Assembly: GCA_017441265.1 (NCBI GenBank)
Contig: JAFRYE010000055.1
Location: forward strand, 1-53,637
Direction of reading: 5' to 3'
DNA from: Lachnospiraceae bacterium
GTDB lineage: Bacteria; Bacillota; Clostridia; Lachnospirales; Lachnospiraceae
Length of the DNA: 53,637 bases
This document shows positions 1 to 53,637 of the stretch, in pieces. The number at the start of each line of letters is the position of its first letter. The first letter of the stretch is position 1. The notes under the pieces are model-generated. The model was not told where the DNA came from and searched no databases. It saw nothing but the letters and a program-made list of their open reading frames with translations. The position numbers and the translations under genes are program-made.

Positions 1-22
1 CCAGGATCAAACTCTCGTTAAA
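1..22 (-). rRNA. rrs: 16S ribosomal RNA, 5' tip only
   Basis: Only the first bases of the gene are inside the window; the rest lies beyond the left edge. Read on the minus strand, 15 to 1 is AGAGTTTGATCCTGG, the near-universal start of bacterial 16S rRNA. By analogy with E. coli numbering the mature 5' end falls near 22. It is transcribed away from oriC, as expected for an rRNA operon beside the origin, from the promoter at 322-350. Confidence 0.93.
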
Positions 23-315
23 ATGATTTAAGAAAGAACAACGTGAGAAATGCTTATGAGTTCCGCAAGCTCGCTTGCAGGAACGAATCAGCATTTCGAT
101 GTTGTGCGCCCGCGCACAACGAGTGAACGCAACGCGTTCACGAGTTGTTCTTTTTACCTCTGCTCATTCATCTACGCTAGCTTCTTTAAAAAGCCTTTGT
201 ATCCTGAAATTTACATTGTTAAAGTTCGCTTCTGTTGCCAGAAACTTCAAAACGAATTTCAAGGTTGTTTCACTGTTCGGTTTTCAAGGTTCCGTAATGC
301 TGTCCTCGCGACAGC
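23..315 (-). other. 16S rRNA leader (pre-rRNA 5' external spacer)
   Basis: This stretch between the rRNA promoter and the 16S 5' end has no convincing gene; short ORFs in it are not preceded by ribosome binding sites. Near its promoter-proximal end the minus strand carries CCTTGAAAACCGAACAG, of the TTGAAAACTGAAC type common upstream of Firmicutes rRNAs (antitermination/processing region). Closer to the 16S lie three consecutive hairpins: 60-84 (11 bp, one bulge), 101-120 (8 bp, loop CCCG) and 123-141 (8 bp, 3-nt loop). They may belong to processing stalks for RNase III; this role is inferred. Confidence 0.6.
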
Positions 316-321
316 TTGATT

Positions 322-350
322 AGAATATCACAAGCATTCGCGTATGTCAA
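322..350 (-). promoter_or_regulatory. rRNA operon promoter
   Basis: On the minus strand TTGACA (350-345) is followed after exactly 17 nt by TATTCT (327-322). A run of T/A upstream resembles an UP element. It points at the 16S gene about 300 nt downstream. The same arrangement, AGTG/GGTG directly before TTGACA, recurs at the tRNA-Lys promoter near 28.2 kb. Confidence 0.85.
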
Positions 351-386
351 CACCTTTTTTCAAAACTTTTTTGAGAAAGTTTTGAG

Positions 387-474
387 CGGAGAAAGAGGGA
401 TTTGAACCCTCGCGCCGGTTGCCCGACCTACACCCTTAGCAGGGGCGCCTCTTCAGCCTCTTGAGTATTTCTCC
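387..474 (-). tRNA. tRNA-Ser (anticodon GCT)
   Basis: The minus strand folds into a tRNA with acceptor stem GGAGAAA/TTTCTCC, discriminator G, T-loop GGTTCAAATCC, a long variable arm as expected for serine, and anticodon loop CTGCTAA giving anticodon GCT (codons AGC/AGU). The 3' CCA is not encoded. Length is 88 nt, normal for a class II tRNA. It lies between the gyrA terminator and the rRNA promoter and has its own promoter at 571-599. Confidence 0.96.
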
Positions 475-570
475 GAGCTGAAATCCCTGTCAAACATGAA
501 TTCCGCAAATTCCGCGCGAAGCGTTCTCCGACGTGGAAAAATCACCGCCGTAAAAGGTGGTGCATCAATT

Positions 571-599
571 ACTATATCAAACACGCATTTCTTTGTCAA
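571..599 (-). promoter_or_regulatory. Promoter of tRNA-Ser
   Basis: Minus-strand TTGACA (599-594), 17-nt spacer, TATAGT (576-571). The tRNA begins about 97 nt downstream. A GC-rich stem-loop (about 541-563) lies in the leader between promoter and tRNA. Confidence 0.8.
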
Positions 600-700
600 G
601 ACGTTTCTTCCCGAAAAATTGTAAGTTTTTTACGGGTAAACCTACGGGTTTTCACGGGTTTTGCGCAGTGGGAGAGCATACGGCCTTTTCGGTTATTTGA

Positions 701-711
701 TTCGGAAAATG
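701..711 (+). repeat. TTCGGAAAATG interspersed motif, copy 1
   Basis: Exact 11-mer in the gap between tRNA-Ser and gyrA, immediately outside the U-tract of the gyrA terminator. It forms an inverted pair with copy 2 across the terminator hairpin. Confidence 0.8.
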
Positions 712-714
712 AGC

Positions 715-749
715 GAAAAAAGCGGGCATCCGTTCACCCGGATGCCCGC
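715..749 (-). terminator. Intrinsic terminator of the gyrA transcription unit
   Basis: A perfect 11-bp stem GCGGGCATCCG/CGGATGCCCGC is followed on the minus strand by six T residues (721-716), 33 nt after the gyrA stop codon. It is bracketed by two inverted copies of the TTCGGAAAATG motif (701-711 and 769-779). Confidence 0.92.
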
Positions 750-768
750 CTGGCTGTCTTTTCGGTTT

Positions 769-779
769 CATTTTCCGAA
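769..779 (-). repeat. TTCGGAAAATG interspersed motif, copy 2
   Basis: Exact 11-mer in inverted orientation to copy 1, ending 2 nt from the gyrA stop codon. Confidence 0.8.
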
Positions 780-781
780 GA

Positions 782-3334
782 TCAGACTTCGTCCTGTCCT
801 TCTTCGGTGTCGTTCTCTGTGTCGGAACCGTCCTCGGATGCTTCCGCTGCCGGATCCTCATCGATGTATCCTTCGGTGCGGCAGACTTTCGCGAAGTTCG
901 CAACACGGATGTCGGCGTCGGCGTCGATGTTCATGCATTTGACGCCGGAGGTGTCACGGCCGATGATGCTGATATCCGATACCGCAATGCGGATCAGGAT
1001 TCCTTCGTTGGTGATCATGATGACATCGTCGTCCGGATCAACCATGCGCGCGCCGACGAGCGGACCGGATTTGTCGACCACCTTGTAGCAGCGGATACCC
1101 TTGCCGCCGCGATGATGGATCGTGAACTCGGAAGGCGACGTGCGCTTGCCGAAGCCATTTTCCGAAATGAAGAGAATGTGCTCGGCCTCGGAGGTGTCGA
1201 CCATGGACACGATCTCATCGTCCTCGGCGAGACGCATACCGAACACGCCCATACCGTTGCGGCCGGTCGCGCGTACGTCCTTCTCGGCGAAGCGGATTGC
1301 AAGACCCTTCTTCGTGATGAGCATCAGCTCGGCGTCGTCGACGGTCTTCTTGACTTCGATCAGCTGATCATCGTCGCGGAGCGAAACCGCAATGATGCCG
1401 ACCTTTCGGATGTTGGCAAATGCCTGCAGCTTCGTCTTCTTGATGATACCCTTGCGGGTCGCCATGAAGAGATAGCCGTCGTCGCCGATATCACGGATCG
1501 GAATGATCGCCGTCACGCGCTCGTCGGGCATGAGCTGGATCAGGTTGATGACCGCCACACCGCGTGCCGTGCGGGATGCCTCCGGAATATCGTATGCCTT
1601 CAGCCGGTAAACGCGGCCGAGGTTGGTGAAGAAGAGGAGATTGTGATGGTTGGTCGTCATCAGCAACCGCTCAATGAAATCCTCCTCGATCGTCTGCATT
1701 CCCTTGATTCCCAGACCGCCGCGCTTCTGCGTGCGGAACGCCTCAGGCGACATGCGCTTGATGTAACCCTTGCGGGACATCGCGATGATCGTGGCGTCGT
1801 CCGGGATCAGATCCTCTGCGTCAAAATCGAACTCATCGTATCCGATGGACGTGCGGCGGTCATCGCCGTAGCGGTCGCGGATCACGGTGATCTCGGTCTT
1901 GATGACGCGGAGAAGCTCTTTCTCATCCGAGAGGATCAGGCGGTACTCGGCAATCTTCGCCTCGAGTGCCGCGAACTCTTCCTCGAGCTTGCTGCGCTCC
2001 AAGCCGGTGAGCTGGCGGAGACGCATATCCACAATGGCCTGTGCCTGTACGTCGTCAAATTCGAAGCGCTCCATCAGGCGCTGCTTTGCCTCGGGCGTCG
2101 TCTTCGAAGAGCGGATGATCGCGATGACCTCGTCGATGAAATCGAGAGCCTTGAGCAGAGCCTCCATGATGTGCTCGCGCTCCTCGGCCTTGTTGAGGTC
2201 GTACTTCGTGCGTCTCGTGACGACTTCTTCCTGGTGCAGGAGATAGTAGGTGAGCATTTGCAGAAGATTCAGCACCTTCGGCTCGTTGTTCACCAGCGCA
2301 AGCATGATCACGCCGTAGGTATCCTGCAATTGTGTGTGCTTGTAGAGATGGTTCAATACGACCGTCGGATTGGCTTCCTTCTTGAGCTCAATGACGATGC
2401 GCATACCCTTCTGATCGGACTCGTCGCGAAGATCGGTGATTCCCTCGATCTTCTTGTCCTTGTGCAGCTCTCCGATCTTTTCCACAAGGCGGGCCTTGTT
2501 TACAAGGTACGGAAGCTCCGTCACGATGATCCGGTGCTTGCCGTTTTCCATCGGCTCGATCGTGGAGACCGCGCGCACGCGGATCTTGCCGCGACCGGTG
2601 CGGTACGCTTCCTCGATACCGCGGGTTCCGAGGATCTGCGCTCCGGTCGGAAAATCCGGTCCCTTGATGATGCGCATGATATCCTCGATCGTCGTCTCAT
2701 TGCCTTCGATCTTATCGTCAATGATGCGAACCACCGCGTCGATGGTCTCGCGAAGGTTATGCGGCGGAATGTTCGTCGCCATACCTACGGCGATACCGGT
2801 GGTACCGTTTACCAGGAGGTTCGGATAGCGGGCGGGCAGTACCGCCGGCTCCTTCTCCGTGTCATCGAAGTTCGGCAGCATATCCACGGTATCTTTGTTG
2901 ATATCCGCGAGCATCTCAACGGAAATTTTGGATAACCGCGCCTCGGTGTATCGCATTGCAGCTGCGCCGTCGCCGTCCACGGAACCGAAGTTTCCGTGAC
3001 CGTCCACGAGCGGGTAGCGGGTGTTCCAGTCCTGCGCCAGATAAACCAACGCGCCGTAGATGGAACTGTCGCCGTGCGGATGGTATTTACCCATCGTATC
3101 ACCGACGATACGCGCGCACTTACGATGCGGCTTATCGGGGCCGTTGTTCAGCTCATTCATCGCGTGCAGGATACGTCTCTGCACCGGCTTCAAACCGTCG
3201 CGCACGTCCGGAAGGGCGCGGGCAGCGATGACGGACATTGCGTATTCGACGAAGGATTTCTCCATCATTTTCCGAAGATCGACATCATCGATCTTGTCAA
3301 ATATATGCTCGTCCATTACATTGAAATCATCCAT
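782..3334 (-). CDS. gyrA: DNA gyrase subunit A
   Basis: Breakage-reunion subunit of DNA gyrase, which with GyrB introduces negative supercoils using ATP. The 850-residue length is normal. The start is set by GAGG placed 7 nt before ATG. Visible features are the quinolone-determining helix [14 protein letters not shown] (88-101), the catalytic tyrosine Y129 in [10 protein letters not shown], and the GyrA box KRGGLGIKG in the C-terminal beta-pinwheel, which identifies gyrase rather than ParC. The C terminus is a strongly acidic Asp/Glu tail of about 25 residues. At the position equivalent to E. coli Asp87 the protein has Gly94, while the Ser83 equivalent (Ser90) is kept. Two copies of the TTCGGAAAATG motif lie in the coding sequence, in different reading frames. 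It is the last gene of the dnaA-to-gyrA run. Confidence 0.99.
1156..1166 (-). repeat. TTCGGAAAATG motif, copy 3 (inside gyrA)
   Basis: Exact 11-mer. In gyrA it is read with frame TCG-GAA-AAT-G, encoding Ser-Glu-Asn-Gly. Confidence 0.8.
3266..3276 (-). repeat. TTCGGAAAATG motif, copy 4 (inside gyrA)
   Basis: Exact 11-mer near the 5' end of gyrA. It is read in a different frame from copy 3: CTT-CGG-AAA-ATG, encoding Leu-Arg-Lys-Met. Confidence 0.8.
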
Positions 3335-3652
3335 GTGTTGTCCTCGTTAGTAAAATGATCTTGCTATCTTTCAACAATTCTGAAAAAGTTTTCGAATCGT
3401 TTCTGAAATGCGCATTCGGTTCTCAAGGGTTCAACGCCCATTCGCAAAAAACGACCTTTTGCAAATGGGTTTCCTGCTGATACATTTTCGAACCATTCGC
3501 AAAAAACGACTTTGATGAAATACGGGTTGTCGTTTTTTGCTCATGTGGCCGCGGTGATAGTCATCACCGTGGCCATGCGCGCATCGCTCCCGATGTTTGA
3601 AAGCAAGCTTTCACATCGGTTTGCGCTGTGCACATTTGGTTCGAAAATCACC
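3335..3652 (-). other. Structured gyrB-gyrA intergenic region
   Basis: No gene is visible in these 318 nt, but secondary structure is dense. Going from gyrB toward gyrA there is a stem-loop at about 3590-3619, one at 3547-3574 (11 bp with one G-U), a perfect 12-bp stem at 3499-3510/3529-3540, and a stem at 3438-3470 (13 bp with one G-U). CATTCGCAAAAAACGAC occurs twice as an exact 17-nt direct repeat (3439-3455 and 3494-3510). No clear promoter or U-tract terminator was found. A role in gyrA expression is an inference. Confidence 0.5.
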
Positions 3653-5641
<1,989 letters not shown>

Positions 5642-5653
5642 TCAAAACTTGCA

Positions 5654-6745
5654 CTACGGAATCGCTTTCGCCTCCACAGTGCCTTTTTTTACAAGATAAA
5701 TGCTGTCCTCCGAAGATCTGCGGAGAACAAACTCCTCCATTCCGGTACATGTGACGATCGTCTGAAGATTGTCGATCTCGGAGAGAAGCTGCAGCTGCCT
5801 GCTGCGGTCAAGCTCCGAAAGCACATCGTCGAGCAGAAGCACCGGCGCCTCGCCCGCGCGCTCGCGCACAAGCTCGATCTCCGCCAGTTTCAGGGCAAGC
5901 GCCGCCGTCCGCTGCTGACCCTGAGAACCGTACAGCCGGACATTCCGGTCATTTACCGAAAAATCAACATCGTCCCGATGAGGACCGACCCCCGTCGATT
6001 TCATAAACAGATCATGCTCGAAATTCCGCGCAAGCTTGTCTTCATAATCGTCGATTGACACGTTCGGTGCGTACTCCATCGTGAGCGTTTCTTTGTCACC
6101 GCTTAAGCTTCCGTGCTTTTTCGTGACGACGGGCAGAAGATCCCGGATCAACGCCTCCCGCCTTCGTATGATCTCCCTGCCGTATCGAACAAGCTGCTCA
6201 TCCCACACAAAAAGCGTGTCGCGCAGCGAGAGATTTCCCGAAATCTGCTTCAAAAGATTATTTCTCTGAACAAGAACCTTGTTGTAATTGATTAGGTTGC
6301 TGCAGTACACAGGGTCCATCTGGCACAGTTCCATGTCAAGAAACCGCCGCCGCTCCGAAGGTCCGCTCTTCATCATTGCAAGATCGTCGGGGCAGAAGGA
6401 GATCACATGAAGCAAACCGAGCAACTCCGCGCTCCGCCGGATCGGAATCTCATCGATGGCGATACCCTTCGGCTTGTTCCGCCGCAAATGCATATCGACG
6501 CGGTGCGGAACGTTGTGACTCACGATGCGCGTGCCGATGTGCGCCTCATCGCAGCCGAACCGGATCAATTCCTTGTCCTTAGCGCCGCGAAACGCCCGCG
6601 TCGTCGCCGAGAGGCAGATGGCCTCTAAAAGATTTGTCTTTCCCTGGGCGTTGTCGCCGTATAAAAGATTGACTCCTTCGGAAAATGAGATCGTCAACGA
6701 TCCGTAATTTCGAAAATCATTTAATTGTAACTGCCGAATCAGCAT
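5654..6745 (-). CDS. recF: DNA replication and repair protein RecF
   Basis: SMC-like ATPase that helps load RecA at single-strand gaps. Its 363 residues match the family. Walker A is GDNAQGKTN (30-38), the ABC signature is SQGQQRTAAL, and Walker B is LLLDDVLSELD. The start ATG directly follows the TAA stop of yaaA (TAAATG), so translation is probably coupled. An exact copy of the TTCGGAAAATG motif lies in codons 20-23 (Ser-Phe-Ser-Glu), in yet another frame relative to the motif. Confidence 0.98.
   Translation of the reverse strand: MLIRQLQLNDFRNYGSLTISFSEGVNLLYGDNAQGKTNLLEAICLSATTRAFRGAKDKELIRFGCDEAHIGTRIVSHNVPHRVDMHLRRNKPKGIAIDEIPIRRSAELLGLLHVISFCPDDLAMMKSGPSERRRFLDMELCQMDPVYCSNLINYNKVLVQRNNLLKQISGNLSLRDTLFVWDEQLVRYGREIIRRREALIRDLLPVVTKKHGSLSGDKETLTMEYAPNVSIDDYEDKLARNFEHDLFMKSTGVGPHRDDVDFSVNDRNVRLYGSQGQQRTAALALKLAEIELVRERAGEAPVLLLDDVLSELDRSRQLQLLSEIDNLQTIVTCTGMEEFVLRRSSEDSIYLVKKGTVEAKAIP
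6677..6687 (+). repeat. TTCGGAAAATG motif, copy 5 (inside recF)
   Basis: Exact 11-mer antisense to recF. Its reverse complement is read TCA-TTT-TCC-GAA. Confidence 0.8.
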
Positions 6746-6967
6746 TTAACTCCGATCCTGTTTCGATGCGACAACACACTCTTGATTCTTATAAGCAAAT
6801 TTGTCGCCGGGATACAGTTTCCGTCCGCGGCGCGTGTCCACCTCGCCGTTGACCGTCACCAGACCGTCGACGATCACGTCCTTCGCCTCGGCTCCGGACT
6901 CCACGAGGCCGGCCAGCTTCATCGCCTGGCCGAGCTTGATAAATTCATCTCTGATCGTAATAGTCAT
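6746..6967 (-). CDS. yaaA: YaaA-type S4-domain RNA-binding protein
   Basis: Small 73-residue protein made almost entirely of an S4 fold: FIKLGQAMKLAGL, then GAEAKDVIVDGLVTVNGEV and a basic RRGRKL segment. It is the conserved partner located between dnaN and recF in Firmicutes. S4 domains bind structured RNA, and a ribosome-related role is reported for the family, but the exact function here is not shown by sequence. Its stop abuts the recF start, and only 18 nt separate it from the dnaN stop. Confidence 0.93.
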   Translation of the reverse strand: MTITIRDEFIKLGQAMKLAGLVESGAEAKDVIVDGLVTVNGEVDTRRGRKLYPGDKFAYKNQECVVASKQDRS

Positions 6968-6985
6968 AAAATCACTCCGAACATA

Positions 6986-8092
6986 TTAGCGGTTGCTGAA
7001 CGTAACCGGAAGCAGCATGTAAATGTACGAATCATCCTCCGCACGAAGGAAGCAGGGATTTTTCGCATTGTGCATATAAAGAGTAACCGTCTCGTCGTCG
7101 ATCACGCGAAGAATGTCAAGCAAGAACTTCGGTGTGAAACCGATGCGGAAGTTGTCGCCGTCGCTCTCCGCCATGATCTCCTCATCCATGCTTCCGAGCT
7201 GGGAGCTGATGCTGATCTCGATGTAGTTATCGAAGATATCGACGATCAACGGTTTCTTGTCGGATTCCTTCACAAACAGGCTCGCACGGTCGACGCAGTC
7301 GATCAGCTCGCGCTTGTTGAGCGTAACCTTTGTGTTGCATTCCGAGTTGATGATCGAATCGATCGGATAGTATCTTCCGTCGATCAGGCGGGAATGTACG
7401 ATCGTATTCTCGAATTTGAAAATGATATTTCTCTCCTCGAAGCTGATCTCCACCGTCTTCTCCATGTCGCCCGGCAGGATCTTGCCGATCTCCGAGAGGG
7501 ACTTGCCGGGAACAATCACGCTGCGCTTCTCGTACGCATTCTTCAATTCCACGTTGCGGATGCTCACGCGATAGCCGTCGAGGGCCGTAACGCGAAGACG
7601 GTTGCCGTCGATCTCGAAATGCTCACCGGTCATCAAAACGTTCGACTCCGTGTCGCTGATTGCAAAGATCGTCTGGCGGATGATCTCCTTTAAGGTAAAC
7701 TGCGAAATTACAACCGGCTCTCCGCCGTCAAACGGCAGCGGCTTCGGAAACTCTTCGCCGGACTCACCGCGAAGGTCGAATTTCACTTTGCCGCAGACAA
7801 TCTTCGCACCGAAGGTTTCGTCCGTCGTGATCACGACGTCGTTCGGAGGAAGCTTGCGGATCAGATCCGAGAACATCTTTGCATTCAGGGCGATGCTGCC
7901 GACGCGGTTGACCGTTGCCGGCACCAGGGTCTCGATGCAGAAATCGTTGTCATTTGCCGTGAGGCGGATCGCATTGTCTTCCGTCTCGATCAAAATGCAC
8001 TCAAGCACCGGATAGGACGTCTTCGAGGGGACGGCCTTGAGAACCGTGTTGACGGCTCCGATCAATACTTGCTGGCTTACGATGATTTCCAT
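6986..8092 (-). CDS. dnaN: DNA polymerase III subunit beta (sliding clamp)
   Basis: Processivity clamp for DNA polymerase III; the homodimer encircles DNA. The 368 residues show the three-fold clamp architecture, beginning MEIIVSQQVLIGAVNTVLKA and ending in the conserved LLPVTFSNR-type tail (the MPMR-like region of other clamps). AGGAAAGG lies 7 nt before the chosen ATG; a TTG two codons upstream is in frame but poorly spaced. It lies downstream of oriC in the dnaA-oriC-dnaN order. Confidence 0.98.
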   Translation of the reverse strand: MEIIVSQQVLIGAVNTVLKAVPSKTSYPVLECILIETEDNAIRLTANDNDFCIETLVPATVNRVGSIALNAKMFSDLIRKLPPNDVVITTDETFGAKIVCGKVKFDLRGESGEEFPKPLPFDGGEPVVISQFTLKEIIRQTIFAISDTESNVLMTGEHFEIDGNRLRVTALDGYRVSIRNVELKNAYEKRSVIVPGKSLSEIGKILPGDMEKTVEISFEERNIIFKFENTIVHSRLIDGRYYPIDSIINSECNTKVTLNKRELIDCVDRASLFVKESDKKPLIVDIFDNYIEISISSQLGSMDEEIMAESDGDNFRIGFTPKFLLDILRVIDDETVTLYMHNAKNPCFLRAEDDSYIYMLLPVTFSNR

Positions 8093-8164
8093 AAACAATC
8101 CTTTCCTGAAAACGAGGTTTTCATAGCGATGTGGGTCATTTTCCGTAGAGAAATGACAGAATAG

Positions 8165-8217
8165 ATTAAGTCAAATAAAAACAGTAGTTATAATAGGGGC
8201 TGTGGAATTGTGGATAA
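8165..8217 (-). promoter_or_regulatory. Origin unwinding element with DnaA-trio
   Basis: On the minus strand a perfect DnaA box (8217-8209) and a second half-box TTCCACA are followed by GCCCC, then the triplets CTA-TTA-TAA-CTA-CTG (8196-8182), then a T/A-rich tract. The order box, GC clamp, trio, A/T tract matches the basal unwinding system described in B. subtilis downstream of dnaA. The DnaA-trio is where DnaA binds single-stranded DNA during opening. The functional call is by analogy. Confidence 0.75.
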
Positions 8218-8313
8218 GCGCCGTGAGCGCCCGAACTTCGTGTGTTTCCGGCTTGGATAGCCTTGTCGGAAGATTTCGGATGAAACGAAGATATCAAAAG
8301 CGGTCCGGCATTG

Positions 8314-8324
8314 TTCGGAAAATG
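8314..8324 (+). repeat. TTCGGAAAATG motif, copy 6 (in oriC)
   Basis: Exact 11-mer in non-coding origin DNA, between the two DnaA-box groups. Confidence 0.8.
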
Positions 8325-8464
8325 AACTTTCCGGTGAGAAAAATCCATCCCAAAGCAAACAGGCTTATCCACGAACGGTAAAAAGCAGTATCAACGAAAT
8401 GTTGAAAGGTTATCTACCGGATTTATAGGGTTATCCACAGATTTATCAACAATCCGGGAGACGA

Positions 8465-9835
8465 TCAGTGGTCTTCCGGGTCGATTTTCTTCTTTAAGAT
8501 ATCGATGGTGTTGGCGAACAGGTCGTCCTTCTTGATATCCTCGATAACTTTGTTGTACGCATAATACACGGTGGAGTGATCGCGGTTTCCGATGAGCGTA
8601 CCGATCTCGTCGAAAGAGAGAGACGTGAGTTCGCGGCAAAGGTACATCGCTACCTGGCGGGGATATGCGATACCGCGGCTCTTGATCTTCGAGCGGATCT
8701 GTTCGGATGTGATCTCGTAATGCTCGGCAACGACGTTGAGGATCAGATCCGGGGTGATCGTCTTCTTGGCATTCGGAGAGATGACATCCTTGAGAGCTTC
8801 CTGAGCAAGCTCTAATGTGATTGGTTTTCTCTGCAGGCGGCTCATGGAGACGACCTTTGTGAGTGCGCCCTCCAGAACACGGATATTCGAGTTGATATTG
8901 CGTGCGATGTATTCCAAAACGTCGTCGTAGATCGGAACGGGATTGATCTTGTTCTTCTCGCGGAGGATGGCAACGCGCGTCTCATAGGACGGCGGCTGCA
9001 CATCGACGGTAAGGCCCCATTCGAAGCGGGAGCGCATGCGCTCGTCGAGAATGCGGAGATCTTTCGGGTTTTTATCGGAGGAGATCACGACCTGACGACC
9101 GGAATCCTTCAGCGCGTTAAAGGTGTTGAAGAACTCTTCCTGTGTCTGTTCCTTTCCTTCGATGAACTGGATATCGTCGATGAGGAGAATGTCATTCGAG
9201 CGGTATTTCTCGCGGAAGGCTTCGGTGTTACCGCCACCGCGGATCGAGGTGATCAGATCGTTGGTGAAGGTCTCGCTGGTGACGTAGAGAACTTTGCGGT
9301 AAGGCTCGTTCTGAAGGATGTAGTTGGCAATAGCGTACATAAGATGCGTCTTGCCGAGTCCGGATCCGCCGTAGATAAAGAGCGGATTGTAGATCTCACC
9401 CGGCTGCTCAGCCACTGCAAGAGCGGCTGCGTGAGCGAGATTGTTATTGTCGCCGACGATGAAATTATCAAAAGTATATTTGTTCAGAAGATTGCCGTGC
9501 GCAAGGTTGGTGTCCGGCTTCGTCTGTTTCTTGCGTTCCTCCTCAAGGTGCAAAACCTGGGAGCGGAGGATAAAGCGAAGTTCAAACTCATATTCGGAGC
9601 CGAGAAGCTCCATGATGGAGGTGCGCAGGAATTGACCGTATTTTCCCTGGACAAAGGAGAGTGTGCTGGAATTGATCGGTTCTTCAGCGACGATCGTGAG
9701 AATGTTGTCTTCCACATCGTAGAAGTTCAGAGCGACCAGCCAGGTGTTATATGATACATTGGAAATATTATAATCGGTTTTCGTCAGTTCCAAAATTCGG
9801 GACCAGTTCTCTTCCAAAACCTGTTTAGAATACAT
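8465..9835 (-). CDS. dnaA: Chromosomal replication initiator protein DnaA
   Basis: AAA+ initiator that binds DnaA boxes and opens oriC. The start MYSKQVLEENW is chosen because CTGGAGG lies 8 nt upstream; the open frame extends 31 codons further without a ribosome site. Domain I covers about 1-85 and a linker follows. The AAA+ domain has Walker A GGSGLGKT (156-163) and Walker B ILLIDD (216-221). C-terminal domain IV has the DnaA signature RDHSTVYYAYNKV near 418-430. Length, 456 residues, is typical. It is transcribed from the promoter at 9932-9960 through oriC toward dnaN. Confidence 0.99.
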   Translation of the reverse strand: MYSKQVLEENWSRILELTKTDYNISNVSYNTWLVALNFYDVEDNILTIVAEEPINSSTLSFVQGKYGQFLRTSIMELLGSEYEFELRFILRSQVLHLEEERKKQTKPDTNLAHGNLLNKYTFDNFIVGDNNNLAHAAALAVAEQPGEIYNPLFIYGGSGLGKTHLMYAIANYILQNEPYRKVLYVTSETFTNDLITSIRGGGNTEAFREKYRSNDILLIDDIQFIEGKEQTQEEFFNTFNALKDSGRQVVISSDKNPKDLRILDERMRSRFEWGLTVDVQPPSYETRVAILREKNKINPVPIYDDVLEYIARNINSNIRVLEGALTKVVSMSRLQRKPITLELAQEALKDVISPNAKKTITPDLILNVVAEHYEITSEQIRSKIKSRGIAYPRQVAMYLCRELTSLSFDEIGTLIGNRDHSTVYYAYNKVIEDIKKDDLFANTIDILKKKIDPEDH

Positions 9836-9931
9836 ATTGTAAACCTCCAGAGGCGTAAACAGCGACTTTCTCGTCTTTAACCCTATATTTTGTGGTAGAT
9901 GAGAAATAAAGGCCAAAATCGGCCACAATTT

Positions 9932-9960
9932 ATTATACTATAACCGGGGCATTTTAGCAA
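9932..9960 (-). promoter_or_regulatory. Promoter of dnaA
   Basis: Minus-strand TTGCTA (9960-9955), 17-nt spacer, TATAAT (9937-9932). About 97 nt lie between it and the dnaA start, including a small GGCC...GGCC hairpin (9911-9924). No DnaA box was seen in this gap. Confidence 0.82.
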
Positions 9961-10085
9961 GAAAAAAACACTGTATATTTTAATAAGGAAAGAACAAAAA
10001 TAGTTTTCCGGGGAATTCTCTGCAGGGTAAGTCGTAATCCGGATCGGAGACGTTTCGAAAAGCCCGGAAGGATCGCCCGCGAAAC

Positions 10086-10096
10086 TTCGGAAAATG
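10086..10096 (+). repeat. TTCGGAAAATG motif, copy 7 (dnaA-rpmH gap)
   Basis: Exact 11-mer in the intergenic region between the divergent dnaA and rpmH, upstream of the rpmH promoter. Confidence 0.8.
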
Positions 10097-10119
10097 CGGC
10101 CTGCCGCGGAAATTTCTTC

Positions 10120-10148
10120 TTGACGGCAAAAACCAAAATCACTATAAT
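10120..10148 (+). promoter_or_regulatory. Promoter of the rpmH operon
   Basis: TTGACG, 17-nt spacer, perfect TATAAT. It precedes rpmH by about 55 nt and is the only strong promoter seen before the long plus-strand run to rsmG. Confidence 0.87.
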
Positions 10149-10203
10149 AGGTGTCGCAGTATGCCCAAAATGGGTAAATAGGGTAAGAAGGAGGACAGGC
10201 CAT

Positions 10204-10338
10204 ATGAAGATGACGTTCCAGCCGAAGAAGAAGAGCCGTGCTAAGGTTCATGGTTTCTGCCAGAGAATGCTTACGGCAAACGGAAGAAAGGTTCTTTCCG
10301 CAAGACGCGCTAAGGGCAGACATAACATTTCCGTATAA
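10204..10338 (+). CDS. rpmH: 50S ribosomal protein L34
   Basis: Very basic 44-residue ribosomal protein. It starts [18 protein letters not shown] and contains the conserved [19 protein letters not shown] region. AGGAGG lies about 8 nt before the ATG; upstream in-frame codons lack a ribosome site. First gene of the rpmH-rnpA-yidD-yidC-jag run, as in most Firmicutes. Confidence 0.98.
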
Positions 10339-10383
10339 GGTCGCAGAATTGTGACCTTTCTCTTTCCGGAAAGGAAAGGAACA

Positions 10384-10713
10384 ATGGTAGGATCTTTACG
10401 CAAAGGACGGGAGTTTCAGTCGGTTTACGGACAGAAGAACTCCCGGGCAAACCGGATGCTCGTGATGTATGTCGCGGCAAACGGTTTTGAGAAAAACCGA
10501 ATAGGAATCGTCACAAGCAAAAAGATCGGCAACAGCGTCGTGAGACATCGCGTGCGCCGGCTGATCCGGGAGAGCTTGCGACAGAACGGTGATCGATTCA
10601 ACATCGGGTTGGATATCATCGTCATTGCACGGGAGACTTGCGTCGGCAGGACGCAGGCAGAGATAACGGAAGCGGTTCTGCATGTTGCGGGACTGCATGG
10701 GATTACGGTATGA
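10384..10713 (+). CDS. rnpA: Ribonuclease P protein component
   Basis: Protein cofactor of RNase P, which trims tRNA 5' leaders. 109 residues, basic. The family signature is [18 protein letters not shown], the central RNR helix. The start follows a purine-rich AAGGAAAGGA. Its stop overlaps the yidD start by 4 nt (ATGA), implying coupled translation. Confidence 0.97.
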
Positions 10714-10922
10714 AACGAATTTTGATCGGAATGATCCGGTTTTATCGGAAGTATTTGTCGGGGTTGAAACGGGTGCCTTGCTGCATCTATACGCCAACCT
10801 GCTCCCAGTATGCAATGGAAGCTATTGAGAAGTACGGCGCCATCAAAGGAGGGTATCTGGCAGTTCGGAGAGTACTCCGTTGCCATCCGTTCCACAAGGG
10901 CGGTTATGACCCGGTGCCGTAA
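10710..10922 (+). CDS. yidD: Membrane protein insertion efficiency factor YidD
   Basis: Small 70-residue protein with an N-terminal amphipathic segment and the conserved [19 protein letters not shown] motif followed by [17 protein letters not shown]. It assists YidC-dependent insertion of membrane proteins, where known. The ATG overlaps the rnpA stop; yidC follows 18 nt later. Confidence 0.96.
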
Positions 10923-10940
10923 CCGAAGGAGGACCATTAG

Positions 10941-12341
10941 ATGAGTTTGAGTTTTCTGACTCAGGTCGGCGGCCTTTTGAAGCCGTTCGCCTGGGTTCTG
11001 GGAATGATCCTCAATGCGATTTACAAGTTTTCCGCTTTGATCGGTATTGAGAACATCGCTTTCTGTATCGTTGTCTTCACGATCGTCGTGAAGATGCTGA
11101 TGTTGCCTCTTACGATCAAGCAGCAGAGATTTGCCAAAGTATCCGCGATGATGAATCCGGAACTTCGTGCGCTCAACGAAAAATACCGCGGGGTTGACCG
11201 TTCCGACCGGGCGGCTATGCAGCGGTATACACAGGAACAGCAGGCGCTGTATCAAAAGTACGGCTCCAGCCCCTTCGGCGGATGTCTTCCGCTGATCATC
11301 ACGCTGTTTGTCTTCTTTGCGTTGTATCGCGTCATTTACGCGATTCCCGCATATGTCACCGATGTCGGCGATCAGTACCGCAACGTGGCACAGTCGGTTT
11401 TCAACATCGGCAAGAGCGATGACAACAACATTTCGGAGAGCGACGTTACCGACGCACTGAAAGAGTTCTGCGACGAGTATAAGGTATCTGCCCGGAATTC
11501 GAAAAATTCCGGAACCAACTACAACATTACGGACATGATCGATATCTTCTCCGTGTACAACACCGACGTGTGGGCGAAATTCCGCTCCGCCGAGCTGTTT
11601 GAGGAGAAAGTCGATGATGACGGCAACGTGATCGAGTCGAAGTGGAATAAACTTGCAGGATCCGCACTGTTTAAGGATGCGATGGCGGCACAGTCCGACA
11701 GCATCGACAAGATCCTGCACGTCAACAGCCTCGGAAAATACAACATTCTGGATGCTCCGGGATATCATTTTCCGGCGATCCTTCTTCCGATCTTAGCCTT
11801 TGTTCTTCAGTTTATAACGGGCCGTATCAGCACCGCGCAGACGAAGACAAAGAACAAGGAAGGCAAGGAAGAAGCAGCGATGCCCGGCATGGGTATGATG
11901 AACACGATTTTCCCGGTTCTGTCCGGCGTATTCTGTGTTTTCATGCCGATCGGTGTCGGTATTTACTGGGTTGTGAACAGCGGCGTCACGATCGTACAGC
12001 AGTTGGCGATCAACAAGTATCTCGCAAAGTATGACATTGAGGATATTGTAGCGAAAAATGAGGCCAAGGCGGCGGAGCGCGTAGAGAAGATGGGATTCTA
12101 CGCAAAAGACGGAGGCGTCTCCAATATCGCGAAATCGAGCACGAAATCGATCGCGACCATCGACACCTCGCGTGACTCCGGCAAGAATAACGACCGCAAC
12201 AAGAACAGCGGAAAACGCAGCGAAAGCGGCAAAGTCTCGCAGAAGAAGAAAGACGAGCTTGCAAAGCAGGCAGCGGAGAAGGGTTCGGTCGGCATAGCCG
12301 CTATTGCCAACATTATGAAGAATGATGATGAGGAGCAATAA
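10941..12341 (+). CDS. yidC: Membrane protein insertase YidC/OxaA
   Basis: Integral membrane insertase and chaperone. N-terminal membrane segments (about 10-32 and 38-60) precede the cytoplasmic loop IKQQRFAKVSAMMNPELRALNEKY. Further conserved segments are SPFGGCLPLIITLFVFFALYRVIY and the C-terminal PVLSGVFCVFMPIGVGIYW. A roughly 130-residue hydrophilic segment (about 140-270) lies between membrane segments, longer than in B. subtilis SpoIIIJ. The Lys/Ser/Asn-rich cytoplasmic tail (about 370-466) is typical of ribosome-contacting extensions. No lipobox is seen. A 9-mer core of the interspersed motif lies at 11766-11774. Confidence 0.96.
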   Translation: MSLSFLTQVGGLLKPFAWVLGMILNAIYKFSALIGIENIAFCIVVFTIVVKMLMLPLTIKQQRFAKVSAMMNPELRALNEKYRGVDRSDRAAMQRYTQEQQALYQKYGSSPFGGCLPLIITLFVFFALYRVIYAIPAYVTDVGDQYRNVAQSVFNIGKSDDNNISESDVTDALKEFCDEYKVSARNSKNSGTNYNITDMIDIFSVYNTDVWAKFRSAELFEEKVDDDGNVIESKWNKLAGSALFKDAMAAQSDSIDKILHVNSLGKYNILDAPGYHFPAILLPILAFVLQFITGRISTAQTKTKNKEGKEEAAMPGMGMMNTIFPVLSGVFCVFMPIGVGIYWVVNSGVTIVQQLAINKYLAKYDIEDIVAKNEAKAAERVEKMGFYAKDGGVSNIAKSSTKSIATIDTSRDSGKNNDRNKNSGKRSESGKVSQKKKDELAKQAAEKGSVGIAAIANIMKNDDEEQ

Positions 12342-12342
12342 C

Positions 12343-13359
12343 ATGGAATATCGGGAGTTTTCCGGAAAGACCCTGGATGACGCTAAAGCAGCGGCAGCGC
12401 AGGAGCTCGGCTGCTCTGTTGAAGATCTTCAGGTTGAAGTTTTGGAAGAAGAAAAAGGCGGATTTTTGGGTCTCTTCAAGAGCGTGAAGATCCGCGTTGC
12501 ATGTGAGGGTATCGAGGCCGGCGAGAGCATTACCGAGGCGGCTGCGGAGATTCTCACGGAGGCAGGGATCGCCGGCGAGGCAGCCGACGGTGAGATGCCG
12601 ACGGATGTTGCGGTTGATTTCATTTGCAAGATTTTGAAAGCAATGGATCTCTCGGCTGAGGTTACCGCTGAGGTGAACGAGGAAGAGGGCAACATCTACA
12701 TCAATATCGAGGGCGATGACATGGGATCGCTGATCGGCAAGCGCGGCCAGACGCTGGACGCATTGCAGTATCTTACGAGCCTTGCTGTCAACCGCGCCTG
12801 CAACCAGTATTACAAGATTAAGCTGGATACCGAGAATTATCGTGAGAGACGCAAGTCCACTCTCGAGAATCTCGCGAAAAATATCGCAGTTCGCGTTCGC
12901 AGAACGCGCCGTAATGTGGCGCTTGAGCCGATGAATCCGTACGAGAGACGCATCATCCACGCAGCGCTTCAGAACGACCGTTATGTCGAGACGCACAGCG
13001 AGGGTGAAGAGCCTTACCGCAAGGTTATCGTAAGCATGAAGGCGGACGCACCGTATGAGGAGCGTCGCTACGGCTACGGTAACCGCGGCGGTTACGGCGG
13101 AAATCGCGGCTACGGCAATCGCAACGGTCGCGGCGGCAACAACCGCGGCGGAAATCGCGGCTACGGCAACCGCAACGGTCGCGGCGGCTACGGCGGCGGA
13201 CGGTTCAACGATCGCGCGCAGCAGAGACGCTACAACAGCGATGCGAATTCGCCGGATTACAGCAAGGATTACATGAAGGACTATGCCGCTTACAAGGAAG
13301 CCAAGGCAGCCGAGAAGGCAGCTGCGGAGCAGAACGGCAACAACACCAACAACAACTGA
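12343..13359 (+). CDS. jag: Jag/KhpB RNA-binding protein with RGG-like tail
   Basis: RNA-binding protein usually encoded beside yidC. Domain order in 338 residues: Jag-N (about 1-50, EYREFSGKTLDDAKAAAAQ), a KH-type domain (about 85-165, with GKRGQTLDALQYL), and R3H (about 175-235, with MNPYERRIIHAAL). After it comes an Arg/Gly/Asn/Tyr-rich tail of about 50 residues built on NRGGYGG and RGYGNRNGRGG repeats, then an Ala/Lys/Glu segment ending in an Asn run. RGG tails are uncommon in this family and suggest extra RNA binding or condensate behaviour (inference). The start follows GAGGAG and lies 1 nt after the yidC stop. Confidence 0.95.
   Translation: MEYREFSGKTLDDAKAAAAQELGCSVEDLQVEVLEEEKGGFLGLFKSVKIRVACEGIEAGESITEAAAEILTEAGIAGEAADGEMPTDVAVDFICKILKAMDLSAEVTAEVNEEEGNIYINIEGDDMGSLIGKRGQTLDALQYLTSLAVNRACNQYYKIKLDTENYRERRKSTLENLAKNIAVRVRRTRRNVALEPMNPYERRIIHAALQNDRYVETHSEGEEPYRKVIVSMKADAPYEERRYGYGNRGGYGGNRGYGNRNGRGGNNRGGNRGYGNRNGRGGYGGGRFNDRAQQRRYNSDANSPDYSKDYMKDYAAYKEAKAAEKAAAEQNGNNTNNN
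13096..13188 (+). repeat. In-gene tandem duplication in the jag RGG tail
   Basis: A 42-nt unit at 13096-13137 recurs at 13147-13188 with one silent T/C difference, a period of 51 nt (17 codons). It encodes the Gly-Asn-Arg-Gly-Tyr-Gly-Asn-Arg-Asn-Gly-Arg-Gly-Gly block. Confidence 0.9.
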
Positions 13360-13441
13360 TTCTGCGGTGAATCGTAAAGGCAGAGGGAATTGCGGTGAAC
13401 CGCAGTTCCCTCTTTATTACATCCCAAAGGAGGACGGCAGT

Positions 13442-14848
13442 ATGCGTACGGTTACAGACAACGACACGATCGCGGCAATCGCTACGGCGCTTTCGCCGTC
13501 CGGGATCAGCATCGTCCGCATCAGCGGACCGGAGGCATTTTCCGTGGCATCGCGCGTGTTCGCGGAAGGGACGAAAGGCGGGTTGGCCAACGTCGCTTCG
13601 TACGAAAGCCACACGGCCCATTACGGCCGGATTCAGGACGGCGACGGCCGCCCTGTGGATGAAGTTATCCTGCTCATGATGCGCGCCCCGCGTACGTACA
13701 CCCGCGAGGATACCGTGGAGATCGACTGCCACGGCGGAGTGCTGGTCACAAAGCGCGTGCTGGAGGCAGTGCTCGCAGCCGGCGCAAGGCTTGCGGAGCC
13801 CGGCGAGTTCACCCGGCGCGCCTACTTAAGCGGCCGCATGGACTTAAGCCAGGCGGAGGCCGTCGCAGGTATTATCGGCGCGAAAAATGAGCTTTCTCTT
13901 CGCAACTCCGTCCGCCAGTTGCGCGGTCGTGTCCGCGAGGAGATCACCGAAATTCGAGCCCAGCTGCTTCGCGAGATCGCGCAGATCGAAGCTACGCTGG
14001 ACGATCCGGAGCATCTGAGCTTCGACGGATTTGACGAGATCATCACGACACAGACGGCGACGCAGAAGGCGCGTATCCGCCGCCTGATCGACACGGCGGA
14101 CGACGGACGCCGGATTACCGAGGGCATCCGCACCGTGATCGTCGGACGCCCGAACGCGGGCAAAAGTTCGCTCTTAAATGCCCTGCTCGGCGAGGATCGG
14201 GCCATTGTGACCGAGGTCGCCGGCACGACGAGAGACACGCTCACGGAGGAGATCCGGATGCGCGGGATCACGCTTTTGTTAGTGGATACCGCGGGCATCC
14301 GAAGCACGGACGACGCCGTCGAGAAGATCGGCGTGGAGCGCGCGAGGAAGGCTGCGGCCGAGGCGGATCTGATCCTCTTTGTCGTCGACTCCTCGGCGCC
14401 GGTCACGGAGGATGACAGAGCCATCGCCGCCGAGTGCGCCGGCAAACCGTGCATCGTGCTGTTGAACAAGACCGACCTTCCCGCGGCGGTTACGGCAGCG
14501 GAGACGGAGGCATTTTCCGCACAGGCGTCCGGCGGAATGATCGAGATATCCGCAAAGACCGGCGAGGGCTTGCGCGAACTCGAGGAGCGCATCACCGGGC
14601 TGTTCTTTGAGGAGCGGATCAAGGCGGACGACGAGTGCGTTATCACGTCGGAGCGCCACAGACAGGCGTTACTGTCGGCCGAGGAAAGTCTTTCGAAGGT
14701 GCAGGAGAGCATCGAGCTTTGCATGTCCGAAGACTTCTATACCATCGATCTGACGGCCGCATACGAAGCCCTCGGAACCATCCTCGGCGAGGAACCCGAC
14801 GAGGACGTGATCAATGCCATATTTGCAGAATTTTGCTTAGGAAAATGA
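13442..14848 (+). CDS. mnmE: tRNA modification GTPase MnmE
   Basis: With MnmG it installs the (carboxymethyl)aminomethyl group on U34 of certain tRNAs. 468 residues. The N-terminal domain begins [22 protein letters not shown]. The G domain has GRPNAGKSS (about 235-243), a G2/G3 region [11 protein letters not shown] and DTAGIR, and NKTD. It ends in FCLGK, whose Cys is characteristic of MnmE (usual form FCIGK). AAAGGAGG precedes the ATG. Two 9-mer cores of the interspersed motif (13546 and 14511) encode Ala-Phe-Ser. Confidence 0.98.
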
Positions 14849-14897
14849 GCATCCTGACGGATTGCTTTACATATTTGCAGTTTTTGGAGTGAAAGAG

Positions 14898-16802
14898 ATG
14901 AACATCCCGGAATTTCAATGTGAATCGTACGATGTCGCCGTGATCGGCGCCGGACACGCCGGCTGTGAGGCCGCGCTTGCCTGTGCGAGACTCGGCTGTG
15001 AGACCATCGTGTTCATGGTCAGTACCGACACGATCGCGCTGATGCCGTGCAACCCGAACATCGGCGGCACGAGCAAAGGCCATTTGGTGCGCGAGCTGGA
15101 TGCTCTCGGCGGCGAGATGGGCCGGAATATCGACCGGACGTACATTCAGAGCAAGATGCTCAACCGCTCCAAGGGCCCGGCAGTGCACTCCCTGCGCGCT
15201 CAGGCCGACAAGCAGCGCTACACGGCGTCCATGCGCAAGACCATGGAAAATCAGGACCACCTCACGCTAAAGCAGGCGGAAGTTACGGATCTGTGTTGGG
15301 AGGATCTGCCGGACGGCACAAAGCGCGTGACCGGCGTCAAGATCGCCTCCGGCGGGATCTATCCGTGCAAGGCCGTGATCCTGTGCTCCGGCGTGTATCT
15401 CAACGCGCGCTGCATCTACGGAGAAGTCAGCCAGTACACCGGCCCGAACGGCCTTCCGAGAGCGACGCATCTGACGGACTCTCTCGTCGCCGCGGGACTG
15501 CAGGTTCAGCGCTTTAAGACGGGAACACCCGCCCGCATCGACGGCCGGACCATCAATTACGAAGCCATGACGCCGCAGTACGGGGACGAGCCGGTGGTGC
15601 CGTTCTCATTTACCAACAGATCCGCCGATATCGCCCACGAGCAGGCGCTTTGCTATCTTACCTACACGAACGAGACGACCCACGAGATCATTCGCGAGAA
15701 TATCTCGCGCTCTCCGCTGTTCTCCGGTGACATCAAGGGAACCGGTCCGCGGTATTGCCCGTCCATCGAGGACAAGGTCGTCAAATTTCCCGACAAGGAC
15801 CGCCACCAGGTGTTCATCGAGCCCGAGGGCGAGTACACGAACGAGATGTACCTTGCGGGACTCTCGTCGAGCCTTCCGGAGGAAGTGCAGATCCGCATGT
15901 ATCGCTCAATCCCCGGTTTGGAAAATGCAAAGATCGTCCGCAACGCCTACGCCATCGAATATGACTGCCTGAACGCGACGCAGCTCAAGCAAACGCTCGA
16001 GAGCAAGCTCATTCACGGCTTCTACAGCGCCGGGCAGTCCAACGGAAGCTCCGGCTATGAGGAGGCGGCCGCGCAGGGGATCATCGCCGGCATCAACGCC
16101 GCGCTGAAGATCCAGGGCAGGGAGCCGGTTGTGATCGACCGCTCCCAAGGATATATCGGCGTGTTGATCGACGACCTTGTGACGAAGGAGACGAAAGAGC
16201 CGTATCGAATGATGACGAGCCGTTCGGAGTATCGTCTGTTGCTCCGCCAGGACAACGCCGATCTTCGTCTGACCGACATCGGTCACGATGTCGGATTGAT
16301 TTCCGAAGAACGCTATGCGAAGTTCGTCAAAAAGCGCTCCGCGATCGAGTCGGAACTCACCAGACTTCGTGAGACGATTTTGGGCGCAAAAGAAAGTACG
16401 TGTGAATATTTACGCAGCATCGATACATCGATTATACATACGGGCACATCCCTCGCGGAGCTTTTACGGCGACCCGAGATGACCTATGAGATGCTCGCTC
16501 CGCTGGATCCGGAGCGACCCGAGCTTGATGCGGCTGTTATAGAACAAGTAGAAATAGAGATCAAATACGAAGGTTACATCGAGAGGCAGAAAATGCAGGT
16601 TGAGCATTTTAAGAAGCTCGAGCGGAAACGTCTGCCGGAAGATATCGATTACACTGCGATCCCTTCGCTTCGTCTGGAAGCCCGCCAGAAGCTTCAGGCA
16701 CTTCGTCCGGAAAATGTCGGTCAGGCGTCCCGCATCAGCGGCGTCTCCCCTGCGGACATTTCGGTGTTGCTTGTCTGGCTCGGAAGCGGATTGAAAGGGT
16801 GA
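14898..16802 (+). CDS. mnmG: tRNA modification enzyme MnmG (GidA)
   Basis: FAD-dependent partner of MnmE. 634 residues, normal. The FAD-binding GAGHAG is at 17-22; the family signature [22 protein letters not shown] and the later [20 protein letters not shown] are present. GGAG lies 8 nt upstream of the chosen ATG; the longer open frame has no ribosome site. It follows mnmE by 49 nt and precedes rsmG by 16 nt. A motif 9-mer core (16708-16716) is near its 3' end. Confidence 0.98.
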
Positions 16803-16818
16803 CCGGAAAGGAGAGGCT

Positions 16819-17562
16819 ATGTACAATGACGATTGCTTAAACGCCGGACTCGCTGAACTCGGCATCACGCTTACCGACCGGATGCGCGAACAACTGCACA
16901 CCTATTATGAGATGCTGATCGAGACTAACCGCGTGATGAATCTGACGGCGATCACCGAGTACGAGGATGTCTGTGTCAAGCATTTTCTCGATAGCCTCTG
17001 TCTTGTAAAGGCACTTCCGGAACTTCGGGAAAAAGCAGATCTATCATTGATCGATGTCGGAACCGGCGCCGGCTTTCCGGGAATACCCCTAAAGATTGTC
17101 TTCCCCGAGCTGCGGGTTACGTTGTTAGATTCCCTTCAGAAAAGAGTGCTGTTCCTGCAAAAGGTTGTTGCGGAATGTGGCCTTTCGGATGTCTTGTGCG
17201 TCCACGGGCGTGCCGAAGAATACTCGCGCAAACCGGAATTCCGCGAACAATATGATATCTGCGTGTCCCGGGCGGTGACCCGAATGGCGTCCCTTACGGA
17301 GCTATGCCTCCCGTATGTGAACGTCGGAGGAAAGTTTGTTCCGTACAAGGCTGCGGAGTTTGATGAGGAACTTGCGGAAGCTAAATCCGCGATCGCGACG
17401 CTCGGCGGTGCGGTGGAATCCAAACAGACGTATACGGTTCCTCAGAGCGATTACGGCCGTACGCTTCTGGTCGTTCGCAAGAAGAAACCTACGGATAAAC
17501 GCTACCCCAGAGGCGGCGGAAAACCGATGAAACAACCGATTGTTTCACGTGAAACATTGTAA
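16819..17562 (+). CDS. rsmG: 16S rRNA (guanine527-N7)-methyltransferase RsmG
   Basis: SAM-dependent methyltransferase acting on G527 of 16S rRNA. 247 residues, usual length. It shows RVMNLTAITEYEDVCVKHFLDSL and the SAM site DVGTGAGFPGIP (79-90). The last residues, Ile-Val-Ser-Arg-Glu-Thr-Leu, are encoded by a perfect parS site, so the 3' end doubles as a centromere element. A bidirectional terminator follows 27 nt after the stop. Confidence 0.97.
   Translation: MYNDDCLNAGLAELGITLTDRMREQLHTYYEMLIETNRVMNLTAITEYEDVCVKHFLDSLCLVKALPELREKADLSLIDVGTGAGFPGIPLKIVFPELRVTLLDSLQKRVLFLQKVVAECGLSDVLCVHGRAEEYSRKPEFREQYDICVSRAVTRMASLTELCLPYVNVGGKFVPYKAAEFDEELAEAKSAIATLGGAVESKQTYTVPQSDYGRTLLVVRKKKPTDKRYPRGGGKPMKQPIVSRETL
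17541..17556. other. parS: parS centromere site 1
   Basis: Perfect palindrome TGTTTCACGTGAAACA, the canonical ParB-binding site of Firmicutes and many other bacteria. It lies inside the 3' end of rsmG, about 200 nt before parA. Confidence 0.97.
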
Positions 17563-17588
17563 AATCGCTTCACTTGTAGTTTTGCACA

Positions 17589-17622
17589 AAAAATGTGCCG
17601 CATCTTGTAGTGGCACATTTTT
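17589..17622. terminator. Bidirectional terminator after rsmG
   Basis: Perfect 11-bp stem AAAAATGTGCC/GGCACATTTTT with a 12-nt loop. The flanking A and T tracts make it a terminator in either direction. It ends the rpmH-rsmG run before the parAB unit. Confidence 0.88.
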
Positions 17623-17633
17623 CATGTTTGTGA

Positions 17634-17670
17634 TATACTGCAAAGGAACCGTTGCAAAGCGGTTCCTTTG
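17634..17670 (+). promoter_or_regulatory. parAB promoter (extended -10) and leader hairpin
   Basis: TG-A-TATACT (17631-17639) forms an extended -10 with a poor -35 (TGGCAC, 17611-17616). Directly after it lies a perfect 11-bp hairpin, CAAAGGAACCG (17641-17651) with CGGTTCCTTTG (17660-17670), at or just after the expected transcript start. It could stabilise or attenuate the parAB mRNA; there is no U-tract after it. Confidence 0.6.
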
Positions 17671-17743
17671 AATGTGCATGGATTCCGACCGCGGCATCGC
17701 GTGTAGACTGCGGAGCGGAAAAGCAATGCATACGGAGGATGCT

Positions 17744-18550
17744 GTGGGAAAGATTATTTCGATAACCAATCAAAAGGGCGGTGTCGGCAAAACCGCAACG
17801 ACCGTGAGTCTTGCGGCTTGCCTTGCGGAGTTCAACCGCAATGTGCTGATCGTCGATGTGGATCCGCAGGGAAATGCCACGACAAGCTTAGGAATCGACA
17901 AGGAAGAGCAGGAAACGTCGTCCTACGAACTGTTCACGGACAAGGCAAAACCGGAGGACTGCATCGTTGAGACCAGATATTTCGGGATTGATGTGATACC
18001 CTCAACACTGGATCTTGCCGGTGCCGAGGTGGAAGTCGTGGAGTACGACGATCGAAATTATATCTTAAAACGCGCGCTTGAAACGATCCGCGATCGTTAT
18101 GATTATATCTTGATCGATTGCCCGCCGTCTTTGAATACGCTGACGTGCAACGCTCTTACGGCTTCCGACTCGGTCATCATTCCGCTGCAGTGTGAGTTTC
18201 TTGCCCTGGAAGGGCTGAAACAGCTGCTGGATACGATCGATATCATTCGCGACCGCACAAACCCTGAACTCAACGTGGACGGTGTGCTGTTTACGATGTA
18301 CGACAACCGCACCAATCTGTCCGCTCAGGTAGTGGAGAACGTTTACAATAACCTTAACCAGAAGATTTACCGCACGGTTATCCCGCGCACGGTGCGTCTC
18401 GCCGAGGCGCCCAGCTACGGTATGCCGATCACGCAGTATGACAAAAGATCGTCGGCTGCGCAGTCTTATCGGGATTTTGCAACCGAGGTGCTCCGCCAGA
18501 ACGGTCAGCGCCCCGGCAAGCGGAAGAAACTGGTTCGTAAAGACAAATAG
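17744..18550 (+). CDS. parA: Chromosome partitioning ATPase ParA/Soj
   Basis: ParA-type ATPase that works with ParB and parS in origin segregation and regulates DnaA in Firmicutes. 268 residues. The deviant Walker A is KGGVGKTATT (11-20), followed by VDVDPQGNATTSLG and LIDCPPSLNTLT. The start is read as GTG because ACGGAGG lies 5 nt upstream; an in-frame ATG 6 codons earlier lacks a site. It is 9 nt from parB. Confidence 0.97.
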   Translation: MGKIISITNQKGGVGKTATTVSLAACLAEFNRNVLIVDVDPQGNATTSLGIDKEEQETSSYELFTDKAKPEDCIVETRYFGIDVIPSTLDLAGAEVEVVEYDDRNYILKRALETIRDRYDYILIDCPPSLNTLTCNALTASDSVIIPLQCEFLALEGLKQLLDTIDIIRDRTNPELNVDGVLFTMYDNRTNLSAQVVENVYNNLNQKIYRTVIPRTVRLAEAPSYGMPITQYDKRSSAAQSYRDFATEVLRQNGQRPGKRKKLVRKDK

Positions 18551-18559
18551 AGGTGACAC

Positions 18560-19456
18560 ATGGCAAAACGCGGAGGTCTTGGAAAGGGCTTGGATTCCCT
18601 GATTTCCAAGAAGATCGACAGAGAAATAGAAGCTAAAGTGAACCCCGGCACCGAGGATGTTTCACGTGAAACATCGATCGCGATCAGCAAGATTGAGCCG
18701 AATCGCGGTCAGCCGCGGCGCAATTTTGACGAGGCGGCCCTCGGGGAACTTGCGGAGTCCATCCGAGTTCACGGTGTGATCCAACCGCTGATCGTGTGCA
18801 AGCGTGGGGATCGTTATGAGATCATCGCCGGCGAGCGCCGTTGGCGCGCAGCGATGAAGGCCGGCCTGAAGACCGTTCCGGCGATCATTCGTGATTACGA
18901 TGAACAGGAATTGTACGAGGTTGCGCTGATCGAGAACATTCAGCGTGAGGATCTGAACTCCATTGAGGAGGCTGTCGCCTATCGGAAGCTAATGGAGGAG
19001 TATTCGATGACGCAGGAGGAAGTCGCCGAGCGCGTCTCCAAGAACCGAACGACGATCACCAACTCGCTCCGTCTGCTGAAACTGGACGACCGTGTTCAGC
19101 AGATGATCATCGACAAGGAACTCTCGGCCGGTCATGCGAGAGCGCTTCTTACATTGTCCGATAAGGATCGTCAGTTTGATATCGCGAAGAAGATCGTTGC
19201 CGAAGGTCTTAGCGTCCGGGATACGGAGAGCCTGATGAAGAAACTCGACAAGCCGGCTCCGGAGCCGAGGAAGCCTTCGAAAAATCAGGCAGCCATCGAC
19301 CGCGCGTACGCGCAGTACGAGGAGAAACTGAAACACTGCCTCGGAACGAAGGTTTCGATCGTGCCGAAGGCGGGCAATAAAGGAAAGATAGAAGTAGAAT
19401 ATTTTTCGCTCGATGAGTTTGAGAGAATTCTGGAGCTTATGGGCGTTACTCTGTAA
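18560..19456 (+). CDS. parB: Chromosome partitioning protein ParB/Spo0J
   Basis: CTP-dependent DNA clamp that loads at parS. 298 residues. The nucleotide-binding motifs GERRWR (91-96) and ENIQRE (125-130) are intact, as are the helix-turn-helix region MTQEEVAERVSKNRTTITN and a C-terminal dimerisation segment. Residues 34-38 (Val-Ser-Arg-Glu-Thr) are encoded by a second perfect parS. It could in principle be a Noc paralogue, but the parA neighbour and position favour ParB. Confidence 0.97.
   Translation: MAKRGGLGKGLDSLISKKIDREIEAKVNPGTEDVSRETSIAISKIEPNRGQPRRNFDEAALGELAESIRVHGVIQPLIVCKRGDRYEIIAGERRWRAAMKAGLKTVPAIIRDYDEQELYEVALIENIQREDLNSIEEAVAYRKLMEEYSMTQEEVAERVSKNRTTITNSLRLLKLDDRVQQMIIDKELSAGHARALLTLSDKDRQFDIAKKIVAEGLSVRDTESLMKKLDKPAPEPRKPSKNQAAIDRAYAQYEEKLKHCLGTKVSIVPKAGNKGKIEVEYFSLDEFERILELMGVTL
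18658..18673. other. parS: parS centromere site 2 (inside parB)
   Basis: Second perfect TGTTTCACGTGAAACA, about 1.1 kb from site 1, within the N-terminal coding region of parB. Confidence 0.97.
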
Positions 19457-19490
19457 ACGACGCCCAAATACGAAATGACGGGGAGGAGTC

Positions 19491-20000
19491 ATGCTCGAGA
19501 AACTGGGAATAGACATTGAGTATCTGGTCGCGGCAATGCTGATCCTGCTGATCATTTTGCTGATCACGACCATGATCATGATCATGAAATACAATCAACT
19601 GGCGTCAAAGTATCGGAAGTTCATGAAGGGCGCAAACGGTAAGAGTCTGGAGGAACGAGTGCTCTCGCGGTTCCGCGAGATCGATTCCAACAAGGCACAG
19701 ATTACCGATGCGGTCTCCCGCATCAAATTGCTGGAGGATGCGCGCGACACTTCGTTTAAGAAAATCGCGTTGAAACGGTACGATGCATTTGCCGAGATGG
19801 GCGGTAAGCTCAGTTACAGCTTCTGCCTTTTGAACGATGAGAACGACGGCTTCATCATGACCAGCATGCACAACCGTGAGGGTTGCTACACGTACGTGAA
19901 GGAAGTCATCAAGGGAAATACTTTCCTGATGCTCTCCGATGAGGAGAAGGAAGTTCTCGAGGAAGCGGTCTCCATGAGAGAGACGCTCAACACCAGATAG
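19491..20000 (+). CDS. DUF4446 family membrane protein
   Basis: 169 residues: one N-terminal transmembrane helix (about 10-32, LVAAMLILLIILLITTMIMI), a coiled-coil-like cytoplasmic segment (SLEERVLSRFREIDSNKAQITDAVSRIKLLEDA), and a compact C-terminal domain with KIALKRYDAFAEMGGKLSYSFCLLNDENDGFIMTSMHNREGCYTYVKEV, typical of DUF4446. The family commonly follows parB in Clostridia. Function is unknown. GGGGAGGAG precedes the ATG; it is likely co-transcribed with parAB. Confidence 0.88.
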   Translation: MLEKLGIDIEYLVAAMLILLIILLITTMIMIMKYNQLASKYRKFMKGANGKSLEERVLSRFREIDSNKAQITDAVSRIKLLEDARDTSFKKIALKRYDAFAEMGGKLSYSFCLLNDENDGFIMTSMHNREGCYTYVKEVIKGNTFLMLSDEEKEVLEEAVSMRETLNTR

Positions 20001-20354
20001 GCTCTTCGGACTCAGTTTTCGGGGCAAAACAGCGGCTCAGCGTTATGCAAAGATAACGCATTATCTAACGGAGATTATTCGGTTTTGTAACCGCATAACC
20101 GGTCGAAAAAACGCGTAAGAGACGCAAGAATCATACAATATATCGCGATATCTACCGGGGACAGCCGAAGATATAGAGCTAAAGACCGCGAAAACAGCGG
20201 CGTTTACAGCTAAAACAGTAAGAAATGCAATGAGAAAACCAAACTAAGCATAACGCGTTATTTGCACGGAGACACAAAAAACTGTGGAAGTTTACGCTTG
20301 CATGAGGTATAATAAGCAACGGTTTTGGTTGTTCATTTTCCGAAGAGAAAAATT
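20001..20354. other. Intergenic region between the DUF4446 gene and tRNA-Arg
   Basis: No gene is seen. The region contains a 7-bp hairpin GCGTTAT/ATAACGC (20040-20059) and a second similar GCATAACGCGTTAT near 20250. A good -10 TATAAT (20308-20313) without a clear -35 probably serves tRNA-Arg. Motif copy 8 lies at 20334-20344. Confidence 0.5.
20334..20344 (-). repeat. TTCGGAAAATG motif, copy 8
   Basis: Exact 11-mer in intergenic DNA, 10 nt before tRNA-Arg. Confidence 0.8.
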
Positions 20355-20428
20355 GCACTTGTAGCTCAGTAGGATAGAGCGTCCGCCTCCTAAGCGGAAG
20401 GCCGTGGGTTCGACTCCCGCCAGGTGCG
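20355..20428 (+). tRNA. tRNA-Arg (anticodon CCT)
   Basis: Cloverleaf with acceptor GCACTTG/CAGGTGC (one G-U pair), D-arm GTAGCTCAGTAGGATAGAGC, anticodon stem TCCGC/GCGGA with loop CTCCTAA (anticodon CCT, codon AGG), T-arm GTGGGTTCGACTCCCGC, discriminator G. CCA is not encoded. Confidence 0.96.
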
Positions 20429-20480
20429 TTCGACGGACAGCGGTGTTCGTCGCAAAATGCGCAATATGGAGAGTGATTTT

Positions 20481-21245
20481 ATGGGTGAAAATGAAAATCA
20501 GTTCGAGGAGTTCTCGGATCTGAATCAGGAGCCGGTGACCATTCAGGCTCCGCCGGAGGAACCGCCGAAGAAATCGTCGAAGGCGTCGGTGATCATTTCG
20601 TTTGTTCTGATCGGAGCGCTGTTGATCGGAAGCATCGTGATCGGTGCAACGACACTGTCGAAGAAAAGCAAGGCAACGGAACAGAATATTGCGAAGAGTA
20701 TCGAGACGGAGTCGGGGACGTGGACGCAGTTCCGCGCGTACTATGCGACAGCGGAGATTGTGGAGTATTCCCACAAGTATTTCTATGTGATCCCGGTTGC
20801 GACGGAGCACTTCTTCTTGGTGGCGTCCAACGACGGCTCACATTACGCGGTTATCCGCGCGGACAAGAACTGGTATGAGAAAAACTTCACGGACGGTGTT
20901 GCCAACGATCCCGACGGCTACCTTGTAGAAGGATATGTCCGGAAGACGGAACTCAAAGTCAGAGACAAGATCAACGAAGAGATCAACGATTATAAGAAGC
21001 TGTATTACACCAAGTTTGACGGCAATGCGAACAATTTCATCGATCTTCTGGCAAAGCGGATCAGCATTTACGAGATCATCATCGGTCTGATCCCCATTGT
21101 CGCCGGCCTTTTCATGATCACTGCAGGCCGGAGGCTGTTGAAGCTTGAACTGGGATCCGATGCCGGAAAGAAAGTCGGCACGGTCGGTGTGATCTTCTTC
21201 CTCGTGTATGCCTGCTTCGCGCTGCATGTGATCGCGATGCTGTAA
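20481..21245 (+). CDS. Membrane protein of unknown function
   Basis: 254 residues with an acidic and proline-rich N terminus (NENQFEEFSDLN... PPEEPPKKSS), a transmembrane helix (about 38-60, VIISFVLIGALLIGSIVIG), an extracytoplasmic domain of about 130 residues rich in aromatic residues, and two C-terminal transmembrane helices (about 198-216 and 232-252). GGAGAG lies 7 nt before the ATG. No family is recognised. It starts 52 nt after tRNA-Arg and converges on the SDR gene with a 13-nt gap. Confidence 0.8.
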   Translation: MGENENQFEEFSDLNQEPVTIQAPPEEPPKKSSKASVIISFVLIGALLIGSIVIGATTLSKKSKATEQNIAKSIETESGTWTQFRAYYATAEIVEYSHKYFYVIPVATEHFFLVASNDGSHYAVIRADKNWYEKNFTDGVANDPDGYLVEGYVRKTELKVRDKINEEINDYKKLYYTKFDGNANNFIDLLAKRISIYEIIIGLIPIVAGLFMITAGRRLLKLELGSDAGKKVGTVGVIFFLVYACFALHVIAML

Positions 21246-21258
21246 ATTGCCGGCCCGG

Positions 21259-22059
21259 TCAATACACTTTTCCGACGAGCCAGATGGCTGCTCTGGTCGG
21301 AAGAATGTTGAACAAAGCCAATAATAAACGATATCGGAACCCTGCGACGTACAACGGCGCAGGGTTTTTCTTTGTGGCTGCGCGCACGATGACGGAGGCC
21401 ACTTTGGCGGGGGCAATGCCGTTGCGCTCGTCGTGTTCCATCGAGGAAACGGCTTTTTCACAGCGCGGGTAGGCGTCGCCGCCGTCCTGCTTGCGGCGGG
21501 CGTCGGTAAAGCCGGTGCCGGAGTCGCCGGGCATGACCGCGCTCACGCGGATGCCGTAGCTGCGCACTTCGTTTCGAAGGGCGAGGGCCAGAGAGTTGAC
21601 GGCTGCCTTGCTTGCAGAGTAAAATGATTGATATGGGATCGGGATCGGCGCGGCAACGGAGCTTGTGAAGACGATCGTTCCGGCCTTTTGCCTGGAACCG
21701 GCATCGGCCGAAGCCTGTGCGCGCATGTAGGGCAGGACCGCCTTGGCGGCGTAAAACTGCCCGAAGAAATTGACGCGCATCAGATAGTCTGCGTCTGCGT
21801 TGTCGGTCAGCTCGATCGGCCCGGAGATGCCCATGCCGGCGTTGGCGACCAGAAGGTCAATGCGGCCTTCGGCGGCTGCAATCTCGTCGATAACGGCGCG
21901 TACGGCGGCCTCGTCGGTGACGTCGACGCTGCGGCCGGTAACTCCCTCAGGCGCGGTTCCGCGGCGGCTTAAGCCGTATACCGTGTAGCCCTGCGCGAGC
22001 AATTGCGAGCAGACTTCATATCCGATTCCCGAGCTGGCGCCCGTTACGACAGCGATCAT
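21259..22059 (-). CDS. Short-chain dehydrogenase/reductase (SDR) family oxidoreductase
   Basis: Classical SDR of 266 residues. It has an N-terminal NAD(P) site TGASSGIG, VDVTDEAAV, NAGMGISGP, the catalytic Ser region VFTSSVAA, and YxxxK in SFYSASKAAVNSL. An Arg after the second strand (LSRRG) suggests NADP preference. The substrate cannot be named; the closest style is the broad DltE/YdfG-like group. The start follows GGGGGT at 6 nt; the longer open frame has no ribosome site. It stands alone on the minus strand. Confidence 0.92.
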   Translation of the reverse strand: MIAVVTGASSGIGYEVCSQLLAQGYTVYGLSRRGTAPEGVTGRSVDVTDEAAVRAVIDEIAAAEGRIDLLVANAGMGISGPIELTDNADADYLMRVNFFGQFYAAKAVLPYMRAQASADAGSRQKAGTIVFTSSVAAPIPIPYQSFYSASKAAVNSLALALRNEVRSYGIRVSAVMPGDSGTGFTDARRKQDGGDAYPRCEKAVSSMEHDERNGIAPAKVASVIVRAATKKNPAPLYVAGFRYRLLLALFNILPTRAAIWLVGKVY

Positions 22060-22253
22060 GGTGATACCCCCTGTGAGCGTGGATTGTGCCTTCAGTATAC
22101 GCGCTTTCGCGGGGATTTGTAAAGAATTGAGCGGGTGGAATATCATTTTTCGAAAGAAAATCATGAAATTGATGTAAGATGTCGCCCCGGATGGTGTCTT
22201 ATAGGGTGTAGGAAGGAAAATCCGGCGAACATGCTGCAGCAGGAGGAGTACTC

Positions 22254-22811
22254 ATGGAGGATGACCGAATTATCGATCTGTTCTTCAGCCGGAACGAATC
22301 GGCGCTTCACGAGACAGAGCGCAAATACAAATCGTATTTGTATTCGGTGACACATCGGATCCTCGGGAATCACGAGGATGCCGAGGAGTGTGTTAACGAT
22401 GCTCTTTTGTCGGCGTGGAATTCGATACCGCCGCATCGCCCTACGGTGTTTCGCATGTTTATGGCGCGTCTTGCGCGAAATCACGCGATCAATCGCAGAA
22501 AGAAAGAACTTGCCGACAAACGTGGGGGAGGCGAGGCAACGTTGGCGATTGAGGAGTTGGAGGAGTGTGTCTCCGGCGGCTCCGACACCGAATCCGGGGC
22601 GATCGCGGAGGACCTGGAAAAGGCTATCCGGTCATTTGTCAGGGTGCTTCCGGAACGGGAGGGAGACGTCTTCGTAAGACGATACTTCTTCACGGAGAGC
22701 ATACAGGACATTGCGAAAGGATACGGCCTCACGCAGAACAATGTGAGCGTCATCCTGAATCGAACCCGCAGGAAACTGAAAGAGTATCTTGCTAAGGAGG
22801 AACTGCTGTGA
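22254..22811 (+). CDS. ECF-type RNA polymerase sigma factor
   Basis: 185 residues, sigma-70 family with only regions 2 and 4. Region 2 contains YSVTHRILGNHEDAEECVNDALLSAWNSIP (first half of the protein). Region 4 contains LPEREGDVFVRRYFFTESIQDIAKGYGLTQNNVSVILNRTRRKLKEYL with a helix-turn-helix. AGGAGGAG precedes the ATG. The next gene, 46 nt downstream, carries an anti-sigma-like N terminus, so this is probably an ECF/anti-sigma pair responding to an extracellular signal. Target promoters are not evident. Confidence 0.93.
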   Translation: MEDDRIIDLFFSRNESALHETERKYKSYLYSVTHRILGNHEDAEECVNDALLSAWNSIPPHRPTVFRMFMARLARNHAINRRKKELADKRGGGEATLAIEELEECVSGGSDTESGAIAEDLEKAIRSFVRVLPEREGDVFVRRYFFTESIQDIAKGYGLTQNNVSVILNRTRRKLKEYLAKEELL

Positions 22812-22857
22812 TCGCGGCAGTTCGGAGATCCCCGGTGTGGGGGGAAAGGAGTGTGTG

Positions 22858-24414
22858 ATGAAGCCGGAAGACTTGTTTGAACATATGAGTGCGATCGATG
22901 ACGAAATTCTGGAGCGAAGCGAGCGAAACCGCAAAACCGGTAGCCTTGGAAGGGATCGGCGGACCATCCTGAAACGCTGTTTGGCCGTCGCTGCGGCAAT
23001 CGCGGTGATCGGCGGAGCGGCACTGTTGTTCCACAGCGGAATCTTTCGAGACAGGAAACCGGGCGGAGGAAATGCGACGGACTCGACGATCACGACCGGT
23101 TCCGCCGAGGATACGCTTGCGAAATTTCGGATCGGAGATGCGGAGATTCCGGAGACCGCGAAGTATCCGAACATCCGGAGCTATGACAGTTGGAACGATT
23201 TTGTAAAAGCCGAGAACGAGTGGTGCGACGCTGTTAAGGAACAGCAGATGCAATACCTGATTCAATACACGAACGCGGACAGAGAACAGGCGGATTCCGG
23301 CGTAAAAAAGTTTACCGAAAAAAGCCTCATTGCGTTGCTGCAGGGTGAGAGCGGAACGAATCGGATCTGCTCGCCGCTGAACCTCTATCTGGCGCTTGGT
23401 ATGCTGGCCGAAACGACGACGGGAGAAACCCGTGAACAGATACTTACTGTGCTCGGTGAACAGAGCATAGAGGCGGTTCGCAAGATGTCCGACACGGCGT
23501 GGAACACAGCATATGCGGACGACGGGATCAATCACAGCCTGCTTGCAGCAGCACTGTGGTTGCGGGATGATTCGGACACGGAGTATGTTCCGGAAACCGT
23601 TGAACTGCTGGCATCCATGTATCATGCGTCGACATTCCGCGGGAAGATGGGTTCCGACGCGTATAACAAGGCGCTTCAGACCTGGTTGAACAAAAATACC
23701 GGAGATCTGTTGAAGGGGGCGGCGGCGAAGCAGACCTTCGATACAGCCACGATGCTTGCCCTTACGACGACGGTGTATTACAAAACAAAATGGCAGCTTG
23801 AATATGAGGCAAGCAAGACTTCGCCGGACAAGTTTCATGCCGCAGGCGGGGAAGTGACGGTTGACTTCATGCACAAGACGGAAAATGCCGAATACTATTA
23901 CGGCGACAATTTTATCGCAGTCAGCGATGGTTTTGATGAGCAGGGAGATAACGGCGCCTTTGGCGACATGATCTTCTTCCTGCCCGATGAGGGTGTTTCC
24001 ACGGAAGAACTGTTGTCCGATCCGCAGTTTATGTCGGTGCTGCTCCACGGCAAAGGGGAGCTCGTTACGGTCCGTTTTTCCGTGCCGAAGTTCAGCATCG
24101 ACTCGGAGGCGGAGCTTTCGGACAATCTCAGGAGTCTGGGGATGACCGACGTGTTCACCATCGGAAAGGCGGATTTTTCGGGCATTTTAAAGGATTCCGA
24201 CGGATTGTATCTCTCGAAAGTAGACCATTGCGTGCATGTTGAGATCGATGAAAAGGGAGTAAAAGCCGCCGCGCTCACGGACATGACTGTGGCCGCCGGG
24301 ATGCCGCTGTTGCTTGGCGATGAGTTGGATTTCGTTCTGGATCGGCCGTTCATCTTTGCCGTTCGCTCGGAAAGCGGAATGCCGTTGTTCGTGGGTATTG
24401 TGGAAAACCCTTGA
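22858..24414 (+). CDS. Membrane-anchored serpin with anti-sigma-like N terminus
   Basis: 518 residues. Residues 1-40 form a short charged cytoplasmic segment (KPEDLFEHMSAIDDEILERSE), of the kind found in small clostridial anti-sigma proteins. One transmembrane helix follows (41-60), then a linker, then a complete serpin domain (about 148-518). Serpin landmarks are ICSPLNLYLALGMLAETTTGETREQIL (170-196), LTTTVYYKTKWQ (302-313) and the C-terminal signature DRPFIFAVRSESGMPLFVG (495-513). The reactive-loop hinge is DEKGVKAAALTDMTV; counting P15 from Gly467 puts P1 near Gly481/Met482, with Ala-Ala-Gly before it. Small residues hint at elastase- or subtilisin-like targets. Being directly after an ECF sigma gene, the protein may couple protease trapping outside to sigma release inside (inference). 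Start set by AAAGGAG. Confidence 0.88.
   Translation: MKPEDLFEHMSAIDDEILERSERNRKTGSLGRDRRTILKRCLAVAAAIAVIGGAALLFHSGIFRDRKPGGGNATDSTITTGSAEDTLAKFRIGDAEIPETAKYPNIRSYDSWNDFVKAENEWCDAVKEQQMQYLIQYTNADREQADSGVKKFTEKSLIALLQGESGTNRICSPLNLYLALGMLAETTTGETREQILTVLGEQSIEAVRKMSDTAWNTAYADDGINHSLLAAALWLRDDSDTEYVPETVELLASMYHASTFRGKMGSDAYNKALQTWLNKNTGDLLKGAAAKQTFDTATMLALTTTVYYKTKWQLEYEASKTSPDKFHAAGGEVTVDFMHKTENAEYYYGDNFIAVSDGFDEQGDNGAFGDMIFFLPDEGVSTEELLSDPQFMSVLLHGKGELVTVRFSVPKFSIDSEAELSDNLRSLGMTDVFTIGKADFSGILKDSDGLYLSKVDHCVHVEIDEKGVKAAALTDMTVAAGMPLLLGDELDFVLDRPFIFAVRSESGMPLFVGIVENP
23879..23887 (+). repeat. Motif 9-mer core CGGAAAATG inside the serpin gene
   Basis: Exact core without the leading TT. Other 9-mer-only copies lie at 8137, 11766, 13546, 14511, 16708, 28214, 29001 and 33206. 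Confidence 0.6.
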
Positions 24415-24439
24415 TGTGTAATATGGGAGGAATTGAAAA

Positions 24440-25891
24440 TTGAGGAAGAATCATTTTACGAAAATACTGGCGGTCGTCGTAGCATTGGCAATGCTTATGA
24501 CGGCCGGTTGCGGCAAGGACAATAAGACCGCGACCGATACGGCGAAAACCACGCCGACAAAGAGTATAACGCCGACGGAAGCGTCGAAACCGACAGATGC
24601 GGCAACGCCGACGGAGGCGCCGAAACCGACGGACGAGCCGAAGCCGACAGACGAGATGAAGCCAACGGAGGATCCGAAGAAGATCGATGAAGCACAGACG
24701 GGTGTTTTTCCGACGGAGTATGAGTTGACGAACATGCGCATCAAAATCCCGTTCAGAACCGCAGACGGTGAATTTACGCTGGATGCGTTGGTGGGAAGCT
24801 CGTTCACAATGACGGATTTCGGCATTTTCATGGGTGCCGGCCATATAGTTGACGAGACATCCGAAGAAGAGCGTCTGGAGTTTGCGCTGATCGACGAAAA
24901 GACCGGGACGATAACGCCCTGCGGATATATCGATGATTTCTCGTATGAGACGAGCGGGATGAGACGAGTCATCAACGGGAAACTGTATACGCTTGTCACC
25001 GTCGGAGACAGTATGGCGGACAGCGCGGTGCTCTTTCTGGTCGAGATCGATCTCAGCGAGCATACGCTGCGGAAAATAAAGGTCACCGACAAGTCGTTCC
25101 CGTATACGTCGGTTATGGTACATCAGGGGCGGCTGTACTTTATCTATCAGGAGCCCGTCCGGGGGAAAGTTCGGGAAGTCGTATATTGCTATGATCCGAA
25201 GACCGACAGTCTGACCGAGGCCTTCACGAACATTTGCCTCGATACTACCGAGGAATACACCGTACTCCGCTCCCTGTACTCCGACGGGGAAAACATCTAT
25301 CTGCTGAGCGTGCATTTTGTGAATGATAAGGCGGAAAGCATGAAGATCGACGCTTTCGATGCGACCTGGAAGCTTGTGAAAACCTGGGACATCACCGAGT
25401 TTGTGAAAGCCTTGGATACATCGGATCCGGGAGCTATGCAATCCAATGTGTACAGCGCAGAATTTGCAATGGAATACTCGGAACTCGATATGATCGTGAG
25501 AATGTTTGAGGTGATCAACGGACGGTATCTGCATTTTGCGAACGGAAGCGTCACGACGTTCATGGCAGATCTGGAGACGAGGGAGATCATCTCCTCGGAA
25601 TCCCTCTTGATTGCCGCTAACGCGGAGGAAAATTCCCGGTTGTTTGAGCTGGAAATCCCGGACGAGGCGGCTGCGTTGCCCACCGGCGTGATCTACAGTT
25701 GGAAAGACAATGCGCTGCGGAAAGTGGTTCTTCCCCGGGTTCCGGAAGGATACATTCCCGGAACGCTCTCCGTCACGCCGAACGGAAAAGTTCTCTGCGT
25801 CTGCGATCATCTGAGACCGGACGGGGGCTGTGATTACGATAACCATATCGCGATCGTCTGTTCTCTTGCGGAGATAACGGATGCCGAATAA
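24440..25891 (+). CDS. Putative lipoprotein with Pro-Thr repeat linker
   Basis: 483 residues. The signal peptide ends in lipobox LMTAGC with acylated Cys24. A low-complexity linker (about 30-82) of PTEAPKPTDEPKPTDE repeats lifts the C-terminal domain off the membrane. The remaining 400 residues are rich in repeated beta segments of the form 'GKLYTLV.. AVLFLVEIDL', 'GRLYFIYQEP', 'ENIYLLSVHF', suggestive of a beta-propeller; no family is recognised. It starts with TTG, 9 nt after GGGAGG; no in-frame ATG precedes the lipobox region. It lies 25 nt after the serpin gene and is probably the third gene of the sigma unit. Confidence 0.85.
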   Translation: MRKNHFTKILAVVVALAMLMTAGCGKDNKTATDTAKTTPTKSITPTEASKPTDAATPTEAPKPTDEPKPTDEMKPTEDPKKIDEAQTGVFPTEYELTNMRIKIPFRTADGEFTLDALVGSSFTMTDFGIFMGAGHIVDETSEEERLEFALIDEKTGTITPCGYIDDFSYETSGMRRVINGKLYTLVTVGDSMADSAVLFLVEIDLSEHTLRKIKVTDKSFPYTSVMVHQGRLYFIYQEPVRGKVREVVYCYDPKTDSLTEAFTNICLDTTEEYTVLRSLYSDGENIYLLSVHFVNDKAESMKIDAFDATWKLVKTWDITEFVKALDTSDPGAMQSNVYSAEFAMEYSELDMIVRMFEVINGRYLHFANGSVTTFMADLETREIISSESLLIAANAEENSRLFELEIPDEAAALPTGVIYSWKDNALRKVVLPRVPEGYIPGTLSVTPNGKVLCVCDHLRPDGGCDYDNHIAIVCSLAEITDAE

Positions 25892-25916
25892 GTTCCCCAA
25901 ATAGATCATGCAGATG

Positions 25917-25937
25917 CGGCCGGCCATGAGCCGGCCG
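25917..25937 (+). terminator. Possible terminator after the sigma-serpin-lipoprotein unit
   Basis: Perfect 8-bp GC stem CGGCCGGC/GCCGGCCG with loop CATGA, followed by TGTTTGT, a weak U-tract. Confidence 0.55.
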
Positions 25938-25957
25938 TGTTTGTCCCCCCTTTCGTC

Positions 25958-25986
25958 TTGACATTTCATCACGAAAAAATTACTAT
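25958..25986 (+). promoter_or_regulatory. Promoter of the coiled-coil protein gene
   Basis: Perfect TTGACA, 17-nt spacer, TACTAT. It lies about 74 nt before the ATG at 26060. Confidence 0.7.
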
Positions 25987-26059
25987 AGAGATACAGCCGC
26001 CGGAGCGGAAAGTCAGGCGGTTCGGAGAAAGAAAAGACGTATTATACGGGAGGTAGCAT

Positions 26060-26569
26060 ATGGTTTTGACATCGGCGGAAGCAGCGAAAGTGCTGCGTAA
26101 ATACAATGACGATCTTGCGGCGTTGCACAGCAGGGAATCCATGAGCCAGCTGTTTGTGGCGGCGATCTCGGAGGACGTGGAGAGCGTTCGGCCGGAGTAT
26201 GATTTCGAGCAGACCCGCGCGGCGGAGGCGGAGCTGGAGACGAAGATCCGCAAGTTGAAGCATGCGATCAACGTGTTCAATTCCACAACGGTGATCCCCG
26301 AGTGGAATATCACGATCGACGAGATGCTGATCCTGATCCCGCAGCTTCGCAACAAGAGAGACCGGTTGTTTATGATGAAGAACCGTCTGCCGAAGGAGCG
26401 TGTGGAGGCCGGTATGCGCACGGCGTCGAACATTATCGACTACCGATACGCGAACTACGACATCGACGCGGCGCAGGCGGCGTACGACGAGGCGTCGGAC
26501 AGCCTCGCGAAGGCCCAGACCGCGCTTGATCTGGTGAACAGCACGGCGAAGATAACACTGGACATTTAA
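26060..26569 (+). CDS. Conserved coiled-coil protein of unknown function
   Basis: 169 residues, mostly helical and charged: long helices with ESVRPEYDFEQTRAAEAELETKIRKLKHAINVFN, then ITIDEMLILIPQLRNKRDRLFMMKNRLPKERV, then NIIDYRYANYDIDAAQAAYDEASDSLAKAQTALDLVN. No signal peptide or membrane segment. The pattern resembles small uncharacterised Firmicutes proteins; a distant relation to the DIP1984 group is possible but not shown. GGGAGG lies 7 nt before the ATG. It is monocistronic, with its own promoter and a strong terminator. Confidence 0.82.
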   Translation: MVLTSAEAAKVLRKYNDDLAALHSRESMSQLFVAAISEDVESVRPEYDFEQTRAAEAELETKIRKLKHAINVFNSTTVIPEWNITIDEMLILIPQLRNKRDRLFMMKNRLPKERVEAGMRTASNIIDYRYANYDIDAAQAAYDEASDSLAKAQTALDLVNSTAKITLDI

Positions 26570-26744
26570 GGCGGAAGCCGTTTTCCGTCGATTGAGCTCC
26601 GCAAAACTCTTTTTAATGTTACCTAAAGGTGGTTCGGGTTCAAGGGCTCGGTTATCGTTTTTTTCAATTTTTGTTATCCGTTGACCGTAAACGTTCAATG
26701 TAAAACTTTGAATCTTAGCACGGATGTCTCAATCGAAAAAACTT

Positions 26745-26789
26745 AAAAATCCGGCGGCTGAAGTTCGGTTTCAGGCCGCCGGGATTTTT
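26745..26789. terminator. Bidirectional terminator between convergent genes
   Basis: A/T-flanked GC stem AAAAATCC-GGCGGC with GCCGCC-GGGATTTTT (one extra base on one side) and a roughly 16-nt loop. It serves the coiled-coil gene on plus and the CDF transporter on minus. Confidence 0.88.
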
Positions 26790-26793
26790 ATGC

Positions 26794-26804
26794 TTCGGAA
26801 AATG
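26794..26804 (+). repeat. TTCGGAAAATG motif, copy 9
   Basis: Exact 11-mer filling the gap between the terminator and the stop codon of the CDF transporter, which begins at the next base. Confidence 0.8.
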
Positions 26805-27974
26805 TCATTTTACGGCGATGCGGTCCACCTGGATGACCGTGAAGTAGGTCTTGCCGATGGAATCGTGCACGCGCTTTGCGATGTCGGCGAGGAGGTCTTC
26901 CTCGGAGGTCGGATAGTCGAAGGGAAGCACGATATCGAAGATCAGATTCGTGTGCGACGGCCCGAAGACAACGCGGAAATCGTGCATGGTTATGCGCTCG
27001 TCGATGGACGCGAGGATGTTGGTGATGCCGTAGCGCAGCTCGTCGACGCGGGGGTCGCCGGTGACGACGGGATCCATGTGGATCGTCGCGATGCACCCCA
27101 GATCCGTGCAGAGACGGTGCTCAAGGTTGTCTATGATGTCGTGCAGCGCGAGAATGTCGCCCTCTGCGGGAACTTCCGCATGGAGTGAAATGATGCGCCG
27201 TCCGGGGCCGTAATCGTGCACCAGAAGGTCGTGAACACCCAGAATGTTGGGGTCGAAGGAGAGAACCAGCTGCTCGATGCTCTCCACGTATTCGCGCTCC
27301 GGCGGTTCGCCGAGAAGCGGGCCTACGACTTCGCGTGCGGCGCGGATGCCTGCGAGAAGGATGAAGCCGCCCACGAGGACGCCGGCGTAGCCGTCAATGC
27401 GCCATCCGAAGAGGTGCGAGAGTACGGTGCAGATGAGGACGACCGTCGTTGCGGCGCAGTCGCTCAAGCTGTCGATGGCGGTGGCGCGGAGAGCCGCGGC
27501 GTCGTAGCGTGCGCCGATGCGCGAGTTGTAAAATGCCATGTAGAATTTGACGAGGATGGAGACGATCAGGATGATGAGGACCGTGACGGACCATTCCGTG
27601 TCCGAAGGGTGGATGATCTTGCCAACGGAGTCCTTGATCAACTCATAAGCCATGATAATGATGACGGCGGAAATGATAAGTCCCGCGATATATTCGATGC
27701 GGCCGTGGCCGTACGGATGCTGCGCGTCGGGCTTCTGCTCGGAGATCCGGAAGCTCACGAGGGAGACTACCGATGAGCCGGCGTCGGAGAGGTTGTTGAA
27801 CGCGTCGGCGGTGATGGCGATGGAGCCGCTCAGCAGGCCGGCGAAGAATTTGGCGGCGAAGAGCATGAGATTGAGGCCGATCCCGACGAGACCGCACAGT
27901 TTGCCGTAGGCGCTTCGGGTTTCGGATTCGGCGCGCTCGCCGCGCAGGAAAAGGTGTGCTAACAGGGTAATCAT
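26805..27974 (-). CDS. Cation diffusion facilitator (CDF) family transporter
   Basis: Proton-coupled exporter of divalent metal ions, 389 residues from the chosen start. Transmembrane helices 1-2 contain CGLVGIGLNLMLFAAKFFAGLLSGSIAITADAFNNLSDAGSS, with the metal-site pattern DAFNNLSD; a later helix has AIDSLSDCAATT, the paired acidic site. The C-terminal cytoplasmic domain (about 280-389) has HDLLVHDYGPGRRIISLHAEVP, the usual ferredoxin-like metal sensor. GGGAGG lies 9 nt before the second of two close ATGs, which gives the common MITLLA start; the first ATG is only 3 nt from it. The metal (Mn, Zn or Fe) cannot be assigned. Confidence 0.93.
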   Translation of the reverse strand: MITLLAHLFLRGERAESETRSAYGKLCGLVGIGLNLMLFAAKFFAGLLSGSIAITADAFNNLSDAGSSVVSLVSFRISEQKPDAQHPYGHGRIEYIAGLIISAVIIIMAYELIKDSVGKIIHPSDTEWSVTVLIILIVSILVKFYMAFYNSRIGARYDAAALRATAIDSLSDCAATTVVLICTVLSHLFGWRIDGYAGVLVGGFILLAGIRAAREVVGPLLGEPPEREYVESIEQLVLSFDPNILGVHDLLVHDYGPGRRIISLHAEVPAEGDILALHDIIDNLEHRLCTDLGCIATIHMDPVVTGDPRVDELRYGITNILASIDERITMHDFRVVFGPSHTNLIFDIVLPFDYPTSEEDLLADIAKRVHDSIGKTYFTVIQVDRIAVK

Positions 27975-28070
27975 CGTCATTTTCCTCCCGGGAATTCTCA
28001 CGATCGGTACGCACATGTAAAAGAAAAGCCCCCGCCCAACAGCTCTTGCTGCCAAATGGAGACCTTTGGA

Positions 28071-28143
28071 TGCGCCTCCAGGGGCTCGAACCCTGGACAC
28101 CCTGATTAAGAGTCAGGTGCTCTACCAACTGAGCTAGAGGCGC
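28071..28143 (-). tRNA. tRNA-Lys (anticodon CTT)
   Basis: Minus-strand cloverleaf with acceptor GCGCCTC/GAGGCGC, D-arm TAGCTCAGTTGGTAGAGCA, anticodon stem CCTGA/TCAGG with loop CTCTTAA (anticodon CTT, codon AAG), T-arm CCAGGGTTCGAGCCCCTGG. CCA is not encoded. Confidence 0.97.
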
Positions 28144-28172
28144 AAGTATTCGTTTTTTCGAACGCAAGGATT

Positions 28173-28201
28173 AATATACACGAAGCATAGGGGTTTGTCA
28201 A
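28173..28201 (-). promoter_or_regulatory. Promoter of tRNA-Lys
   Basis: Minus-strand TTGACA (28201-28196), 17-nt spacer, TATATT (28178-28173). The sequence AAAAAAAGTG upstream of -35 closely matches the rRNA promoter near 350. Confidence 0.85.
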
Positions 28202-28261
28202 CACTTTTTTTGACGGAAAATGAGGTTTTTTGACGAGTTTTTCGGCAGAAGCCGGCCAAAC

Positions 28262-28903
28262 CTACATCGGCGGCGTCGCAACCATGCGACAGATCGGATT
28301 TCCCTTAGCGGAAAAGCGGTCTTCGTACTCCGTCGTCACGTTGTCCGCAGCGTCCTCCGACGCGTGCAGGTCGCGGGTGACATGGGACAGCGTCCAGCCG
28401 CAGGCCTCGGCCTCGGCGAGGGAAAAATCAAACAGATCGACGTTGTCGGTCTTGAATTCCACATGTCCGCCGGGCGCTAAGATGCGCGCGTAGCGGGCGA
28501 GAAAGCGGTCGGAAGTGAGGCGGCGCTTAGCGTGGCGGTCCTTCGGCCACGGATCCGAGAAATTCAGGTAGATGCGGTCCACTTCGCCCTCGCCGAACAC
28601 CTCGTCGATCGTCTCCGCGTCGTAGCGCAGGAGGCGGAGGTTCGGGAGCTTGAGCTCTTCCTGTCGCGTGAGGGCGCGCAGAAGAACGCTCGAGTATTTT
28701 TCGATGCCGATGAAATTGACATCGGGATACTTTTGCGCGAGGGTGAGCAGGAACTGTCCTTTGCCCATGCCGATCTCGATGCGGATGGGGCGGTCGTTTT
28801 GAAACTCGGAGTTCCAAATGCCGCGCAGGCGCGCGGGATCCTGAACGATGAAGGGGTTGACGAGCATTTCCTCGCGGGCCCCGGGAATGTTGCGAAGACG
28901 CAT
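28262..28903 (-). CDS. trmB: tRNA (guanine46-N7)-methyltransferase TrmB
   Basis: SAM-dependent enzyme methylating G46 in the tRNA variable loop. 213 residues. SAM site IEIGMGKGQFLLTLAQKYP; FIGIEKYSSVL; and the family signature YLNFSDPWPKDRHAKRRLT. GAAAGGAG lies 10 nt before the ATG. It is upstream of tRNA-Lys on the same strand, with its promoter not identified. The 9-mer core at 28214-28222 follows its stop. Confidence 0.97.
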   Translation of the reverse strand: MRLRNIPGAREEMLVNPFIVQDPARLRGIWNSEFQNDRPIRIEIGMGKGQFLLTLAQKYPDVNFIGIEKYSSVLLRALTRQEELKLPNLRLLRYDAETIDEVFGEGEVDRIYLNFSDPWPKDRHAKRRLTSDRFLARYARILAPGGHVEFKTDNVDLFDFSLAEAEACGWTLSHVTRDLHASEDAADNVTTEYEDRFSAKGNPICRMVATPPM

Positions 28904-29068
28904 GGCAAAAAGGCTCCTTTCACGGAAGAGTGTCGCATTTTGCGGGAAAATGCGACGGCGCTGCCAACAGATGTTACCATAAGATTATGAAAAAAGATAG
29001 CATTTTCCGGGGAATTGTGTTAAGATTTTTCATAACCGCGGCATCGTGGTCACGGAGGAGGAAGGGTT

Positions 29069-29668
29069 ATGGGCAATAAATTGTTTCTGCTGATCGGCAA
29101 GAGTGCTTCCGGCAAGGATTCCGTCTACAGCCTGCTTTTGCAGCGGTTCGAGGGGAAGCTCATCGGCGTGACGCCGTATACGACGCGGCCGATGCGCCAG
29201 GACGAGACGGACGGCCTCGAGTACTTCTTCGTGTCGAATCAGAAGTTCGCCGCGATGAAGGCCAAGGGCAAGGTGCTCGAGAGCCGCACATACAACACCG
29301 TCTGCGGCAAATGGACGTATTTTACGGCGGATGACGGTCAGATCGACCTCGCGAAGAGCAGCGTGCTGATGATCGCGACGCCGCAGATGTGCTTAGAGCT
29401 TAAGAAGTCTTCGTTCGGCGACAGCATTGTGCCGCTTTATATTGAGGTTGAGGATGAGGAGCGCCTGATGCGCGCGATCTGGCGGGAGCGCCGCCAAAGC
29501 ACGCCGAACTACGCCGAGGTATGCCGCCGATATCTGGCGGACGAGCAGGATTTTGCGCCCGAGGTGCTGGAGAAGATCGGCATTGAGAAGAAATATTACA
29601 ACTGGAAACTGGTCGCCTGCGCGAAGATGGTCGGCGACGATATCGAACGCGTAATGGAGAGCAAATAG
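29069..29668 (+). CDS. Guanylate kinase-like P-loop protein
   Basis: 199 residues. P-loop GKSASGKDS (about 10-18) and TPYTTRPMRQDETDGLEYFFV place it in the guanylate kinase family. However, the GNYYGT-type GMP-contact segment of canonical Gmk is replaced by RTYNTVCGKWTYFTADDGQ, and the P-loop lacks the usual GAGKGT. It is therefore probably a divergent paralogue; its substrate is unclear. GGAGGAGG precedes the ATG. holB starts 4 nt after its stop, so the two are likely co-expressed. Confidence 0.85.
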   Translation: MGNKLFLLIGKSASGKDSVYSLLLQRFEGKLIGVTPYTTRPMRQDETDGLEYFFVSNQKFAAMKAKGKVLESRTYNTVCGKWTYFTADDGQIDLAKSSVLMIATPQMCLELKKSSFGDSIVPLYIEVEDEERLMRAIWRERRQSTPNYAEVCRRYLADEQDFAPEVLEKIGIEKKYYNWKLVACAKMVGDDIERVMESK

Positions 29669-29672
29669 CGGG

Positions 29673-30680
29673 ATGGACACGTTTCACAGCATCATCGGAC
29701 ATCGGCGGGTGATCGATTACCTGCAGGACAGCATCCGCAGCGGGCATGTCTCGCACGCCTACATCTTTAACGGTGCGGACGGCATCGGGAAAAAGATGAC
29801 CGCGCGCGCGTACGCAGCTGCTTTGCTGTGCCGCGAGGGCGGTGATGAGGCCTGCGGCAAATGCATTTCCTGCCGCCAGATGGCGGACGGAAACCAGCCC
29901 GACGTCGCGTTCGTGACCCATGAAAAGGCCATCATTTCCGTCGGTGATATCCGCCAGCAGCTCTGCAACGTCGTGCCCGTAAAGCCGATGTTCGGGCCCT
30001 ACCGGATCTTCATCGTGGACGAGGCCGAAAAGATGAACGAGGAAGCGCAGAATGCCCTCCTCAAGACGTTGGAGGAGCCCCCGTCCTATGCGGTGATCAT
30101 GCTTTTGACCAACAACGCCGAGGCGCTTCTGCCGACGATCCGCTCCCGTGCGGTGACGTTGGAGATGCTCCCGGTTCCCGTTGATACCCTGACGGACTGG
30201 CTGATGGCAAAAGAGCAGCTTCCGGACTACCGGGCGCGGCTTGCGGCGGTCTATTCGGGCGGCAGCCCCGGCCAGGCGATCGCGTGCGCGCGGTCGGAGG
30301 AGTTTCAGCGGCAGCGCGACTCTGTCGCGGCAATGATGCGTTCGATCGCAGTGATGCGTGAAGATACAATGGCGCAGTACGCAAAGGATTTTGCGGGCGC
30401 GAAGGAAGAGCAGGAGGCGATCCTCGGCCTTGTTCTTCTGTGGCTGCACGACCTGATGATGTGCAAGGCGGAGCAGTCGGCGGAGCGGCTGATGTTCCGC
30501 GAGGAGGAAGAGAGCCTTGCGGCCCAGGCGGAGAGCCTCGGCTATGAGGCTTTGTGGAGCCTGCAGGCGGAGCTCGGAAAGATCCGCACCGACCGCAGGG
30601 TCAACGTCAATATGGAGACGTCCTTTTGGCTGTTTTTGGCGGGCATGCAGCGCCGCTTACAGCAGGAAAAAGGCGTGTGA
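29673..30680 (+). CDS. holB: DNA polymerase III subunit delta'
   Basis: Clamp-loader subunit, 335 residues. It has HAYIFNGADGIGKKMTARAYAAALLC (P-loop-like), a zinc-binding cluster CREGGDEACGKCISC, VDEAEKMNEEAQNALLKTLEEPP and TIRSRAVTLEM, the SRC-like motif. The P-loop form GADGIGKK is degenerate, as usual for delta'. Position before ricT, trmN6 and rsmI matches the B. subtilis holB-yaaT-yabB-yabC order. Two tandem motif copies follow its stop. Confidence 0.95.
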   Translation: MDTFHSIIGHRRVIDYLQDSIRSGHVSHAYIFNGADGIGKKMTARAYAAALLCREGGDEACGKCISCRQMADGNQPDVAFVTHEKAIISVGDIRQQLCNVVPVKPMFGPYRIFIVDEAEKMNEEAQNALLKTLEEPPSYAVIMLLTNNAEALLPTIRSRAVTLEMLPVPVDTLTDWLMAKEQLPDYRARLAAVYSGGSPGQAIACARSEEFQRQRDSVAAMMRSIAVMREDTMAQYAKDFAGAKEEQEAILGLVLLWLHDLMMCKAEQSAERLMFREEEESLAAQAESLGYEALWSLQAELGKIRTDRRVNVNMETSFWLFLAGMQRRLQQEKGV

Positions 30681-30684
30681 TAAA

Positions 30685-30695
30685 CATTTTCCGAA
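30685..30695 (-). repeat. TTCGGAAAATG motif, copy 10 (tandem pair)
   Basis: Exact 11-mer starting 5 nt after the holB stop codon. It is separated by one base from copy 11 in the same orientation. Confidence 0.85.
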
Positions 30696-30696
30696 G

Positions 30697-30707
30697 CATT
30701 TTCCGAA
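30697..30707 (-). repeat. TTCGGAAAATG motif, copy 11 (tandem pair)
   Basis: Second member of the direct tandem pair, period 12 nt. Confidence 0.85.
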
Positions 30708-30754
30708 GAAACGGACTTCGGGCGTAGAGGCGCCTCTGAGGGCGCAGGAGGGAT

Positions 30755-31678
30755 ATGACAACAATTATCGGAGTGCGGTTTCGCACCGCAGGAAAAGCAT
30801 ACTATTTTGATCCGCTGGACTTTGAGGTCCGGGCGGGCGACCACGTGATCGTCGAGACGGCGCGAGGCATCGAATACGGCTATGTCGTATGCGGCCGCAC
30901 CGAGGTCAGCGACGACAAGGTTGTGGCGCCGCTCCGCCCCGTGATCCGCGTGGCCACGGAGGAGGACGACCGCACGGCCGAGCGCCTGCGCGAGAAGGAG
31001 AAGGAAGCTCTCCGCGTCTGCGCCGAGAAGGTCGCAAAACACAAGCTCGAGATGAAGCTGATCGACTGCGAGTACTCGTTTGACAACAGCAAAGTGCTGT
31101 TTTATTTTACGGCGGACGGGCGTGTCGACTTCCGCGAGCTCGTCAAGGATCTCGCGTCGGTGTTCCGTACCCGCATCGAGCTTCGCCAGATCGGTGTTCG
31201 TGATGAGACCAAGATCCGCGGAGGCATCGGGATCTGCGGCCGCGAGCTGTGCTGCCACACATTCCTCGCGGACTTTGCGCCGGTTTCCGTCAAGATGGCG
31301 AAGGAGCAGAACCTCTCCCTCAACCCCACGAAGATCAGCGGCAATTGCGGCCGTTTGATGTGCTGCCTCAAGAACGAGGAGGAGGCGTATGAGTATCTCA
31401 ACAGCCGCCTTCCGAACATCGGTGATTTCGTTAAGACGTCGGACGGCCTGAGCGGCGAAGTGAGCGCCCTCAACGTCCTCAAGCAGCGCGTCAAGGTCAT
31501 CGTCTCCGTGAACGGCGCGGACGGCGAGGAGAAGGAAGTGCGCGACTATCCCGTCGAGGAGCTTCATTTTCATCAGCGCCGCCGTCGCAACGAGAAGGGC
31601 GACCGCGCCGACCGTGATGAGGATCTGCGCGAGTTGGAGCGCCTCGAGAAGACGGAAGAAGGATACAAAAACGACTGA
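30755..31678 (+). CDS. ricT: PSP1 domain protein RicT (YaaT)
   Basis: Subunit of the RicAFT (Y-complex) that accelerates RNase Y processing and, in B. subtilis, Spo0A phosphorylation. 307 residues. It opens with TTIIGVRFRTAGKAYYFDP. The PSP1 core includes RIELRQIGVRDETKIRGGIGICGRELCC and SGNCGRLMCCLKNE, whose cysteines coordinate the Fe-S clusters reported for RicT. The C-terminal tail is highly charged. GGAGGG precedes the ATG. Confidence 0.95.
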   Translation: MTTIIGVRFRTAGKAYYFDPLDFEVRAGDHVIVETARGIEYGYVVCGRTEVSDDKVVAPLRPVIRVATEEDDRTAERLREKEKEALRVCAEKVAKHKLEMKLIDCEYSFDNSKVLFYFTADGRVDFRELVKDLASVFRTRIELRQIGVRDETKIRGGIGICGRELCCHTFLADFAPVSVKMAKEQNLSLNPTKISGNCGRLMCCLKNEEEAYEYLNSRLPNIGDFVKTSDGLSGEVSALNVLKQRVKVIVSVNGADGEEKEVRDYPVEELHFHQRRRRNEKGDRADRDEDLRELERLEKTEEGYKND

Positions 31679-31719
31679 CGCACATGCGTCGGCCCTCCGG
31701 CAAATGAGGAATCAACATC

Positions 31720-32532
31720 ATGGTGAACCGACAAGACTATATCCGAGACGGCGAGCGCGTAGTCGATCTGCAGCGCAACAATCTGGAGCTGATCCAGGAC
31801 CCCGGGCGCTTTTGCTTTGGGATCGACGCCGTTTTGCTGAGTGGCTTTGCCGAGATTAAGGCAGGAGAACGGTGTCTGGACATGGGTACGGGCACGGGCA
31901 TCCTGCCTTTGCTGTTGTCCGCCAAAACGGACGCCGCCGAGCTCGTCGGCCTTGAGATACAGCCCGAAAGCGCCGACATGGCCAGACGCAGCGTAGCACT
32001 CAACATCGCGATTCATTCGGAAAATGAGACATCCGTCGCAGAATCTGCGCCCGCATCTGCGCCATCCCGCGGGGTGGCCGGCAGAGTCCGGATCGTCGAC
32101 GGGGACCTGCGGGAAGCATCGACCTTGTTCGGGCGCTCGAGTTTCGACGCGGTGACCTGCAACCCGCCCTACATGACCGGCGGCCACGGGATCGTGAACT
32201 CCTCGGACGCAAAAGCCATCGCCCGCCACGAAGTCCTCTGCACCATCGATGACGTCGCCCGCGAGGCAGCGGCCGTATTGCGTCCCGGCGGACGGCTCTA
32301 CCTGGTCCACCGGCCTTTCCGGCTCACCGAGATCTTTGCGGCGCTTGCGGTGCACGGCCTCGAGCCCAAGCGCATGCGTCGTGTCTATCCCACCGTCGAC
32401 CGCGAGCCCAATCTGGTATTGATCGGCTGTGTCCGCGGCGGCCGCTCGCGGCTGAGCATCGAGAAGCCGTTGATCCTCGCCGATTCCGACGGGAACCCGA
32501 CGGCCGAGATGAAAGAAGAATACGGGTTTTAA
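31720..32532 (+). CDS. trmN6: tRNA1(Val) (adenine37-N6)-methyltransferase-like protein
   Basis: Class I SAM methyltransferase of the YfiC/TrmN6 family, 270 residues. It starts with DGERVVDLQRNNLELIQDPGRFCFGIDAVLLSGFA, then SAM site LDMGTGTGILPLLLSAK and catalytic NPPY (in VTCNPPYMTGGHG). A Ser/Ala/Glu-rich insertion of about 25 residues (around 98-124) separates the SAM site from VRIVDGDLRE; it contains an exact motif copy. It is followed by rsmI, the usual neighbour. Confidence 0.92.
   Translation: MVNRQDYIRDGERVVDLQRNNLELIQDPGRFCFGIDAVLLSGFAEIKAGERCLDMGTGTGILPLLLSAKTDAAELVGLEIQPESADMARRSVALNIAIHSENETSVAESAPASAPSRGVAGRVRIVDGDLREASTLFGRSSFDAVTCNPPYMTGGHGIVNSSDAKAIARHEVLCTIDDVAREAAAVLRPGGRLYLVHRPFRLTEIFAALAVHGLEPKRMRRVYPTVDREPNLVLIGCVRGGRSRLSIEKPLILADSDGNPTAEMKEEYGF
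32016..32026 (+). repeat. TTCGGAAAATG motif, copy 12 (inside trmN6 insertion)
   Basis: Exact 11-mer encoding Ser-Glu-Asn-Glu with flanking bases, located in a non-conserved loop of the protein. Confidence 0.8.
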
Positions 32533-32589
32533 CCTGCCGCCCGAGCGCCTGCGCGAGGCGGGACAAAGACCCGATCCATAGGAGGAAAC

Positions 32590-33429
32590 ATGCTGTACCT
32601 GGTGACAACGCCCATCGGCAATCTGGAAGACATGACGGCACGCGCGATCCGCGTACTGAGGGAAGTCGACCTGATCGCGGCGGAAGACACGCGGAATTCC
32701 CGCAAGCTGCTGACGCATTTTGACATCCACACGCCGATGACGAGCTACCACAACAACAACCGGTTTGACAAGGGCCGCGAGCTCACGGAAAAGCTGATCG
32801 CGGGCGTGAACATCGCGGTCATCACGGACGCGGGAATGCCTGGCATCAGCGATCCCGGCGAGGAGCTGGTCCGGATGGCCCTCGAGGCCGGAGTCGAGGT
32901 GACAGCCGTTCCCGGCGCGTGCGCGTGCGTGACGGCGCTCACGATGTCGGGGCTTCCCACGAGGCGGTTCTGCTTTGAGGCCTTTCTGCCCACCGAGAAG
33001 AAAGAGCGGGCCGAAATCCTCGCGGAGCTGGCGAGGGAGACGCGCACGATCGTGCTGTACGAGGCGCCGCACCGTCTGGCGAAAACCCTGGCGGAGCTGG
33101 CCGAAGCGATCGATCCGCAGCGGCAGGTGCGCGTTCTGCGGGAACTCACGAAGAAGCATGAGGACCGGTACTGCGGGACGCTGACCGAGGCAGCGGCCTA
33201 TTATACGGAAAATGAGCCGAAAGGCGAGTGTGTCATCGTCATCGCCGGCGCCGACCCCGGGGAGGCGAAGCGCGCCGAGCAGGCGGCCTGGAGCGATTTG
33301 AGCATTCCGGAGCACGTCGCCATGTACGAAGCGCAGGGGATGAGCCGCAAGGACGCAATGCGGGCAGCGGCAGCGGATCGGGGGATCGGCCGCCGCGAGG
33401 TTTACCGGGCGTTGCTCGAGGAGGAATGA
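32590..33429 (+). CDS. rsmI: 16S rRNA (cytidine1402-2'-O)-methyltransferase RsmI
   Basis: Tetrapyrrole-methylase-fold enzyme that modifies C1402 of 16S rRNA. 279 residues. Signatures are LYLVTTPIGNLEDMTARA, LIAAEDTRNSRKLL, DAGMPGISDPGEELV and YEAPHRL. GGAGG lies 6 nt before the ATG. A motif 9-mer core (33206-33214) encodes Thr-Glu-Asn-Glu. A separate promoter after it starts the next gene. Confidence 0.96.
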   Translation: MLYLVTTPIGNLEDMTARAIRVLREVDLIAAEDTRNSRKLLTHFDIHTPMTSYHNNNRFDKGRELTEKLIAGVNIAVITDAGMPGISDPGEELVRMALEAGVEVTAVPGACACVTALTMSGLPTRRFCFEAFLPTEKKERAEILAELARETRTIVLYEAPHRLAKTLAELAEAIDPQRQVRVLRELTKKHEDRYCGTLTEAAAYYTENEPKGECVIVIAGADPGEAKRAEQAAWSDLSIPEHVAMYEAQGMSRKDAMRAAAADRGIGRREVYRALLEEE

Positions 33430-33435
33430 AACGCC

Positions 33436-33464
33436 TTGCGCTAAATTGGAAAGGATGGTATACT
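33436..33464 (+). promoter_or_regulatory. Promoter of the sugar transferase gene
   Basis: TTGCGC, 17-nt spacer, TATACT, beginning 6 nt after the rsmI stop. The same unusual -35 (TTGCGC) is used by the pilus operon promoter. Confidence 0.8.
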
Positions 33465-33519
33465 GTAATACATTCCGGGCTGACGCGGCGCGTCGCCCGA
33501 AACAACGCGGGGGAAGGGT

Positions 33520-34836
33520 ATGAATGATTTTTGGAGGTTTTTGATCGGCCTGGTCAAAATGGCGCTGTTCTTCGGAATCACGGCGGCATTTTACGGATGC
33601 ATGGCGATCAGCAATCCCGGGCTGTACGCGGATTTCAAGACGGCAGCTCTCACCATAGGGGTTTTCATCGTGTTCCATGTCATGTTTATGGCCATTTACG
33701 GGGGGTATGACATCGGCACGAAGAGTAAGAAAAATGTACAAAACAGCGTGATCATCAACACCTGGCTGTCCGACTTCGTCGGATTTCTGTGGGTCATCGG
33801 TTTCGCGTCGAGCGTCACGTCGGTGACGGATCTTCTGAACAGCGCAGGCACGCTCCTGTTCGCGGTCGCACTGCAGGGCGTGATCACACTGCTCCTTCTG
33901 AAACTCGGTTTCGCCATCTACTATTACGCGACCAAAGACAGCCACACACTCTACATCGTCAACGAGAACACCGATCAGCTGAAAATGCTGCAAAACGTCC
34001 GCAAGCGCGCGGAGCAGCTGCCCGGCGACAAGGTGGTTTCCGCCTCGATGGAAGGCCTCTTCGAGGAGATCGACAAGTTTGAAAATGTGTTCATCACGGA
34101 CATCCCGACCGAGCAGCGCCGCACCGTGATCGAGTACTGCTACGGCCGCGGCAAGAACATCCTCTTTACGCCGGAGATCAGCGACATCGTCGAAGTGACG
34201 AGCGGCTACCGCATGTTCGGAGACGCCATCATTTTCTCCTCGGCAAAGACCGAGCTGACGCTCACGGAGCGCATCCTGAAGCGAGCCTTTGACATCGTCG
34301 GCTCCATCATCCTTTTGATCCTCTCGTCGCCGCTGTTTTTAGTGAGCGCGATCATGATCAAGCTCGACGACCACGGCAAAGTCTTCTTCACGCAGCTGCG
34401 CGCCACCAAGGGCGGCAAACCCTTCAAGATCCTCAAATTTCGCACGATGTCGGAGAGCGACTCAACCCTGCCGATGCAGGAGTCGGACAGCCGCGTGACG
34501 CGTGCCGGACGCCTGCTGCGAGCCACCCGCATCGACGAAATCCCGCAGTTTCTGAACGTCCTCGCCGGCAGTATGAGCCTCGTCGGGCCGCGCCCCGAGC
34601 AAATGATGTATCTCCACGGCTTCGATGGCGACTACCCGGAATACGAATACCGCCTGCGCGTCAAGGCCGGCCTCACGGGCTTCGCGCAGATCGAAGGCAA
34701 ATACAACACGACCAACAAAGAGAAACTGATGCTCGACCTCATGTACATCCAGCGCTACAGCCTCTGGCTGGACCTGAAGCTGGTCCTCCAGACAGCGCTT
34801 GTGCTCCTCAAGGACGACAGCACGGAGGGTTTCTGA
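33520..34836 (+). CDS. Polyprenyl-phosphate sugar-1-phosphate transferase
   Basis: 438-residue membrane enzyme of the WbaP/WcaJ family that places the first sugar phosphate on undecaprenyl phosphate for exopolysaccharide or glycan synthesis. Four N-terminal membrane helices (about 5-145) and a middle nucleotide-binding-like region (about 150-240) precede the catalytic domain with RAFDIVGSIILLILSSPLFLVSAIMIKLD, FFTQLRATKGGKPFKILKFRTM, and DEIPQFLNVLAGSMSLVGPRPE. The Asp-Glu and Pro-Arg-Pro elements are the family's active-site signature. It has its own promoter and terminator, so it is monocistronic; a family 2 glycosyltransferase lies 1.6 kb away. Confidence 0.93.
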   Translation: MNDFWRFLIGLVKMALFFGITAAFYGCMAISNPGLYADFKTAALTIGVFIVFHVMFMAIYGGYDIGTKSKKNVQNSVIINTWLSDFVGFLWVIGFASSVTSVTDLLNSAGTLLFAVALQGVITLLLLKLGFAIYYYATKDSHTLYIVNENTDQLKMLQNVRKRAEQLPGDKVVSASMEGLFEEIDKFENVFITDIPTEQRRTVIEYCYGRGKNILFTPEISDIVEVTSGYRMFGDAIIFSSAKTELTLTERILKRAFDIVGSIILLILSSPLFLVSAIMIKLDDHGKVFFTQLRATKGGKPFKILKFRTMSESDSTLPMQESDSRVTRAGRLLRATRIDEIPQFLNVLAGSMSLVGPRPEQMMYLHGFDGDYPEYEYRLRVKAGLTGFAQIEGKYNTTNKEKLMLDLMYIQRYSLWLDLKLVLQTALVLLKDDSTEGF

Positions 34837-34845
34837 TTTTCCGAA
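34836..34845 (-). repeat. Motif 10-mer (TTCGGAAAAT) at a stop codon
   Basis: Ten of 11 motif bases, starting on the last base of the sugar transferase stop codon and lying before its terminator. A second 10-mer lies at 43662-43671 in pilD. Confidence 0.65.
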
Positions 34846-34858
34846 AAATGATCACACC

Positions 34859-34890
34859 GCCGCACCCGGCAGTTCGGGTGCGGCTTTTTT
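34859..34890 (+). terminator. Terminator of the sugar transferase gene
   Basis: Perfect 9-bp stem CCGCACCCG/CGGGTGCGG with a 6-nt loop, then CTTTTTT. Confidence 0.93.
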
Positions 34891-34999
34891 GCGTGGGGGA
34901 GAAACGGATTCTTGACTCTGAAACGCGGATAATACGTTATTGAAACATTAAAATATTATAAAATAAATTATCTAATTTATAAAACTTTATAAATACCCC

Positions 35000-35028
35000 T
35001 TGACGCGCGCGAAATGACAGAATATTAT
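35000..35028 (+). promoter_or_regulatory. Promoter of the BACON-protease gene
   Basis: TTGACG, 17-nt spacer, TATTAT. The preceding 80 nt (about 34920-34995) is very A+T-rich and could act as an UP element. A second -10-like TATACT lies 9 nt further on. Confidence 0.7.
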
Positions 35029-35082
35029 TTGTATACTGCGCATTACTTCTTGGCGTAGAATAATTCATTAGGGGGTTTTATA

Positions 35083-36396
35083 ATGAGCAAGAAGAACAAA
35101 TTGTTGCAGCGCTTCAGCATTGTCTTATTATTGATGCTGACCTTGTGCTTCGGCTTTGCGCCGGCAGCAGAGGCCGCTGCGGGGCAAGAAACTACGCTGG
35201 CATCGGCGAATGTGTTGGAAATTGTTTCAAGGGCTGATGCTGCAGCACCAAGACTGGAAAAAACGAATCTTTCGTTTGGGTCGGCAGCGACAAGCACTAT
35301 GGTGAAGGTTCTGGATGGAACGCCGACGACTGTTACGACGAATGCTTCCTGGATTTCGGCAGTCAAAAGTGGCACAGGAGTCAAAGTTTCTGTTACGAGT
35401 AATGCGTCCATTTATAGGCGCACCGGAAGAGTAAGCGTTATAGTTGGAACCAGAACTCTCACAATTAACGTTACACAAGGGGGACAAATTAGGGTTAGCC
35501 TGACTCCCGAAAGTGGGCCAATCAGCGAAACATACGTACTGGGTGCGGAAGCAACAAAACCGGAGAAAAAACTTGAAAAGGTATTATATATTGATTGTGA
35601 AGCCATGAGTGCTATCTCGGTTTCGGATGACAGTAGTTGGATGACAACCGCTATTTCCGGAAAAACTATTAAAATCACGGCCGACCCCAACTATCTCTTG
35701 AAGGATAGAATTGGGTACATGACTATCACGAATGGATATGAGACCAAGAAAATCAAAGTAATTCAGATCGAATATGCTCCCGGATCATATATCTACAAAA
35801 AGGACTGGACCACATATATTAGTTATTATGCGTGGGAGCAGAGTATGCTCCATTCGACTTATCTTTCAAAAGTAGTGAGCGCATACAATGAGCTGAAGAA
35901 ACTGAGTGTTGCGGGAGCGAAATATAATAGTAATGGAACAGTCTCTTGTACTCTGTCGAATGCCAAACAAGAGGAGTTAAAAAAATACGTGCAGACTTTA
36001 GTAGATATGACGTGCAAAGCGTATGCTCTTAAGAACTCTGCGACGGTGGTGTTTTTCGCGAATGATGCTACATATGGATATGATAAAGATGGTAAAAAAG
36101 TATTAACTTCGATATCTTGTGGAGCATATAACTACCAGAACAATGTAGTAAAGATCAATGCTCTCTTGCTGCAAGTGGACAAAGAGTTGTTGGCAAAGAC
36201 GGTGTTCCATGAAATGCGTCATAAGTGGCAGAGTGAACATGCATACATCGGAAAGTCTTTAACGGAATTCTTATTATACTATAACCTCTATAGAAATTAT
36301 ATTAGCCCGGAAACAAACTTTGCGAATTATGAAAGTCAGTTCGTGGAAAGAGATGCACGGATGATTGGGGATAAAATGCTAAAGTTAGTTAAATGA
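35083..36396 (+). CDS. Secreted BACON-domain protein with putative zinc protease domain
   Basis: 437 residues. A signal peptide (about 1-33, ending PAAEAAA) is followed by two BACON-like Ig-fold repeats (about 60-132 and 135-230; signatures TTNASWISAVKSGTGVKVSV, RTGRVSVIVGTRTLTINVTQGG, and DSSWMTTAISGKTIKITAD, KDRIGYMTITNGYETKKIKVIQ). The C-terminal domain (about 235-437) ends with the zinc motif HEMRH (376-380) followed by KWQ, then NYISPETNFANYESQFVERDA with Glu422 as possible third ligand. This HExRHxxQ...NY...ExDA arrangement is known in putative metallopeptidases. BACON domains bind mucin or polysaccharide in some gut bacteria. Codon use is clearly more A+T-rich than in its neighbours, suggesting recent acquisition. 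The substrate is unknown. Confidence 0.8.
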   Translation: MSKKNKLLQRFSIVLLLMLTLCFGFAPAAEAAAGQETTLASANVLEIVSRADAAAPRLEKTNLSFGSAATSTMVKVLDGTPTTVTTNASWISAVKSGTGVKVSVTSNASIYRRTGRVSVIVGTRTLTINVTQGGQIRVSLTPESGPISETYVLGAEATKPEKKLEKVLYIDCEAMSAISVSDDSSWMTTAISGKTIKITADPNYLLKDRIGYMTITNGYETKKIKVIQIEYAPGSYIYKKDWTTYISYYAWEQSMLHSTYLSKVVSAYNELKKLSVAGAKYNSNGTVSCTLSNAKQEELKKYVQTLVDMTCKAYALKNSATVVFFANDATYGYDKDGKKVLTSISCGAYNYQNNVVKINALLLQVDKELLAKTVFHEMRHKWQSEHAYIGKSLTEFLLYYNLYRNYISPETNFANYESQFVERDARMIGDKMLKLVK

Positions 36397-36424
36397 TGAA
36401 AGCTTGTGGTATGACAATAAACAA

Positions 36425-36448
36425 GGGGCTGCCCGTTTGGACAGCCCC
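36425..36448. terminator. Terminator between convergent genes
   Basis: Stem GGGGCTG/CAGCCCC with a 10-nt loop that can pair further, between the BACON-protease gene and the glycosyltransferase. The plus side lacks a strong T-run; the minus side is followed by CCTTGTTTATTG. Confidence 0.65.
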
Positions 36449-36484
36449 CTAATTATGTCATGTTCGCTTTTAACAGCACCAAAA

Positions 36485-37297
36485 CTAACTGTTCTTAATC
36501 CTCTTGTACTTCGCGGAATTCCGTCTCGCGTAGCAGAACATGTAGTAGAGCGACTTGATCGAGCCGAAGCGAAGCTTCTTGTAAACGTTGTAATTCTTCT
36601 TGGCTGCCGCCCACTTGTTGCCGGACGCAGAGTCGCGGTCGATGCGGTAGGTGAGAAGCGGCTCGTCGATGCCGTAGGCAACGAAGCCTTTCTTAAGAAG
36701 AAGAAGCCACATGTAGAAGTCCTCGTGAAGGTTGCCGTCCACCGGGAATTTGTCGAGGATGGTCTTGTTCGTGAGGGCGGAGGAGAACGAAATGACATTC
36801 TGCTTCAGGAGCTTCTTGTACTTCACGCTGTCGGGAGCATGGAGAATGTAGCCGTAGCGGTTGCCCTTGTAGTCCATGTAGGCGGTTGAGGAGAAGATGA
36901 CAGCCGGGTAGTCCGGGTTCGGATCTCCGTTCTCGAGATACATCGGAACATCGCCGCGGAGCATGCGGTCGCGGAAGCTTACCTGCTTCTCGATCTTATC
37001 TTCGCGCCAAATGTCGTCGCCGTCGAGGAATGCAACCCAATCCGTCTTTGCGTGATCCAAACCGTAGTTGCGCATGTAGGCAACGCCCTGGTTGGTCGTC
37101 ATGCGGACATAAGAGATTCGGGAATCTTCTTTCGCAAAATTCTTCAAGATGAAATCGGAACCGTCCGTCGAACAGTCGTCGATGATCAAAATGGAAAGTT
37201 CGCGGTAGGTCTGATTCAAAACGCTGCGGAGCGTTTCTGTGATCGTCGCAGCTACGTTGTACACCGCCATAATGACGGTTATGGTGTCTCTCGCCAT
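36485..37297 (-). CDS. Family 2 glycosyltransferase
   Basis: 270 residues, GT-A fold. The N terminus TVIMAVYNVAATITETLRSVLNQTY, LIIDDCSTDGS, and the metal-binding FLDGDD are all intact; a later NLHEDFYMWLLL supplies the usual ED motif. No membrane segment is seen. AAGGAGGG lies 8 nt before the ATG. It has its own promoter (37330-37358). It probably adds a sugar to a surface glycan; the donor and acceptor cannot be read from sequence. Confidence 0.94.
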   Translation of the reverse strand: MARDTITVIMAVYNVAATITETLRSVLNQTYRELSILIIDDCSTDGSDFILKNFAKEDSRISYVRMTTNQGVAYMRNYGLDHAKTDWVAFLDGDDIWREDKIEKQVSFRDRMLRGDVPMYLENGDPNPDYPAVIFSSTAYMDYKGNRYGYILHAPDSVKYKKLLKQNVISFSSALTNKTILDKFPVDGNLHEDFYMWLLLLKKGFVAYGIDEPLLTYRIDRDSASGNKWAAAKKNYNVYKKLRFGSIKSLYYMFCYARRNSAKYKRIKNS

Positions 37298-37329
37298 GAT
37301 GCATGCCCTCCTTGCGTGGTCTACCTATG

Positions 37330-37358
37330 ATAATAGCATAAAAGCCTACAACAAACAA
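37330..37358 (-). promoter_or_regulatory. Promoter of the glycosyltransferase gene
   Basis: Minus-strand TTGTTT (37358-37353), 17-nt spacer, TATTAT (37335-37330). Confidence 0.7.
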
Positions 37359-37845
37359 TAGGAAAAGTTTCGAAAATTGTTGAAAACGCACAAACTTTTT
37401 CTTCGGAAAATGAATTTGTGAACGCGCTGTGAATGCGAAAAATACCATAGTAACCCCATCCGGAAGGACAAATAATCCGTCATAGCGACACGGCCGGGAG
37501 ACAAGAAATGACAAAAAAACGCCTTGAAAGACGTCAATACAGGATAAAATTACCCCTTGACGAAATAAACTCGATGAAGTAGAATCACCGGGTAACGAAA
37601 TCACACAAAAATCACTGTAAAAACCAAGCGTTTACAAATTGTTTACATTTGATGACGTGTGATGCGTCAGAAATTGCAAATTTTTCGAAAATTCGCAAAA
37701 TGAAATTAAAAGAATATTTACAAATGGTTTTCACTACTAATGGGTACAACTTGCATAAATACCACAAGATGTTGTGCTTTTTGCGAAAACCATGCTTAAA
37801 ACCGCGATTTTACTGATATTTTGCACAGTTTTTCCGCCGAAAACC
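37359..37845. other. A+T-rich control region upstream of the pilus operon
   Basis: No gene is seen in these 487 nt. TTTACA-type elements recur: TTTACAAATTG and TTTACATTTG in close succession near 37631-37650, and TTTACAAATGG near 37716. They could be operator sites or alternative -35 elements. Motif copy 13 lies at 37402-37412. No match to the cyclic-di-GMP riboswitch consensus was found. Confidence 0.45.
37402..37412 (+). repeat. TTCGGAAAATG motif, copy 13
   Basis: Exact 11-mer in the intergenic region between the glycosyltransferase and the pilus operon. Confidence 0.8.
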
Positions 37846-37874
37846 TTGCGCTTTTTATTCAAAAGTGGTATGAT
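37846..37874 (+). promoter_or_regulatory. Promoter of the type IV pilus operon
   Basis: TTGCGC, 17-nt spacer, TATGAT, about 77 nt before pilB. It is the only strong promoter seen before the SRP RNA 14.5 kb downstream, so the locus may be one long transcript with internal processing. Confidence 0.78.
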
Positions 37875-37951
37875 TTGGGTGAACAAACACTAGCGGATGC
37901 AAGGCGCGCGGTCGCTGTCGTTCCTTTGCACTGCATTGGGAGGAGCGGCAC

Positions 37952-39649
37952 ATGGCTGAGGTTTATCGAAGAAAAAGACGTCTCGGCGACATGCTTATTC
38001 AGGAGCATGTCATCACGCAGGAACAGCTGCAGGAAGCGCTGGAAGTTAAGAAGACCAGCGATAAGCGACTCGGCGAGATCCTGGTTGATCTGAACTTTAC
38101 GTCGGAAGAGAATATCACGCGGGCACTTACCCGTCAGCTCGGAGTGGAGATGGTTGTGCCGTCTTCCATGAAGATCCCGGATGACATCCTCGGATTGATC
38201 CCGGCCGGCGTTCTTCGTAAATATATGGTGATGCCGTTCGCATACGCGCCGAACAACCCGGGCATCCTTCGAGTCGCAATGGTCGACCCGATGGATATGG
38301 TTGCTCTGGATGACCTCGCGATGGTCACTCATTTGGAGATTGATCCCTATATTGCAACGGCGCACGACATCATGGTCTGCATCGACCGGCATTACGGTAA
38401 CGCCGAAGCCTTGGACGCTGCTGAAGCGTACACCAAGGAGCGCGAGAGCAAGATGCTCGCCGGCGAGGATGAGACGAAAGATGAAGTCAGCGACTCCCCG
38501 ATTGTCGTTCTGGTAAGAAACATGATCGAGTCCGCTGCCCGCCAGAGAGCATCCGATATTCATGTCGAGGCTCTGGAGACGAAAGTTCGTATCCGGTACC
38601 GAATCGACGGTGCGCTCTTCGAACAGATCACATATGATATCGGACTCCTGCCCGCCATCATCGCCCGACTTAAGATCATCGGCGGCATGGACATTTCCGA
38701 AAAGAGAAAGCCGCAAGACGGTCGTATCAGCCAGACGGTCGACCGTATCGAATATGATATCCGTGTTTCCATCCTGCCTACCTACTACGGCGAGAAATGC
38801 GTAATGCGTCTCGCGATGAAGACGGCATTGACGAGAAACAAGAAAGACCTCGGTTTCTCCGACGAGGAGATGAAGGTGTTCGACCACATCCTGGCGAACC
38901 CGCACGGCATCATCCTCGTAACGGGACCTACCGGTTCCGGTAAATCAACAACGCTTTACACGGCGTTGTCCGAGCTGAACCGAGAAGAAGTTAACATCAT
39001 CACCGTTGAGGACCCTGTCGAGGCGAACATCAACGGTATCAACCAGGTACACGTCAACCCGAAAGCGGGTCTCACCTTTGCATCGGCGCTCCGGTCTATT
39101 CTTCGACAAGACCCGGACATCATCATGATCGGTGAGATTCGAGACGGTGAGACGGCCGGCATCGCCGTACAGGCGTCCATCACCGGTCACCTCGTAGTTA
39201 GTACGCTCCACACCAACAGCTCCGCGGCTACGATCGCCCGTCTGATGGATATGGGTGTTGAGAGTTACCTGATCGCCGACTCCGTTGTCGGTGTTATCGC
39301 ACAGAGACTGGTTCGCCGCCTCTGCCCGAAGTGCAAGAAAGAGCGCTTCGCTACCGAGGAAGAGAAAGAGACGATGGGCATTCCTGCAGGAGCAGGCGAT
39401 GTTGTTCTCTACGATCCGGTTGGCTGCACCAACTGCAACAAGGGTTACAAAGGTCGAATCGGTGTTTACGAGATCATGGAGATCTCGCCGAGACTGAAGA
39501 AGATCATTTCCCACAAGGAAGATTCCGAAGTGCTTAAGAAGGCCGCTCTTGAAGAGGGCATGAGCACACTCCGCATGAGTTCCGTGCGCTGCTGCCTGCA
39601 GGGAATCACATCCTATTCCGAGATGCTGCGAGTTTCCTTCGAAGAGTAA
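37952..39649 (+). CDS. pilB: Type IV pilus assembly ATPase PilB
   Basis: Hexameric motor that extrudes pilin subunits. 565 residues. The N-terminal GSPII_E/MshEN domain begins RRLGDMLIQEHVITQEQLQEAL. The ATPase domain has Walker A GPTGSGKST (about 326-334), an Asp box with ITVEDPVE, Walker B DPDIIMIGEIRDGETA and a His box (TGHLVVSTLHTN). A zinc knuckle is formed by CPKC (about 460) and CTNC (about 491), as in PilB/GspE and unlike PilT. GGGAGGAG precedes the ATG. Confidence 0.97.
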   Translation: MAEVYRRKRRLGDMLIQEHVITQEQLQEALEVKKTSDKRLGEILVDLNFTSEENITRALTRQLGVEMVVPSSMKIPDDILGLIPAGVLRKYMVMPFAYAPNNPGILRVAMVDPMDMVALDDLAMVTHLEIDPYIATAHDIMVCIDRHYGNAEALDAAEAYTKERESKMLAGEDETKDEVSDSPIVVLVRNMIESAARQRASDIHVEALETKVRIRYRIDGALFEQITYDIGLLPAIIARLKIIGGMDISEKRKPQDGRISQTVDRIEYDIRVSILPTYYGEKCVMRLAMKTALTRNKKDLGFSDEEMKVFDHILANPHGIILVTGPTGSGKSTTLYTALSELNREEVNIITVEDPVEANINGINQVHVNPKAGLTFASALRSILRQDPDIIMIGEIRDGETAGIAVQASITGHLVVSTLHTNSSAATIARLMDMGVESYLIADSVVGVIAQRLVRRLCPKCKKERFATEEEKETMGIPAGAGDVVLYDPVGCTNCNKGYKGRIGVYEIMEISPRLKKIISHKEDSEVLKKAALEEGMSTLRMSSVRCCLQGITSYSEMLRVSFEE

Positions 39650-39734
39650 TGCTCACGGATGGGGGAACTGCCGGAGCCCGAACGGGCAGGCAGCATGAAA
39701 GCGAATATATTACAGGAAAGGAACTGTTGCTTGT

Positions 39735-40799
39735 ATGAGAGAATTGGATGAGATCCTCCAGGAGGCCGTTGACCGACACGCATCCGATATACATATTACG
39801 GCCGGTCGCCCGGTCATTTTCCGAATCGACGGTGATCTGAGACCGCTCGACGGCGACAAGCTTACACCGGAGCAGATTGAAGAATTGGTCGTACCGCTCT
39901 TCGCGGACAACGATCGTCTGGTAGAGACCATGGAGAAGACCGGTGAGATCGACTTCGCTCACTCACTGTACGGACGCGGACGTTTCCGTGTTAACGTCTT
40001 CAAACAGCGCGGAACGCTGGCAATGGTCATGCGACTCCTTCCGTTTAAGATCCCGGCACCGAGAGAGCTCGGTCTTCCGGCGTCCGTGCAGGAGTTGTGC
40101 CAGAGAAAGAGAGGACTCGTTCTGGTAACCGGAGCAACCGGTTCCGGTAAGTCCACAACATTGGCGTCGCTGATCAACATGATCAATAAGACATACAGCA
40201 AGCACATCATCACACTGGAGGACCCGATCGAGTATCTGCATCGGCATGAGAAATCCATCGTCAACCAGCGTGAGATCGGTGATGATACCGAGAGCTACGC
40301 GGGAGCTCTTAGAGCAGCCCTCCGTGAAGACCCCGATGTTATCCTCGTCGGTGAGATGCGTGACCTGGAGACGATCCAGACCGCCATCACCGCTGCTGAG
40401 ACCGGTCACTTGGTTTTCTCCACGTTGCATACCAACAGTGCGGCAGATACCATCAACCGTGTTATCGACGTTTTCCCGCCTCATCAGCAGCAGCAGATCC
40501 GAGTTCAGCTTGCCAGCGTTATCGAGTGCGTTATCTCGCAGCAGTTGCTGCCGATCCAGACCGGCTCCGGCCGTGTGGCTGCATTCGAGGTCATGATGGG
40601 AACGAGCGCTGTTCGTAACCTGATCCGTGAAGGTAAAGCATTCCAGATTCCTTCGATGATCCAGACCAGTAAGAAGCAGGGCATGCAGTCCATGGACGAT
40701 GCTTTGTACAACCTTTACATCGGCGGTCTGATCAGCGCTGAGAACTGCTTGAACTACGCACAGGATGCAATCGGTATGAGCAGAAAGGTAACATTCTAA
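39735..40799 (+). CDS. pilT: Type IV pilus retraction ATPase PilT
   Basis: Retraction motor that gives twitching and, in competent species, DNA pulling. 354 residues. Walker A GATGSGKST (about 133-141), Walker B DPDVILVGEMRDLETIQ, His box TGHLVFSTLHTN, and the PilT-specific C-terminal AVRNLIREGK (AIRNLIRE in other species). No zinc knuckle. Motif copy 14 lies in codons about 28-31 (Ile-Phe-Arg). The ribosome site AAAGGA is distant from the ATG (about 12 nt). Confidence 0.97.
   Translation: MRELDEILQEAVDRHASDIHITAGRPVIFRIDGDLRPLDGDKLTPEQIEELVVPLFADNDRLVETMEKTGEIDFAHSLYGRGRFRVNVFKQRGTLAMVMRLLPFKIPAPRELGLPASVQELCQRKRGLVLVTGATGSGKSTTLASLINMINKTYSKHIITLEDPIEYLHRHEKSIVNQREIGDDTESYAGALRAALREDPDVILVGEMRDLETIQTAITAAETGHLVFSTLHTNSAADTINRVIDVFPPHQQQQIRVQLASVIECVISQQLLPIQTGSGRVAAFEVMMGTSAVRNLIREGKAFQIPSMIQTSKKQGMQSMDDALYNLYIGGLISAENCLNYAQDAIGMSRKVTF
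39815..39825 (-). repeat. TTCGGAAAATG motif, copy 14 (inside pilT)
   Basis: Exact 11-mer, read as (GT)C-ATT-TTC-CGA-A in pilT. It is the last exact copy in the window; none follows in the remaining 13.8 kb. Confidence 0.8.
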
Positions 40800-40854
40800 G
40801 ACTACGTCCCGCGAGGCTTCGTCCCCACGGTTCAATAACAAACGGAGGTTGTGA

Positions 40855-42066
40855 ATGGCTACATATCAATACAGAGCCGTTGACAAGTACGGTAGGGAGA
40901 AGAAAGGCAGCATTGAAGCCACGACTCCGGACCGCGCAGCGTCAATGCTGAAAGGCGAAGGTCTTCTGCCGGTAAAGGTAACCGAGCAGAGCATCTTCCA
41001 GAAGGATATCAATCTCGGTGGTTCTAAAGTCAGCAACCGAGAGCTCGCCGTCTTCTGCCGGCAGTTCGTGAGTATCATCAACGCCGGCGTGCCGATCATC
41101 GACGCACTCGGCATGATGGAAGAGCAGACGGAGAACAAGCAGTTCAAGAAAGCAATCGGCGAAGTTCGCACGAGTGTTGCGAAAGGTGAAACCCTCGGAA
41201 ACTCGATGCGCGCCCGCACAGACGTCTTCCCTTCGATGTTGATCAACATGGTTGACGCCGGTGAGGCTTCCGGTAGTATCGACGTATCCCTTGACCGAAT
41301 GGCTACTCAGTTTGAGAAGGACGCTTACCTGTCCGGTCTGGTCAAGAAGGCAATGGTTTACCCGATCGTCGTCCTTTGCGTAGCAATCGGCGTATGTATC
41401 GTGCTCCTGGTAAAGGTAGTTCCTACTTTCATGGAGATGTTCGAGGATATGGACATCGACATGCCGGGAATCACCACGTTCGTCATGAACGCCAGTGATT
41501 GGCTGAAGCGAAACTGGTTTATCGCTTTGGCGGTGATCCTGGTAATCGCGATAGGTATAAAGATATTCATGTCATCGCGAACCGGAACGATCTTCTTCGC
41601 CACCTTGGCGATCAAACTTCCGGCAATCAAGAACTTTACGATCAAGTCCAGCTCTTCGAGACTGGCACGTACCCTCAGTACTCTGACGGCGTCCGGCATC
41701 TCGATGATCGATTCGCTGGATATCACGGCGAAGACCATGAGCAACTATCTCTTCCGTGAGGCAGTGTTCGAGTGTAAGGAAGAGGTTAAGAAGGGTGTTC
41801 CGCTTTCCGAGCCTCTCAAGAGATGCGGTTTGTTCCCTCCGATGGTTATCCACATGACCAAGATCGGTGAGGAAACCGGTGACTTGGAAGCCATGCTCAC
41901 GAAGATGGCCGACTATTACGACGAAGAGGTTGAGGCCGCTACGCAGGCACTCATGGCAGCTCTTGAGCCTATGATCATCCTCTTCATGGCCGGTGTCTGC
42001 GGCGTTATCATCGGCGCTGTTATCGCTCCGATGGGTGCGTTGTACGACGGTCTCGACAACCTGTAA
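40855..42066 (+). CDS. pilC: Type IV pilus inner-membrane platform protein PilC
   Basis: Polytopic GspF/PilC protein of 403 residues that couples the motors to the pilus base. It has two repeats of the T2SSF domain, with LAVFCRQFVSIINAGVPIIDALGMMEEQTEN (about 63-93) and SRLARTLSTLTASGISMIDSLDITAKTM (about 268-295). Membrane helices lie near 165-190, 216-236 and 375-395. GGAGG precedes the ATG. Confidence 0.96.
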   Translation: MATYQYRAVDKYGREKKGSIEATTPDRAASMLKGEGLLPVKVTEQSIFQKDINLGGSKVSNRELAVFCRQFVSIINAGVPIIDALGMMEEQTENKQFKKAIGEVRTSVAKGETLGNSMRARTDVFPSMLINMVDAGEASGSIDVSLDRMATQFEKDAYLSGLVKKAMVYPIVVLCVAIGVCIVLLVKVVPTFMEMFEDMDIDMPGITTFVMNASDWLKRNWFIALAVILVIAIGIKIFMSSRTGTIFFATLAIKLPAIKNFTIKSSSSRLARTLSTLTASGISMIDSLDITAKTMSNYLFREAVFECKEEVKKGVPLSEPLKRCGLFPPMVIHMTKIGEETGDLEAMLTKMADYYDEEVEAATQALMAALEPMIILFMAGVCGVIIGAVIAPMGALYDGLDNL

Positions 42067-42172
42067 TTCCGGTTGCGGCCAGCTAAATTGAATTAAGCGC
42101 CCGTTGATATAGGGCGGCGGGTGTTTAAGAATAAAAAATATTATATGAAAAGATGAAAAGGAGAACACAGTT

Positions 42173-42649
42173 ATGAAGAAGAATCAGGGTTTTTCCCTCG
42201 TTGAGTTGATCGTTGTTGTTGCCATCATGGCAATCCTTATCGGTGTGCTTGCACCTGCTTACCTGAGATATGTTGAGAAGTCCCGTAAGTCTACGGACGT
42301 TTCCGCTATCGATGAGATGATCGGTGCTGCAGACAAGGTTGCTGTTGATCCTGAGCTTGAAGTTCCTTCGGGCGCTAAGTTCACCATCTCCATCAACGGT
42401 GGTACCGCTAGCATTTCCTATGCTACTTCTGCAGCTACTGCAGCTTCCGTTGTAACGGATGAGTGGAAGGCACTTGCTAACATGAAGACGGCTGACTACA
42501 CCATCAAGTCCTCCGCTTGGAGCACTGGTGATGGTAGCTTCGTTGGTACTGTTGGTGATGACGGTGACGTTACTTGGGGCCACGGCGGTACTGTTGCTAA
42601 CGATATGTGCAGCTTCTCGAGCGCTCTTGCTAAGAAAGCTGGATCGTGA
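42173..42649 (+). CDS. pilA: Major type IV pilin PilA
   Basis: 158 residues. The short leader MKKNQG is cut before Phe of FSLVELIVVVAIMAILIGV, with Glu+5 present, followed by the typical alpha-1 helix APAYLRYVEKSRKSTD. The globular part is Gly/Ser/Thr/Ala-rich. Codon use shifts to GCT, GTT and GGT, unlike the flanking genes, which suggests very high expression and the role of major subunit. AAAAGGAG precedes the ATG, and a strong hairpin follows 88 nt after the stop. Confidence 0.95.
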   Translation: MKKNQGFSLVELIVVVAIMAILIGVLAPAYLRYVEKSRKSTDVSAIDEMIGAADKVAVDPELEVPSGAKFTISINGGTASISYATSAATAASVVTDEWKALANMKTADYTIKSSAWSTGDGSFVGTVGDDGDVTWGHGGTVANDMCSFSSALAKKAGS

Positions 42650-42736
42650 TTGTCTTGATGCAGACAACTGAACAATTACCGATTAATTGTGAAGAAGTAA
42701 CAAGTTAGTTATTAGTTATGCTTGGTAATCCCTATA

Positions 42737-42758
42737 GGGTGGCGCGAAAGCGCCACCC
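42737..42758 (+). terminator. GNRA-capped hairpin between two pilin genes
   Basis: Perfect 9-bp stem GGGTGGCGC/GCGCCACCC closed by GAAA. It is followed by TGCCAAACGC, not a U-tract, so it is more likely a processing or 3'-stabilising element that leaves pilA mRNA in excess of the downstream genes than a true terminator. Confidence 0.6.
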
Positions 42759-42790
42759 TGCCAAACGCATAACGGATTGAGCGGTGATCA

Positions 42791-43219
42791 ATGAATTACA
42801 CCAGAGGAGAGAAAGACCAAGGGTTTTCCCTTGTCGAACTAGTTATTGTCATAACAATAATGGCGATACTGATCGGCGTCTTGGCACCGGCATATCTCCG
42901 GTATATCGAGAAGTCGAGAAAGCAAACAGACGAGACCGCAGCCGGCGAGATACAGCACGCTGCGGAAATTGTTGTCTTATCCGGAACCTATCAATTGACG
43001 GACAATCAGGTGCTTGTGACATACAGCAGCGCCGGGGTTCAGGTCACGGCCTCAAATGCCGCGACGGTGCTTGAAACAGAGTTGGAAGCATTGTTCGGCG
43101 GAGATCTGACAAAGGTGGTTCCGGTATCCAATACGTATAAAGCAAAGACGTATACCATTACAATTCATGAGGATCCGACGGGCGGAGACATTCCGACGAT
43201 TTCCGGAGCCTGGAATTGA
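42791..43219 (+). CDS. Second type IV pilin
   Basis: 142 residues. The prepilin leader MNYTRGEKDQG precedes FSLVELVIVITIMAILIGV, with Glu+5. The alpha-1 helix LAPAYLRYIEKSRKQTDE is nearly the same as in PilA, so the two arose by duplication; the C-terminal domains have diverged completely. Codon use is ordinary and the ribosome site weak, consistent with a minor subunit. Confidence 0.92.
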   Translation: MNYTRGEKDQGFSLVELVIVITIMAILIGVLAPAYLRYIEKSRKQTDETAAGEIQHAAEIVVLSGTYQLTDNQVLVTYSSAGVQVTASNAATVLETELEALFGGDLTKVVPVSNTYKAKTYTITIHEDPTGGDIPTISGAWN

Positions 43220-43253
43220 TGATGAAATTGATCGGGAGCGTGGATAGAGACAG

Positions 43254-44030
43254 ATGGATATCTTTTTGTATATTGTAATGTTCCTTTTCGGAATCGTGAT
43301 CGGAAGCTTCCTGAATGTGTGTATCTTCCGAATTCCGAAGGGAGAGAGTCTATCTGCGAAACGGTCACATTGCATGAGCTGCGGATATCAGCTTCGATGG
43401 TATGATCTGATTCCGCTGTTCAGTTGGATTGCCCTTCGTGGGCATTGTCGTCGTTGTCACGAGAAGATTTCGGCACAATATCCGATTATCGAGGCGCTGA
43501 CCGGCGTGTTATTTGTGGTAATTCCGTTGTGCTGCGGGGGCATTGGTGTTGAGAGCATTATTTTTTGCTTTGCGGCATCTGCGCTCCTCGCGCTCAGCGT
43601 GATAGATTTTCGTACGTATATCATTCCGATCGGATTTAACATTTTCATCCTTGCTCTCGGGATTTTCCGAATTCTGTACAGAGTTCTGGTCGAGGGTGAC
43701 GGTGTTAAGGCGATCTTGCCGTATATCATCGGAATGTTTGTGGTGAGTGTTCCGCTTGGGTTGTTGTGGTTTCTGTCGAAGGGCAGAGCCATCGGCGGCG
43801 GAGATGTGAAATTAATGGGTGCAGCCGGATTGTTGATCGGATGGAAATTGATCATCTTGGCGCTCATATTGGGATGTATTCTCGGGTCGGTGATCCATCT
43901 GATCCGGATGAAGATCTCGAAGGCAGGAAGGGTTCTGGCTATGGGACCGTATCTGTCTGCCGGAATATTGATCGCGATCCTCTGCGGGACGCAGTTGATC
44001 GGTTGGTATCTCGGTTTGCTCGGAATGTAA
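43254..44030 (+). CDS. pilD: Prepilin peptidase/N-methyltransferase PilD
   Basis: Membrane aspartyl protease that removes prepilin leaders. 258 residues. The N-terminal GSFLNVCIFRIPKGESL and two CxxC pairs (CMSC and CRRC) form the usual zinc site. Catalytic aspartates lie in SVIDFRTYIIP and GGGDVKLMG. About eight membrane segments. It serves the seven prepilins of this locus. A motif 10-mer lies at 43662-43671. Confidence 0.97.
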   Translation: MDIFLYIVMFLFGIVIGSFLNVCIFRIPKGESLSAKRSHCMSCGYQLRWYDLIPLFSWIALRGHCRRCHEKISAQYPIIEALTGVLFVVIPLCCGGIGVESIIFCFAASALLALSVIDFRTYIIPIGFNIFILALGIFRILYRVLVEGDGVKAILPYIIGMFVVSVPLGLLWFLSKGRAIGGGDVKLMGAAGLLIGWKLIILALILGCILGSVIHLIRMKISKAGRVLAMGPYLSAGILIAILCGTQLIGWYLGLLGM

Positions 44031-44176
44031 GCGGGGAGAGTTGCGCGGGAGGAGTAGACGCGCAGTATATGAAGCGGAAAACAGTTGAGATTTGCTGAGA
44101 CATTCTTTCAGTTAATTATATACTAACAAGGAAGGACGAACGAAGAACGGATTCGTTCGAAAGGGAGGCAAAAAGT

Positions 44177-45964
44177 ATGGCTAAGAAAGTGCTGTCAATG
44201 GAGATCGGGCAGGCCACGACAAGAGTCATTGAGATCGACTATCTGTCGAAGAGTCCGAAGATCTATCAGGCGTTCAGCCTGGAGACTCCGAGAGACATGG
44301 TTCAGGATGGCGTTATCTCTCGTAACGAGGATTTCATCATCAATCTGAAAGCCGAGCTTCGAAAGAGGGAGATCAAGACAACCGATGTCGTGTTCACCGT
44401 TTCTTCGAGCCGTATCGCAAACCGTGAGGCGCGTATTCCGCAGGTTAAGGAGAACAAGATTCTTCCGTTGATCACTGCGAACGCAGCGGAGTATTTCCCG
44501 GTGGATATGAACCAGTATCACCTGGTGTACAGCATCCTCGGAAAAGTAGACACGAAGGAGGAAAAGCAGTACCGTCTGTCTCTCTTGGCAGTGCCGAACG
44601 ATGTAACGACATCGTATCTGGATCTTGCACATTCGTTGCAGATGCACATCAAGGCCATTGACTATGTCGGTAACAGCATCTATCAGGTTGTGCGCCAGGA
44701 TTTCCAGCGCGGAACCAACGCTGTTATCAAGATTGACGAGCACAGCTCTCTGGTTACGATCGTTAAGGACGGCGAGATCGTGTTGCAGCGTTCCGTTGCG
44801 CACGGCGTTAACGCTGTCATCGAGAACATGATGGAGCTCGATGTATACGGCGAGAACCTTGATTACTACGGAGCGACCAGAGCGTTCATGACGAACCGTT
44901 GCATCCGTCGCTACCTGAACGTCGATGTGGACTATCAGGAGCCGGAAGATACTTCGGACGAGATCATGATGTCCCGTATCATGTTGACAGAGAACCTTCG
45001 CTACCTCATCGGTAACGTAGGTCGTATTCTGGAGTACTATGTATCCCGTAACGACAACCAGCCTATCGACAGCATTGAGCTTGTCGGTGTCGGTGCTGAT
45101 TTCCAGGGATTGGACGAATTGCTCAGCAATGAGCTCGGTTACACCGTACATAACTATGACGGTTTGAACCAGATCAAGATCGTCAGCACGGGTTACAGCG
45201 ATGTGACGATGCATGTGCTGGCTGCCTGCATCGGTGCGGCGATCAAGCCTTTGCAGCTCCTGTCTCCGGATCTTCTCAAGGGTGAGAAGCAGCAGTCCTT
45301 GATCATTCCGTTCGCGATCATGGTTGCCTGCCTCGCGATCGCTCTTGCGTTGTTCCTGATCAGCCAGATTCAGGTGAACAACAAGAAGAAAGAGCTCGAG
45401 AAGGTTGAGGAGCAGAAGAAGAAAGATCAGTATCTTCAGAAAGCAAAGACCAAGTACGAGAAGTCGAAGGATACTTACAATACGGTTATCAAGTACAACG
45501 GTCTTGAGGCAGATTTCAATAATCGTCTGGTAGAGTTCATCGAAGAGTGCGAGAAGAAGATGCCGCAGAACTTCCAGGTCGGCGTACTTGAGGCGGTGGA
45601 TGATTCCATCAAGTTGACAGTTTCCTGCGCTACGAAGGATGAGCTTGAAAATATCGTTCAGGCGTTGTACAACTTTGATACCGTGACGGTAGTGGATATC
45701 GGTAATGTTCGTGAGTACATCTATGTTGAGGAAGAGCCGATTCTTCCGGAAGGCGCTACTCCGACTCCGACTCCTTCCGAGCCGTCGCCGACCCCGACCG
45801 AGGGTCCGACCCCGACTCCGCTCTGGGTATGTTCCTGTGAGATTCTTGTGATTTACAATGATGCCGGCGGTCGTTTCCAGGGTGCCGTAATTCCGACACC
45901 GACTCCGACGCCTGCACCGACAAAGGCAGCAGCAGCGGCTACTCCGACTGCAGCAGCGAACTAA
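44177..45964 (+). CDS. PilM-PilN fusion with Pro-Thr tail
   Basis: 595 residues that combine two alignment-complex proteins usually separate. Residues 1-365 are PilM, an actin-like ATPase (MEIGQATTRVIEIDY, RIANREARIPQV, TNAVIKIDEHSSLVTI). A transmembrane helix (about 375-395) and a Lys/Glu coiled coil (about 396-440) lead to a PilN-like domain (about 440-545). The C terminus has PTPTPSEPSPTPTEGPTP, an unusual cysteine-containing block (WVCSCEILVIYNDAG), and a second Pro-Thr/Ala run. The N terminus is cytoplasmic and the tail extracellular. An 8-bp hairpin (44137-44159) lies just before the ribosome site AAAGGGAGG. Confidence 0.85.
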   Translation: MAKKVLSMEIGQATTRVIEIDYLSKSPKIYQAFSLETPRDMVQDGVISRNEDFIINLKAELRKREIKTTDVVFTVSSSRIANREARIPQVKENKILPLITANAAEYFPVDMNQYHLVYSILGKVDTKEEKQYRLSLLAVPNDVTTSYLDLAHSLQMHIKAIDYVGNSIYQVVRQDFQRGTNAVIKIDEHSSLVTIVKDGEIVLQRSVAHGVNAVIENMMELDVYGENLDYYGATRAFMTNRCIRRYLNVDVDYQEPEDTSDEIMMSRIMLTENLRYLIGNVGRILEYYVSRNDNQPIDSIELVGVGADFQGLDELLSNELGYTVHNYDGLNQIKIVSTGYSDVTMHVLAACIGAAIKPLQLLSPDLLKGEKQQSLIIPFAIMVACLAIALALFLISQIQVNNKKKELEKVEEQKKKDQYLQKAKTKYEKSKDTYNTVIKYNGLEADFNNRLVEFIEECEKKMPQNFQVGVLEAVDDSIKLTVSCATKDELENIVQALYNFDTVTVVDIGNVREYIYVEEEPILPEGATPTPTPSEPSPTPTEGPTPTPLWVCSCEILVIYNDAGGRFQGAVIPTPTPTPAPTKAAAAATPTAAAN

Positions 45965-45978
45965 GGGGGTGAGCAGAG

Positions 45979-46725
45979 ATGAAAGTATCAAAAAGAGATA
46001 TCAGTATTGTAATGATTCTGCTCGGCGCCATCGCTCTGTTCTGCGTTTATCAATTCTATTACCGTGATAAGCAGTCTGAAGTAGAAAAGTTACAGAAGAA
46101 TATTAACTCCATCCAGTCGGAACTGGATGTGCTCCACAAGATCGATGAGCAGAAGATCAACACGGAGATCAACGGCTTCAGAGACGAAATGATCGCCATG
46201 GTTAAGAGATATCCGATGCTGTATCGTTTCGATGATGAGGTTATCTATCTGAACAACCTCGAAAAGAATAAGACGTACGGGGTAAAGTTCTACGAGTACC
46301 TTATGACGAAGTCGACGGAGACGAACAGTTACCGTGGTACATTCGACGAGAAATCCGTTAACTACGTGAGCAGTCAGGCAGGCATTAAGGCTTTGTTCTA
46401 TACAGAGACGTACGAAGGATGCAAGAAGCTGATCAACGCAATTTATGCGGATAAAAATCCGAAGAACCTTCAGCTTGTAAAGCTTACCTTTGACCGGTTT
46501 ACCGGTGAGATCAAGGGCGAACTTGATTTCCGTATGTATGGTGTGACGGATTATGCTTCCGTTGGTGAAGGTGTGGATACCAACGCACCGTACAAGGAAA
46601 CCAAAGCAACGAAAGAAGGCGTTGTTATCGGTGTAGGCGACATCGAGAGCCGCTGCATCTTCGGACCTACGGCATCTCCGATTCCTACGCTTGAGCTTTT
46701 GGAAGAGCCGACCCCGGCACGATAA
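45979..46725 (+). CDS. pilO: PilO-like type IV pilus alignment protein
   Basis: 248 residues: short cytoplasmic start, one transmembrane helix (about 9-27, ISIVMILLGAIALFCVYQF), a coiled coil (SEVEKLQKNINSIQSELDVLHKI), then a ferredoxin-like PilO domain. The order after the PilM-PilN fusion supports the call, since sequence conservation in PilO is low. It ends with a short Pro/Thr segment (TASPIPTLELLEEPTPAR). It starts 14 nt after the previous stop, with AAGGGGG upstream. Confidence 0.82.
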   Translation: MKVSKRDISIVMILLGAIALFCVYQFYYRDKQSEVEKLQKNINSIQSELDVLHKIDEQKINTEINGFRDEMIAMVKRYPMLYRFDDEVIYLNNLEKNKTYGVKFYEYLMTKSTETNSYRGTFDEKSVNYVSSQAGIKALFYTETYEGCKKLINAIYADKNPKNLQLVKLTFDRFTGEIKGELDFRMYGVTDYASVGEGVDTNAPYKETKATKEGVVIGVGDIESRCIFGPTASPIPTLELLEEPTPAR

Positions 46726-46881
46726 ATAATTGAGCATACCCGTTTCGCTTTCAGCTGCGGAAAGCGAAACGGCGTTGCTATAGATGTACCGTCCGATATT
46801 CGGACATGAGGAGAAGCAAGAGAGGCGCAGAGGTGTCCGGAAACGGACAGGTTGAATACCGGAAAGGATGATGTATAGAAG

Positions 46882-47580
46882 ATGAGAGAGGCAAGCAGAA
46901 AGAAGAATTCCGGTTTTACGCTGGTTGAGGTACTCATAGCGGTCGCGATATTGGCGGTTGTTTCGATACCGATCATTCAGTCGTTTGTTTCGGTTGCGCA
47001 GGTAAACGGCAAGTCGAGAAGAAAGTTGTCCGCGACGACGGTGGCTGAGAGTGTCATGGAGTCCTGCAAGGGAATGACCATGACGGAATTTGCCGCACAG
47101 TGCGATTACTTCGGCTCGGCTACAGTTACAGTGCCGTTTAAGATTATTGCCGGTGATATTGAGAACGGAACGGCATTCGGCGGTTACGCCGCTGAGCTGA
47201 TGGCAAGTCCGTCCGGTACGTATTCGCAGATTACGTCTGTCGCACAGTACACGGCGGACAGAGACGGCGCAGGTTTTAAGTTCCGGAAGAAGACAGGCGA
47301 TAAGTACATTTTCTGGATCAGCGAGATTGAGATGGGCGGTGGCTATTTTGATGCCGTTGTGACATATCAATTGAATACGTCCCGAAGCAAAGGAACGGTG
47401 ACCTACGGAGGAACAACGTACAATGTTGCAACAGAGTTGACCAATAAGGGAATGCGCACATTGCGGTATTACGATGTTACCATCGACGTATATCGTTCGC
47501 AGGGCGCATTGTCAACGACGGTTTCTTATGATCCGATCGTAACCTTAACCGGATCGATCACGGATTACAATGATTATTAA
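46882..47580 (+). CDS. Type IV prepilin-like protein (PilV/GspI type)
   Basis: 232 residues. Leader MREASRKKNSG, then FTLVEVLIAVAILAVVSIPIIQSF, with Glu+5. The VEVLIAVAILA form and AESVMESCKGMT helix resemble PilV/GspI minor pilins. It starts the minor pilin group (46.9-52.2 kb), which probably forms the pilus tip and primes assembly. Confidence 0.88.
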   Translation: MREASRKKNSGFTLVEVLIAVAILAVVSIPIIQSFVSVAQVNGKSRRKLSATTVAESVMESCKGMTMTEFAAQCDYFGSATVTVPFKIIAGDIENGTAFGGYAAELMASPSGTYSQITSVAQYTADRDGAGFKFRKKTGDKYIFWISEIEMGGGYFDAVVTYQLNTSRSKGTVTYGGTTYNVATELTNKGMRTLRYYDVTIDVYRSQGALSTTVSYDPIVTLTGSITDYNDY

Positions 47581-47597
47581 GAAAGGAGACGATGTTT

Positions 47598-49454
47598 ATG
47601 CGTGAAGGAAGATCAAGGGATGACCGCGGTATAGCTTTGATCAGTGTTATGATCTGTATCATGCTCTGCTTCTTGCTGTCGGCCACCATCATGCGAGTGT
47701 CTTACCTTTCCTACCTGCAGAAGAGCATCGGTAAGGAGACAACCAAGACCTTCTACGAGAATGAAACTTATGTAGATGACCTTAAGCTGGGTATTCAGAC
47801 AATGGTTGTACAGGCTGCGAATTCGGTTACAACTTCCGATGCAAACCCTTCGCAGACATTTGTTAACACGATAACGGGAGCGTTCGGATCCACGAAGAGT
47901 GATATCGAGAGCCGTCTGTCGAGTTTCCTTAATGCGGATACCGGTATCAAGAGTATTCAGGTTCTCGGAGACGGTACGGATTATATTAAACTGGAAAACG
48001 GCGGCAAGGAGGTCGTGATCAAGAACGTAGAGCTTGATTATGAAGACCCGGTGACGCATTACATTTCCAAGATTCAGACCGACATTCGAATTCGTGCTCC
48101 GTATTATCAGACGGAGATTACAACGACGGAGACGGGCGGCCGCGGTTATTCTGTAGTTGCAGCCAACGGAGCCATCATCGGAACCGGCGCCGGAAGAGGA
48201 AACCTGCAGCAGGGTGGTGATCTCTATTTCGGCTATCGCGCGGGGACGGCAACGGCAGTGAAGGTTGGTGATGATTGGGTTGTTGATCACGCTACCGCAG
48301 CTGAAATCAGCAACGGTATGTTGTATTGGTTGACAGGTGATGCCGTTATATATAACGGAGATATTATTCTGGATGCTTCTACGCTGATGTTTACCGGCGG
48401 TACGTTAACCATAAGAGGAACGATCACACTGAAGAACAAGTCGCATCTTGTGCTCGGATCCGGAAGTAAGATCGTATGTAGAGATATTGTTGTTGATGGC
48501 AAATCGGCAGCATCCGGAACATATGAGTTTGCTGATAACGGCGGTGAGATTACCGGACCTCCGGTGGACTTCAACGGCGAAAACAGCGCTCGTACAACCT
48601 GGTTCGGAAAGGCTTCCTCCATTGATGTTTATACCGGAAACGGTAACCCCGGAAACGGCAAGACACACAAGAAGGCTTCGAGCAGTGATATTACGTTCCA
48701 GAGCGACCTTCGTCCGGTGACGAATGTTAACGCGAGCGGTAATCCGCTGAGCTCTAAGAGTGCGATTGAAGGAACCGGTGAGCAGTACGACAAGGTGTTT
48801 TATGATATCGTTGATGTCGCATATATGAAGGCAATCACCGACTTCAGCAATAAGACGCAAAAAGGTTATATCAATTCCTACACGGCAGAGAATTCCGACG
48901 ATACCGGAAAGTGGTCGAATTTCCAGGGATATACGGCGAATACAACCGAGTTCCCGACCATAGAAGGAAAGAAGATCGGCGTAAACTTCGGTAATAACAT
49001 TCAGACGATCAACAATGAGTTCGGTTACTTCATGATCAACTGGTCGACAGGCACGCAGAAGATCGGTACATTGAATATCAACAATGCTATGCAGACGGTA
49101 TTCTACGGAATGTTGTTTGCTCGCGGTTCGATGGAGATGGTTATCCAGAATCCGAAACTCGGAATCGGAACCTCGTTTGTTGATTACTATGACGGTGATG
49201 TTGATAAGGCAAAACGTGTTCTGAAGTATTTGGGGCGCAGCATTACAACGGATTCGGGCATCAACCAGGATACGTCTCAAGCATCACAGCTGGTACGTGA
49301 AAAGAATTGTCTTAACAATATGTTCCGCAACGGTATTCTTTCGCTTCTCGGCGATGGCGCTACAACAACGCATGAGTCCGTTGAGACGACAGTTGATATT
49401 GTCAGAAATGCCAGCCTTGACTCAGTAACATTTGAGAACTGGCAGAAGAAGTGA
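47598..49454 (+). CDS. Large PilX/GspK-like minor pilin with beta-repeat domain
   Basis: 618 residues from the chosen start; AAAGGAG lies 9 nt from this ATG and only 3 nt from the one two codons earlier. Leader MREGRSRDDRG, then IALISVMICIMLCFLLSATI, which lacks Glu+5, as in GspK/PilX tip subunits. Residues about 200-310 contain short beta repeats (DAVIYNGDIILDAS, LMFTGGTLTIRGTITL, HLVLGSGSKIVCRDIVVDG) typical of a right-handed beta-helix or bactofilin-like stack. A large C-terminal domain follows. It is far larger than ordinary minor pilins and may be a tip adhesin. Confidence 0.78.
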   Translation: MREGRSRDDRGIALISVMICIMLCFLLSATIMRVSYLSYLQKSIGKETTKTFYENETYVDDLKLGIQTMVVQAANSVTTSDANPSQTFVNTITGAFGSTKSDIESRLSSFLNADTGIKSIQVLGDGTDYIKLENGGKEVVIKNVELDYEDPVTHYISKIQTDIRIRAPYYQTEITTTETGGRGYSVVAANGAIIGTGAGRGNLQQGGDLYFGYRAGTATAVKVGDDWVVDHATAAEISNGMLYWLTGDAVIYNGDIILDASTLMFTGGTLTIRGTITLKNKSHLVLGSGSKIVCRDIVVDGKSAASGTYEFADNGGEITGPPVDFNGENSARTTWFGKASSIDVYTGNGNPGNGKTHKKASSSDITFQSDLRPVTNVNASGNPLSSKSAIEGTGEQYDKVFYDIVDVAYMKAITDFSNKTQKGYINSYTAENSDDTGKWSNFQGYTANTTEFPTIEGKKIGVNFGNNIQTINNEFGYFMINWSTGTQKIGTLNINNAMQTVFYGMLFARGSMEMVIQNPKLGIGTSFVDYYDGDVDKAKRVLKYLGRSITTDSGINQDTSQASQLVREKNCLNNMFRNGILSLLGDGATTTHESVETTVDIVRNASLDSVTFENWQKK

Positions 49455-49545
49455 TGAGGTTAGCAGTATTACACGACAGACAATGAGCAAAGTTGCGCAG
49501 GGCGTCGAGAAGATCGGCGCCCGGCGCAGAGAGAGAGGATATTAT

Positions 49546-50043
49546 ATGAAAAAAAACCAAGGTATGTCATTGGTCGAGCTTATTGTCGTAATCGGTATCA
49601 TGGGTGTGGTTGTCGGCCTTGTGGGAATTAGTTTCGCGGTAGTGACCAGACAGCGGGTCAGTTCCGCAGCAACAGATGTCAAAGGCCAATTGCAGACGGC
49701 ACAGACGATTGCGATGAGCAGGGACGACTGTTACGTTGAGGTTCGAAGAAATGCGAGCGGTGAAGTCGTGTTCACAACGTATTCTTCCGCAACGAAAAAG
49801 TTGGACACGTACACCGTTGACAGCAAGATTCAGGTGAAGCTTCAGATCGGATCGGCAATATACAATCTGAAGAGCGACACCGGGACTTTTGTAATATCAT
49901 ATCAGCGCGAGTCCGGTTCGATGAAGGATACCACGAGAAACGGGACGTACATGGGTGTGTTGCGTCGAATTGAATTTACGGATGGAAAAAAGACGTCCAT
50001 TCTCAATGTCAACAAAGTAACCGGTAAAGTATCATTTGAATAA
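49546..50043 (+). CDS. FimT/GspH-like minor prepilin
   Basis: 165 residues. Leader MKKNQG, then MSLVELIVVIGIMGVVVGLVGISF, with Met+1 and Glu+5. The following SAATDVKGQLQTAQTIAMSRDDCYVEVRRN matches the FimT/GspH pattern. GAGAGG lies 7 nt before the ATG. FimT binds DNA in some competent bacteria; this cannot be judged here. Confidence 0.85.
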   Translation: MKKNQGMSLVELIVVIGIMGVVVGLVGISFAVVTRQRVSSAATDVKGQLQTAQTIAMSRDDCYVEVRRNASGEVVFTTYSSATKKLDTYTVDSKIQVKLQIGSAIYNLKSDTGTFVISYQRESGSMKDTTRNGTYMGVLRRIEFTDGKKTSILNVNKVTGKVSFE

Positions 50044-50055
50044 GGGGGACCTGAT

Positions 50056-50955
50056 ATGAACGAGAACGTAGTAAAAAAGAATCAGGGTTTATCCCTTGTT
50101 GAATTGTTGGTTTCCGTAGTTATTCTGGCGATTGCTCTTTCGGGAATTATGGCGATAATCAACTTAGCGTCCAAATACTATTCCCATTCGAGCAAAGAGG
50201 TTGAGATTCAGTCGGAGCTCCAGACGACCTTTGCAATTGTAAGTAATATGATCGTGGATGCGGATGTTGATGTAAGTTACGCACCGGCAACGAATGCAGG
50301 TGTCGCCCGCATCATTAACGACACAAAAGCTTATCTTGTCGGATGGAAAAACGGAAAATTGTACGTTCGAGACAATGTCGATGTTTCTTCGGCAACGACC
50401 CGAGCAGCTAAGATTGCAGCGGCAGCATCGCAGGATCCGTACTACAGCTCTGCCTACGTGCTTTCGGATCATGTCGAATATTTCTCTATTGATACATCCG
50501 GATATGATCAGGGGTATGTAACGCTGGCGATGCATTTGAAATACGGGAACCGCGAGGCTAGAATGTCGCGCAATGTGTTCCTGCGCAACTCGGAGAACAG
50601 TTATCAGAATATCATCAGTCAGTGTGATCTGACAAGAACAGCGTCCTCTAGTACGCTGTCGACGGTTGTCAAACAGAATACGGGAAGCGCGATTCCGGCG
50701 AACACAAAGCTTACAGTCAACGCTCGTTTGGCAGTAGCCACCGGTACGTTGACTGCAGCGGGTATTACGGTTTCCTCCACGAATGGCACGTTTGTTGTGA
50801 AAGCATACAATCAGATTACCGGTTTGCTGACAATCTCCGGAACAACTGCTTCGGAATGGGCCGACGGGGCAACGGTAACGTTTTCGTTGACGGTTGATGA
50901 CTCAACGGTTCATCTGACGGCCGACAAATGCTACATGACAGGTATCGGCAGATAA
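50056..50955 (+). CDS. PilW/GspJ-like minor prepilin
   Basis: 299 residues. Leader MNENVVKKNQG, then LSLVELLVSVVILAIALSGIMAI, with Glu+5. The helix continues YYSHSSKEVEIQSELQTTFAIVSNMIVDADVDVSY, as in PilW/GspJ. The C-terminal 100 residues are Ser/Thr/Ala-rich beta structure of no recognised family. It starts 12 nt after the previous gene. Confidence 0.85.
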   Translation: MNENVVKKNQGLSLVELLVSVVILAIALSGIMAIINLASKYYSHSSKEVEIQSELQTTFAIVSNMIVDADVDVSYAPATNAGVARIINDTKAYLVGWKNGKLYVRDNVDVSSATTRAAKIAAAASQDPYYSSAYVLSDHVEYFSIDTSGYDQGYVTLAMHLKYGNREARMSRNVFLRNSENSYQNIISQCDLTRTASSSTLSTVVKQNTGSAIPANTKLTVNARLAVATGTLTAAGITVSSTNGTFVVKAYNQITGLLTISGTTASEWADGATVTFSLTVDDSTVHLTADKCYMTGIGR

Positions 50956-51163
50956 GAGGTTTGTTTTAGAAAGTATCCGATTGACTGCCTATTTGGCAGT
51001 CAATCGTCAGTTTTCCCCAATTTTTTGGTTTTTCGGATGTATTTTCGGCGGTTTTGATGGGAACTTATATTTGACTTTTGGTTCACGAGAGAATAATATA
51101 GAGACAGGATAGAATCGCAGGCACTCTGTGTGCAAACAATATATGACAAAGGGGATGTTACGT

Positions 51164-52249
51164 ATGAAACGGAAAAACGCAGGCCTTTCTACGGTAGAGA
51201 TCATCGTTGCGGCCGTAATTGTCGTTGCCGTCGTCGTGGGCGTTCTGATCGCTGTTCGCATGAGCAACAAGGGACCTACTACGGATACGAGCGCAACGGA
51301 GGCTAAGACGATCGCGACGAATTTGATCAACAAGCTTTCGGACAATATCAAGTCCGCGGATCTTGATATCAAATCGAGTGACAACTTTATTCGTCTGGTC
51401 GGATCCGCCAGATATCAGGTATACTATTTGGATACGGCAACCAACAAGGTATATTTTACTGAGCGTGAGACTTCCGAACTCGGGAAAAATGAAGACGATA
51501 TTCGTAAAATCGCTGAGAAAAAGACGTTCACGACCGGTGAAATGACGCAGATCGCAGAGAATGTCAAGACGTGTATTGTTGAGCTGATTGACAAAGAAAA
51601 GGCGGAAGGTAAAGCGAAGATCACGGTTCGTGCAATCGTCGGAGATGCCAACAATGTGGAGAATGCGGAAGTTCCGCTGAACGCGAATCTGCTGATGTAT
51701 TTTGCAGACCAAGCCGGCAAAGAGCTTGTTCTCCCGACTCCTACATTTACGCCTACTCCTTCGCCTTCGCCGGAACCGGCAACACCTACGCCTACGACGA
51801 AGACAGAAGATCCTACGAAGGCACCTACGGATGCTCCGACTGAGCCTCCGACCCCGACGCCTACGCCGAAGGAATGGGTTCATGAAGTAACGAGCAAGAC
51901 TTCGAATCCGCAGGGCAATACCTACGATCTGATCATTAATCAGATGGTTCTTTACAACACCTACAAGGATGTTAAGCTGGTCGTTAAGGTTCGGCCGCAG
52001 TCTGAGAATACCGGCTTTGAGGAAGGCATGGTAATCGGTGGTATCGGCTTTGACAGCGCGGCTATCGTTGACCAGTACCAATTCAAGCTTCGTGCCGAGG
52101 ATGAGGGCAAAGAAGAGTTCACGTTCGAGTATGACTGGGCAGAGCTCGGCGCACTGGCTAAGCAGCTTAATCTCAAGAAGTTTACGTTCCGTATTCTGGA
52201 CAGCACCGGCTATTCGCTGGCGGGTGTAGATATTGATTACTGGAAGTAA
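51164..52249 (+). CDS. Prepilin-like surface protein with Pro-Thr linker
   Basis: 361 residues. Leader MKRKNAG, then LSTVEIIVAAVIVVAVVVGVLIAV, with Glu+5. A first domain (to about 195) is followed by a long TPTFTPTPSPSPEPATPTPTT linker (about 200-245) and a C-terminal beta domain of about 115 residues (WVHEVTSKTSNPQGNTYDLII to the end) that looks like a carbohydrate-binding-module-style beta-sandwich; this is a guess. The ribosome site AAAGGGG lies 9 nt before the ATG; an ATG three codons upstream directly abuts it. About 200 nt of non-coding DNA separate it from the previous gene. Confidence 0.8.
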   Translation: MKRKNAGLSTVEIIVAAVIVVAVVVGVLIAVRMSNKGPTTDTSATEAKTIATNLINKLSDNIKSADLDIKSSDNFIRLVGSARYQVYYLDTATNKVYFTERETSELGKNEDDIRKIAEKKTFTTGEMTQIAENVKTCIVELIDKEKAEGKAKITVRAIVGDANNVENAEVPLNANLLMYFADQAGKELVLPTPTFTPTPSPSPEPATPTPTTKTEDPTKAPTDAPTEPPTPTPTPKEWVHEVTSKTSNPQGNTYDLIINQMVLYNTYKDVKLVVKVRPQSENTGFEEGMVIGGIGFDSAAIVDQYQFKLRAEDEGKEEFTFEYDWAELGALAKQLNLKKFTFRILDSTGYSLAGVDIDYWK

Positions 52250-52279
52250 TCTCGGAACAAAATCGACAGAGAATTTAAT

Positions 52280-52313
52280 CGCTCCCGACGGGTTTCCGCC
52301 GGGAGCGGTTTTT
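52280..52313 (+). terminator. Terminator of the type IV pilus operon
   Basis: GC-rich stem GCTCCCG-CGG/CCG-CGGGAGC with one bulged base and loop GTTTC, followed by GGTTTTTAT, 31 nt after the last pilus gene. Confidence 0.88.
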
Positions 52314-52381
52314 ATAGAACTCGGAAGGGGAGAACGGGAGAGGGTTTTCAGGCGCAAAGACCGTAAAATCAGTATTTTCGG

Positions 52382-52410
52382 TTGACAGAACACAGCAAAA
52401 TCGGTATACT
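52382..52410 (+). promoter_or_regulatory. Promoter of SRP RNA
   Basis: Perfect TTGACA, 17-nt spacer, TATACT. The transcript would begin within a few bases of 52416. Confidence 0.9.
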
Positions 52411-52414
52411 TATT

Positions 52415-52683
52415 GTGCCGTGCAGCCGGGGAGATAGCGGTGCCCTGTACCTGCAATCCGCTACAGCAGGGGTGATGATGTGCCGAGGGGCGTCCGATTT
52501 GGAGCTGCCCGTAGTAAGTGACGTTGAAGTTTGGGTCTCGCGCAATGGGAATTTGCGAACCGTGTCAGGGTAGGAATACAGCAGCACTAAACAAACACTC
52601 TCATGTGCCGCGAGGAAGCCTGGGCCGAGTCAACTGCTATGGTAACGTCCGGAAAGGCGTTTCGACGCACTTCGCACGGCTTT
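52415..52683 (+). ncRNA. ffs: Signal recognition particle RNA, long Firmicutes type
   Basis: About 265-nt RNA with Alu domain. The 5' GCCGTGC (52417-52423) pairs with GCACGGC (52674-52680), which is followed directly by TTTT as terminator. Conserved blocks include GGGGAGATAGCGGTGCCCTG (Alu-domain region), GTTGAAGTTTGGGTCTCGCGC, and helix 8 GTGTCAGG...AGCAGCA. The apical stem is GTA-GGAA-TAC instead of the usual TCC-GGAA-GGA, a compensated change that keeps the GGAA tetraloop. It binds Ffh and targets nascent membrane proteins. Confidence 0.95.
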
Positions 52684-52721
52684 TGTGTTTCATTTTACGC
52701 CTTTGATGAGAGGAGTGTATC

Positions 52722-53637
52722 ATGTTACTGACGACGTCGGCTAAGGTCAATGCGGTGAAGAGTCTGATGCGAGAGAAGAAGTACTCGGAAGCTTTGGAGA
52801 TTGCTGAGAAGATCAATCCCGAGAAAGTGACTTCGCTCTATGATCTGTCTGCCATTGCGGAAGTGTACATGCGGAAAGGCCGCATGCAGGAAGCGCACGA
52901 CCTGTATGTCGAGATGTACGGTCGTAACAAGACGCACAAAGTCATGACAGGCCTGATCGAAATCTGCCTCAAGATGAAGGAGCCGAAGGAAGCGGAAGGG
53001 TATCTGCGCGAGTTTCGCCAGATGGAGCCCAACAACCCCGAGCGTTTGATCTACCGCTACCGTGTGGACTGCATGCTGGGCAAAGGGCCGGAATATCTCA
53101 TCAAGAGCCTTGCAAAACTGAAGAATGAAGAGTATACGGACGTCTGGGCACTGGAACTTGCCAAGGCGTATTACAATAACAATGACAGAGAGGCGTGCGC
53201 GCGCGAGTGCCACCAGATCTTGAAGTATTTTCCGGATGCGGAGGCGGCGAAGAAGGCAAAGATTCTGCTTGATGCCTGCGAGGTTCGGGAGGAGCCCGAG
53301 GCACCTGCTTCGGTGGCTGTGACCGCGGAGAAGGTTGACACGACGGAGATGGCTCAGGTGTTGCAGGATGACGTGACCGCCATGCTTGAGGAAAATGCCG
53401 CTGCCGAGGCGGTTGCCAACGAGGTTGTCGACGAGAAGGCGATCGCAAAGGCATCTGCGCCTCATCCGGAGCCGTATTTGCGCACGATCGAGTTTACGGC
53501 GATCCACAAGCCGGCCGGCGAAGACCGCTCCCTATACGGAGCGGAAACAAAAGCCGCGGTGGAGACCGAGGAGGCCCCGAAGGGTGCTCACAGCGATTTC
53601 GTGCTCCCGGAGGAGTTAGTCGGAAAGATTGACCGCG
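52722..53637 (+). CDS. TPR-repeat protein, truncated by window edge
   Basis: The reading frame stays open for 305 codons to the right edge. The N-terminal half consists of TPR-like helix pairs (KKYSEALEIAEKI, LYDLSAIAEVYMRKGRMQEAHDLYVEMY, KEPKEAEGYLREFRQMEPNNPERLIYRYRV, DREACARECHQILKYFPDAEAA). After about residue 190 it becomes acidic and Ala/Glu-rich (APASVAVTAEKVDTTEMAQ...). No signal peptide. AGAGGAG lies 7 nt before the ATG. It starts 39 nt after the SRP RNA. The function and C-terminal domain are outside the window. Confidence 0.85.
   Translation, partial: MLLTTSAKVNAVKSLMREKKYSEALEIAEKINPEKVTSLYDLSAIAEVYMRKGRMQEAHDLYVEMYGRNKTHKVMTGLIEICLKMKEPKEAEGYLREFRQMEPNNPERLIYRYRVDCMLGKGPEYLIKSLAKLKNEEYTDVWALELAKAYYNNNDREACARECHQILKYFPDAEAAKKAKILLDACEVREEPEAPASVAVTAEKVDTTEMAQVLQDDVTAMLEENAAAEAVANEVVDEKAIAKASAPHPEPYLRTIEFTAIHKPAGEDRSLYGAETKAAVETEEAPKGAHSDFVLPEELVGKIDR

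Follow-up and report, generated by a model that had tools for sequence, protein, structure and literature searches.

The window, by which we mean the whole 53.6-kb stretch of DNA analysed, contains housekeeping genes and a type IV pilus operon, with an 11-nucleotide word, TTCGGAAAATG, and its 9-nucleotide core, CGGAAAATG, recurring in both orientations (Table 1). A recount located all 14 exact copies of the 11-mer at the positions given by a sequence-only reading of this DNA, as well as the 23 copies of the core that it had counted, and independent gene calls again placed nine of the 14 between genes. That reading had put the random expectation at about 0.03; dinucleotide shuffles gave 0.07.

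Table 1. Copies of the word, pilus genes and motif-poor stretch in the window; names of housekeeping genes beside the copies are based on reading of the translations.
Feature	Position	Strand	Remarks
Exact TTCGGAAAATG	701..711	+	intergenic, downstream of gyrA
Exact TTCGGAAAATG	769..779	-	intergenic, 2 bp past gyrA stop codon
Exact copy	1156..1166	-	within gyrA
Exact copy	3266..3276	-	within gyrA
Exact copy	6677..6687	+	within recF
9-mer core CGGAAAATG	8137..8145	-	
Exact copy	8314..8324	+	intergenic, dnaN-dnaA
Exact copy	10086..10096	+	intergenic, dnaA/rnpA
9-mer core	11766..11774	-	
9-mer core	13536..13544	-	
9-mer core	14511..14519	-	
9-mer core	16708..16716	+	
Exact copy	20334..20344	-	intergenic, just before tRNA-Arg (20354-20429)
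9-mer core	23879..23887	+	
Exact copy	26794..26804	+	intergenic
9-mer core	28214..28222	+	
9-mer core	29001..29009	-	
Exact copy, tandem pair	30685..30695	-	intergenic
Exact copy, tandem pair	30697..30707	-	intergenic
Exact copy	32016..32026	+	within gene 31720-32532
9-mer core	33206..33214	+	
Exact copy	37402..37412	+	intergenic, upstream of pilus operon
pilB, extension ATPase	37952..39649	+	best match TIGR02538, 593.9 bits, below cut-off 675.65
pilT, retraction ATPase	39735..40799	+	TIGR01420 above cut-off
Exact copy	39815..39825	-	within pilT, last before desert
Motif desert, 12.9 kb	39826..52690		from inside pilT to past last pilin-like gene
pilC-like platform gene	40855..42066	+	label from operon position; found in 15/15 relatives' loci
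Two pilin genes	42173..43219	+	PF07963 in both
Prepilin peptidase	43254..44030	+	PF06750, PF01478
pilM (perhaps fused to pilN part, by length) and pilO-position gene	44177..46725	+	PF11104 in first; second without Pfam match
ComGE/GspI-like minor pilin and 620-aa PilX-position protein	46882..49454	+	ComGE model 40.2 bits, below cut-off 49; second without Pfam match
Basic GspH/FimT-like minor pilin, candidate receptor	49546..50043	+	head pI 9.6; alignment; AlphaFold2 pLDDT 84.1
PilW-position minor pilin and further pilin-like gene	50056..52249	+	PF07963; DUF7262 below cut-off

The word was not confined to the window. Genome-wide, 254 exact copies of TTCGGAAAATG were found in 2.585 Mb (123 and 131 on the two strands), with none of the reversed word used as control; sites with at most one mismatch numbered 1,006 against 33 for the control, and the core occurred 1,042 times against 9, a density of about one per 2.5 kb. 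Counts near a Markov expectation, confinement to the window and strong strand polarity had been named beforehand as evidence against the proposal, and none of the three was seen; in a 454-kb sample 52 copies were seen where 0.85 were expected. The excess was graded, the classes with 0, 1, 2 and 3 mismatches holding 52, 109, 436 and 1,724 sites against means of 0.17, 4.1, 76 and 730 for 12 permuted words. Exact 11-mers were more numerous in the window than the genome average predicts (14 versus 5.3, P = 0.001), whereas the 9-mer was close to its average (23 versus 21.6). Motif finding by EM in genome G000 returned CGgAAAATG from all three seeds.

Intergenic copies numbered 57 against 2.7 expected, and coding copies 114 against about 10 in 30 synonymous-codon shuffles, with all six frames used; the spread over frames and the shuffles together rule out protein coding as the cause, in line with the sequence-only reading. 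With the leading strand assigned by GC skew, leading and lagging copies stood at 28/24 for the 11-mer (P = 1.0 against composition). For the 9-mer the split of 103/69 differed from equality (P = 0.01) but not from the strand-specific expectation (P = 0.25); strand polarity along the replichores was thus rejected, the orientation bias being no greater than composition predicts. The first base after the word carried 0.58 bit and all other flanking bases, about 20 per side, less than 0.3 bit, and with flanks so unconserved a dispersed repeat (REP, MITE or IS end) was ruled out. Among 172 cores only six pairs lay less than 80 bp apart, three of them in opposite orientation, a rarity of close inverted pairs on which terminator hairpins were rejected. 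A mild lean towards gene ends was seen, with 32 of 109 lying in the outer 20% (P = 0.02), but the test of position as a whole gave P = 0.34. At the level of single sites, the word was kept in 5 of 50 aligned comparisons with relatives, one of them in G018, overall no better than the flanks; some of the stretches compared overlap, so that a few sites are counted twice.

None of the 367 intervals in the sample was longer than the desert at the pilus genes, whose windows were the only ones among 891 with one copy or none. The operon was motif-poor in each of the 14 motif-bearing genomes read, with 8 copies against 51.5 expected. Two prophages, whose limits were set after the densities were seen, held 2 copies against 17.7 expected. 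A contig carrying a conjugation coupling gene (G011:C31) had an ordinary density of 8 copies in 23 kb.

The motif was present in 20 of the 22 genomes of the genus, own genome included, in one of them weakly. Its spelling differed between species, the forms being TTCGGAAAATGA, CGGCAAATG and GGAAAATGTGA: on both strands, GGAAAATGTGA and its reverse scored 195/0 in G001 and 26/0 in G000, and CGGCAAATG and its reverse 445/46 in G013 and 155/33 in G000. These dialects rest on whole-genome counts because EM motif finding in several relatives collapsed onto codon periodicity and was left out. The motif has been lost in the sister pair G006/G018 and is weak in the next branch, G016. In 15 other genera the word totalled 98 copies (1–14 each) against 57 of the reversed word, compared with 6–254 within the genus. 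A scan of about 80 kb in each of five of the 15 genera gave no comparable word, the best dispersed 9-mer reaching a z of only 6.2–7.3. Within the genus z was 22.6 for 80 kb of G000 and 12.5 for G001. The motif-free genomes G006 and G018 nevertheless reached 7.4 and 9.6, and 39.5 kb of motif-rich G015 gave 6.5; with such overlap weak or rare words in other genera would escape the scan. A literature search with three strings of the word gave, among the matches listed and judged by title, none on a genomic motif.

Genes for ComEA and ComEC, which the sequence-only reading had put forward as a check on its proposal, were present, as were those for a PilT-type pilus; no ComP homologue was identified. 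Gaps in the competence genes were restricted to assemblies 79–85% complete, the completeness also of the four motif-bearing genomes without the operon's own pilT (G010, G013, G020 and G021), and comEC was interrupted in two genomes, G016 and G017. In G006 and G018, where the word is missing, the pilus operon persists and comEC is intact. A second PilT-family ATPase (TIGR01420, 440.7 bits, cut-off 319.1) was encoded in 19 of the 22 genomes and absent from exactly G006, G016 and G018, those with little or no motif; no second pilus operon surrounded it in the stretches read.

A minor pilin would be the likeliest receptor for the word; the candidates are the basic pilin at 49546-50043 and the one in PilW position. 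The head of the GspH/FimT-like pilin had a pI of at least 8 in 13 of 15 genomes. It is only weakly identified as FimT, scoring 31.6 bits with the GspH model against a cut-off of 80, and a profile search against solved structures matched pilins only, mostly over the N-terminal helix. One basic residue of the G-[R/K]-x-[R/K] motif was kept in 14 of 15 proteins, and both in G012. Two residues before the C-terminal TGK/TGR, K or R was found in 11 of the 12 fully motif-bearing genomes and in none of G006, G016 and G018, with E instead in motif-rich G002. This correlate and that of the second PilT all fall on the one branch of G016, G006 and G018, and hence count as a single event.

We propose, with a probability of roughly 0.7, that TTCGGAAAATGA (core CGGAAAATG) acts as a DNA uptake sequence that has dialects, is maintained through biased natural transformation and is of independent origin in Lachnospiraceae. 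Free DNA would be captured by the type IV pilus, where a minor pilin would favour DNA carrying the word, and would pass via ComEA and ComEC to recombination with the chromosome. Word-bearing fragments would enter more often, spreading chance copies and near-copies, and for that reason the word would accumulate in recombining DNA in any frame or orientation. It would not build up in DNA that is not exchanged with relatives, such as prophages and the fast-diverging pilus operon. A shift in receptor specificity may let the spelling drift into dialects, and its loss may let copies decay, as in G006 and G018. The support comes from the genome-wide, non-polar excess, the graded mismatches, the restriction to the genus, the dialects, the prophage depletion and the desert at the pilus operon, the pilus, ComEA and ComEC genes, and a second PilT absent from the genomes with little or no word; from these we infer the uptake bias itself, a pilin as receptor and its identity, and a part for the second PilT in aiding uptake. 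The sequence-only reading, which had suggested an uptake or self-recognition motif, has survived most tests. Weighing against it are the ordinary density of the contig with the conjugation coupling gene, the pilus operon and comEC kept in G006 and G018 despite loss of the word, the four motif-bearing assemblies without the operon's pilT, the poor conservation of single sites, the few close inverted pairs and the E in G002. Of the two alternatives that it offered, a nucleoid-protein site fits less well than uptake, and a methylation target probably does too.

Abundance in the chromosome and scarcity in two prophages would also suit a Chi-like recombination hotspot read by AddAB/RecBCD, at which a host word halts degradation of the cell's own DNA and so becomes frequent in host DNA and infrequent in phage DNA. 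Chi is recognised in a single orientation, whereas the present word has no orientation bias beyond composition; it is, in addition, a soft 11-nt word with species dialects inside one genus, and a Chi-like role, which we regard as very unlikely, gives no reason for the desert at the pilus operon. The mismatch gradient resembles that of an uptake sequence and is steeper than for E. coli Chi, as given in the available text of PMC1939737. Both orientations, chromosome-wide spread and species-specific spelling would be expected too of a site for a nucleoid-associated or chromosome-organising protein that co-varies between species. We hold this no likelier than Chi, as the word is non-palindromic, frequent within genes and spaced as described above, is not kept at orthologous places, and is depleted in the two prophages and, across 14 genomes, in a single operon.

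Self-marking or defence, with the word methylated, or otherwise recognised by a restriction or BREX-like system so that the cell's own DNA is left intact, could explain a genome-wide, prophage-poor word. Restriction words are usually avoided, however, and this one is enriched, and a word of 9–12 nt whose mismatched forms are also in graded excess is longer and looser than expected of a methylase target; such a role seems slightly less likely again. Scarcely credible are a polar segregation word (KOPS/SRS-like), the remnant of a dispersed repeat or a by-product of protein coding, which would account for the high copy number only and run against the lack of polarity beyond composition, the unconserved flanks, and the use of all frames and intergenic DNA far above synonymous shuffles.

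To our knowledge, uptake signals have so far been described in just two Gram-negative families. We think it likely, if with somewhat less confidence than for the uptake role itself, that a self-DNA uptake code arose in a genus of Lachnospiraceae, with species-specific dialects and independently of the codes in Neisseriaceae and Pasteurellaceae. It would be the first known from any Gram-positive lineage. The pilus reading it would be the type IV pilus, the operon of which is nearly free of the code, and a dedicated second PilT motor may power the process. Were Bacillota to add a third, independent case, the trait would be one that evolves repeatedly. Such a case would also lead one to expect natural transformation among Lachnospiraceae, a family well represented in the gut, supply a natural dialect series and a loss useful for finding the receptor, and possibly open a route for introducing DNA into bacteria that resist genetic manipulation.

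The system is neither the Neisseriaceae DUS nor the Pasteurellaceae USS proper, since the word differs and the nearest named relative by PilT is catalogued under Lachnospiraceae, Bacillota. The DUS GCCGTCTGAA and its dialects are described, in the available text of PMC3630211, as non-palindromic, of 10–12 nt, in very many copies both genic and intergenic, accumulating in the core genome, with dialects that track phylogeny. The word here is likewise a non-palindromic, multi-copy word of that length, genic and intergenic, with dialects, but in another phylum from the DUS and its receptor minor pilin ComP, and full-length copies number hundreds, not thousands. Close inverted pairs are few here and frequent in Neisseria. 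With the USS AAGTGCGGT and its subtype (predicted receptor PpdA/ComN) it shares a core of about 9 nt, a graded mismatch excess and a mild lean to gene ends (compare the available part of PMC2346458), whereas word, phylum and envelope type differ and the receptor here is a candidate. FimT of Legionella and Vibrio and ComGD/ComGF of Gram-positive competence pili are minor pilins that use positive charges in DNA binding, according to the accessible portions of PMC8897410 and PMC12040237, which report Legionella FimT as non-sequence-specific (PMC8897410) and a PilW homologue as mattering more in pneumococcus (PMC12040237). The candidate GspH/FimT-like minor pilin is also positively charged.

The 11-mer TTCGGAAAATG, with its 9-mer core CGGAAAATG, is a real, genome-wide and genus-specific word with dialects and deserts. 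The 14 copies noticed by a sequence-only reading of the window are all exact and far beyond chance, and they are not confined to it: the whole genome (G000; 2,585,061 bases, 79 contigs, 97% complete) holds 254 (123 forward, 131 reverse) and not one copy of the same word read backwards. Allowing at most one mismatch gave 1,006 occurrences against 33 for this reversed control, and the core occurred 1,042 times, about once per 2.5 kb, against 9. In a non-random sample of 453,637 bases (the window together with twenty 20-kb stretches from six long contigs), 52 copies were observed against an order-3 Markov expectation of 0.85, making TTCGGAAAATG the most extreme 11-mer in that sample.

Based on our own simple gene calls (362 genes in the sample), the core was found 57 times between genes against 2.7 expected, and 114 times within genes against 11 by Markov model and about 10 (maximum 15) in 30 synonymous-codon shuffles. 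Copies within genes occupied all six reading frames (40, 29, 15, 13, 11 and 6). With the leading strand assigned per stretch by GC skew, the core was split 103/69 between leading and lagging strand and the full word 28/24; neither split departed from the strand-specific expectation. In genes of at least 600 bases, 32 of 109 cores lay within the outer 20% (P = 0.02); an overall test of position bias along these genes was not significant (P = 0.34).

The 9-mer is tight at its second base and at positions 5–8 (AAAT) and soft at positions 1, 3 and 9. Among the 52 sample copies A was preferred directly after the 11-mer (31/52), the flanks beyond carrying little or no signal. Occurrences with 0, 1, 2 and 3 mismatches numbered 52, 109, 436 and 1,724, a graded excess over the means of 12 permuted words (0.17, 4.1, 76 and 730). 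In PMC1939737 a similar gradient of mismatched forms is reported for an uptake sequence, whereas that of E. coli Chi is much flatter. The word is best read as a DNA uptake sequence, with a probability of roughly 0.7. A search of titles and abstract openings, bioRxiv preprints and most subscription journals apart, found no earlier report of an uptake sequence in Firmicutes, Gram-positives, Clostridia or Lachnospiraceae, or of the word itself.

Sixty-one genomes were searched. Exact copies numbered 6–254 per genome in the 22 of the genus (G000 included), 1–14 in 15 other genera of the family (98 in total against 57 reversed, a slight excess) and 0–9 in 24 genomes of the order that belong to other families. 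Samples of about 80 kb from each of five other genera showed nothing comparable to the word. Eleven of the 15 other genera matched PilT strongly (E below 1e-60). By PilT, the closest relative with a name is the metagenome assembly Lachnoclostridium sp. UBA1781 (95%). In samples of G001, G002 and G008, the palindrome CGATATCG reached three to four times Markov expectation (26/7, 42/14 and 32/10).

Whole-genome counts of the word, its core and two dialect spellings in example genomes of the genus
Genome	TTCGGAAAATG	CGGAAAATG	CGGCAAATG	GGAAAATGTGA
G000	254	1,042	155	26
G015	254	1,005	129	27
G007	62	453	431	11
G013	45	324	445	76
G001	42	272	155	195
G021	35	224	124	116
G016	10	96	143	5
G018	7	73	41	5
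G006	6	63	41	1

The pilT and pilus locus noticed earlier belong to an operon in the window for a type IV pilus, with pilB and pilT, a gene in pilC position, two pilins, a prepilin peptidase, pilM and minor pilins. Full-length pilT (92–100% identity) was found in 17 of the 22 genus genomes and a partial one in one more; the four without operon-type pilT are 79–85% complete and have a second-PilT paralogue only. Identity was 91–99% for PilT and 20–56% (aligned part) for minor pilins. The suggested check for competence genes recovered ComEC in 20 and a short ComEA-like frame in all 22 genomes (one a fragment); the ComEA of G000 passed the TIGR00426 cut-off, and its ComEC fell just short of the one for TIGR00361. 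In G016 and G017 comEC appears to be interrupted, through either an assembly error or a recent loss; G017 keeps the motif despite it.

When 554 kb were scanned in sliding 12.4-kb windows (891 in all, averaging 9.5 copies), the eight with at most one copy all lay over the pilus operon. In the operons of 14 motif-bearing genomes, CGG[AC]AAATG occurred 8 times against 51.5 expected from whole-genome rates, below expectation in all 14, the nominal P being too small because the genomes are related; the rest of the same stretches had 22 against 25.7. A caveat is the local composition of the operon, which lowers the expected number by about half (in G000, to 0.10 from 0.24 per 10 kb). After the operon, the windows with the fewest copies (3) were those of G000:C24 from 83.5 kb, a region with a lone second pilT, a pair of ABC-transporter genes and long genes without names, all labelled by eye. 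Two phage-portal-gene stretches of G005, with limits chosen after the densities were known, had 2 cores where the remainder of their contigs would predict 17.7, and their composition predicts more cores, not fewer; one carries integrase, tail, helicase and polymerase families. In G011, density was ordinary (8 copies) on a 23-kb contig that includes a conjugation coupling gene, which speaks against a simple rule that foreign DNA lacks the word.

Locations of individual features
Feature	Location	Strand	Remarks
Tandem pair of exact TTCGGAAAATG copies	window 30685-30707		12 bp apart, between genes
Longest sample interval without slightly degenerate core	window 39,814-52,690		pilT to beyond pilin genes
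Large bacterial SRP RNA (RF01854)	window 52418-52679		179.8 bits; directly after pilus operon
Second PilT	G000:C24:88685-89698 (L016:8646-9704)	minus	lone gene; PilT/PilU family
Probable prophage	G005:C8 about 60-96 kb		integrase/invertase-family gene, methyltransferase-like gene
Probable prophage	G005:C9 0-20 kb		
Apparently interrupted comEC	G016:C63, G017:C57 (L161-L164)		two frames; stop codons in G017

Counts of the core in sampled stretches lay close to the Markov expectation for both G006 (9 against 6.4) and G018 (2 against 6.5). Genome-wide the core still exceeded the reversed word (63 against 23 and 73 against 15), and one-mismatch forms of the 11-mer were slightly above control (13 against 6 and 6 against 1). 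Four pilus proteins from 16 genomes gave a midpoint-rooted tree in which G006 and G018 are sisters and G016, where the motif is weak, comes next (support 0.997 and 1.0). Because this branch is nested among motif-bearing lineages (its join to G012 having a support of only 0.54), the word was probably ancestral in the genus and lost once. The k-mers of the G018 sample (L111-L120) are dominated by longer dispersed repeats around CAGTGCGATCC and TCCTATGAAAC (13–17 copies in 183 kb).

The second PilT, about 50% identical to the operon pilT, was present in 19 of the 22 genomes and absent in exactly G006, G016 and G018 (96, 80 and 97% complete). Since it is lacking exactly where the motif is missing or scarce, it is a candidate for a motor dedicated to uptake, the three absences counting as one event because these genomes form one branch.

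Pilins of 16 loci were compared for a receptor. The GspH/FimT-like pilin, encoded in 15, was the most often basic (head pI at least 8 in 13/15; lowest in G005, 6.9, and G018, 7.6). Two residues before its C-terminal TGK/TGR stands K or R in 11 of 12 motif-rich genomes (E in the exception, G002) and T in G006, G016 and G018. AlphaFold2 modelled it as a long helix carrying a head of beta-strands (pLDDT 84.1, pTM 0.73). Our guess is that this pilin may be the receptor for the word. The PilW-position pilin is an equal suspect, because the pneumococcal PilW homologue makes a larger contribution than FimT (PMC12040237).
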